A DNA stretch of 30,787 nucleotides. Origin: a virus. Below the pieces are notes generated by a model. It had not been told where the DNA came from. It did no database searches and worked only from the letters and a program-made list of their open reading frames with translations. A program made the position numbers and the translations under genes. Positions 1 to 30,787 of this stretch are shown here, one piece after another. Each line of letters begins with the position of its first letter. The stretch's first letter is position 1. The stretch covers positions 1-30,787 of the IMG/VR virus record IMGVR_UViG_3300030099_001048; one strand, written 5' to 3'.

Positions 1-101
1 ACTCCGTAAAGGTTTGTGTAATATTTTTTGTATTTATAATAAAAAGGACTCCGTTTACTTGTAAGCGCTCTATTAAGTACAACCGCGCCATATCTTATGA
101 T
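1..101. repeat. Left copy of 101-bp terminal direct repeat
   Basis: The first 101 bases recur at 30687-30787 with one difference (g at 99, a at 30785). Joining the ends restores one open gene, so this is the overlap of a circular or terminally redundant genome. The mismatch is the third base of an isoleucine codon (ATC or ATT). Confidence 0.95.
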
Positions 102-278
102 TCCTTGTTTTCCGTCTTTTTCCCATATTTTTTTTAATGTTTCTTTATTCATTGTAAGGAAATAAAGCATTAATTCTTGTACCGCGTCATTTACTTCTGT
201 TTCGTCCGTCGTTAATCCATAAGACATTTTCCTAAAAAAATTTGTAAGTTTTGATATTTCCTCATAAATATCAGTCAT
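1..278 (-). CDS. Sigma-factor-like protein, N-terminal part (cut by contig start)
   Basis: This is the first 92 codons of a gene continuing at 30686-30419 when the ends are joined. The whole protein would be 181 residues. The ATG at 278-276 overlaps the stop of the preceding 119-residue gene by 8 bases, so the two are probably coupled. The N-terminal half is helical and charged, with an aromatic-rich stretch (YYKYKKYY) near the join, compatible with a sigma region-2-like domain. The other half carries a helix-turn-helix resembling sigma-70 region 4. By position (last of the early operon) and family, it probably directs host RNA polymerase to later phage promoters. That role is inferred; the N-terminal half alone is not diagnostic. 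Confidence 0.75.
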   Translation of the reverse strand, partial: MTDIYEEISKLTNFFRKMSYGLTTDETEVNDAVQELMLYFLTMNKETLKKIWEKDGKQGIIRYGAVVLNRALTSKRSPFYYKYKKYYTNLYG

Positions 279-630
279 TTTTTTGCGGTAAAATTTCTTG
301 TAATTCGTCAGTAATTTCGTGTGATAATTCTAACACTAAAGTTCTGTAACTATTAACTCGAAGTTTATTAGATTTTGTTTCAATAGCTGCTAAGAATCCG
401 GTTGATAATACAGTTATATTAATTGGTATAATACTTAACCAATCCTGCCAATTTCCAGAATCTTTATTATTACCATAATTATTATGATAATCAATAATCA
501 GATCTAAACTATCTATGTAATTTTTGTATCTAGCTTTAGTGGATAAGTCTTCTATAAAGGTTTTATGAGTGTTTATAAATCCTTCAATTAATGCTTCGTG
601 ATGTTTACTCGCGAATATCGGACTTTTCAT
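271..630 (-). CDS. Hypothetical early protein, 119 residues
   Basis: I do not recognise this family. The protein has a helical N-terminal half rich in His, Asn and Asp, a moderately hydrophobic stretch around residues 67-83 (IIPINITVLSTGFLAAI) that could be a membrane segment or buried helix, and a charged C-terminus. The gene lies between the NinG-like gene (22 bases upstream) and the sigma-like gene, whose start it overlaps by 8 bases. It is therefore near the end of the early operon. No catalytic motif is visible. Confidence 0.7.
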   Translation of the reverse strand: MKSPIFASKHHEALIEGFINTHKTFIEDLSTKARYKNYIDSLDLIIDYHNNYGNNKDSGNWQDWLSIIPINITVLSTGFLAAIETKSNKLRVNSYRTLVLELSHEITDELQEILPQKND

Positions 631-652
631 ATCGTAATGATATAAAAAAATT

Positions 653-1057
653 TCACATAATACCGAGTTCTTTTTTTAAGTTATTAACAATCGTTTTATA
701 ATACTTAATTTCTTGCTCGTATTCTACTCGACTCATTTTAACAGTAGTCTTTGCTAAATTATATAAATCTAGACTTGTGTTCTGCCCATAGTCTGCGTCA
801 AGTTTTTCGCCGAATTTCCACTGTTCGCCGTATCGAAAAACATTACAAGCGCTACATTGGACTTGACAATTCTGCTCGTTCCAACGCGTAGCTAGATATT
901 TCCTACTTTGAAAATGTCCGCATTGTAGCCTTCTAAAGTCATCTTGTTTTCCGCAAGTATAACAAGTCGTTATTCCTCCGTCGTAAGCGTTGCGTAGTCT
1001 AATATAAAGACTGAACCATTTATCGAGTTCTTTTTTTAGTTTACTTACGGACTTCAT
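653..1057 (-). CDS. ninG: NinG/Rap-like recombination endonuclease
   Basis: This 134-residue protein matches the lambda NinG (Rap) pattern. A basic helical N-terminus precedes the zinc-binding core: CYTCG near residues 32-36, then QCGHFQSRKY (about 45-54), a conserved Arg and Asn, and QCSACN (about 66-71) followed by YG. Lambda Rap is a structure-specific nuclease acting on D-loops and Holliday-like junctions in Red-mediated recombination. Here it sits downstream of the replication genes in the operon that also encodes a candidate annealing protein, so a role in resolving branched replication or recombination intermediates is likely. Its start overlaps the upstream gene by 17 bases. All zinc ligands appear intact. 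Confidence 0.87.
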   Translation of the reverse strand: MKSVSKLKKELDKWFSLYIRLRNAYDGGITTCYTCGKQDDFRRLQCGHFQSRKYLATRWNEQNCQVQCSACNVFRYGEQWKFGEKLDADYGQNTSLDLYNLAKTTVKMSRVEYEQEIKYYKTIVNNLKKELGIM

Positions 1058-1352
1058 ATCCGAGGTCTGTTCTCCATTTATCTTGCATAATTCCTTTTCT
1101 TATATAATATTTTTGACCTCTAAGTGTTGGATTTTCTTCTTGTAATTTTGCTCTAACTCGCTTAATACTTGGCGCTTTTGTCAATTTACCTTTTGCGTAT
1201 AATTGAAAAAAGGTTGTAACATTCATTTTAAATGGTACAATATTCATAGCTTCTATTTCTCGGAACCATATATGACAACATAATCTGTCGTCATTATCTC
1301 TTAATTCCGGTACGTCTGTTATTAAATCTTTGACTTTTTCTTTTGTGTTCAT
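1041..1352 (-). CDS. Hypothetical protein of the replication operon, 103 residues
   Basis: This basic helical protein begins at an ATG overlapping the upstream stop (ATGA, 1349-1352). It contains a central segment (FFQLYAKGKLTKAPSIKRVR, about residues 48-67) that looks like a helix-turn-helix or other nucleic-acid-binding helix pair. Similar proteins sit next to NinG and replication genes in flavophages as far as I recall, without an assigned function. A DNA-binding accessory role in replication is an inference from composition and neighbours only. Confidence 0.7.
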   Translation of the reverse strand: MNTKEKVKDLITDVPELRDNDDRLCCHIWFREIEAMNIVPFKMNVTTFFQLYAKGKLTKAPSIKRVRAKLQEENPTLRGQKYYIRKGIMQDKWRTDLGYEVRK

Positions 1353-1711
1353 TTTAATAATTTTTGTGATTGATAAAAAGGTACTTCTTTTGGCTCTTTG
1401 CCTAGTGTTCTAACTTGATATGTAGCGTCGTTAATTACTTGTTTATGTTTTATAATCCATTTATAAAATGTCCGGATATTTAAAAACGGCTCGAAGTCTC
1501 CGAACCTTACTCCTTGCCTAAACGCTTCTTGTATCTGTTCTATGGTCATTTTATTAAATCTATTCTCGATTAATAAATCTTCTGCTAATATCGACGTAAG
1601 CGACGCCATAGTCTTGCCGTCTGTTTTTAATCCGAGTTCGATATTTGTCCTTGCAACTAAATCGTATAATTTATGCTTTAAATCTTTTATGTCATAATCT
1701 ATTATACGCAT
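1349..1711 (-). CDS. Hypothetical replication-associated protein, 120 residues
   Basis: I place the start at ATG 1711-1709 (MRIIDYDIK), a 10-base overlap with the upstream gene. A longer frame begins at 1765 but would overlap that gene by 64 bases, and its extra N-terminus looks like a shifted-frame shadow. The product is helical, with a C-terminal half (about residues 55-100) containing RFGDFEPFLNIRTFYKWI, an aromatic-rich segment resembling phage replication accessory or helicase-loader-like proteins. No Walker motifs are present, so it is not a DnaC ATPase. Function unknown; replication is suggested by context. Confidence 0.65.
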   Translation of the reverse strand: MRIIDYDIKDLKHKLYDLVARTNIELGLKTDGKTMASLTSILAEDLLIENRFNKMTIEQIQEAFRQGVRFGDFEPFLNIRTFYKWIIKHKQVINDATYQVRTLGKEPKEVPFYQSQKLLK

Positions 1712-1890
1712 CGTACTGCTTCTTGTATTAATTGATAAAACTCTTCCGGATTCTCTTCTTGCCACCGCTCTAATTCTAGATCTGTTAATTCGCGACCTTT
1801 TTCGTCCTCTGCATAGCTTAAATATGCGTCGCAGTATTTAGGGTGGTCTTCTAGTCTAATATTCTCTATTGTATAGTTTTGTATTTTCAT
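1702..1890 (-). CDS. Small acidic conserved phage protein, 62 residues
   Basis: This is an acidic protein with the pattern DHPKYCDAYLSYAED followed by GRELTDLELERWQEE and an EFYQ segment. I recognise this layout from small phage proteins of unknown function in which a D-x-P-x-x-C-D-A-Y core is followed by a TxxELE helix. It starts four bases inside the upstream initiator gene (ATGA at 1887-1890) and is therefore likely coupled to it. Function unknown. Confidence 0.72.
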   Translation of the reverse strand: MKIQNYTIENIRLEDHPKYCDAYLSYAEDEKGRELTDLELERWQEENPEEFYQLIQEAVRCV

Positions 1891-2477
1891 AGTAATTCTT
1901 TTCCTTTTATATATTCGTTTAATTGTTTATCGACTTTATTCGTATTAACCTCACGACGTTCCCAAGTTCGCACAGACGCCTTCCAATCACGCATTTTAGT
2001 TCTTCCTACCTTCCACCCCTTAGACTCGTAAAAGTCGCAGAAAGACGCGCTATCGACGTTATTGTTTCGCTTCTTGCAATATTCCTCGACTTCTATTAAT
2101 GAAGGTTTTACAAAACGGCTATTACTATCTGTAAGATTATTATTAATTATAGATATATTATTATTATCTGTATATTTTTTGATACAAGGGTTGTTAACTA
2201 TTGTTATATACCTATGTAATATTTGTTTACTACCTTCTTTGTAAACTACTTTTCTAAATATGTGATTATTGTCTTCTAACTGTTTAAGCCATTTCTGTAT
2301 AGATACGCGACTTACGTTGTAAAGGGTTGCAAAGTAATTTGTGCTTGCTATACATTTACCATTCATATTACATAGCGCCGTAATTTCCGCGTATAATAGT
2401 TTTGCGTTCGGCGTTAAGGTTTCGTCGTATCTTACATTTGCCGGTATTATAGCGTAGTAACTTGGCTTATTGGTCAT
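1887..2477 (-). CDS. Replication initiator-like protein with winged-helix N-terminus
   Basis: Residues 1-95 look like a helix_turn_helix_36 winged helix: an opening YYAIIPANVRYDE, LTPNAKLLYAEI, and a recognition region VSRVSIQKWLKQLED. A low-complexity Asn/Ile/Ser linker follows (about 100-120). The C-terminal domain (about 125-185, YCKKRNNNVDSASFCDFYES and GWKVGRTKMRDWKASVRTWERR) is the type found at the end of phage replisome-organiser and DnaD-like proteins. Such proteins bind the phage origin and recruit host helicase. The Asn-rich linker is encoded by a very AT-rich stretch that may itself be the origin, as in lambda gene O. It starts four bases inside the upstream gene. Confidence 0.8.
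   Translation of the reverse strand: MTNKPSYYAIIPANVRYDETLTPNAKLLYAEITALCNMNGKCIASTNYFATLYNVSRVSIQKWLKQLEDNNHIFRKVVYKEGSKQILHRYITIVNNPCIKKYTDNNNISIINNNLTDSNSRFVKPSLIEVEEYCKKRNNNVDSASFCDFYESKGWKVGRTKMRDWKASVRTWERREVNTNKVDKQLNEYIKGKELL
2100..2240. other. AT-rich segment inside the initiator gene, possible origin
   Basis: This stretch is much richer in A and T than its surroundings and contains two related words about 45 bases apart (attactatctgtaagatt and attattatctgtatatt). Origins placed inside the initiator gene are known from lambdoid phages. No formal iteron array or DnaA box was found, so the assignment is tentative. Confidence 0.25.
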
Positions 2478-2980
2478 TTTATTTCGAGTTTAAATAAATA
2501 GTCTCTGAGTATAAATTTAATAATTTCTATTTGATTGGAGAAATCTACATAAGACGTAGGAATAATAATCTGTATTTGTCCGGAAGTTACTAAGATTGAT
2601 ATTTCTGCCTTTTCGCTTAATTTAACTCCGTTACTAAATATGTATCTTTTCATTTCTCGCTTGTCCTTAAATACTTTTTTACTCGATATTTCTTTTTTAT
2701 ATTCTTTGTAAATCTTATTAAAAACAGATCTATACTTTTCCCAACGTATATTTGCTTCGTGATTAACTTCGTAATGATTAATTAATGTCCGGTCTCTATT
2801 TATACCTTCTGCGATAATTGTTTTATGTAATCCTTGTTCTTTTAAAGCTATCATACTTGCTACCATACGCGGGATTTGGTATTTGTGTTCTCGAGTCTTA
2901 TAAGATAATGAACCCTTACGCAACCCCATAACTTTTGTTGTGAGGTCGCATATGGCTTTAAATTCGTCTTTTTCTGTCAT
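2474..2980 (-). CDS. DnaA C-terminal-like DNA-binding protein
   Basis: I start this gene at ATG 2980 (MTEKDEFKAIC), two bases after the stop of the SSB-like gene. The frame remains open upstream to 3064, but that part overlaps the SSB-like gene. The product is 168 residues. Residues about 20-85 (GSLSYKTREHKYQIPRMVAS, IALKEQGLH, GINRDRTLINHY) resemble domain IV of DnaA: a basic start, then a helix-turn-helix ending in a DxTxI-H-like signature. The C-terminal half is not recognised. Such stand-alone DnaA-C-like proteins occur in flavophage replication modules. It may bind the phage or host origin, or compete with host DnaA; this is inference. Confidence 0.68.
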   Translation of the reverse strand: MTEKDEFKAICDLTTKVMGLRKGSLSYKTREHKYQIPRMVASMIALKEQGLHKTIIAEGINRDRTLINHYEVNHEANIRWEKYRSVFNKIYKEYKKEISSKKVFKDKREMKRYIFSNGVKLSEKAEISILVTSGQIQIIIPTSYVDFSNQIEIIKFILRDYLFKLEIK

Positions 2981-2982
2981 AA

Positions 2983-3315
2983 TTAAAATGGCATATCGGT
3001 ATCGTCTCCTGTTACAAATTTTGACGAATCTTTTTCTAATACTTTTGCGTCGAATATACTCCACCCGTTTATATTGTGATAAAACTTGCCGTTATATTCT
3101 CGACTGTTAATGTAACAAGCGACCTCAACATAGTCTCCTACATTTCTTTTTGCTAGACGACTAATTCTCTCTTCGCCCATAACTGTTATAACTACTTCCG
3201 GATAATGTAAATCTCCTTGGTCTAGTTTAAACATTTGTTTTTGTTTTTCGCCGTATTTTGTTTCAATAGTTTCTACGTCGTAAATTTGCACGATAGTTCC
3301 TGTAATGTGTATCAT
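2983..3315 (-). CDS. DUF3127-like OB-fold, SSB-like protein
   Basis: This 110-residue protein has the beta-rich layout of an OB fold (GTIVQIYDVETIETKYGEKQ, then alternating strands ending in WSIFDAKVLEK). It matches my memory of the Bacteroidota DUF3127 family. The last residues, DDTDMPF, closely resemble the acidic tip of bacterial SSB (DDDIPF), which recruits partner proteins such as PriA, RecO and exonucleases. It lies between a candidate annealing protein and a DnaA-C-like protein. Binding of single-stranded DNA during replication or recombination is the likely role. Confidence 0.78.
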   Translation of the reverse strand: MIHITGTIVQIYDVETIETKYGEKQKQMFKLDQGDLHYPEVVITVMGEERISRLAKRNVGDYVEVACYINSREYNGKFYHNINGWSIFDAKVLEKDSSKFVTGDDTDMPF

Positions 3316-3317
3316 TT

Positions 3318-3821
3318 TTATTTATTTAAGTTAGTATTAATTAGTTCTTCTAGTTTATCTTTTTGCGTTTTTGTTAGTTTATAACTTTGCATTCGCTTTT
3401 TAACTAGATCTGCTTTTCCTTCGCCGATTGCGATAATCATAGCTTGATATTTACTTCCGGATAACTTTTCTTTTTCCTTCGGTTTATCTTGTTCAATAGC
3501 ATTTTTAACCTCTTCCGCACTAGCTATACTATTATCTATGCCAATACCTAAGTTGCCTAATGCTCTTCCGTTCGCTGACGTTTCGCAGTTCTCTATAAAA
3601 GACGTCTTATTAACTCCGTGATTTGTTAGTGTTTCGAACGCAATACCTGTAGATACTGCATAACCGATATCGTTATGTATTGTTGATTTTATAACGCATC
3701 TATTTTCTGTTAATTCTAATATTTCAGACGTTAATGACCAGTCTGTATAATGTTTCCTAAAAAACTTTATGCGTTCATTAACCTCGACATACTCTTTTCC
3801 GTGAATGTTTATTGTTTTCAT
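3318..3821 (-). CDS. Candidate single-strand annealing (ERF/Rad52-like) protein
   Basis: The N-terminal domain of this 167-residue protein includes the segment ENCETSANGRALGNLGIG (about residues 77-94) followed by IASAEEV. I associate this ExxETSAxGRALxxLGxG pattern with ERF/Rad52-like annealing proteins of phages. A charged Glu/Lys linker follows (about 110-122), then a small C-terminal helical domain (YQAMIIAIGEGKADLVKKRM) that may bind DNA. The neighbours are SSB-like and NinG-like genes, which fits a recombination set. Its start overlaps the upstream stop by four bases. The family assignment is from pattern memory and not certain. Confidence 0.62.
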   Translation of the reverse strand: MKTINIHGKEYVEVNERIKFFRKHYTDWSLTSEILELTENRCVIKSTIHNDIGYAVSTGIAFETLTNHGVNKTSFIENCETSANGRALGNLGIGIDNSIASAEEVKNAIEQDKPKEKEKLSGSKYQAMIIAIGEGKADLVKKRMQSYKLTKTQKDKLEELINTNLNK

Positions 3822-4012
3822 ATCTCTTTTAAATATTTAATTAGTGTTTCTTTTATGTATTCTAATTGTTCTTGATTAATCCATTTTAAAAAGTCGCTAG
3901 AATCGAACCATATTGTAAGGTCTTGTCCTGACTCGTCTTCGCCTCTTAGACAAAATTCGTCTTTATAAGCTTGGAATGTATTAATCTTATATAGTCTTCT
4001 ATGCTCTTCCAT
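3818..4012 (-). CDS. Hypothetical early protein, 64 residues
   Basis: A small acidic protein with a beta-like N-terminal half (YKINTFQAYKDEFCLRGEDE, then LTIWFDSSDF) and a helical C-terminus. It overlaps its upstream neighbour by one base (TAATG) and its downstream neighbour by four. This tight packing in the early operon supports it as a real gene. Not recognised. Confidence 0.65.
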   Translation of the reverse strand: MEEHRRLYKINTFQAYKDEFCLRGEDESGQDLTIWFDSSDFLKWINQEQLEYIKETLIKYLKEI

Positions 4013-4374
4013 TAGTATAATCCTATAATTAATGGTTTACCGGTCTCTTTGTAAATCTTATTGTACTCTTTTAGCTTTTTAGCTACGCGCTCGTTTTGTT
4101 CGTCTGCGTTCGGAAGCATAATATCGTACCAATATGAACCTACCGGCTCGACTTGATAATTGTAACATTCGTCTAAATATATCGACTTGCCCTTCATATA
4201 GTCTTCACAAGCTTGGTCAATCTCTTCTTGTGTTCCGTATATTCTGACGCTAATATCGTTGTCTTTTAGATCTGTATAATATCGTCCTGTAATGGCGTCT
4301 TGTTTAGACTCGCTCGAATATGCGCCATAAATCGAGTTACTTTTAAAGTGAAAGTCTTGTGCTAATAGTTCCAT
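4012..4374 (-). CDS. Hypothetical early protein, 120 residues
   Basis: An acidic, tyrosine-rich protein (pI clearly low, many Asp and Glu). The Tyr and acidic content recalls phage DNA-mimic or anti-restriction proteins, but no family signature is visible. It lies third from the early promoter, where anti-host functions often occur. Its start overlaps the upstream gene by 13 bases and its stop shares one base with the next start. Confidence 0.65.
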   Translation of the reverse strand: MELLAQDFHFKSNSIYGAYSSESKQDAITGRYYTDLKDNDISVRIYGTQEEIDQACEDYMKGKSIYLDECYNYQVEPVGSYWYDIMLPNADEQNERVAKKLKEYNKIYKETGKPLIIGLY

Positions 4375-4616
4375 TGTGTTATGTCTTTATAGTTATAATA
4401 TTCTTGTTTCATATTGACGAATAAATCTATTACGTGTTCGTCTAATTGTTTTTCTAATAGGAACGCTCGTTCCTCTTCGCTTAATACTCTTAGAATGGCT
4501 AATAATGAGCCGTTTACCTTATTAAGCCATAACGGATTTTCTTCTATTACGTTAAGTATAGACTTTACCGCTTCGTCTTTGTTCGTTGCTTCTAGCATAA
4601 TATAATTTGATTTCAT
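4362..4616 (-). CDS. Hypothetical early protein, 84 residues
   Basis: A small acidic helical protein, second gene after the early promoter. The sequence suggests amphipathic helices (KDEAVKSILNVIEENPLW, GSLLAILRVLSEEERAFLL) with no Cys or catalytic motif. It starts four bases after the upstream gene ends. Not recognised; possibly a host-takeover protein, by position only. Confidence 0.65.
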   Translation of the reverse strand: MKSNYIMLEATNKDEAVKSILNVIEENPLWLNKVNGSLLAILRVLSEEERAFLLEKQLDEHVIDLFVNMKQEYYNYKDITQWNY

Positions 4617-4620
4617 ATCT

Positions 4621-5028
4621 TTATTGTAATTTAATATTAACTGGTTTAAAATACTCTATACTATTAATAGATTCTTGTATCTGTTCGTCTGTTAATTGGT
4701 CGTTCCAATAGTCGGTATATATTTTGGTATCTTGTAAAATTTCTTCGCCTTTAATATATACGAACATATTGACTACTTTTTCCGGATTACTTAGGTCTGT
4801 CGTAACTTCGCCGAAATTCCATTTCTCGTATTCTTTAATTTCTCTAATAGCTTCGAATGTGCCGACGTTTTCCTCTAGCCAAACTTCTGCTTTATATGTG
4901 CCGATAATATAATAATCGGTATTAAATAATTGATGATGTACGTCTGTTGCTTCGGGGTTTGTACCTTTTAGGTTTTCGAGTCCTTCGATAGTATAATCGA
5001 CTAACTCCTCGTAGTATTTTGTTTTCAT
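4621..5028 (-). CDS. First early gene, hypothetical acidic protein, 135 residues
   Basis: This gene follows the clearest promoter in the genome; its ATG is about 24 bases after the -7 box. The product is acidic (many Glu, Asp and Tyr), with a beta-like middle (TDYYIIGTYKAEVWLEE) and helical ends. I do not recognise it. In lytic phages the first early gene commonly encodes a host-takeover or anti-defence protein, but nothing in the sequence proves that here. Confidence 0.7.
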   Translation of the reverse strand: MKTKYYEELVDYTIEGLENLKGTNPEATDVHHQLFNTDYYIIGTYKAEVWLEENVGTFEAIREIKEYEKWNFGEVTTDLSNPEKVVNMFVYIKGEEILQDTKIYTDYWNDQLTDEQIQESINSIEYFKPVNIKLQ

Positions 5029-5051
5029 AATTTTTCTTATTGGTTATGTTA

Positions 5052-5082
5052 CAAAGATATATAAAAAAAATAATATTCACAA
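5052..5082 (-). promoter_or_regulatory. Early promoter of Bacteroidota type
   Basis: Read on the minus strand, TTG at 5082-5080 is followed after 20 bases by TATCTTTG at 5059-5052. This matches the Bacteroidota housekeeping pattern TTG ... TAnnTTTG. The gap 5029-5129 is one of the longest non-coding stretches and precedes the early operon. The promoter can be used by host RNA polymerase at the start of infection. Confidence 0.82.
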
Positions 5083-5098
5083 CTTTACTCACAAAGTT
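5081..5098. promoter_or_regulatory. Inverted repeat at the early promoter, possible operator
   Basis: The perfect inverted repeat aacttt-N6-aaagtt overlaps the -33 TTG of the early promoter. It could be an operator where a phage or host protein shuts off early transcription. Alternatively it is chance in AT-rich DNA. No GC-rich stem or U-run makes it a terminator. Confidence 0.4.
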
Positions 5099-5129
5099 AT
5101 TAACAAAATATATGTTTATAAGTGATTGA

Positions 5130-5861
5130 TTACAAAGGCATTAATAGGTTAATAGGAAGCGTTCCGTTCTCAAGAACAACGCCACAACCTATTGCGGGTT
5201 TTTTGCCGTATTTAGCATATGCCATAGCGTAGCTACTAAAGTCGATACCGCAACCGACTTGTAGTCCAAAGACTCTGTACTTACGACCTACGAAATGTTG
5301 ACATCCGGCTAAGGTATGCATATGACCTTGTACAGTATTCATAAGGTCTGCTCGACACTTATTATAAGCTTGACCTCCTTCGCCGTGTATGTACTGTACA
5401 TTATCTTGTTCGTATCGTTCCGTAAATATCCAATTTGGTACTTCTAAAACTTCTTGGTATGACTTAATCCATTTAGAAGGTATCGCGGAAGTTTGACTCT
5501 TCCTCATAATCATTCTATCGTGGTTTCCTATTATAACAGTCGCGTCCGGAAAAACTTTGTACCACCTCGCAATCCTTTTAATAGAAAGTTCCAACTCATC
5601 AGCACCGCCCATCCCGTCAGCAGAAGTTTCGTGATAACTAGAATAATGATTATCGATAATGTCACCGATAAATATAACTTGATTACATTGAAAAAGGTCA
5701 TATTGTTTTTTACACCAATCGAGGTACTCGTCTAAACAAAAGGGTTCGTGCAAGTCCCCAATAACCAATACATTTCTTATGTCATTAGCACGTATTTTTT
5801 GTAAAGCGAGTATCTCGTTCGGTTTTAATCTGTAACGATTGTTACTTCTTTTCTTTTCCAA
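5130..5861 (-). CDS. Calcineurin-like metallophosphoesterase
   Basis: This 243-residue protein carries the metal-binding motifs of the calcineurin-like superfamily in order: DLH (36-38), GDIID (66-70), GNHDR (112-116), a later HGEGG near 157-161, and GHMH (about 177-180). All five are intact, so it is probably an active phosphoesterase or nuclease. A KxxxN-rich basic N-terminus precedes the domain. Related phage enzymes range from protein phosphatases to nucleic-acid phosphoesterases, so the substrate cannot be given. It is the last gene before the early promoter, downstream of the lysis genes. Its start overlaps the holin-like gene by 20 bases. Confidence 0.88.
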   Translation of the reverse strand: MEKKRSNNRYRLKPNEILALQKIRANDIRNVLVIGDLHEPFCLDEYLDWCKKQYDLFQCNQVIFIGDIIDNHYSSYHETSADGMGGADELELSIKRIARWYKVFPDATVIIGNHDRMIMRKSQTSAIPSKWIKSYQEVLEVPNWIFTERYEQDNVQYIHGEGGQAYNKCRADLMNTVQGHMHTLAGCQHFVGRKYRVFGLQVGCGIDFSSYAMAYAKYGKKPAIGCGVVLENGTLPINLLMPL

Positions 5862-6030
5862 AGTCCGCTGCGGATTGTCCTAAAAGCATAGCTATTAACG
5901 ACCACCATATCTGACTTACACTAGTTTCGTCAACTTCTAAAGCTTTGGCAATTAAAGGTATTACAATAGATGATATACCTAACCATACTTTTTTAGAGTT
6001 TAGTAATTGTGTTAAAATAAAATTTTTCAT
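5842..6030 (-). CDS. Small membrane protein, holin-like
   Basis: This 62-residue protein has a short basic N-terminus, a hydrophobic segment (about residues 15-31, VWLGISSIVIPLIAKAL), a short acidic loop (EVDETSVSQ), a second hydrophobic segment (about 41-54, IWWSLIAMLLGQSA) and a charged tail (DFGKEKK). This resembles small phage holins that end in a GQxxAD motif. It follows the M15 peptidase, so it is a good candidate for the membrane-pore part of the lysis cassette. The call rests on topology and position. Confidence 0.65.
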   Translation of the reverse strand: MKNFILTQLLNSKKVWLGISSIVIPLIAKALEVDETSVSQIWWSLIAMLLGQSAADFGKEKK

Positions 6031-6057
6031 AATGTTTTATTAAGTTAGTAAATTTAT

Positions 6058-6423
6058 TTAATCATAGAGCCAAAAAACATCTTGGTCTTTTTTGTTATCA
6101 ACGTCGCAATGTATAAAACTTTTACCGATTCCAATTCTTGTGATTCCGACGTTAATTAGTGATTTTATTATTAATGCTCTGTCTCTGCTTCCAATACATA
6201 AAATATCACAAGCTACGCCAAACTGATGACTTGAACCGACTCGACCGCCAACTTTTAAATTCCATTTTTTTGATCTGTAGCCGGACGTAATTTTAAATGG
6301 AACACCGGCTAAATGTCGCGCAAAATCTAATTGTGCAAGAAATTTTTTACACATTTTTTTACCGCTACCGACCTCATCTGGACTATCAAACTCGCTTAAT
6401 TTAAAATATTTTAATTCTTTCAT
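6058..6423 (-). CDS. M15-family peptidase endolysin
   Basis: This 121-residue protein has the Peptidase_M15_3 layout: ITSGYRS (45-51), the zinc site H66-x6-D73 in SSHQFGVACD, and the final FIHCDVD with H105 and D107. These are the expected zinc ligands and catalytic region of D-Ala-D-Ala or L-Ala-D-Glu type cell-wall peptidases. The small single-domain form is common for phages of Gram-negative hosts. It is flanked by two small membrane proteins. No signal peptide is visible, so it should need a holin to reach the cell wall. Confidence 0.9.
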   Translation of the reverse strand: MKELKYFKLSEFDSPDEVGSGKKMCKKFLAQLDFARHLAGVPFKITSGYRSKKWNLKVGGRVGSSHQFGVACDILCIGSRDRALIIKSLINVGITRIGIGKSFIHCDVDNKKDQDVFWLYD

Positions 6424-6517
6424 ATGACGCGTTTTGAGACGTTCTGCGGGACTTGACCCCCTTTGTAGTATATTAGTATTAAAAAAATTAGTTCTGCGTT
6501 TTACTAGATATAGAGTG
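6424..6517. other. Non-coding gap upstream of the endolysin gene
   Basis: This ~94-base gap lies between a 30-codon reading frame and the endolysin start. It contains a run of five C (five G on the transcribed-sense strand), and the word gttctgcg at 6441-6448 and again at 6491-6498, exactly 50 bases apart. No Bacteroidota promoter box or convincing terminator was seen. Confidence 0.4.
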
Positions 6518-6610
6518 TTAAATTTTTGTTCTTACCTTTGTTCCGTTCGGAAGTTCTATAATCTTGTATTTTGGCTTCTTTTTTTCTTCTGTTTTACCTT
6601 TTTTTGTCAT
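6518..6610 (-). CDS. Lys-rich microprotein, 30 residues (tentative)
   Basis: ATG at 6610-6608 opens a 30-codon frame ending in TAA at 6518-6520. It overlaps the end of the 52-residue membrane protein by 17 bases. The product is very basic (a run KKGKTEEKKKPKYK, then ELPNGTKVRTKI), somewhat like short phage proteins that end in a PNGTKV motif. It fills an otherwise empty stretch and follows the overlap style of this genome. Too short to be sure. Confidence 0.4.
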   Translation of the reverse strand: MTKKGKTEEKKKPKYKIIELPNGTKVRTKI

Positions 6611-6752
6611 AGTTTATAAATTTATAAATTGTAAATGATATCGCTAAAACTAACGAAATTAATGTCAAATATTCGTTACACTCTGTTATACTAAAAGCAA
6701 TAGCAGTGCTATTTGCTACGCCTACTTGTAGCGTGTCTTGTACCTCCTTCAT
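6594..6752 (-). CDS. Single-pass small membrane protein, holin candidate
   Basis: This 52-codon frame starts at 6752. The product has a soluble N-terminus (MKEVQDTLQVGVANSTAIAF), one strongly hydrophobic helix (about 30-45, TLISLVLAISFTIYKF) and a short basic tail (NYDKKR). This is the profile of a single-spanning phage membrane protein located just before an endolysin, so it is a second holin or a spanin/antiholin-like candidate. It overlaps its upstream Lys-rich frame by 44 bases in another register. Confidence 0.6.
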   Translation of the reverse strand: MKEVQDTLQVGVANSTAIAFSITECNEYLTLISLVLAISFTIYKFINYDKKR

Positions 6753-6822
6753 TATTCTTTTTCTTTAAAAATGACTTTAATTTCACAATATTTTTTTGTT
6801 TTACTTTATATCTTTTCTTCAT
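6709..6822 (-). CDS. Lys/Arg-rich microprotein, 37 residues (tentative)
   Basis: The ATG at 6822-6820 shares its A with the TAA of the connector gene (TAATG), the same coupling used elsewhere in this genome. The product is extremely basic (about 40 percent Lys and Arg). Its 3' third overlaps the 52-residue membrane protein gene. It may be a real coupled microprotein, or simply a leader whose translation passes ribosomes to the membrane-protein start. Not recognised. Confidence 0.4.
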   Translation of the reverse strand: MKKRYKVKQKNIVKLKSFLKKKNNEGGTRHATSRRSK

Positions 6823-7388
6823 TAGTAACCGATATCAGGTGTTAAAAAGTCGTTTAATGTTATCTTTGTTCCTTGTTCTCTTGGTTTTTCTAAATTCATT
6901 CCAGAGTAATATGCGTTTCTGTCCGGACTAATATCTGCTCCACTATTAGTATTGTATTTAGGAAATAAAGAAATATTATTTGTTATATATTCTATCATTC
7001 TTTCAATATAATATTCGCCTGTATTCTTAACTTCTTCGCGTAAATTTTGCGCTTCTTCTGTACTTAAAGCGGTGCCGTTTTCAGAAGTCTTAGCAAATAT
7101 ATTTCCATTCTCAACCTTAAATCTAAGATAAGGTATGGCGTGATATAAAGCCATATTTGGCAATAAGTCTCCTATATAATCGTCTACTAAAATTTTATCT
7201 TGATTCGCTAAAGTTCCGTTTTGTATTTCCGTCTTTAAATGTTCATATAAAGTTGTTCCGAGTTTAGGTTCAACATATAGTTTTTGTGCTTGTCTTACAA
7301 AAGGTAATAATAAATCTACATCTACATTCATATTGATTGCAGTAGAATCTTTTAGCTTTTCCTCACTTATAAATAAAACGTATGCCAT
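6822..7388 (-). CDS. Head-tail connector-like protein (DUF6712-like)
   Basis: This 188-residue helical protein follows the portal gene directly (one base between). Its opening (FISEEKLKDSTAINMNVDVD, then LLLPFVRQAQKLYVEPKLGT and LYEHLKTEI) fits the pattern of gp6/YqbG-like head-completion proteins in Bacteroidota phages: a first helix reading the portal surface, then an A-x-x-x-x-P-x-L-G motif. It probably forms the ring beneath the portal that closes the filled head and receives the tail. Confidence 0.72.
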   Translation of the reverse strand: MAYVLFISEEKLKDSTAINMNVDVDLLLPFVRQAQKLYVEPKLGTTLYEHLKTEIQNGTLANQDKILVDDYIGDLLPNMALYHAIPYLRFKVENGNIFAKTSENGTALSTEEAQNLREEVKNTGEYYIERMIEYITNNISLFPKYNTNSGADISPDRNAYYSGMNLEKPREQGTKITLNDFLTPDIGY

Positions 7389-7389
7389 A

Positions 7390-9567
7390 TTATCTTGCTT
7401 TTATATATCCGTTATTCTTCATTTTTTTAGGTGCAGTAATAATTAGTTTATCATCTTTTTCTAATGTAAATCCGTCACTTATCGCTTGTGCTTCCGAAAT
7501 TATATCTGCATTCCTTAATTTACTTTTTGCTCTTCTTAAAGAAGTTCTGTAAATTCTACGTTCCCAGTAGTGATGACAATTCGCGCCACCTTTATAGAGT
7601 AGGATATCATAAGTATCGCTTCCGTCAGGACCAAAGCCTGGATTAACCGCGAGTTTTTCCATTTGTATAATGTCTTCTTTTCTATAAATTTTATCTGCGT
7701 CTTCCATTAATCGGCAAAAGTCTCTTGTTTTTCCGGACGAATTAGTTAAACTTTTGTCTTCTGTATATACATATCTAACCTTAAAATACTCATTAAAAGA
7801 TTTGTTTACGCCGTCCCTTTTACTTCTTGCGTTCGGTCTTGCGGTACCAGTACTTGCTAACTCTAATTTATTATTAGCTATACTGTTTAATGTTTCTTCA
7901 AAATCAAATAATTTATGTTCTCCGTCTACAATTTGTGTGTCTACTAACTCCCAGTCTTTCGGAACGTCCTCAATACCCGCTAAAAACGATTTTAAGCGCT
8001 CCTGCGCCATCTTTGTAGCTTTTATAGGTACACAGTTCGGTACTTCTTTTCCGTCCTTTATTTTCGTTCCTATGGGCTCATAACCCTCCCAACACGGATT
8101 CGGTTCGATAAACTCTTCTTTACAACCACAATCTGTTTTTAAATTCGCTATTTCTTTAATTTGGTCGTGGTCTTCACAAGGCATATATACAGTTTCTCCG
8201 TCAAGAGTATGTTCGTGATAACCTTTACAACCTAGTTTTTCTGCTTCCTCTTCTGCTTCCTCTATTGTGTCATATAAAGGTAAGTCGATTTTACCTTCTT
8301 TTCCGTCAGTAACCATACTTCCTACTTTACTAAAGCGTCTACGCGCTTCCGGTTCTTCGTTCTCTAATGGTTTTAATCCGAGTTCCTCTCTAATTTCTTC
8401 CTGTGTCATTACTTCTTTGAGGTCTTCCGAGTTAAATTCTAATGTAATAGGTTTTAATTGTACAAAACTTATCGGCATATCCATATTATTAACCATAAAT
8501 AATTTTCTAAATACCTTTATTATATGGTCTTGGAAGGGTTTTACTACTGTATTTAAGTAAAAATTAGCTGCGCTATTCAATTCGTCTACATTTGAGCCAA
8601 GTCCTGTTTCGTTTTTAATACCCATAAGCATAGGAGACGTAACTCTATGTGCAGTCAATATATTTTGTACTAATAATTCTTGTAAACTAATAAAAAGTTT
8701 ATCTTGGTCTGCTACGGATACCGGTGTAATTTCCGGAGTTCTTGTTTTATCGTCAGAAAAAGTAAGAATAAACTTACCAGCATTTTCTGACCCTGTAAAT
8801 TTTTCAGTTAAACTTCTTTCGATCTGTAAACGCTCTTCTTGTGTAGGTACTCCATTTGCGAAACTTATAAAATATGAACCGCTAAAGCCATTTTTAATAT
8901 TATTTAAATGAAATTCACTAACTTTTTGGTCTATAAGACTCCAATTATTTCCGGCAAGATAATCCGGAGTGTAATAAGCTGACATATTCGGCGAATAAAG
9001 ACCGCTATATAATACTTGATTCGCGGAAGTCCTGTCATTTATATTAAAACAAGGTACTCTTGTAGGTGGATTATTACGAATATCCGTCCAATCCGCAGAT
9101 ATATAATATCCTTTTACCTGCCCCATTTCGTTTGGCTTTTCACAACGTAGTTTTTCGACCGGTATGTGATATATTTCTGCTATTTCTGTTCGGTCTTGTG
9201 ACCATATAATATTTAAAGCGAACGCTCCTTGTAATTTAAAGTCAAAAGATACCTTTTTTATTACTTCGTGTAAACTTTCTTTGCCGTTTGCATTAGCAAA
9301 AAACTTCTTTAATTTGACAATAGCGTCTAGGTCTCTTTGATTATCGTCTTCGTCATCTATTACGATATCCTCTGCGCTTATCATTTCTGCCGTAGCGTTT
9401 ATGATAGCAGCGTTTGTACTCGAATTATAGTATAAATCAATTAAAAACTGTGGATATAAGTTTGCCCACTCGTCTGTACCATATTCAATATAGTCTTGTC
9501 CGTGTACTTCTTTAACTTGTGGCGAAGTTTCAACACCTAAATCTATGCTTATAATATTATTTTTCAT
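7390..9567 (-). CDS. Portal protein with an extended C-terminal region
   Basis: Residues 1 to about 400 have the layout of an HK97/PBSX-type portal: an N-terminal arm, a helical region with YYNSSTNAAIINATAEMIS, a beta-rich wing, and the stem-like segment SLQELLVQNILTAHRVTSPM followed by GIKNETGLGSN. The family is usually 400-500 residues; this one has 725. The extra part contains a Cys/His-rich insert (GCKGYHEHTLDGETVYMPC, about 447-465), a second Cys-rich motif (NPCWEGYEPIG, VPNCVPI) and a C-terminal domain with NPGFGPDGSDTYDILLYKGG then CHHYWERR. Such segments occur in portal or protease polypeptides of flavophages. It starts at a TAATG overlap with the lectin-like gene. Confidence 0.85.
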   Translation of the reverse strand: MKNNIISIDLGVETSPQVKEVHGQDYIEYGTDEWANLYPQFLIDLYYNSSTNAAIINATAEMISAEDIVIDDEDDNQRDLDAIVKLKKFFANANGKESLHEVIKKVSFDFKLQGAFALNIIWSQDRTEIAEIYHIPVEKLRCEKPNEMGQVKGYYISADWTDIRNNPPTRVPCFNINDRTSANQVLYSGLYSPNMSAYYTPDYLAGNNWSLIDQKVSEFHLNNIKNGFSGSYFISFANGVPTQEERLQIERSLTEKFTGSENAGKFILTFSDDKTRTPEITPVSVADQDKLFISLQELLVQNILTAHRVTSPMLMGIKNETGLGSNVDELNSAANFYLNTVVKPFQDHIIKVFRKLFMVNNMDMPISFVQLKPITLEFNSEDLKEVMTQEEIREELGLKPLENEEPEARRRFSKVGSMVTDGKEGKIDLPLYDTIEEAEEEAEKLGCKGYHEHTLDGETVYMPCEDHDQIKEIANLKTDCGCKEEFIEPNPCWEGYEPIGTKIKDGKEVPNCVPIKATKMAQERLKSFLAGIEDVPKDWELVDTQIVDGEHKLFDFEETLNSIANNKLELASTGTARPNARSKRDGVNKSFNEYFKVRYVYTEDKSLTNSSGKTRDFCRLMEDADKIYRKEDIIQMEKLAVNPGFGPDGSDTYDILLYKGGANCHHYWERRIYRTSLRRAKSKLRNADIISEAQAISDGFTLEKDDKLIITAPKKMKNNGYIKAR

Positions 9568-10250
9568 TATATTTTAATTAAATAATTATTTAAGTCGCTT
9601 ACCAATTGGTCGCTTGTACTCGTAAATATCGCTGCTTCGTGTAAAGTACCTTCATAAGGGTTTGTATCTATTCTGCGAACACCAAAAACATCTATTAAAA
9701 ATTGCCCCTCGTCAGTTACAGTATTACTAATTTGTGTGCCGTCGTGAAATACCTTAACTGTCATATCCGCGTCTCTTGTTACTATAATAGTTTTTTTATC
9801 TGACCAAGTTCCGGAAGGTAAGGCAAAGTTATGTGATGTTGCATTTCCGATTCTTACTCGCAGATTAGTTTCGGATGTAAGTCTTAAAAACTCTCCTGTG
9901 CTTGTATTATCCGCGAATAACGAACCCAATTCACTAACATCTACTCGCATACCGAAAGTAAATTGCGAAGACTCTGCGAACGTTATTTGCGTTCCTATTT
10001 CTAAATGCTGACCTCCTGTAAATGTAACAACACCATTCGAATCAATAGTAGGTGTTTTTTCTTCGTCTGCTTGACTAAAGTTATGGTCTCCGTTTATTTG
10101 GTCATTCCATTGTAATAATACGCTTCCTTCTTTAGTTATACCTGTGTTTTTTTCCCACCAAGCTAATGCGGTGTCTTCAGATCTAGGGCTCCAACCTCCT
10201 AAAGGTCGGATTGTAGGTAAACATAACGACATTCTTTGTGCTAAGGGCAT
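9567..10250 (-). CDS. Lectin-like (concanavalin A/LamG fold) virion protein
   Basis: A 227-residue, beta-rich protein. From about residue 65 the alternation of strands (VTFTGGQHLEIGTQITFAES, FTFGMRVDVS, EFLRLTSETNLRVRIG, and KKTIIVTRDADMTVKVFHDG) is typical of the concanavalin A-like LamG fold, often used for glycan binding. The N-terminus has a WxPRxxDxALAWWE segment. Lying between head genes, it may be a capsid decoration protein that binds surface polysaccharide, or a tail-side adhesin. Fold call from pattern; sugar specificity unknown. It is translationally coupled to the portal gene. Confidence 0.65.
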   Translation of the reverse strand: MPLAQRMSLCLPTIRPLGGWSPRSEDTALAWWEKNTGITKEGSVLLQWNDQINGDHNFSQADEEKTPTIDSNGVVTFTGGQHLEIGTQITFAESSQFTFGMRVDVSELGSLFADNTSTGEFLRLTSETNLRVRIGNATSHNFALPSGTWSDKKTIIVTRDADMTVKVFHDGTQISNTVTDEGQFLIDVFGVRRIDTNPYEGTLHEAAIFTSTSDQLVSDLNNYLIKI

Positions 10251-10253
10251 ATT

Positions 10254-10529
10254 TTATTCTTTATATAATATTGCTAGTCCGCTTGTTAATTTAAACGTCG
10301 CAAAGTTTAAAAATAATGTAGTACCTGCCGGATATGTTTGTGAGTTTAATAGGTTACTTTGTGAACTTGCCATATCGGTTACTGTGTTCGAATGTATTAC
10401 ACTTTCGATAGGGAAATGAACGCAATAAAAGTTTCCGGAAACACTACCAGAATCTGCGTTTATAATCGTAGTGCCAGGATTTTTACCTAATTGCTCTAAT
10501 AATAATTGTTGTACGTTCTCTATTGCCAT
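10254..10529 (-). CDS. Small predicted virion protein, 91 residues
   Basis: The protein begins with a helix (IENVQQLLLEQLGKNP) and continues as beta strands rich in Ser, Thr and hydrophobics (NFYCVHFPIESVIHSNTVT, TYPAGTTLFLNFATFKLTSG). This pattern, with PAGTTLF near the end, resembles small head-decoration or fibre-type proteins of Bacteroidota phages. It lies between two virion genes, with 11 bases before and 3 bases after. No function can be assigned. Confidence 0.62.
   Translation of the reverse strand: MAIENVQQLLLEQLGKNPGTTIINADSGSVSGNFYCVHFPIESVIHSNTVTDMASSQSNLLNSQTYPAGTTLFLNFATFKLTSGLAILYKE
10262..10270 (-). promoter_or_regulatory. TATTATATA element upstream of the lectin-like gene
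   Basis: One copy of the 9-base word TATTATATA (minus strand) lies 11 bases before the start at 10250, within the end of the 91-residue gene. Its spacing differs from the four abutting copies, so it may be chance. Confidence 0.2.
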
Positions 10530-10540
10530 TTTTTATTTTT

Positions 10541-11023
10541 TTATTGTCCGTAATATATATAATTTGTTGTAGTAGGAGCGACTCTTTGCACATATTGTAC
10601 TTGTTCTTCGCCCTCCTTTTCTGATAAATACAATTTTCCAATAGCTATTAATCCTTGTACTACTCCTGCGCAAGGGTCAGATAATACTTGTGTTTCGTTT
10701 ACAGGTGCATAATTACTGCTTAATTCTACTGTACAACCTTGGTCCCAAGCTACTTCGTAGACTTCATACTTATAATATCCTGCCGGTTGTAATTTTAAAT
10801 CGCCATTAAAAATATTAGGATTTGTATTATAATTAAACGAACATTTAACATATCTTTCTGCATAAAAAGTATGAATAGCATAAGAGTAAAACTCCGCTTT
10901 ATTCATATCATTTGTAATCTTAAATAAATACCTTAAATTTTCTTTTGGAACATTTAAATTAATGCGGTCTTCTAATAAATTTAGATATGCTATTATTCCT
11001 GCTTTCTGTACTCCTTGTATCAT
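10541..11023 (-). CDS. Predicted virion protein, 160 residues
   Basis: This protein is rich in Tyr and beta strands, with an N-terminal helix and conserved-looking segments YLFKITNDMNKAEFYSYA and QPAGYYKYEVYEVAWD. I recall similar proteins beside major tail or head genes in flavophages but not a function. The gene is the first after an intrinsic terminator (11061-11087). Its ATG is preceded by the TCTATTATATA element, so it may begin its own transcript. A structural or decoration role is inferred. Confidence 0.65.
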   Translation of the reverse strand: MIQGVQKAGIIAYLNLLEDRINLNVPKENLRYLFKITNDMNKAEFYSYAIHTFYAERYVKCSFNYNTNPNIFNGDLKLQPAGYYKYEVYEVAWDQGCTVELSSNYAPVNETQVLSDPCAGVVQGLIAIGKLYLSEKEGEEQVQYVQRVAPTTTNYIYYGQ

Positions 11024-11036
11024 ACTATATAATAGA
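11024..11036 (-). promoter_or_regulatory. TCTATTATATA element abutting the start at 11023
   Basis: On the minus strand TCTATTATATA is followed by GT and then ATG. The same element, with the same two-base gap, precedes the genes starting at 24528 and 29537. It lies 25 bases downstream of a terminator U-run, where a new promoter would make sense. Promoter or translation element is undecided. Confidence 0.45.
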
Positions 11037-11060
11037 AAAATGTTATAAATATTTTGTTAT

Positions 11061-11087
11061 AAAAGAAAAGAGGGCAAAACGCCCTCT
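11061..11087 (-). terminator. Intrinsic terminator after the tail tube gene
   Basis: On the minus strand, AGAGGGC, a five-base loop (GTTTT) and GCCCTCT form a 7-bp stem (11069-11087), followed by TTTCTTTT. This is a classic rho-independent terminator. A weaker ACTGA/TCAGT hairpin lies just upstream (near 11107-11118). Confidence 0.85.
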
Positions 11088-11124
11088 AATCCAAGATATG
11101 AAAACACTGAAATCAGTCGAATGA

Positions 11125-11712
11125 TTAATTTGTGTCGATAGTTACGTTTGTTATACCTGCGTCCCCGAATGGTGCGGTACCAGCTGCAGGGTCTTTTAGG
11201 AACGGAAATGGTTCCGCTTCTAATCCGTCAAACGTTAAAGTATATCCGTTTCTATCTCCAAACGCTGCTCCAGAATCAGCTGTTCCGGCGTTCATAGATA
11301 ATCCGTTCTTTGCTCCTAGTACAACGATTACGTCGTTTCCGTTATCTGTTTGAGCGTTAAGTTGTGCGAATATTCTTACTTGTGTTTGACCAAGTAACTT
11401 AATTTCGTTTTGGTCTTCTTTTGTTAGTCTGTTAAGGACTAAATTTACAGTAGGTGTATAAAATAAAGTTCCGTTTTCAGTACTTCCTGTGATAGCTTCG
11501 TTTACAGTAGTAGAACCTCGCGGTACTGCATATCTGTAAATTGTGCTACTTTGGAAGTTAATAGCTGATATTTCGTGTACTCCGGCAGCTGCATTATAAG
11601 TAATGTCAGAGTCGGATATATCATCAAATACTGAAAAATATAAAAACTTTACACCGCCCGATTGTCTTTTACAATCTAGAGTTCTTCCTTTAGTTAATGC
11701 AGTACAAGCCAT
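11125..11712 (-). CDS. Probable major tail (tube) protein
   Basis: A 195-residue beta-rich protein opening with CTALTKGRTLDCKRQSGG, a pattern I associate with abundant tail/structural proteins of flavophages. It has repeated strand-turn segments and a Gly/Ala-rich region before the end (GLSMNAGTADSGAAFGDRNG). It stands directly after the capsid gene and is isolated by terminators on both sides, as expected for a highly expressed virion protein. A tail tube subunit is the best guess; a head decoration protein is the alternative. Confidence 0.6.
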   Translation of the reverse strand: MACTALTKGRTLDCKRQSGGVKFLYFSVFDDISDSDITYNAAAGVHEISAINFQSSTIYRYAVPRGSTTVNEAITGSTENGTLFYTPTVNLVLNRLTKEDQNEIKLLGQTQVRIFAQLNAQTDNGNDVIVVLGAKNGLSMNAGTADSGAAFGDRNGYTLTFDGLEAEPFPFLKDPAAGTAPFGDAGITNVTIDTN

Positions 11713-11733
11713 ATATTATATTTTAAAAGTTAT

Positions 11734-11756
11734 AAAAAGAAGGTGCCGAAACACCT
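11734..11756 (-). terminator. Terminator after the major capsid gene
   Basis: On the minus strand AGGTG, loop TTTCGG and CACCT form a short hairpin, extended by imperfect pairs, then TCTTTTTATAA. The 5-bp perfect stem is weak, so partial termination that lowers downstream expression is more likely than a full stop. Confidence 0.6.
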
Positions 11757-11772
11757 CCTTTCTAGTTAATTA

Positions 11773-12702
11773 TTATTTATTCCAAACTACTTCGTCACCT
11801 AATCCTACTTGCGTACCTCCGCTATATTTAGCAACTATTCTTATGTTATCTGAGCCGTCTAAATTAGCCATATCCATAACATTAATTCTAGTTTGGTCAG
11901 AAAGTAGATCTGTTCCAAAGTATAAGTTCGAAGATTGTGCAGCTACGATTTGGTCATTTTGGAATCCGTTACAAACCGCTAGTTTATACCCTTCGAATAC
12001 AGGCTTGTAATCGCCATTCATTTGATAAGCGTTTACGTAACCTGCAGCTGAAATAGCTTGTATATATAAAGAGTAAGTCTTCGGACTAACGTATATATGT
12101 AAATCGTCTTTGTTTATTATGTTAGGAACGTTAGCTGCTAAACTTGTAGTCACTGCTTGTAATTCTGTTATAATATTACCTGCTCCTGCTCCCGAAATAA
12201 ACGTACCACCCGCCGAAATATTTTGAGTATTAGCTGCTACCGCGAACGCTCCTGTAGTTGCCGTTGTAAGTCCTTCAAACTCTCCTGCTGAAGCGCCTTG
12301 TCCTGACCATATATTATTTTCTACTTGTTCTGCTATAATTCCACCTAAGTAAGATATTACATAGTCTGTGAAACTAGCCGGAGGAGGTGCTCCCGCTCCT
12401 GCTCTCATTTGTAACGCCTCCCAAGAGTCTAATAATGTATCCTTACATAAATCCATATTTACTTGTAGATTCTTAGGTACTAATTGAGTCTCTGTTAAAG
12501 CTAATGTCCCTTGTGGGTCAAAGTTACAGTTCGCGTCTTTTACTACGTCGCTAGCTGCCATTTTTTGTAAGTTCGACTTAAACTTGATATTTTCAATCGA
12601 AGTTAAGTACTGTAAACTATTCGCTTCTTTAAGGGCAGCGGAAATGTAAAATCCGGCTGCTTTTCCTGTGAAGTTACTTGATGTTGAGAATGTTGTTGCC
12701 AT
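11773..12702 (-). CDS. Major capsid protein, HK97-fold type
   Basis: The 309-residue product follows a protease gene and a scaffold gene, the standard order for a major capsid gene. Features fit the HK97 fold: an N-terminal arm with helix (FYISAALKEANSLQYLTSIE), an E-loop region (KNLQVNMDLCKDTLLDSWEA), a spine-like helix (FTDYVISYLGGIIAEQVENN) with Gly/Ala-rich loops, and a late A-domain segment (DDLHIYVSPKTYSLYIQAIS). The ending (VGLGDEVVWNK) is typical of flavophage capsid proteins. Codon use is regular, and a terminator follows. Not a recognised close family by eye; assignment rests on context and layout. Confidence 0.82.
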   Translation of the reverse strand: MATTFSTSSNFTGKAAGFYISAALKEANSLQYLTSIENIKFKSNLQKMAASDVVKDANCNFDPQGTLALTETQLVPKNLQVNMDLCKDTLLDSWEALQMRAGAGAPPPASFTDYVISYLGGIIAEQVENNIWSGQGASAGEFEGLTTATTGAFAVAANTQNISAGGTFISGAGAGNIITELQAVTTSLAANVPNIINKDDLHIYVSPKTYSLYIQAISAAGYVNAYQMNGDYKPVFEGYKLAVCNGFQNDQIVAAQSSNLYFGTDLLSDQTRINVMDMANLDGSDNIRIVAKYSGGTQVGLGDEVVWNK

Positions 12703-12719
12703 TTTTTAATATTGTTTAA

Positions 12720-13427
12720 TTATAATTTATTTAAGTTGTATAAAAATTTTTCATTCTTGTTTAATCGATTGTAGTCTCTTTTCGATAAACTAACTCTTGC
12801 AGAACCGGTCTTTTTAGTCGTTATAGGCGCGTCTGCCGGACTTTTGTCTAGTTCCGCTCTTAACTTATCGTTTTCTGCTTTTAATTCCTCTAAACTAAAT
12901 TCTATTGTTTCTGTTGTTTTTGTAGTCTTAGTTCGAGGTTTGTCGCTTGGCTCCGGAAGTGCTTCTGACATTTCCTCTTCTTTTTCTTTATCGCCATATT
13001 CCTTCTTTTTTAGTTCTTCGATTTCCTCTTCTAGTTTTGCAAGCCTCTTTTCTACTTCCTCGAAGTCGTAGTCAGCCATTTCTTTTTCTTCCTCTTCATA
13101 CTCTTTTTCTTCCTCTTCTTTTGCCATTTCTTCTTTTTCTTCCTCTTCCTCTGCTTCGGTTTCTTCTGCTTCTGCTTCCATAACTTCCGACACCTTACCT
13201 TCCTCTTCTACAATAAAAGAAACGCCGGTATCTAGCTTATATGTGCCCGGTGGCAAAGGTATTGTCGTGCCGTCTTCGGTTAATACAGAAATATCTACTC
13301 CTGACGCTAATTCGTCTGCCGTAGAAACAACGATTGTGCCGTCTTCGGTCTTAGCTTGAAATTCTAATTTAATTTCTTCTGCTTTGTTTAGACCTAATGC
13401 TACTAATATTTGTTCTTTAATATCCAT
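12720..13427 (-). CDS. Capsid scaffold protein
   Basis: A 235-residue, extremely acidic protein. Residues about 80-130 are almost all Glu, Lys and Ala, then a coiled coil (VEKRLAKLEEEIEELKKKEY) and a second helix (FSLEELKAENDKLRAELDKS), with a basic C-terminus (SKRDYNRLNKNEKFLYNLNK) suitable for binding capsid subunits. An N-terminal globular part (1-75) reads like a small beta domain. Scaffolds of this design are made in quantity and then cut or expelled. It lies between protease and capsid genes. The Glu-rich part makes a long polypurine tract on the coding strand (about 13080-13190). Confidence 0.83.
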   Translation of the reverse strand: MDIKEQILVALGLNKAEEIKLEFQAKTEDGTIVVSTADELASGVDISVLTEDGTTIPLPPGTYKLDTGVSFIVEEEGKVSEVMEAEAEETEAEEEEEKEEMAKEEEEKEYEEEEKEMADYDFEEVEKRLAKLEEEIEELKKKEYGDKEKEEEMSEALPEPSDKPRTKTTKTTETIEFSLEELKAENDKLRAELDKSPADAPITTKKTGSARVSLSKRDYNRLNKNEKFLYNLNKL

Positions 13428-13456
13428 AATATTATGATTTTTTTTAATGTGTACAG

Positions 13457-13465
13457 TATATAATA
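13457..13465 (-). promoter_or_regulatory. TATTATATA element upstream of the scaffold/capsid genes
   Basis: A copy of TATTATATA (minus strand) lies in the 48-base gap between protease and scaffold genes, 29 bases before the scaffold ATG. If it is a promoter, it would boost scaffold and capsid expression from a short leader. Confidence 0.3.
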
Positions 13466-13475
13466 TAAATTTTAT

Positions 13476-14093
13476 TTATTCATTTGATTTTTTAAACTCG
13501 CGTATTATTTCGTTTAGTGCTTCTAAAATTTCTAGATCTGTCGGCTTTTTCTCTGACATCTTCTGCATTTTATCTACAAAATAACCTTCTATGCTTAATC
13601 CTTTGAGTTCGCCTTCTTTTATTTTATTCCATAATTCGTCATTCTCGATTTTCATTTTGACCATCCACGTTCCTTTTGGTAAATCGAATCCGTATAATTT
13701 AGACTTATCCATTTTAGGATTTTCTATAATCCAAGATTCCGTTGTGAGAACTCCGGCTACTCTGTCTTGATGTTCGTAAGTCGCTTTATGATGATTATTG
13801 TGTTTTAAATATAATTCAGACGCTTTTCTAACTGTCTCCGGACTAAAGTAAACATAGTATTCTTGGTCTAAATTAGCGTCGTATCTAAATATTTGTTTGT
13901 TCGGTATAAGTGCCGGACTTACAAGCATACGTTTTTCCTTATCTAATTTTGCGAAAGTTAGTTTCTGTTTTTCTTTTCCAAAAAATACAAAGTCTTGTTC
14001 AATAGCCGGTGCCGATACTAAACTTATAGCGTCAATTGCTAATGATTCAGATTCGTCCTCGATTACTAATTCTACTATTTTTGTGTTTTTCAT
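13476..14093 (-). CDS. XkdF-like prohead maturation protease
   Basis: The 205-residue product starts with the XkdF pattern (VELVIEDESESLAIDAISLV, then SAPAIEQDFVFF). It carries the likely catalytic His in YEHQDRVAG with SWIIE downstream, GTWMVKMKI, and the likely Ser in GELKGLSIEGYF. These fit the serine-protease fold of prohead proteases, which remove scaffold and capsid extensions during head maturation. It lies immediately before the scaffold and capsid genes. The C-terminal tail is a short charged helix, and the domain often fused to such proteases is absent here (see the gene at 22800-23204). Confidence 0.85.
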   Translation of the reverse strand: MKNTKIVELVIEDESESLAIDAISLVSAPAIEQDFVFFGKEKQKLTFAKLDKEKRMLVSPALIPNKQIFRYDANLDQEYYVYFSPETVRKASELYLKHNNHHKATYEHQDRVAGVLTTESWIIENPKMDKSKLYGFDLPKGTWMVKMKIENDELWNKIKEGELKGLSIEGYFVDKMQKMSEKKPTDLEILEALNEIIREFKKSNE

Positions 14094-14094
14094 A

Positions 14095-14562
14095 TTATCG
14101 ACCTATTGCGTCATCTAAATCACTTCCTGTATTTTCTAAGTCTTGTGTCATATCATTTAACGCAATACTTTCTTCCTCTAATTCAACAAATCCTGGCAAG
14201 TCTTCTACATTAATACCTAAAGTTTCTGTTAATTTTTCTGCTTCAGTTATGAGTTTATTTGCTTCTCCTACTAAATCCATATTGTCCATTATCCTTTCGT
14301 CTATGTCTTCTGCTACTCCTCTTGCTTCGTCTCTTGCTATTGCTATTTCGTCAATTTGGGTCAAGCCTTCGTCAAGCATATCTTTAGAATCGTTCCAAGA
14401 TTTTTTTAAAGTATCTTTTAATGCGCTAATATCCTTTGCAAGACTTAACTCGACTTTGACTTTTGCGGTTAATTTAGTCTCTATATTTTTATTGTATTCT
14501 GCTTCTGCTTTTTTAAACTCTTCGAAAGTCGCATAAGCTAATGGGGTTGGTTTTTCGTTCAT
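14095..14562 (-). CDS. Coiled-coil virion or chaperone protein, 155 residues
   Basis: An acidic, mostly alpha-helical protein with long heptad-like stretches (KVKVELSLAKDISALKDTLK, then DEGLTQIDEIAIARDEARGV). It lies between the tape measure and the protease gene. Its start shares an A with the stop of a 28-codon frame (TAATG). It might be an assembly factor for tape measure or head. No family recognised. Confidence 0.65.
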   Translation of the reverse strand: MNEKPTPLAYATFEEFKKAEAEYNKNIETKLTAKVKVELSLAKDISALKDTLKKSWNDSKDMLDEGLTQIDEIAIARDEARGVAEDIDERIMDNMDLVGEANKLITEAEKLTETLGINVEDLPGFVELEEESIALNDMTQDLENTGSDLDDAIGR

Positions 14563-14648
14563 TATTTCTCGGTTTTATTTTCGTTAATACACTCTTCTTG
14601 CGTTTCGTATTCACATTCTTTTTCTAAGTTACATTTTGGACACGTCAT
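14562..14648 (-). CDS. Cys-rich microprotein, 28 residues
   Basis: ATG at 14648-14646 opens a 28-codon frame ending at TAA 14564-14562, which overlaps the next gene's ATG (TAATG). The product starts MTCPKCNLEKEC and has four Cys in 20 residues, a zinc-knuckle-like CPxC start resembling the CPECGHEF tail of the ParB-like protein of this genome. It is preceded by a TATTATATA element with the same spacing to ATG as three other genes. Coupling and cysteines make a real product plausible. Confidence 0.5.
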   Translation of the reverse strand: MTCPKCNLEKECEYETQEECINENKTEK

Positions 14649-14659
14649 ATTATATAATA
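14649..14659 (-). promoter_or_regulatory. TATTATATA element abutting the start at 14648
   Basis: On the minus strand TATTATATA, AT and then ATG. The gap to the start codon equals that of the elements at 11024, 24529 and 29538. It lies 23 bases after the tape measure stop, a plausible point for a new transcript toward protease, scaffold and capsid. Confidence 0.42.
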
Positions 14660-14683
14660 TTTATTTAGTTAATTTATTTGATT

Positions 14684-16570
14684 TTATAAAGTCGATTCTT
14701 TTCTAATTCCTTCTAACTGATTCTGTGAATCTGTCATCTCGTCTGTTACTACAAACGCTTTAACCGGCTCAGGCTTAATTGCTCCACCTAATTCGAATTT
14801 ACCGGACATCATACTTGGAGCGGGTGCTTGTGGTTGTGCGGTAGCCGGTGCACCACCTCCGCTTCCTCCTCCGGATTCGCCACCACCTCCTCCGGCACCT
14901 CCTCCTACATCTTGTTTTAATATTTTACGAACATTAGCTAATCCAGCTACTACAGCTGCGGCGGCAGCTGCTATACCTAAAGCGGGACCAACTATCGGTA
15001 TCGGTGCTAAAGCAGAAAAGGCTGCCGTTGCAGACTTAAAAGTTTCTATTGTAGCCATAGCTACTTGTAATTTTTTCTGTGCCTTCGCGTTTTTTATTCT
15101 GTCTTTTTCGGCTTTTTTATCTATTTTTTTCTGTTCTCGTTCCTTCGCTTTTTCTAATTCGACTGTACTTTTTCCGGCTTGCTTAGCTGCTTCGATTTGT
15201 TTATCATATCTATTATTTACAGACTCCGTTTCTTTTTCGTAATTTTCTTCTATTGCTTCGGCTTGAAAGTCTAAAGACGCTTGTAAATTTTCGGCTATTG
15301 CGTTAAGCATATCGAAAGCAATCTGCCTTTTAGCGTCTGCTATTTCCTTTGCTTTTGCTAATTCCTCTTCGTCGTATGCGTCATTTATTTCTTTTTCCTT
15401 AACTAAAAATTCCTCTTCTATTGCTAATGTATCGACTCCAGCTTTTCTTGCTAATTCTAATTTTGCGTCATAAGTTTGTCTTAATTCAGCAAGTTCTAAT
15501 TCTCTATTTGTTTTACCGACTAAAGCTAATTCGTTTTCTGCTTCTTGTAATTCTTTTGCTAAAGATACTGCGTTCGTTTTTTGCTCGGATAATTGACCAG
15601 TTATGGTTTCTTCTAATTCGAGCATAGAAACTTTTGCTTCTTGTAATGCTATATAATTCTCTTCACTCGCGTTTATATCATACTGCGCTTGTGCGTAATC
15701 TATTTGTTTTTGTATAGCGTCTCTTTGTAACTCTTGTTGTTGTGCAAGTATTTCGTTTAGTTTATTATTCGCTTCAATACGTTCCGCAAAGGTCTTAGTT
15801 TCGTCGTCTCTAATCTGTCTTTGTTCTTCCGCTTGTTTTAAAAAGTCCGCGTTTAATTTAGCAAATTCGACCGCAGCCCTGTTCGCTGCTTTTTCGCTTT
15901 CTACTAATGCCTTAGCTTGGTCGTATGTTGATTTCGTATAGTCTTTAACGGCTTCTACTGTATCTTTAATAGTTTCCTTAACTTGCTCAAAACTCCCGTC
16001 TACGCCCGTTATAACGTCAACTGATTCTTTTCCGGCTTCTTTTATAGTGTCAAACGCTGCCGAAAATTCGCCTTTTATTAATTGACCAAAAGCTTTTCCT
16101 ACAAGTCCAAGAACTTCTTTTAATTGATTAAATCGGTCAATAATACCTTCTTTAATAGCGTCGCGCATTTCCTTAATTTTCTCAACAGGATTTTCAAATA
16201 GTTCTTTAAAGAATCCTGTAACTGCTCCAACGTTACTTTGTATAAACTTAAACAGATCGTTAAACGCTATACTAACCATTTCTGTCGCTACTCGGAATCC
16301 GTCTAGTACAGTTTGATTTTTACTTGCGACCTCTTGGAAGGCTTCAAATGCCTTATTTATTATAAAGATTATACCACTAGCTTTTGCTAAAGTTCCGAAC
16401 CCTACGGCTAATTTCTTGACGCCTCCTGACGCCTTTTTCATACCGCCGTCTACTTTGTCTGTGGCTTGTGCGAGGTCTTCTGTCTTTTTCGCTGCCTTAT
16501 CTATTCCGTCTGCTACGTCTCCAATATTAGACTTAATTATTGCTTCTATTATTTCTTGCTTTGTTGCCAT
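14684..16570 (-). CDS. Tape measure protein
   Basis: The 628-residue product shows the usual plan of a tail tape measure: a helical Ala/Lys-rich N-terminus, hydrophobic patches (about 50-110, including LAKASGIIFIINKAFEAF and NVGAVTGFFKELF), long charged coiled coils (about 200-480), a membrane-active stretch (about 520-560, LAPIPIVGPALGIAAAAAAV), a Gly-rich linker, and a C-terminal FVVTDEMTDSQNQLEGIRK motif that I recall from Bacteroidota tape measures. At roughly 1.5 angstroms per residue it predicts a tail near 90-95 nm. It sits downstream of the tail-tip genes, not upstream as in lambda. Confidence 0.87.
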   Translation of the reverse strand: MATKQEIIEAIIKSNIGDVADGIDKAAKKTEDLAQATDKVDGGMKKASGGVKKLAVGFGTLAKASGIIFIINKAFEAFQEVASKNQTVLDGFRVATEMVSIAFNDLFKFIQSNVGAVTGFFKELFENPVEKIKEMRDAIKEGIIDRFNQLKEVLGLVGKAFGQLIKGEFSAAFDTIKEAGKESVDVITGVDGSFEQVKETIKDTVEAVKDYTKSTYDQAKALVESEKAANRAAVEFAKLNADFLKQAEEQRQIRDDETKTFAERIEANNKLNEILAQQQELQRDAIQKQIDYAQAQYDINASEENYIALQEAKVSMLELEETITGQLSEQKTNAVSLAKELQEAENELALVGKTNRELELAELRQTYDAKLELARKAGVDTLAIEEEFLVKEKEINDAYDEEELAKAKEIADAKRQIAFDMLNAIAENLQASLDFQAEAIEENYEKETESVNNRYDKQIEAAKQAGKSTVELEKAKEREQKKIDKKAEKDRIKNAKAQKKLQVAMATIETFKSATAAFSALAPIPIVGPALGIAAAAAAVVAGLANVRKILKQDVGGGAGGGGGESGGGSGGGAPATAQPQAPAPSMMSGKFELGGAIKPEPVKAFVVTDEMTDSQNQLEGIRKESTL

Positions 16571-16571
16571 A

Positions 16572-17462
16572 TTATTCGTCTATAAAATCTGTATTTAGTG
16601 ATATTATTTCGTGTAAATAAACAACCGCACTCCATACGTTATTAATATTATTTCTATCTGTACATTGTACTGTTATCGACTTAACGTCCGAAGTCGAACT
16701 ATCGACTAATGTAGTCGTTCCGTTTACTCCTTGTCTTGCTATATTACGTGTAAAAGCGGTTGTAAAAGTCATACTATAATCATTAGCAATTCTTACACAA
16801 CCTTTTAAATTTCGATAACTAAAGTTTCCGGCAGTACCGGATGCTCCACCTAATTCTAATCTTGTAATATAAACTTCATATCCTAAAATAGTATTGTTTT
16901 TTACATTTATAAAACTACTTCCATCTCCGCATATAGTTAATTTAGTAGCAGTATTATCTGTTGTTATTCCGGATAAATGTATTACAGACATTTGTCTTTG
17001 TGTTGATAAGGTTATCGCCTCTTCGTCTTCACCTATAATTAACTCATTAACTCCACCGCCAATTAAAGTTTCGCTTTGTCTTATTACGTTTCCTTTTTGA
17101 CCAAGTACTGTGCAATTACTTACGGCAGTATCTATAATATGTCCTTCGCCGTTTAATAATGCGTTTTTAGTTGTCCCTAGAACTGTGTTTACGTCTCCGT
17201 TTACTGTTATATTTTTTGTTGTGTTTCCTATATTATTACGAACGCCATTTATTCTTGAACTTTGATTGTCAAACTCGCTATTTAGTGACGCTACAAATAC
17301 TTGATTAATTCGACAAGTTCCAGAAAAAGTATCGTATGTATATCCGTATGCTTCACAAACTCTTTGATTCGCAAAAAGCCCTGTATTAACTCCGTCGGTA
17401 AATGTAACTATTCCTGTCTCATCTATTTTATGCGGTTCTATATTAGATATTCTGTTCGGCAT
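16572..17462 (-). CDS. Tail fibre or receptor-binding protein candidate
   Basis: The 296-residue product has a short N-terminal module (IVTFTDGVNTGLFANQRVCE), a trimeric-adhesin-like linker (QSSRINGVRNNIGNTTKNIT), then short strand-turn repeats in Asn/Gly/Val (TVLGTTKNALLNGEGHII, LIGGGVNELIIGEDEE) typical of beta-helical or adhesin head regions. The end is beta-rich. It lies between the tail-tip genes and the tape measure, where a host-recognition protein is expected. Start overlaps the previous stop by one base. Receptor unknown. Confidence 0.66.
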   Translation of the reverse strand: MPNRISNIEPHKIDETGIVTFTDGVNTGLFANQRVCEAYGYTYDTFSGTCRINQVFVASLNSEFDNQSSRINGVRNNIGNTTKNITVNGDVNTVLGTTKNALLNGEGHIIDTAVSNCTVLGQKGNVIRQSETLIGGGVNELIIGEDEEAITLSTQRQMSVIHLSGITTDNTATKLTICGDGSSFINVKNNTILGYEVYITRLELGGASGTAGNFSYRNLKGCVRIANDYSMTFTTAFTRNIARQGVNGTTTLVDSSTSDVKSITVQCTDRNNINNVWSAVVYLHEIISLNTDFIDE

Positions 17463-20317
17463 TATGGTATTAATATTAGTTCGACTTTACTTAATTGTCT
17501 TGGTTTATAGTTTATTTTACTCACTCTAAAGACTCGATTTTTAATTCTTATTCTGTCATTAAATTTAAAATTCACAATATCTTGTGCAGTTAATAAAATA
17601 TTTATACTCATTTTTCTAGTGTTCGGGTTGTATAGTTCATAATAATAATTCTGATAATGTCTAGAATATAAGTTATCAACCGGAGGGACACCGATACCTA
17701 TTAATTGACACGGACCAAAGTTTAAGTCTCTATCTGCAAAAGTAGACGGATAATTATTAACGTGTGAAAATATACAATAATGGTCTTGATTTACTCCGCT
17801 AGAACCATTTTGAAATGGTATATAGTAAGTAACTCCGGACGGCATAGGTGTACCATTTCCGGCAGGATTAAAAGTGCTTCCTGTGTCTCCTGTTACGTCG
17901 TATAAGATTCGAGGTTTATTTGCCATACCTTCGAATTGTGTTGCGTCTGCATTAGCTTTATAAATCTGCGGACCAATCCAATCCGGTATCGACGCGAAAT
18001 GTGGTTTTACTATTGTAGCTGCAAAAGGTTTTGCTTCGACTTTTGTTTCGCCTTTTACCTGTGTATAATCCGGAACAGTATATTCTAGACTTCCGTATAA
18101 ATATCCGTTTGTAGCTGACTTATATACACCGAAAGGATAATCGCTGTCTTCTGTATATTGAAATGTAGTCTTAGATTTTAAGTCCATAGGTTTTAATTTA
18201 AACTCCTTAGAGTCAACCTTATCCGTCCAATCGTACTCTCTTATACTCTTATTACCTTCGCCAAAAATATCGTCATACGGCTCTATAATTAGATTTCTGG
18301 AATCATTAGGGTCTTGTAAGGTTACAAGATTAAACATAGTAATAAGTCCCTTAAAGAAGTCCCATTGCTTTAATTTACCGCGTTCTGTATTCATTAGAGT
18401 TCCTCCGATTATAGTCGTACCCGTAACAGTACCTTCTATTCTACTTGACGATTGTAATTCTGCTCCGTCCGAACCGGCGTTTGTAATAACCACTTGTACT
18501 CGTATTTGTGAGTTTATGGCTATTGTATTTGATGTGGGAATACTAACTACTGCCGTCCTTATTCCTTGTGGTGGAATACTAATAGATGTAAAAGCTAAAA
18601 TAGTTGGCGTTCCAGTTTGTACCCACATAACTAATGCGTTTTGTGTATTTAAAAAAGAACTTCCGGTTCTAAGGTTTTTTAACACAATAGTTGCCGTTAA
18701 ATTATAGGTCATATTACCTGCCGGTGCTGTAAATACTCCGGTTGTAGTATTATAACCTGCGCTTAAAAATGTATTATTATCTGACAAGACCGCAGTACTC
18801 CCACCTCCCGTTCCGAACACTTGACCACTATCGCTCGAGTTATCGACTCTTCCTAAGACGCCACGCTCTGCCCAATTTATTTCTTTACCCCAATTATAAT
18901 CAACAAATAAACGCTCGAAATATGCGCTATCAAAAAAATTAGATGTAAAGGTAAATCCGTGTCTTTGAAATATCTTCTGTACTAAATATTTGACTTTTAT
19001 AAAAGGTCTAAACATCGTTTGTAGACGCGCTATATAAGGTTGATTAAGGTTTGCCGTATTTCCGCTTGATATATATATCGGGTCTACATTAGTTAAAAAT
19101 TCTCCAATCTGTCCGTTCCAATTACAATTCGGATATTTTAGTACGTTAGTAGTCGTGTCTCCTAAATTACCTGCAAAACTATTTGCTCCTATTGGATTAA
19201 TTAACGGAAGCTGACCATTCCAAGAGTTAAATATATTGCCTTTATTATAGACGTGTGATAATTCGTCTAAGTCTATATGTGCCATAGTTTCGGCTTTCAT
19301 AAGAGACGCTAAAGCGACGGAATCGCTATACAAATTAACATTATAAGAGTATTCGTTATCTTTATATGTTATGTCTATTAGTCGCATATAGCCACTAAAT
19401 ATAACGTGTCCGTCTTCCTTATATACCGCTCTAGTTTGTCGATATACGTTAAACACAGGGACGTTTAAAGAGTTTCTAGTGACGTCAAAAAGGTTCTCGA
19501 ATATTTCGTTATTATGTTTTGTCGCAGGTAGCTTAAACGCTTTACTGTAGCTTTGTTGTTTTTCTGAAGCATTTTGAAAAGTATCGACGCTTAATGTCAA
19601 AGGTATTTCCTCTTCGTTGTATAGATCTGCTATTTTTTGTCCGTCTTCCTTACCTATTACAGTCGCCTTTCTACAAATAATTTCATTTATAAATAATATT
19701 TTACTTCCTATGTTCGGATTATTAGTACTGGCATAAGTTAAGTTAAAAACTTCTGTCGTATTTTGAGCCGTAAAATATACAGGCGTAGTCATACCGGCTT
19801 GTGTTGTATCTATTAATTGAAATCCGGCTGAACCGCCACCACAGGGAGGTATTCCTGTCAACATACCGGCGTTATTAACTCCGAAAAACATAAGGTTAAA
19901 ATTCGTATTATGTGGTTGTGGTACGGCTACATCTAAAACGACTTCGTAAGTTTGACCTATTGTTAATCCTGTGAGTCTTTGATAACAACCGGAAACGTTT
20001 ATTCCGTTTACACCACCGCCATAGAACCCTAATAAAAGTTGTATAGGAGTCGTAACTAAATTTATTTGTGTAAAAGGAAATTGAAAAACAACGCCTCCGT
20101 TTGATGTACTAGAATAAAAAGACCAATTATTATTTGCCGGACTAGAATTTAAAGCAACCTCCGGTACACCCGGAAAAGGTAATGTAGTTACTTGACTACC
20201 AGGTGTTATACCGGTTTGAAATATATTAGCGTCAGCTAATTCGTTTAAACTAACAGGACCAGTAGTAGCGGTATAACCATTATAGTATTGCGGATATAAA
20301 GTTAATTGTATTGACAT
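17462..20317 (-). CDS. Large tail-tip/baseplate protein, 951 residues
   Basis: The largest gene in the genome. Residues about 1-210 form a beta-rich module with GLTIGQTYEVVLDVAVP, similar to carbohydrate-binding jelly-roll domains. About 230-330 includes LTLSVDTFQNASEKQQSYSK AFKLP (split here), which I recall from tail proteins of Bacteroidota phages and which opens a hub-like region. The last ~80 residues (LLTAQDIVNFKFNDRIRIKN, FRVSKINYKP) look like a phage tail-hub ending. It likely builds the tail tip and contacts the cell surface. It overlaps both neighbours by one base. Confidence 0.7.
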   Translation of the reverse strand: MSIQLTLYPQYYNGYTATTGPVSLNELADANIFQTGITPGSQVTTLPFPGVPEVALNSSPANNNWSFYSSTSNGGVVFQFPFTQINLVTTPIQLLLGFYGGGVNGINVSGCYQRLTGLTIGQTYEVVLDVAVPQPHNTNFNLMFFGVNNAGMLTGIPPCGGGSAGFQLIDTTQAGMTTPVYFTAQNTTEVFNLTYASTNNPNIGSKILFINEIICRKATVIGKEDGQKIADLYNEEEIPLTLSVDTFQNASEKQQSYSKAFKLPATKHNNEIFENLFDVTRNSLNVPVFNVYRQTRAVYKEDGHVIFSGYMRLIDITYKDNEYSYNVNLYSDSVALASLMKAETMAHIDLDELSHVYNKGNIFNSWNGQLPLINPIGANSFAGNLGDTTTNVLKYPNCNWNGQIGEFLTNVDPIYISSGNTANLNQPYIARLQTMFRPFIKVKYLVQKIFQRHGFTFTSNFFDSAYFERLFVDYNWGKEINWAERGVLGRVDNSSDSGQVFGTGGGSTAVLSDNNTFLSAGYNTTTGVFTAPAGNMTYNLTATIVLKNLRTGSSFLNTQNALVMWVQTGTPTILAFTSISIPPQGIRTAVVSIPTSNTIAINSQIRVQVVITNAGSDGAELQSSSRIEGTVTGTTIIGGTLMNTERGKLKQWDFFKGLITMFNLVTLQDPNDSRNLIIEPYDDIFGEGNKSIREYDWTDKVDSKEFKLKPMDLKSKTTFQYTEDSDYPFGVYKSATNGYLYGSLEYTVPDYTQVKGETKVEAKPFAATIVKPHFASIPDWIGPQIYKANADATQFEGMANKPRILYDVTGDTGSTFNPAGNGTPMPSGVTYYIPFQNGSSGVNQDHYCIFSHVNNYPSTFADRDLNFGPCQLIGIGVPPVDNLYSRHYQNYYYELYNPNTRKMSINILLTAQDIVNFKFNDRIRIKNRVFRVSKINYKPRQLSKVELILIP

Positions 20318-21816
20318 TACGCTCCTTGTGATTTTATTTTATAAGACTTTTCTATTTGAAAAGAGTATTGTATTAATTTATCGTTTACTCTATTTTTCTT
20401 TGTAAAACTATTTGTTATTAATTTAACCGGTTCTGTGAATCTATTTATAACCTGCGTCGAACCTACTTTGATACTAAAAAAAGGTTTTACAATCATAACT
20501 TCGTTAGAAGTAAATAACTGTTCGAACCATACCGCGTCTTCCTCGCTTACAAAATCTGTATTAAGTGTAATCTTTTCTGTTGTTTCAGTTTTATATGTTT
20601 TACTTCCTCCTTTGTTTATAGCTACATTATATGTAGCGCTATTCCAAGTCCCTTTTAATTTATGATAATCGACTCTTTTAGCTTCGAGTGTTTTAACGCT
20701 TTTTTTCATAAAGGTATAATAGTCCCAAGCGCCGTATTTGTTTAACCACGCTAATCTAATCGGCTCATATAAGCAATCTCGTATTATATTAATAGTGTAT
20801 ATTTTAGAACAAGGTACTGAGTCAGACGAAAAAGCTTGTATTGTATAATAATCGGTTGCGCTCATATTTGCTCTAAAAGATTCGTTTGCAGTTTGTTGAT
20901 TAGCCGGATAACCGCCATAAAACAAGAATCTACATTTTGCTTGTAGAACTTGTGGACTATTTGTAGGTTGGTCAATCAGAATATTCCTTCCGCTCCAACC
21001 TCCGTTATTTTGATTATTAACAACCTCGTAAGAATTAATTAAATTTCCAGACCCTATTTCATATTGCTTTACTTCTATATGCTGTATTCCTTTTGACGAA
21101 CTTATTGCGTTAGTATCAAAACTATCTTTTGCTGAAACTAATCCATTAAAAAATGCAAAGGTTCCGTAGTCTTCGAGTCTAGCATATAATTGAGTAGGCT
21201 TGTCGCTTAAAAACTTTCTTGCACTTGTGCTAAATATGTAATTGAATCCGGCTAAATTATATCCATAATTTGGCGATAAAGTACTCGAATATTGTAGTTG
21301 GTCTGTTTCGTATAAAACGCCGTTATATATTAGACATCTATTAGGTTGTGCATACATTCCGTTTTCAGCAATAGCATTAGGATTATTAGGGTCTGCACCT
21401 AAAAATTCTATTGTGAATCCTACCATAAAATATTTGACCGGCTCTTCGCCTAAAGCATAATCGTCAATATGATGTATAGCGTGATATCCGGTAGTTTCGT
21501 CATAAGGTATAGTACTAAATGTAGACGCACTAGCGGGTGTGTTAGACAATACTCCATTACGTTGCGGTAGTACATAGTTTTCTAATACGGGACCAAAATC
21601 AAATATTGCTACACCTTTATTGTTTGGCGTAGACGAATAACTTGAGGAATGTATAACGTCTGTAAAATTAGCGTTTTTAGATATTATAACTAATGCATTT
21701 ATTTTTACTAAGTCGTTATTAAAAACTATTCCTGTATTTTCTGAGACTACATATATTACTTCTTGACCGGCTGCTAATGTTCTATAAGCGGGTTCTTGTT
21801 CTATTACTAATGCCAT
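20317..21816 (-). CDS. Tail protein, 499 residues (distal-tail candidate)
   Basis: A beta-rich protein with N-terminal strands (TLAAGQEVIYVVSENTGIVF), a region with FDFGPVLENYVLPQ, and a C-terminal domain around WLNKYGAWDYYTFMKKSVKT. That WLNKxGxWDYYxF segment is familiar to me from flavophage tail proteins encoded just before the large tip protein. It probably forms the ring that joins the tail tube to the tip. No enzymatic motif. It starts two bases before the end of the gp10-like gene spacing and is coupled to the next gene by TAATG. Confidence 0.66.
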   Translation of the reverse strand: MALVIEQEPAYRTLAAGQEVIYVVSENTGIVFNNDLVKINALVIISKNANFTDVIHSSSYSSTPNNKGVAIFDFGPVLENYVLPQRNGVLSNTPASASTFSTIPYDETTGYHAIHHIDDYALGEEPVKYFMVGFTIEFLGADPNNPNAIAENGMYAQPNRCLIYNGVLYETDQLQYSSTLSPNYGYNLAGFNYIFSTSARKFLSDKPTQLYARLEDYGTFAFFNGLVSAKDSFDTNAISSSKGIQHIEVKQYEIGSGNLINSYEVVNNQNNGGWSGRNILIDQPTNSPQVLQAKCRFLFYGGYPANQQTANESFRANMSATDYYTIQAFSSDSVPCSKIYTINIIRDCLYEPIRLAWLNKYGAWDYYTFMKKSVKTLEAKRVDYHKLKGTWNSATYNVAINKGGSKTYKTETTEKITLNTDFVSEEDAVWFEQLFTSNEVMIVKPFFSIKVGSTQVINRFTEPVKLITNSFTKKNRVNDKLIQYSFQIEKSYKIKSQGA

Positions 21817-21817
21817 A

Positions 21818-22336
21818 TTATGTTTTTACTTTAGTCCAACCTTTAATTATATCCTCCTTTAGTGCGTTCATCATATTTAATCCGAATGCGTCCATAGCGA
21901 TTCCTAAAGGTTTTTGGAAGAAACTCAAAGACTTTAGTCCGTCTCTTTTAATTTTACGACCAATAAGATATGCTAGAGACATATTAGATATGTAACGTCC
22001 GGTCTTTGGGTCTCTTCCTTTTATTCTTTTTTTACTAATCCATTTACTTAATATATCCGGTGGAGGTTGTTTACCTCTAAACTTGTACGGACTTTCAACA
22101 TTACGCCCGTCATACGTTCTATAATTTTGTATTTGTTTATTTCCGGAAACTCCTTTGTCTACATACCTACCATAATCTGCCATACGAAACTCGACTTCAA
22201 ATCCTTCTGCCGTTTTTTGTACTCGAAACTTAATCGACTTAGCTAGATCTGTTCCTTTGACGTTTGCCTTCGCTTCTTTTCGTACATATAAAGCAAAGCT
22301 TCTAAGGTACTTTTGTATGGCGGTCATTTCTGCCAT
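21818..22336 (-). CDS. HK97 gp10-like tail-completion/neck protein
   Basis: I choose ATG 22336-22334, which shares its A with the preceding TAA (TAATG). The frame runs open to 22369, but the extra residues are Cys/Ile-rich and unlike the rest. The 172-residue product has a basic helical N-terminus, strands (SIKFRVQKTAEGFEVEFRMA) and the core DYGRYVDKGVSG, a pattern of HK97 gp10-like proteins (Y-x-x-F/Y-V-x-x-G). These proteins act in the head-tail joint. A short basic segment (KWISKKRIKGRDPKTGRYIS) follows. Confidence 0.76.
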   Translation of the reverse strand: MAEMTAIQKYLRSFALYVRKEAKANVKGTDLAKSIKFRVQKTAEGFEVEFRMADYGRYVDKGVSGNKQIQNYRTYDGRNVESPYKFRGKQPPPDILSKWISKKRIKGRDPKTGRYISNMSLAYLIGRKIKRDGLKSLSFFQKPLGIAMDAFGLNMMNALKEDIIKGWTKVKT

Positions 22337-22797
22337 TACGATAATGCAACAAATAATTCTACTTGACAATCTGTTGACGCAGCCGGTTTAACTATTAAAG
22401 ACGATATATCTTTAAATGACTCAAAAGTCGGTACGGAAGTTTCTCCGTCTATTGCCGTTGCTAATGCGTCTTCTCCTGCAAATATTATAAAAGACCCACC
22501 CGGTCTTATAGAAACTTGCGGACATATATTTGTAACACATCTAATTCCTAGAAATATAGTGTCAGTAGTACTTAAATTTGTAACTCTTATATATTTTGTA
22601 TTCTCGACATCTATCGCACCCGCCGAAGAATGATTAGACGTACCAAAAACACCGATAGTTGTAAGTTGTCCTTGTGTGCAAGATACTACTCTTTCTGTTA
22701 CGTCATTTATTCCGTCTGTTGATATTACGTTAGTCGAACCTCTTTGCGTACCATTTAAGGTAAGTTGTTCGATAACTGTAGTTGTTAATGTAGCCAT
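22336..22797 (-). CDS. Predicted virion protein, 153 residues
   Basis: A Ser/Thr-rich beta protein with four or five Cys. The segment KYIRVTNLSTTDTIFLGIRC and the following VSIRPGGSFIIFAGED read like a small beta-sandwich (V-T-N-L-S followed by a PGG turn), common in neck, decoration or tail-tube-like proteins. It stands between the gp10-like gene and the 134-residue gene. A role at the neck or tail is inferred from position; it could also be an alternative tail tube candidate. Confidence 0.62.
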   Translation of the reverse strand: MATLTTTVIEQLTLNGTQRGSTNVISTDGINDVTERVVSCTQGQLTTIGVFGTSNHSSAGAIDVENTKYIRVTNLSTTDTIFLGIRCVTNICPQVSIRPGGSFIIFAGEDALATAIDGETSVPTFESFKDISSLIVKPAASTDCQVELFVALS

Positions 22798-22799
22798 AA

Positions 22800-23204
22800 T
22801 TATTTTTTATTTTTATCTATTTGTTTTAATTTACTAATTGCCCAATTTATACCGCTTGAACCCCCCCAAGCGTCCCACATTAGACCTCCGCAACCTTCCG
22901 AGTAGGGTACGTCCTTATGTTGTTGATGTCGCTTAAAACTCGCCATACGCGATATTGTGTCTCTTGATATCTTTTCCCTTCTTGCTAATTGTCCGGCTCT
23001 AGTCCAACCGACACGCGTACCGCAAGACGTTCCGTTCTCTTCCTTATATTTTATTGCCCTTTTTGCGTTATTAGACGCGCCTTTTGGATAGTCATTATAA
23101 GACTCTAAGTTAATACTTATCTCATCTAACATCTCTAAAACGTCGTCATAACTTAAATTCGTATTTTTATCTTTGGCGGTATTATCTGTATCTCTATTAT
23201 CCAT
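22800..23204 (-). CDS. Stand-alone copy of a phage head-protease-associated domain
   Basis: The 134-residue product has an acidic N-terminus, then a domain I recognise from the C-terminal ends of many prohead proteases and other head proteins: YPKGASNNAKRAIKYKEENG, CGTRVGWTRAGQLARREKIS, RMASFKRHQQHKDVPY, and GCGGLMWDAWGG with a final helix INWAISKLKQID. The domain's biochemical role is not known to me. Here it is a separate gene among tail genes, more than 9 kb from the XkdF-like protease. All conserved residues appear intact. Confidence 0.72.
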   Translation of the reverse strand: MDNRDTDNTAKDKNTNLSYDDVLEMLDEISINLESYNDYPKGASNNAKRAIKYKEENGTSCGTRVGWTRAGQLARREKISRDTISRMASFKRHQQHKDVPYSEGCGGLMWDAWGGSSGINWAISKLKQIDKNKK

Positions 23205-23220
23205 ATTTTAAATTTAAACA

Positions 23221-23754
23221 TTATTGTACAATCGGTCTGTTGTCTACCGGTATTTCACAAGTTTGGAAATCGTACTGCGCTATTACGGGCAAACTAAATA
23301 CCCACCCCGTTACTTCTTGGTCGAACCTTTCTTGAAACGGCTCAATATTAAATTCTCCTTCTGCAAATATTACAGGTTCGTTAATATCTAATGGGTCTAC
23401 TTCGCTTTGCCAACCGGAATGTCTTAACATACCTATTATATCTGTACAGATTTGTAAACATTCACTAAGTACCTCTTGATTATTACTAAGGTTTGTAGCT
23501 GATATATAATTACTAGATTTCCAATTACTCTTTTCGCTTACTAAGTCCATAATAAATATCTGGAAATTATAAGTTAATGTACTTGGTCCCGTCTGTACGT
23601 TTACAGGGTTTATATGCATAAGCGGATATTTAGTATTCTTGTTCAGATCTATTTCCCATATATCGCCACTCGTAGTAGTCTGTATAATATTATGCGCGTT
23701 TCCTAGCTTTTTAAGTGTGTCAATAATATTATTATAAGTCTTATTGTGTATCAT
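23221..23754 (-). CDS. Tail terminator-like protein candidate, 177 residues
   Basis: The sequence shows an N-terminal helix (YNNIIDTLKKLGNAHNIIQT), then strands (YPLMHINPVNVQTGPSTLTY NFQIFIMDL, split here), a helix (EVLSECLQICTDIIGMLR) and an ending with VTGWVFSLPV. This alpha-beta layout, with W-x-F near the C-terminus, fits minor tail or tail-terminator proteins in Bacteroidota phages. Its start overlaps the frameshifted chaperone frame by 14 bases. The family name is uncertain. Confidence 0.6.
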   Translation of the reverse strand: MIHNKTYNNIIDTLKKLGNAHNIIQTTTSGDIWEIDLNKNTKYPLMHINPVNVQTGPSTLTYNFQIFIMDLVSEKSNWKSSNYISATNLSNNQEVLSECLQICTDIIGMLRHSGWQSEVDPLDINEPVIFAEGEFNIEPFQERFDQEVTGWVFSLPVIAQYDFQTCEIPVDNRPIVQ

Positions 23755-24007
23755 CTTCTAAGTTTACTTGTTTCTGTAAGTTTAAATCGGTCTCGTAAGA
23801 TAACCAAGTTAAACATTCTAATAATGGCAATTTAGTTATCCTGTCGAGGTTTACTATTTCGCCGTTTGTCAATCTATACATTACTCCGAACCACCCCCAT
23901 TTTTCTGCGAATCCTTCGTCCGGAAGTCTTTTACTTGAGACATCTTGCGAATCCGCTCCATTAAATATGATGGCAAAATCGTCAATAATTCGTTGGCGAA
24001 AGTCCAA
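23741..24007 (-). CDS. Downstream frame of tail-assembly chaperone, expressed by -1 frameshift
   Basis: This frame has no ATG at its head; it opens at TTG 24007-24005, exactly on the 3' edge of the T9 run of the upstream gene and in its -1 frame. It encodes KWGWFGVMYRLTNGEIVNLD and ITKLPLLECLTWLSYE, a KxGWxxxxYxLxxGDI-like motif I recall from the second half of flavophage tail genes. Slipping at T_TTT_TTT would fuse it to the first 174 residues of the upstream protein, giving a 262-residue product like lambda gpGT. A homopolymer length error could mimic this. Confidence 0.72.
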   Translation of the reverse strand: MDFRQRIIDDFAIIFNGADSQDVSSKRLPDEGFAEKWGWFGVMYRLTNGEIVNLDRITKLPLLECLTWLSYETDLNLQKQVNLEDDTQ

Positions 24008-24528
24008 AAAAAAACCATTGCGTTTTGTACATCTATTGCTGACATTCTTTTAAACTTTTCGGCTCGTATCGTTATGTCTCCGTCGTACGCTTCTATTGTA
24101 TATTTATCATTCTTCTTTTCAACAATAGGTCTGTAAAGTATCGCCATAAGTTCCGGCAAATTATTCTCTAATCCGTTTACTATCAAAGTCTCAATATCAG
24201 CATATTCGCCAAGAGTTATATCGTCTAATTTAGGGTGGAATCCGTATTCTATGCCTTCGACTTCTATAATATTTGACAATCTTACTTCCGCTTCGTTTTG
24301 TAACCTTTCAAAATGCTCCATAATAGTCGCTACGTCGCGTATGCTTAACTCTTTGACAAGGTCTAAAGGTATATTACTTAATTCCTTTAATTGTGTAATT
24401 GCTTCGAGTCCTGCCCTATCATTATTTTTACGATAAAATTTTAGCCACTTTTCTAGACTTACGTCTGACCAGTTATTAACTACTTCGAACTCTTGCGTTT
24501 CTGCCTTTTTATTTATTTTGACTTTCAT
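23881..24528 (-). CDS. Tail-assembly chaperone, short (0-frame) product
   Basis: The 215-residue product is acidic and helical. It contains the YGFHPKLDDITLGEYADIET segment and MAILYRPIVEKKN with YTIEAYDGD, which I recall from tail-associated proteins of Bacteroidota phages (GxxYgFxPxL, LYRPI, YxIxxY). By analogy with lambda gpG/gpGT, the 0-frame and the frameshifted product would coat the tape measure protein before tube assembly. Codons GTT TTT TTT TGG at 24015-24004 hold the slippery site, after which 41 more 0-frame residues follow, ending in KNGGGSE. A TCTATTATATA element precedes the ATG. Confidence 0.75.
   Translation of the reverse strand: MKVKINKKAETQEFEVVNNWSDVSLEKWLKFYRKNNDRAGLEAITQLKELSNIPLDLVKELSIRDVATIMEHFERLQNEAEVRLSNIIEVEGIEYGFHPKLDDITLGEYADIETLIVNGLENNLPELMAILYRPIVEKKNDKYTIEAYDGDITIRAEKFKRMSAIDVQNAMVFFWTFANELLTILPSYLMERIRKMSQVKDFRTKDSQKNGGGSE
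24006..24014 (-). promoter_or_regulatory. T9 slippery site for -1 frameshifting
   Basis: Nine T on the coding strand, read in frame as GTT TTT TTT TGG. The heptamer T_TTT_TTT lets both tRNAs re-pair in the -1 frame, which continues directly into the open frame at 24007-23741. No strong stimulatory stem was identified by eye. Confidence 0.7.
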
Positions 24529-24541
24529 AATATATAATAGA
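24529..24541 (-). promoter_or_regulatory. TCTATTATATA element abutting the start at 24528
   Basis: On the minus strand TCTATTATATA, TT and then ATG. It is identical in core and spacing to the elements at 11024 and 29538. It lies in the 30-base gap after terL, at the entry to the morphogenesis genes, a logical late promoter position. Confidence 0.45.
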
Positions 24542-24558
24542 AATTTTGTTAATTTAGT

Positions 24559-25872
24559 TTATTGTACAAAATACTTGCCATAATTAGAATCTATTTCGTA
24601 ATACATTCTCATCATAATTGCGTCCGCGTAATCCGGCGAACGTCCAAGTATGTCTTTTATTTGCTCTTTCGGTACGATCTGTAATTTATTATCCTTGTCA
24701 GCGTCCTTAGTCCTTATTTGTTCTAGTTCTTCAAGTATAAAATTCTTTATATTTATGTCCGGACAAGTAATACCTATTTGAGCAGTATTAATATATTCGG
24801 CTAATTTATAAAAACATTGCGTTTTAAGGTTCTGATAATTTTCTTTTTTTAATGGTCTCGAATTATTCACAAATCCTTGACATCTTAAAAAGTCTTTCGC
24901 ACCACCACCGACTCCGTCTTCGTCGATTATTATATTTCGTAATGGTACGCCGTTAGTCTGTTGTATTTGCTTTACTTCGCTCACAACGTCGTTTATAGCG
25001 CTTTTAAGCAACGTTCTTATTTTTTTAATATGTAGACCTTCCCAATACATAATAACTGTTCTATCGTCTCCAAAACGCGCTACATCGCAAGATATATATT
25101 TATCGCCTTCCTTACCTTTTTGCGTAAACATATTAATTATGCTATTGTAATCAATAAGAGAATCCTTAGTCGCGTCATACTCCCAATTTCCGTGTAACAG
25201 TCTTTGTTTACTAAGTTCGTCTAGAGTTTGTAATTGTGTCTTGTAGTATTTAGATATATAATAATTATCATCTACTAATGATTGTATAAACTTTCTATGC
25301 GGTTTTTGTGTACCTTCTTTTGAAGGTCTGTAATATTGTGTATATACCCAATTCTTAGCCGGATTACAAGTCATTAACATTTTAGGTATTAATCCGTATT
25401 GGTCAAGCTTATAACGTAACCTCGACGAAGTAATGTTTTTAGCTTTTTCTGTGATTTGATTGCATTCGTCTATAAAAGCACCGGTTAATTCTAAAGACCC
25501 TAGATTGTCAAAGTTTCGGTCTGACGGATACAAGAATAAATCCTTAAGCATTATTTCTGACTTATTATAAAACTTAATTATATTACTACTTGCGTTATAA
25601 TTATAATGCTTATTATTCTTTATGCCCCACTTTTCGCATACCTCGAAAAAGGTATTAAGAGTAGTCTTTTTTAATGCGTCTAATTTAGACCGACCCATAA
25701 GGTATCTAGTGCCAGGATATTGTAAGCACATAAGAATAAGCCAAGAGCAACCGACCCAAGACTTTCCTCCACCCGCTGCTCCTCCGAATAATACCTCTGT
25801 TGTTGTTTCGTCTAATAAATACTCTATTGCTTTTCCCTGTGTCTCTGTGAAATCGGTATTAATGTCTAGCAC
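24559..25872 (-). CDS. terL: Terminase large subunit
   Basis: The 437-residue product has an N-terminal ATPase with Walker A GGAAGGGKS (30-38), Walker B GAFIDE with D135 and E136, and a coupling-motif-like MLMTCNPAKNWVY. A C-terminal RNase H-like nuclease follows, with SCDVARFGDD and IIIDEDGVGGGAKDF as acidic metal-binding motifs. Length is normal for the family. Together with TerS it cuts and pumps DNA into the prohead. Start overlaps terS by 14 bases. Nothing indicates the packaging type directly, but the circularly permuted contig favours headful packaging. Confidence 0.95.
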   Translation of the reverse strand: MLDINTDFTETQGKAIEYLLDETTTEVLFGGAAGGGKSWVGCSWLILMCLQYPGTRYLMGRSKLDALKKTTLNTFFEVCEKWGIKNNKHYNYNASSNIIKFYNKSEIMLKDLFLYPSDRNFDNLGSLELTGAFIDECNQITEKAKNITSSRLRYKLDQYGLIPKMLMTCNPAKNWVYTQYYRPSKEGTQKPHRKFIQSLVDDNYYISKYYKTQLQTLDELSKQRLLHGNWEYDATKDSLIDYNSIINMFTQKGKEGDKYISCDVARFGDDRTVIMYWEGLHIKKIRTLLKSAINDVVSEVKQIQQTNGVPLRNIIIDEDGVGGGAKDFLRCQGFVNNSRPLKKENYQNLKTQCFYKLAEYINTAQIGITCPDINIKNFILEELEQIRTKDADKDNKLQIVPKEQIKDILGRSPDYADAIMMRMYYEIDSNYGKYFVQ

Positions 25873-26206
25873 CTTTTATATTGACGTTTATTTTAATCGG
25901 TTCTTCTGTCAGTAATTCGTATTCCGAACGCTCGACATAACCTCTGTTTTTTCCTTTAGTCTTCAAATAGAAAATAGTAGCAGAACTATTTCCGTCTCCT
26001 ATCTGTTTATGTAATTGACTTTCTGCGTAGTCTAATGCAATATTACTTATGTCCTCGACTTTTCTTTTAAAGTCTTCGTCTTCTTTTAACCACCCGTAAA
26101 ATGTAGTCCTTCCAATACCGACAGACTTACAAGCCGTCGTTACTATTCCCAAACTCTTTTCGAGCGCTTCTAATATTGCTTTTTTAGTGTGTTCAGTTTT
26201 GTTCAT
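25859..26206 (-). CDS. terS: Terminase small subunit
   Basis: The 115-residue product has an N-terminal helix-turn-helix (TTACKSVGIGRTTFYGWLKE), a central oligomerisation helix (FKRKVEDISNIALDYAESQL) and the segment SSATIFYLKTKGKNRGYVER followed by a short beta-like tail. This is the familiar terminase small subunit plan in Bacteroidota phages; it recognises the packaging site. It directly precedes terL and overlaps the IbrB-like gene by 14 bases. Confidence 0.88.
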   Translation of the reverse strand: MNKTEHTKKAILEALEKSLGIVTTACKSVGIGRTTFYGWLKEDEDFKRKVEDISNIALDYAESQLHKQIGDGNSSATIFYLKTKGKNRGYVERSEYELLTEEPIKINVNIKGARH

Positions 26207-26843
26207 TATATTCTTTTTTTATTCGTATCATCTTTTTAGTTTGCCAAGTCTTTTTATATTCAACATTCTCGAATAATTTACTAAAGCCTGTTATGTGTTT
26301 TAACTTCAATACCTCTTCCGGTTCCATACCTAAGTGATTACATATTTCGTCTTCCGTCCAACCATTTTCTAGCATATCGAATACCATACTACTCATTCCG
26401 CTTATAGAGTGCGAACCTCTTGCCCTATTATGTCTTACTGTAGCTGCCATACGTTCGTTCTTATCTTTTTCTATTACTACTATTGGCAGAAGTCCTTTAT
26501 TACGCTCCTGTATATCTTTATTTTGTAGACAAGTAAAGTATCTATGAAAGCCGTCTACTATTACATATTTTTTAATGTCTTCGTCATATATCGTTACAAT
26601 AGGTTGTGTATATCCGTCGTGTTTAATCGACTTATATAACAAACCCATTTCGACCTTAGCTACACTATTCGGATTATAGTCATTAGGTTGTACGTCTTTT
26701 ATTGGTACCCACTTAACTAAATCAATCGGTTGATTAACTTCCGATATTTCTTTATGTAAGTATTCTCGTATATCGTTTAATAGTTTAGATCTGTCTTTAC
26801 AATTTTTTATAGCTTCTTTAATTGCTTTTTTTATGTTCTCCAT
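26193..26843 (-). CDS. IbrB-like ParB/sulfiredoxin-fold protein
   Basis: The 216-residue product has a helical N-terminus, then the ParB/Srx core: WVPIKDVQPNDYNPNSVAKV, a Q-P-I-V strand, and YVIVDGFHRYFTC with the DGFHR motif that replaces GxRR in this subfamily. A helical region with TVRHNRARGSHSI and a helix-turn-helix (WTEDEICNHLGMEPEEVLKL) follow. Proteins like this are encoded beside PAPS-reductase/DUF3440 proteins (the IbrA/IbrB pair). ParB-fold domains can bind NTP or cleave DNA. The pair is kept together here with a 26-base overlap. Exact function unknown. Confidence 0.8.
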   Translation of the reverse strand: MENIKKAIKEAIKNCKDRSKLLNDIREYLHKEISEVNQPIDLVKWVPIKDVQPNDYNPNSVAKVEMGLLYKSIKHDGYTQPIVTIYDEDIKKYVIVDGFHRYFTCLQNKDIQERNKGLLPIVVIEKDKNERMAATVRHNRARGSHSISGMSSMVFDMLENGWTEDEICNHLGMEPEEVLKLKHITGFSKLFENVEYKKTWQTKKMIRIKKEYNEQN

Positions 26844-28050
26844 TTTTAAAATAGTTTAATACTTCTAATTTTTGTTCTAATGTCAAATACTTAGTCGATA
26901 ACGTCATTGGTTTTATCCAACGACTCTTAACCTTATCCGTTCCGTTTGGATTCATATGATAGCGTCTATATGCGTCAGCGTGTGAACTCATAGTCCAATT
27001 CTTTAGCTTAGTAAAGTCAAAATCGCTACTTAATATTGTATCTATTATTTTACGCCAAAAGTCTCTATGTATTAATCCGTCGTGATATATCTTATGTGAT
27101 TCGATTTTCTTATCAAGTAATTCTCTATAATTTTCGTCCGGAACAAGATACTTTGCTAAATGTAAAGCGTATTCGCGCCAGTCTTCGAACATATACGGAA
27201 GTTCTCGCGGACAAGTAAAGGAGTTCCCTTTTATATGTTTTATTGTGTTTGCTCCTTCTATTTTCTTACTTACTTTATTCCAAGTCTTTGGCTCTATTTC
27301 TTGCACAAGTAAAAGGTTTTTTAATGCCGTTTCGTGATGTAAATTAGAGACGCGCATATCCATAACCTTAACTCCTTGTTTATATAATTCGTTGTAAAGA
27401 TTATTGTACTTACAATCCTTATCATTTATGTATTTCCATACGTCCGTATAACTCCAATCAAAAATAGGATAAAAAGTATATTGACTTATTTTCTTATTAA
27501 GTATCTTGCCCCAAGTAATATCTTTATATGTAACCGCAGACGTTAAAGCTATATATCTTGTCGGACTTTCTTCTGTTCTTACTCCGGCTAAATAACAAGT
27601 ATTTTCTTTAAAATCTACTTTGGCAATCTTTTCGAATAGTTCGTGAAATCTATCTGTACCATAATTATTTTCTGTAATAGCTATTTTATCTTGTTCGTGT
27701 ATCCAATCTGCTTTTTCTTTTACGTCCCAACAATAATGATATCGACTATTTGTAGACGCATTATTTGTGATAACCATAGGTATTTGATACCAATAAGGTT
27801 TTACTTCTTTACGATACATAACTTCCTTAACGTAATCTATTGTACTTTGCCACTCACATTCTTGGTCTAAAAACATAACCGGTAGTGGTAGTTTGTCTTT
27901 TTCTCTTGCTACTTCTAACGCTAATTCCAAAACTACTGTACTATCTTTTCCACCACTAAAGCTGACAACTACTTGGTCAAAGTCTTCGAATAATCGACTT
28001 ATTCTTTTTTTAGCTGCTTCATATACGTTCGTTTTACTATATATTTTCAT
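26818..28050 (-). CDS. PAPS-reductase-family protein with DUF3440-like C-terminus (IbrA-like)
   Basis: The 410-residue product has the PP-loop SFSGGKDS (30-37), which binds and activates ATP or related adenylates, then the acidic DQECEW strand and GVRTEES. The C-terminal half (from about residue 230, MDMRVSNLHHETALKNLLLV, and many aromatics) matches the DUF3440 layout. Relatives include DndC, which activates sulfur for DNA phosphorothioation, and IbrA. A classical assimilatory role is unlikely because the partner enzymes are missing. I infer a nucleic-acid or protein modification chemistry. Its start overlaps the GNAT gene by 14 bases. Confidence 0.85.
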   Translation of the reverse strand: MKIYSKTNVYEAAKKRISRLFEDFDQVVVSFSGGKDSTVVLELALEVAREKDKLPLPVMFLDQECEWQSTIDYVKEVMYRKEVKPYWYQIPMVITNNASTNSRYHYCWDVKEKADWIHEQDKIAITENNYGTDRFHELFEKIAKVDFKENTCYLAGVRTEESPTRYIALTSAVTYKDITWGKILNKKISQYTFYPIFDWSYTDVWKYINDKDCKYNNLYNELYKQGVKVMDMRVSNLHHETALKNLLLVQEIEPKTWNKVSKKIEGANTIKHIKGNSFTCPRELPYMFEDWREYALHLAKYLVPDENYRELLDKKIESHKIYHDGLIHRDFWRKIIDTILSSDFDFTKLKNWTMSSHADAYRRYHMNPNGTDKVKSRWIKPMTLSTKYLTLEQKLEVLNYFKNGEHKKSN

Positions 28051-28402
28051 ACGTCATTTGTGTAATTCCGTTCTTATATGTTTTTTTAATATTAAATCCG
28101 TATCGTTTTAAAGTGTTTACACTCATTTTAGTACAGAACGCCCTCATTTTTTTATATCCTAAGTCTTCCGCAATAATCATTCTTTTTTTAAATAGATAAT
28201 CATATATTCCTTTTCCTCTATGTTCTTTAAGAACGTATGCACATTTAAATAATGCCGTACTTCCTAGCTTTTTAATACCTGCCATACCTACTATTTTATT
28301 GTCTATTTTATAAGTTATGACATCTAATTTAACCGGAACTAATATTCCTTCTTTTTTTGCCTTATCTAAAAAGTCGTTTGGTATTTGGTTTATATCAATC
28401 AT
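28037..28402 (-). CDS. GNAT-fold acyltransferase-like protein
   Basis: The 121-residue product has the GNAT order: strands VITYKIDNKIVGMAGIKK, then the acyl-CoA loop EHRGKGIYDYLFKKRM (60-75), and the late segment MSVNTLKRYGF. The usual second Gly of RxxGxG/A is Tyr67, so cofactor binding may be altered. The ATG overlaps the methyltransferase stop by four bases (ATGA). GNAT proteins usually acetylate small molecules or proteins; phage Mu Mom is a GNAT-fold enzyme that modifies adenine in DNA. Given its neighbours, DNA or protein acylation is possible; not shown by sequence alone. Confidence 0.75.
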   Translation of the reverse strand: MIDINQIPNDFLDKAKKEGILVPVKLDVITYKIDNKIVGMAGIKKLGSTALFKCAYVLKEHRGKGIYDYLFKKRMIIAEDLGYKKMRAFCTKMSVNTLKRYGFNIKKTYKNGITQMTYENI

Positions 28403-29001
28403 TGTATTTTTTTTAATGCTTTACTTAGTCGCGCTTTACTTAATTCATTTCCTACTACGTCAAATCCGTTCTTATGTAATACTTTTAAATAATAACCGAT
28501 TCCAATAAATAATTCTAAACAACTTTTATATTGACCTTTAAAAACTTCACATACTTTTTGTAGACTTTTTATTCCGTTTAATCCGTTAAGTATTGACCAA
28601 TCTTTTATCTCTGCATTATTAAGCGTTACAACTATTATACAATTTTCTAGCCAATTACTGCCAGATCTATATTTCTTCTTAATATATTGTATATCTTTTA
28701 CGTTTTTCTTAGCTTTAAATTTAGACATCATACTTGATGCTTCGCGTTTCCCGTAAACTATAAAAGCATAATTATTGACATTATTAGTTATAAGATTCAC
28801 AACTATATTTTCTAACTCTTCTTGCGTTATTTGGTCGCTCATATTTTCGTCGTTATTCTTATTATTCATAGTCTGCCAATAATTTAGATTTCCGTTGCCC
28901 CAAGGAGGGTCTGTATAACAAAAGTCTAATCCGTTCGGATAATGTTTTTTAATGTTTTGTTCGACTCGCGGGTCGTTAATGTTTCCGTTTGTAAATTTCA
29001 T
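28399..29001 (-). CDS. DPPW-type DNA methyltransferase-like protein
   Basis: I start at ATG 29001-28999 (MKFTNGNIND), five bases after the ParB-like stop; a longer frame runs into that gene. The 200-residue protein has the catalytic motif DPPW (about 31-34), typical of N6-adenine or N4-cytosine methyltransferases, and the SAM-binding motif I near its end (LELFIGIGYYLKVL, then GFDVVGNE). The order, catalytic motif first, is that of the beta class. The middle region is short, leaving little room for a separate target recognition domain. Its partner may be the ParB-like protein upstream. Confidence 0.82.
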   Translation of the reverse strand: MKFTNGNINDPRVEQNIKKHYPNGLDFCYTDPPWGNGNLNYWQTMNNKNNDENMSDQITQEELENIVVNLITNNVNNYAFIVYGKREASSMMSKFKAKKNVKDIQYIKKKYRSGSNWLENCIIVVTLNNAEIKDWSILNGLNGIKSLQKVCEVFKGQYKSCLELFIGIGYYLKVLHKNGFDVVGNELSKARLSKALKKIQ

Positions 29002-29006
29002 ATTAA

Positions 29007-29537
29007 TTATTTTATTTGTATTTCGAACTCGTGTCCACACTCCGGACATATTACATCTACGTTTTTAGATTCTCTAATCATTTCTACTGCTAACCTTTTA
29101 GCTTCCTCTTCTATTTCTTTTTGTGTTATTTCAGAATATTTAGTGTCCGGATTAAGACTTGGCTCAAAATCTATATTGTCGGGTTGCCATACGTCCATTC
29201 CCCATTCTCCAAGCTCGTTCTCGTTCCATTCGTTTCCTATAATATTCCAATCCCATTCACCGAATGATAAGTTATCTTTAATAATAAACTCTTGTTTTTC
29301 CTCTTCTGATAGCGTTTTAACGACTTTTACCGGTACTTCTGTTAGTCCGGCTTCCTTAGACGCTTCGAAACGCATATTTCCTCCTAAAATAATATTATTT
29401 TCGTCGACAACTATTGGTCGTATTTCTAACATTTTAGGAAATTCTTTTATGCTTTGTACTAATTTTTTAAACTTTTCTTCCTTAATTATTCTCGGATTCT
29501 GTTTATTTGATTGTATTTGGCTTGTTTTTAGTTTCAT
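29007..29537 (-). CDS. ParB-like nuclease-fold protein with C-terminal zinc ribbon
   Basis: Residues 1-80 form the ParB/Srx core: MKLKTSQIQSNKQNPR, a helix KFKKLVQSIKEFP, RPIVVDENN and the ILGGNMRFEASKEAG motif (G-x-x-R). Then comes a Trp-rich acidic region (SFGEWDWNIIGNEW) and a final zinc ribbon with CPECGHEF. ParB-domain proteins of this design commonly accompany DNA methyltransferases in phages. Whether this one cleaves DNA or guides modification is unknown. A TCTATTATATA element abuts its start. Confidence 0.83.
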   Translation of the reverse strand: MKLKTSQIQSNKQNPRIIKEEKFKKLVQSIKEFPKMLEIRPIVVDENNIILGGNMRFEASKEAGLTEVPVKVVKTLSEEEKQEFIIKDNLSFGEWDWNIIGNEWNENELGEWGMDVWQPDNIDFEPSLNPDTKYSEITQKEIEEEAKRLAVEMIRESKNVDVICPECGHEFEIQIK

Positions 29538-29550
29538 ATTATATAATAGA
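29538..29550 (-). promoter_or_regulatory. TCTATTATATA element abutting the start at 29537
   Basis: On the minus strand TCTATTATATA, AT and then ATG. It sits in a 25-base gap upstream of the modification island and shares core and spacing with those at 24529 and 11024. Six bases separate the TATTAT hexamer's end from the A of ATG, so a promoter here would make a leaderless mRNA. Confidence 0.45.
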
Positions 29551-29562
29551 TTTTATTTATGT

Positions 29563-29808
29563 TTATTTAAAGTCTTCATTAATTCCGCGTTCGCCGGTTA
29601 CTATTTCTTTAGCTTCTGACCACGCTCTGCTTCGATTTAACGAATCTTCTGTTCTTATTAGACTTGGCATACCTTCGGCGGGTTTAGAGTCCATATAAAG
29701 TCCGCATTCGCATTTAGCTTCTTTAGTAACCCATTTATTATCTACAAGAATAATAGTCGCTTTACTAATATACTTTTGTTGACCACATTCGCATTTATAT
29801 AGTGCCAT
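29563..29808 (-). CDS. Small zinc-ribbon protein, 81 residues
   Basis: Two paired-Cys motifs, CECG near residues 6-9 and CECG near 33-36, separated by a beta hairpin-like segment (ISKATIILVDNKWVTKEAK), make a zinc ribbon. The C-terminal part (PSLIRTEDSLNRSRAWSEAK) is helical and polar. It likely binds nucleic acid or another protein. It lies between the DUF3310 gene (14-base overlap) and the ParB-like gene. Not a named family to me. Confidence 0.7.
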   Translation of the reverse strand: MALYKCECGQQKYISKATIILVDNKWVTKEAKCECGLYMDSKPAEGMPSLIRTEDSLNRSRAWSEAKEIVTGERGINEDFK

Positions 29809-30025
29809 TCTTTAGTTTATCATATTTATTATGTAATTCCTCTAATTCAAAATGTAGATGATTAATCGCTTTTCTAATGTCCTCTATTCCGCCGTCATCG
29901 TGTTTGTTTTTCGATCTGAGTAAATAGGTTACAGCAGTACCTACATTGTAGCTTAAATCAAAATTAGAGACTACGTCTTTTGCCATATATCCGTTTTTAC
30001 CTTTGTAATATTCTGGTATATCCAT
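29795..30025 (-). CDS. DUF3310-family protein
   Basis: The 76-residue product matches DUF3310: an opening YYKG, the helix FDLSYNVGTAVTYLLRSKNK, and DIRKAINHLHFELEELHNKY. This small helical domain is widespread in phages; some are annotated as nucleotide kinase-like, but its activity is not established as far as I know. It starts two bases after the Cys-rich protein gene. Confidence 0.85.
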   Translation of the reverse strand: MDIPEYYKGKNGYMAKDVVSNFDLSYNVGTAVTYLLRSKNKHDDGGIEDIRKAINHLHFELEELHNKYDKLKNGTI

Positions 30026-30027
30026 AA

Positions 30028-30426
30028 TTATTTGTATAAGTTTACTAATGTTTTTATGTTATTAAAGCAACTATTTAAACAACTTCCGCAGTTAGTTCCC
30101 CAACTATAATTAGTATTGTAAATATAGTTATGTAATTCTATCATTTTCTTTTTATCTTTTTGTGTCTTCGCTCTTCCTCCTTTTATTTCCTCCCATATAT
30201 TTAACACCTCTTCGACTATTTCCGGCGGTAAGTCTTCCGGTTGTTTCATTTCGGTCGTTTTAGTCCAATACTTTTCCGGACAATCTAACGGCGCAAGTCT
30301 AGACTTAATTTTCATAAAACACATACAACGCTTACATTGACCGGTCGGCTTAAAATAATAAACGCAACTTCTACATATATTCATACGTTCCTTATAGACC
30401 TCGTCTGTAACAAAATATCTATTCAT
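30028..30426 (-). CDS. Cys-rich zinc-binding protein, 132 residues
   Basis: The N-terminal half has CRSC, then CKRCMC and a later Cys before PEKYW (about residues 18-52), a zinc-ribbon layout common in uncharacterised phage proteins. The C-terminal half (from about 68) is a small helical domain with YNTNYSWGTNCGSCLNSC, also familiar from Bacteroidota phages. It looks like a two-part protein joined by a short Pro-rich linker. Its start overlaps the end of the sigma-like gene by 8 bases, continuing the early-to-middle operon. Function unknown, probably nucleic-acid binding. Confidence 0.75.
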   Translation of the reverse strand: MNRYFVTDEVYKERMNICRSCVYYFKPTGQCKRCMCFMKIKSRLAPLDCPEKYWTKTTEMKQPEDLPPEIVEEVLNIWEEIKGGRAKTQKDKKKMIELHNYIYNTNYSWGTNCGSCLNSCFNNIKTLVNLYK

Positions 30427-30787
30427 CTATGCTGATTTTAATAAGTTCTCTGACCTTATCTATTGTGTTGAATAGACTATTCCTGCTAATACCGGTTTTT
30501 GTCGCTAAACTGTCTAATGTATTTCCTTCATAATAATATAACTCGAATACCTTTTTGTCATACCAATATACCTTTTCTAGTGCTACGTCAATCTTTTCTA
30601 GTTTTTCCCATTGTGCTATTTCTTCATCATTAGGCAAATTAAATATGCTTTTCGCGTAATTATCTTTTGGACATTGTACCATATTAACTCCGTAAAGGTT
30701 TGTGTAATATTTTTTGTATTTATAATAAAAAGGACTCCGTTTACTTGTAAGCGCTCTATTAAGTACAACCGCGCCATATCTTATAAT
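30419..30787 (-). CDS. Sigma-factor-like protein, C-terminal part (cut by contig end)
   Basis: The frame is open to the contig end, and its first 34 codons (30787-30687) lie in the repeat. The continuous gene runs 278-1 then 30686-30419. The last ~60 residues (VYWYDKKVFELYYYEGNTLD, SLATKTGISRNSLFNTIDKV) form a helix-turn-helix like sigma-70 region 4: an activating acidic/aromatic helix, then recognition helix ISRNSLFNTI. At 181 residues it is close in size to T4 gp55, the late sigma factor, although I see no direct similarity. It probably reprograms host RNA polymerase. An anti-host or terS-like DNA-binding role is the alternative. Confidence 0.75.
   Translation of the reverse strand: MIRYGAVVLNRALTSKRSPFYYKYKKYYTNLYGVNMVQCPKDNYAKSIFNLPNDEEIAQWEKLEKIDVALEKVYWYDKKVFELYYYEGNTLDSLATKTGISRNSLFNTIDKVRELIKISIDE
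30687..30787. repeat. Right copy of 101-bp terminal direct repeat
   Basis: Repeats positions 1-101 with an offset of 30,686 and a single change at 30785. The repeat lies wholly inside the sigma-like gene, which argues against it being a natural fixed chromosome end. Confidence 0.95.

What the first reader, a model, noticed from the sequence alone, without database searches (positions are those of the whole stretch)
500..29918. GATC survives only inside CAGATC
Reading the whole window by eye I found 18 GATC sites; about 90-100 would be expected at this base composition (rough estimate). All 18 are within CAGATC on one strand or the other. Thirteen are CAGATCTA or its complement (starting near 499, 1777, 2725, 3405, 4267, 10178, 11905, 13533, 19622, 22244, 23644, 26786, 28662), and five are CAGATCA or CAGATCG (near 6271, 8820, 16253, 24675, 29912). 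The kept sites occur in both orientations and in different codon registers (GAT CTA, AGA TCT, GAT CTG), while Asp-Pro pairs I checked are written GAC CC. This points to selection on DNA, for instance a host GATC restriction system that cannot cut CAGATC, or a phage or host modification that protects CAGATC.
Basis: partly seen in the sequence, partly recalled or inferred. Interest (0 to 1): 0.82.

Follow-up and report, generated by a model that had tools for sequence, protein, structure and literature searches.

The report
Phage GATC kept only in CAGATC
A marine bacterial virus has erased the word GATC from its genome everywhere except inside CAGATC, and it has accumulated that exempt word (mostly as CAGATCTA) at even intervals, which suggests a protected, useful DNA mark rather than mere escape from a host cutting enzyme.

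Summary
The window has 18 GATC, all in CAGATC (either strand), 13 of them CAGATCTA. Shuffles that keep every protein and its codon usage give 52 ± 6 GATC, 46.6 outside CAGATC (observed 0) and 5.5 inside it (observed 18). CAGATCTA is 13 against 0.8. The window is a complete circular genome of about 30.69 kb of a Bacteroidota (flavophage-like) phage. A sister genome, about 5.5% divergent, obeys the same rule although sites have come and gone: 8 shared, 6 private, none outside CAGATC where about 27 one-step creations were expected neutrally. Half of the related phages have no GATC at all, so purging by restriction is a familiar pressure here. The exemption is peculiar to this lineage. Exemption alone does not explain the data: CAGATCTA is spelled with rare codons and the sites are spaced too evenly (P about 1e-4). 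I favour a host GATC restriction pressure plus a protective modification or recognition of CAGATC that the phage benefits from carrying at intervals. The molecular agent is not identified.

The parts
499..506 (+). CAGATCTA; sister has AAGGTCTA (site lost or gained)
1777..1784 (-). CAGATCTA (Thr-Asp-Leu, ACA GAT CTA); shared with sister
2725..2732 (+). CAGATCTA; sister has CAGATCGA at the same place
3405..3412 (-). CAGATCTA; absent in sister (AAATCT)
4267..4274 (-). CAGATCTA; shared with sister
6270..6277 (-). CAGATCAA
8819..8826 (-). CAGATCGA
10178..10185 (+). CAGATCTA
11905..11912 (-). CAGATCTA
13533..13540 (-). CAGATCTA; shared with sister
16253..16260 (+). CAGATCGT; shared with sister
19622..19629 (-). 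CAGATCTA; absent in sister, which instead has CAGATC at the places aligned with 19106 and 20353
22244..22251 (-). CAGATCTA; shared with sister
23644..23651 (+). CAGATCTA; absent in sister (TAAATCTA)
24674..24681 (-). CAGATCGT in the terminase gene; shared with sister; all distant relatives have other words here (CAAATAAT, CAGATAAT and others)
26786..26793 (-). CAGATCTA; sister has CAGATCGA at the same place
28662..28669 (+). CAGATCTA, inside the methyltransferase-like gene; region not present in sister
29911..29918 (-). CAGATCGA; shared with sister
28399..29049 (-). P0001, putative DNA amino-methyltransferase (DPPW then FIGIG, beta-type order); unique to this genome among the sequences searched
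   Evidence: AlphaFold models uninformative
28037..28402 (-). GNAT acetyltransferase gene adjacent to P0001, also missing from the sister
29007..29537 (-). ParB-like protein, related to the ParB part of phage ParB-methyltransferase fusions (phrog_498); conserved in the sister (86%)
1..101 (+). direct terminal repeat, identical to 30687-30787 apart from one base: the record is a closed circle of about 30,686 bp

Best explanation
Two selective forces act on the DNA of this phage lineage. First (well supported), GATC is purged, most likely because hosts in its range cut GATC. Second (inferred), CAGATC is exempt because it is covered by a sequence-specific mark or binder, most likely a base modification whose preferred target is CAGATC followed by T or G and then A. 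It may be made by a host enzyme, or by a phage gene shared by the two sister genomes. Carrying the mark at least once every 1-3 kb benefits the phage, so CAGATCTA words are gained beyond neutrality and sit at even intervals in both orientations. Shown: purge, exemption, enrichment, even spacing, turnover under constraint. Inferred: restriction as the cause of the purge, modification as the cause of exemption, and a benefit per stretch of DNA.
For: Codon shuffles: 0 against 46.6 outside CAGATC, 18 against 5.5 inside, CAGATCTA 13 against 0.8; CAGATC not followed by TA is at the neutral level, 5 against about 4.6. Synonymous spelling: of 10 Asp-Leu pairs after a codon ending in CA, 7 are GAT CTA although TTA is the main Leu codon (476 of 766), and 3 of the 8 CTG codons in the genome lie in GATCTG, two of them in TAGATCTG. 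Sister genome (L082 + L171), 22.3 kb aligned at 5.5% divergence: 8 shared and 6 private GATC, all in CAGATC; about 27 neutral one-step creations of other GATC expected, 0 seen; two sites switch between CAGATCTA and CAGATCGA. Even spacing: window CV 0.42, P = 7.5e-5 on the circle and lowest of 281 6-mers of similar number; sister CV 0.31, P = 1.1e-4. Other restriction-like words are also at zero in both genomes: CATG 0/61, GGCC 0/17.5, ACCGT 0/37. GATC is zero in 34 of 68 terminase relatives; elsewhere only 11% of GATC lie in CAGATC, 346 of 3065.
Against: No modification data and no known host. No gene shared by both sister genomes was recognised as a DNA-modifying enzyme apart from widely shared ParB-like and PAPS-reductase-like genes, which relatives without the rule also carry. 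The modification cassettes at 28051-29009 differ between the sisters. Individual sites are not conserved more than background (4 of 12 window sites in the aligned part are lost, and two more change flank). Evenness was noticed after the fact, and the two genomes share 8 sites.
Confidence: 0.42

Rival explanations
1. Tolerance only: a host GATC restriction enzyme is blind to CAGATC (or a methyltransferase protects it), and the 18 sites are simply what mutation leaves.
For: Strict zero outside CAGATC; turnover without positional conservation; non-TA CAGATC sites at the neutral level.
Against: CAGATC is 3.3 times and CAGATCTA 16 times above codon shuffles, rare codons are used to spell it, and the spacing is too even.
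Confidence: 0.2
2. The phage methyltransferase P0001 (28399-29049), perhaps with the adjacent GNAT protein, marks CAGATC and so protects it from a GATC enzyme.
For: P0001 has DPPW and FIGIG in beta-type order and aligns with phage N6/N4 methylases; it is peculiar to this lineage.
Against: The sister genome obeys the same rule without P0001 or the GNAT gene; a different methyltransferase-like ORF (SEPSW, CCGYG) occupies the slot and is barely similar.
Confidence: 0.13
3. CAGATCTA is a distributed recognition signal unrelated to modification: a Chi-like stop for a host helicase-nuclease, a loading site for a ParB-like protein, or a strand-repair site; GATC elsewhere is purged independently by restriction.
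For: Enrichment, both orientations, even spacing and turnover resemble uptake, Chi or loading sites; a conserved ParB-like gene is present.
Against: Relatives with the same ParB-like protein show no comparable octamer. CAGATCTA is not strikingly dense in 395 Bacteroidota genomes (at most about 70 per Mb against 422 per Mb here), although the true host is unknown.
Confidence: 0.2
4. Artefact of composition, codon usage or assembly.
For: None found.
Against: Codon-preserving and dinucleotide models exclude it; a near-identical contig and a 5.5% divergent sister in other records show the same rule.
Confidence: 0.01

Closest known systems
Type II (and DpnI-type IIM) recognition-site avoidance in phage genomes (PMC6286503)
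   Same: Strong under-representation of a 4-bp palindrome, GATC; that paper reports GATC under-represented in all 46 phages whose hosts encode the corresponding enzyme.
   Different: Here avoidance is absolute but for one flanking context, and that context is enriched about 3-fold (16-fold for the octamer); I found no such case in the passages read.
Phage methyltransferases and base hypermodification that shield restriction sites (known class, e.g. 7-deazaguanine phages)
   Same: Would give context-specific protection; the slot 28051-29009 holds methyltransferase-like genes in both sister genomes.
   Different: No TGT/DpdA homologue in the window; the two slots hold different genes; no modification measured.
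DNA uptake sequences and Chi sites (bacterial distributed signals; own knowledge)
   Same: Over-represented 8-mer, both strands, inside genes, evenly spaced, positions turning over.
   Different: In a 30.7-kb phage, and not known to be enriched in a host; the signal contains a word otherwise forbidden in the genome.

Membership tests
Restriction-site avoidance (GATC, Type II/IIM) | Word far below codon- and Markov-based expectation | tested here: met
   18 against 52; outside CAGATC 0 against 46.6
Restriction-site avoidance (GATC, Type II/IIM) | Avoidance applies whatever the flanks | tested here: not met
   CAGATC is enriched, 18 against 5.5
Restriction-site avoidance (GATC, Type II/IIM) | A host restriction enzyme of that specificity | not testable with these tools
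   host unknown; 34 of 68 related contigs lack GATC altogether, which is indirect
Distributed DNA signal (uptake sequence, Chi-like) | Over-representation beyond codon usage | tested here: met
Distributed DNA signal (uptake sequence, Chi-like) | More even spacing than random | tested here: met
   (post hoc; sister shares 8 sites)
Distributed DNA signal (uptake sequence, Chi-like) | Enriched in the host genome | tested here: inconclusive
   none of 395 Bacteroidota genomes approaches the phage density, but the host is not known
Beta-class N6/N4 DNA methyltransferase (P0001) | Motif IV (DPPY/W) before motif I (FxGxG) | tested here: met
Beta-class N6/N4 DNA methyltransferase (P0001) | Match to the Pfam/NCBIfam DNA methylase models or to the fold | tested here: inconclusive
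   no DNA-methylase model matched; both structure models are of low confidence
P0001 as the cause of the CAGATC rule | Present in every genome that obeys the rule | tested here: not met
   sister genome lacks it
7-deazaguanine DNA modification | TGT/DpdA transglycosylase in the genome | tested here: not met
   one search finds none in the window; the Pfam TGT model also misses the phrog-recognised DpdA-like gene of G402, so it is not exhaustive

The most novel reading that the evidence does not exclude
The phage carries a self-mark: CAGATCK(A) sites are actively accumulated and kept at intervals of about 1-3 kb because a modification or binder at them protects or licenses the surrounding DNA in cis, so that the mark works per stretch of DNA and not per restriction site. 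A second lineage in the same phage group (G402) shows an analogous accumulation of GGATCC, 7- to 20-fold by the model used.
Probability: 0.25. Interest if true: 0.85.

Novelty: new variant of a known kind. Interest (0 to 1): 0.66.

Why it matters
Restriction-site avoidance in phages is well known, but an absolute purge with a single exempt context that is itself over-accumulated and regularly spaced is not something I could find described. If the exempt word is a modification target, genome text alone would reveal the specificity of an unknown enzyme. If the mark acts over a stretch of DNA rather than at single sites, it points to a way of telling self from non-self that differs from ordinary restriction-modification. 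The window/sister pair and the swapped gene cassette at 28051-29009 make this directly testable.

Tried and rejected
P0001 as sole cause: rejected, because the sister lacks it. Repeat or insertion origin of the sites: rejected from the alignment with the sister, where the differences at the sites are point substitutions. Host-wide signal: no Bacteroidota genome in a sample of 395 has a comparable density (the tool's reversed control contains CTAG and is a poor control). Own octamer in each relative, as a ParB-loading model would predict: not seen in about 90 contigs except G402 with GGATCC. 7-deazaguanine as the general reason for accumulated GATC words: G402 has QueD, QueE, FolE, QueC and a DpdA-like gene and 29 GGATCC, but the contig with the nearest DpdA-like relative (G406) has only 4 GGATCC in 31.8 kb, so the link is not supported. 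Structure prediction of P0001 failed twice (mean pLDDT 40 and 38). Searches for P0001 relatives in viral contigs, phages, plasmids and 395 Bacteroidota genomes gave nothing convincing. Literature: no paper holds CAGATC together with 'methylation motif'.

Full report
Observation. I permuted synonymous codons within amino-acid classes over 46 genes covering 95% of the sequence, 1000 times. GATC averages 52.0 (minimum 36), outside CAGATC 46.6 (minimum 32, observed 0), inside CAGATC 5.5 (maximum 14, observed 18), and CAGATCTA 0.8 (maximum 5, observed 13). So there are two separate facts: GATC is purged, and the exempt context is enriched. CAGATC not followed by TA is at its neutral level (5 against about 4.6). 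By following base, CAGATCT is 13 against 1.6, CAGATCG 4 against 0.7, CAGATCA 1 against 1.0 and CAGATCC 0 against 2.1.

Spelling shows active preference. Asp-Leu after a codon ending in CA is written GAT CTA in 7 of 10 cases, although GAT is 247 of 563 Asp codons and CTA 116 of 766 Leu codons. Leu CTG is used 8 times in the genome, and 3 of these are in GATCTG, two of them in TAGATCTG, the complement of the octamer.

What the genome is. All recognised genes lie on the minus strand: terminase, portal, S78-like protease, tail genes, NinG, replication initiation, a PAPS-reductase/DUF3440 protein next to a ParB-like protein, and a second ParB-like protein. The terminase is 54% identical to Flavobacterium phage 11b and 52% to Cellulophaga phage phi10:1, so the host is probably a marine member of the Bacteroidota (inference). 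The record ends in a direct repeat of 101 bp with one mismatch, and a related contig runs across the joint, so it is a complete circle of about 30,686 bp.

Relatives. Among 68 terminase relatives of at least 5 kb, 34 have no GATC at all and 38 have at most a tenth of the expected number, so GATC purging is common in this group. In about 330 loci outside the lineage, 346 of 3065 GATC (11%; the four of L171, a sister contig, are counted in both figures) lie in CAGATC, and no independent locus with a useful number of sites obeys the rule.

The sister genome. Contigs L082 and L171, from one sample, cover window 12220-28051 and 29009-30787 plus 1-4817 at about 94% identity, and their ends meet inside one gene. 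Their 12 GATC are all in CAGATC. In 22.3 kb of alignment, 8 sites are shared, 4 are private to the window and 2 to the sister. About 745 places in the window are one substitution from a GATC outside CAGATC; at the observed divergence about 13.6 should have been created in the sister and as many the other way, yet none is seen. Two sites read CAGATCTA in one genome and CAGATCGA in the other, so the exempt core is CAGATC, with T or G and then A favoured.

Spacing. The 18 sites are more even than random on the circle (gaps 680-3369 bp, CV 0.42, P = 7.5e-5), and CAGATC has the lowest spacing P among 281 6-mers with 15-21 copies. The sister's spacing is also even (CV 0.31, P = 1.1e-4). In the window the non-TA sites fall mostly into the two long gaps left by the octamers. 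All 18 sites lie in different genes (P = 0.003). These tests were made after the fact, and the two genomes share 8 sites, so I treat evenness as suggestive to strong, not as proof.

The methyltransferase. P0001 (28399-29049) has DPPW and, downstream, FIGIG, in the order of beta-class amino-methyltransferases, and it aligns along its length with phage N6/N4 methylases (19-26% identity). No DNA-methylase family model matched it, and structure models were uninformative. It lies between a ParB-like gene and a GNAT gene. In the sister this stretch (window 28051-29009) is replaced by other genes, including a methyltransferase-like ORF with SEPSW and CCGYG motifs whose best match with P0001 has E = 6. 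Since both genomes obey the rule, P0001 alone is not the cause. A shared specificity factor, such as the ParB-like protein that is conserved between the two (86%), or a host enzyme, remains possible.

A possible parallel. Another phage of the group, G402, has 29 GGATCC in 31.6 kb (22 in 19.7 kb against 1.1-3.0 expected), and in its first 19.7 kb 11 GGATCC are read as GGA TCC while only 19 TCC codons were counted. It encodes QueD, QueE, FolE, QueC and a DpdA-like transglycosylase, a 7-deazaguanine DNA-modification pathway. GATC as a whole is not avoided there. The contig with the nearest relative of that DpdA-like protein does not share the GGATCC excess, so I do not claim a causal link. It shows only that strong accumulation of one GATC-containing word has arisen at least twice.

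Judgement. Purge by restriction plus an exempt context is well supported as selection on DNA. Exemption alone fails quantitatively. The simplest addition is that the exempt word is itself useful, and the even spacing suggests usefulness per stretch of DNA. Which molecule reads it is unknown.

Noticed in passing
window, whole: CATG (0 against 61), GGCC (0 against 17.5), ACCGT/ACGGT (0 against 37) and CTATAG (0 against 12.4) are absent from the window and from the sister contigs, as if several further restriction specificities act on the lineage.
   Followed up: partly
window, whole: CCGG is 103 against 43 and TCCGGA 26 against 5.7 by codon shuffle, although nearly all relatives lack CCGG; CpG-containing words are generally high and TpG/CpA-containing words low.
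   Followed up: partly
window 1-101 and 30687-30787: Direct terminal repeat with one mismatch: the contig is a closed circular genome.
   Followed up: yes
window 28051-29009; L082 end and L171 end: Swapped cassette between sister genomes: GNAT plus P0001 methyltransferase in the window; an unclassified 203-aa ORF and a methyltransferase-like ORF with SEPSW/CCGYG motifs in the sister.
   Followed up: partly
L336-L337 (G402), L120: 29 GGATCC in 31.6 kb, with 7-deazaguanine genes (QueD, QueE, FolE, QueC, DpdA-like) and a ParB-like gene beside them.
   Followed up: partly
window 26193-28050: PAPS-reductase/DUF3440 gene next to a ParB-like gene, resembling the IbrA/IbrB pair (from memory), just upstream of the terminase genes.
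   Followed up: no
L192-L250 (several): Many phages encode the same ParB-like domain in ORFs that also carry N6 DNA-methylase motifs, whereas in the window ParB (29007-29537) and P0001 are separate overlapping genes.
   Followed up: no
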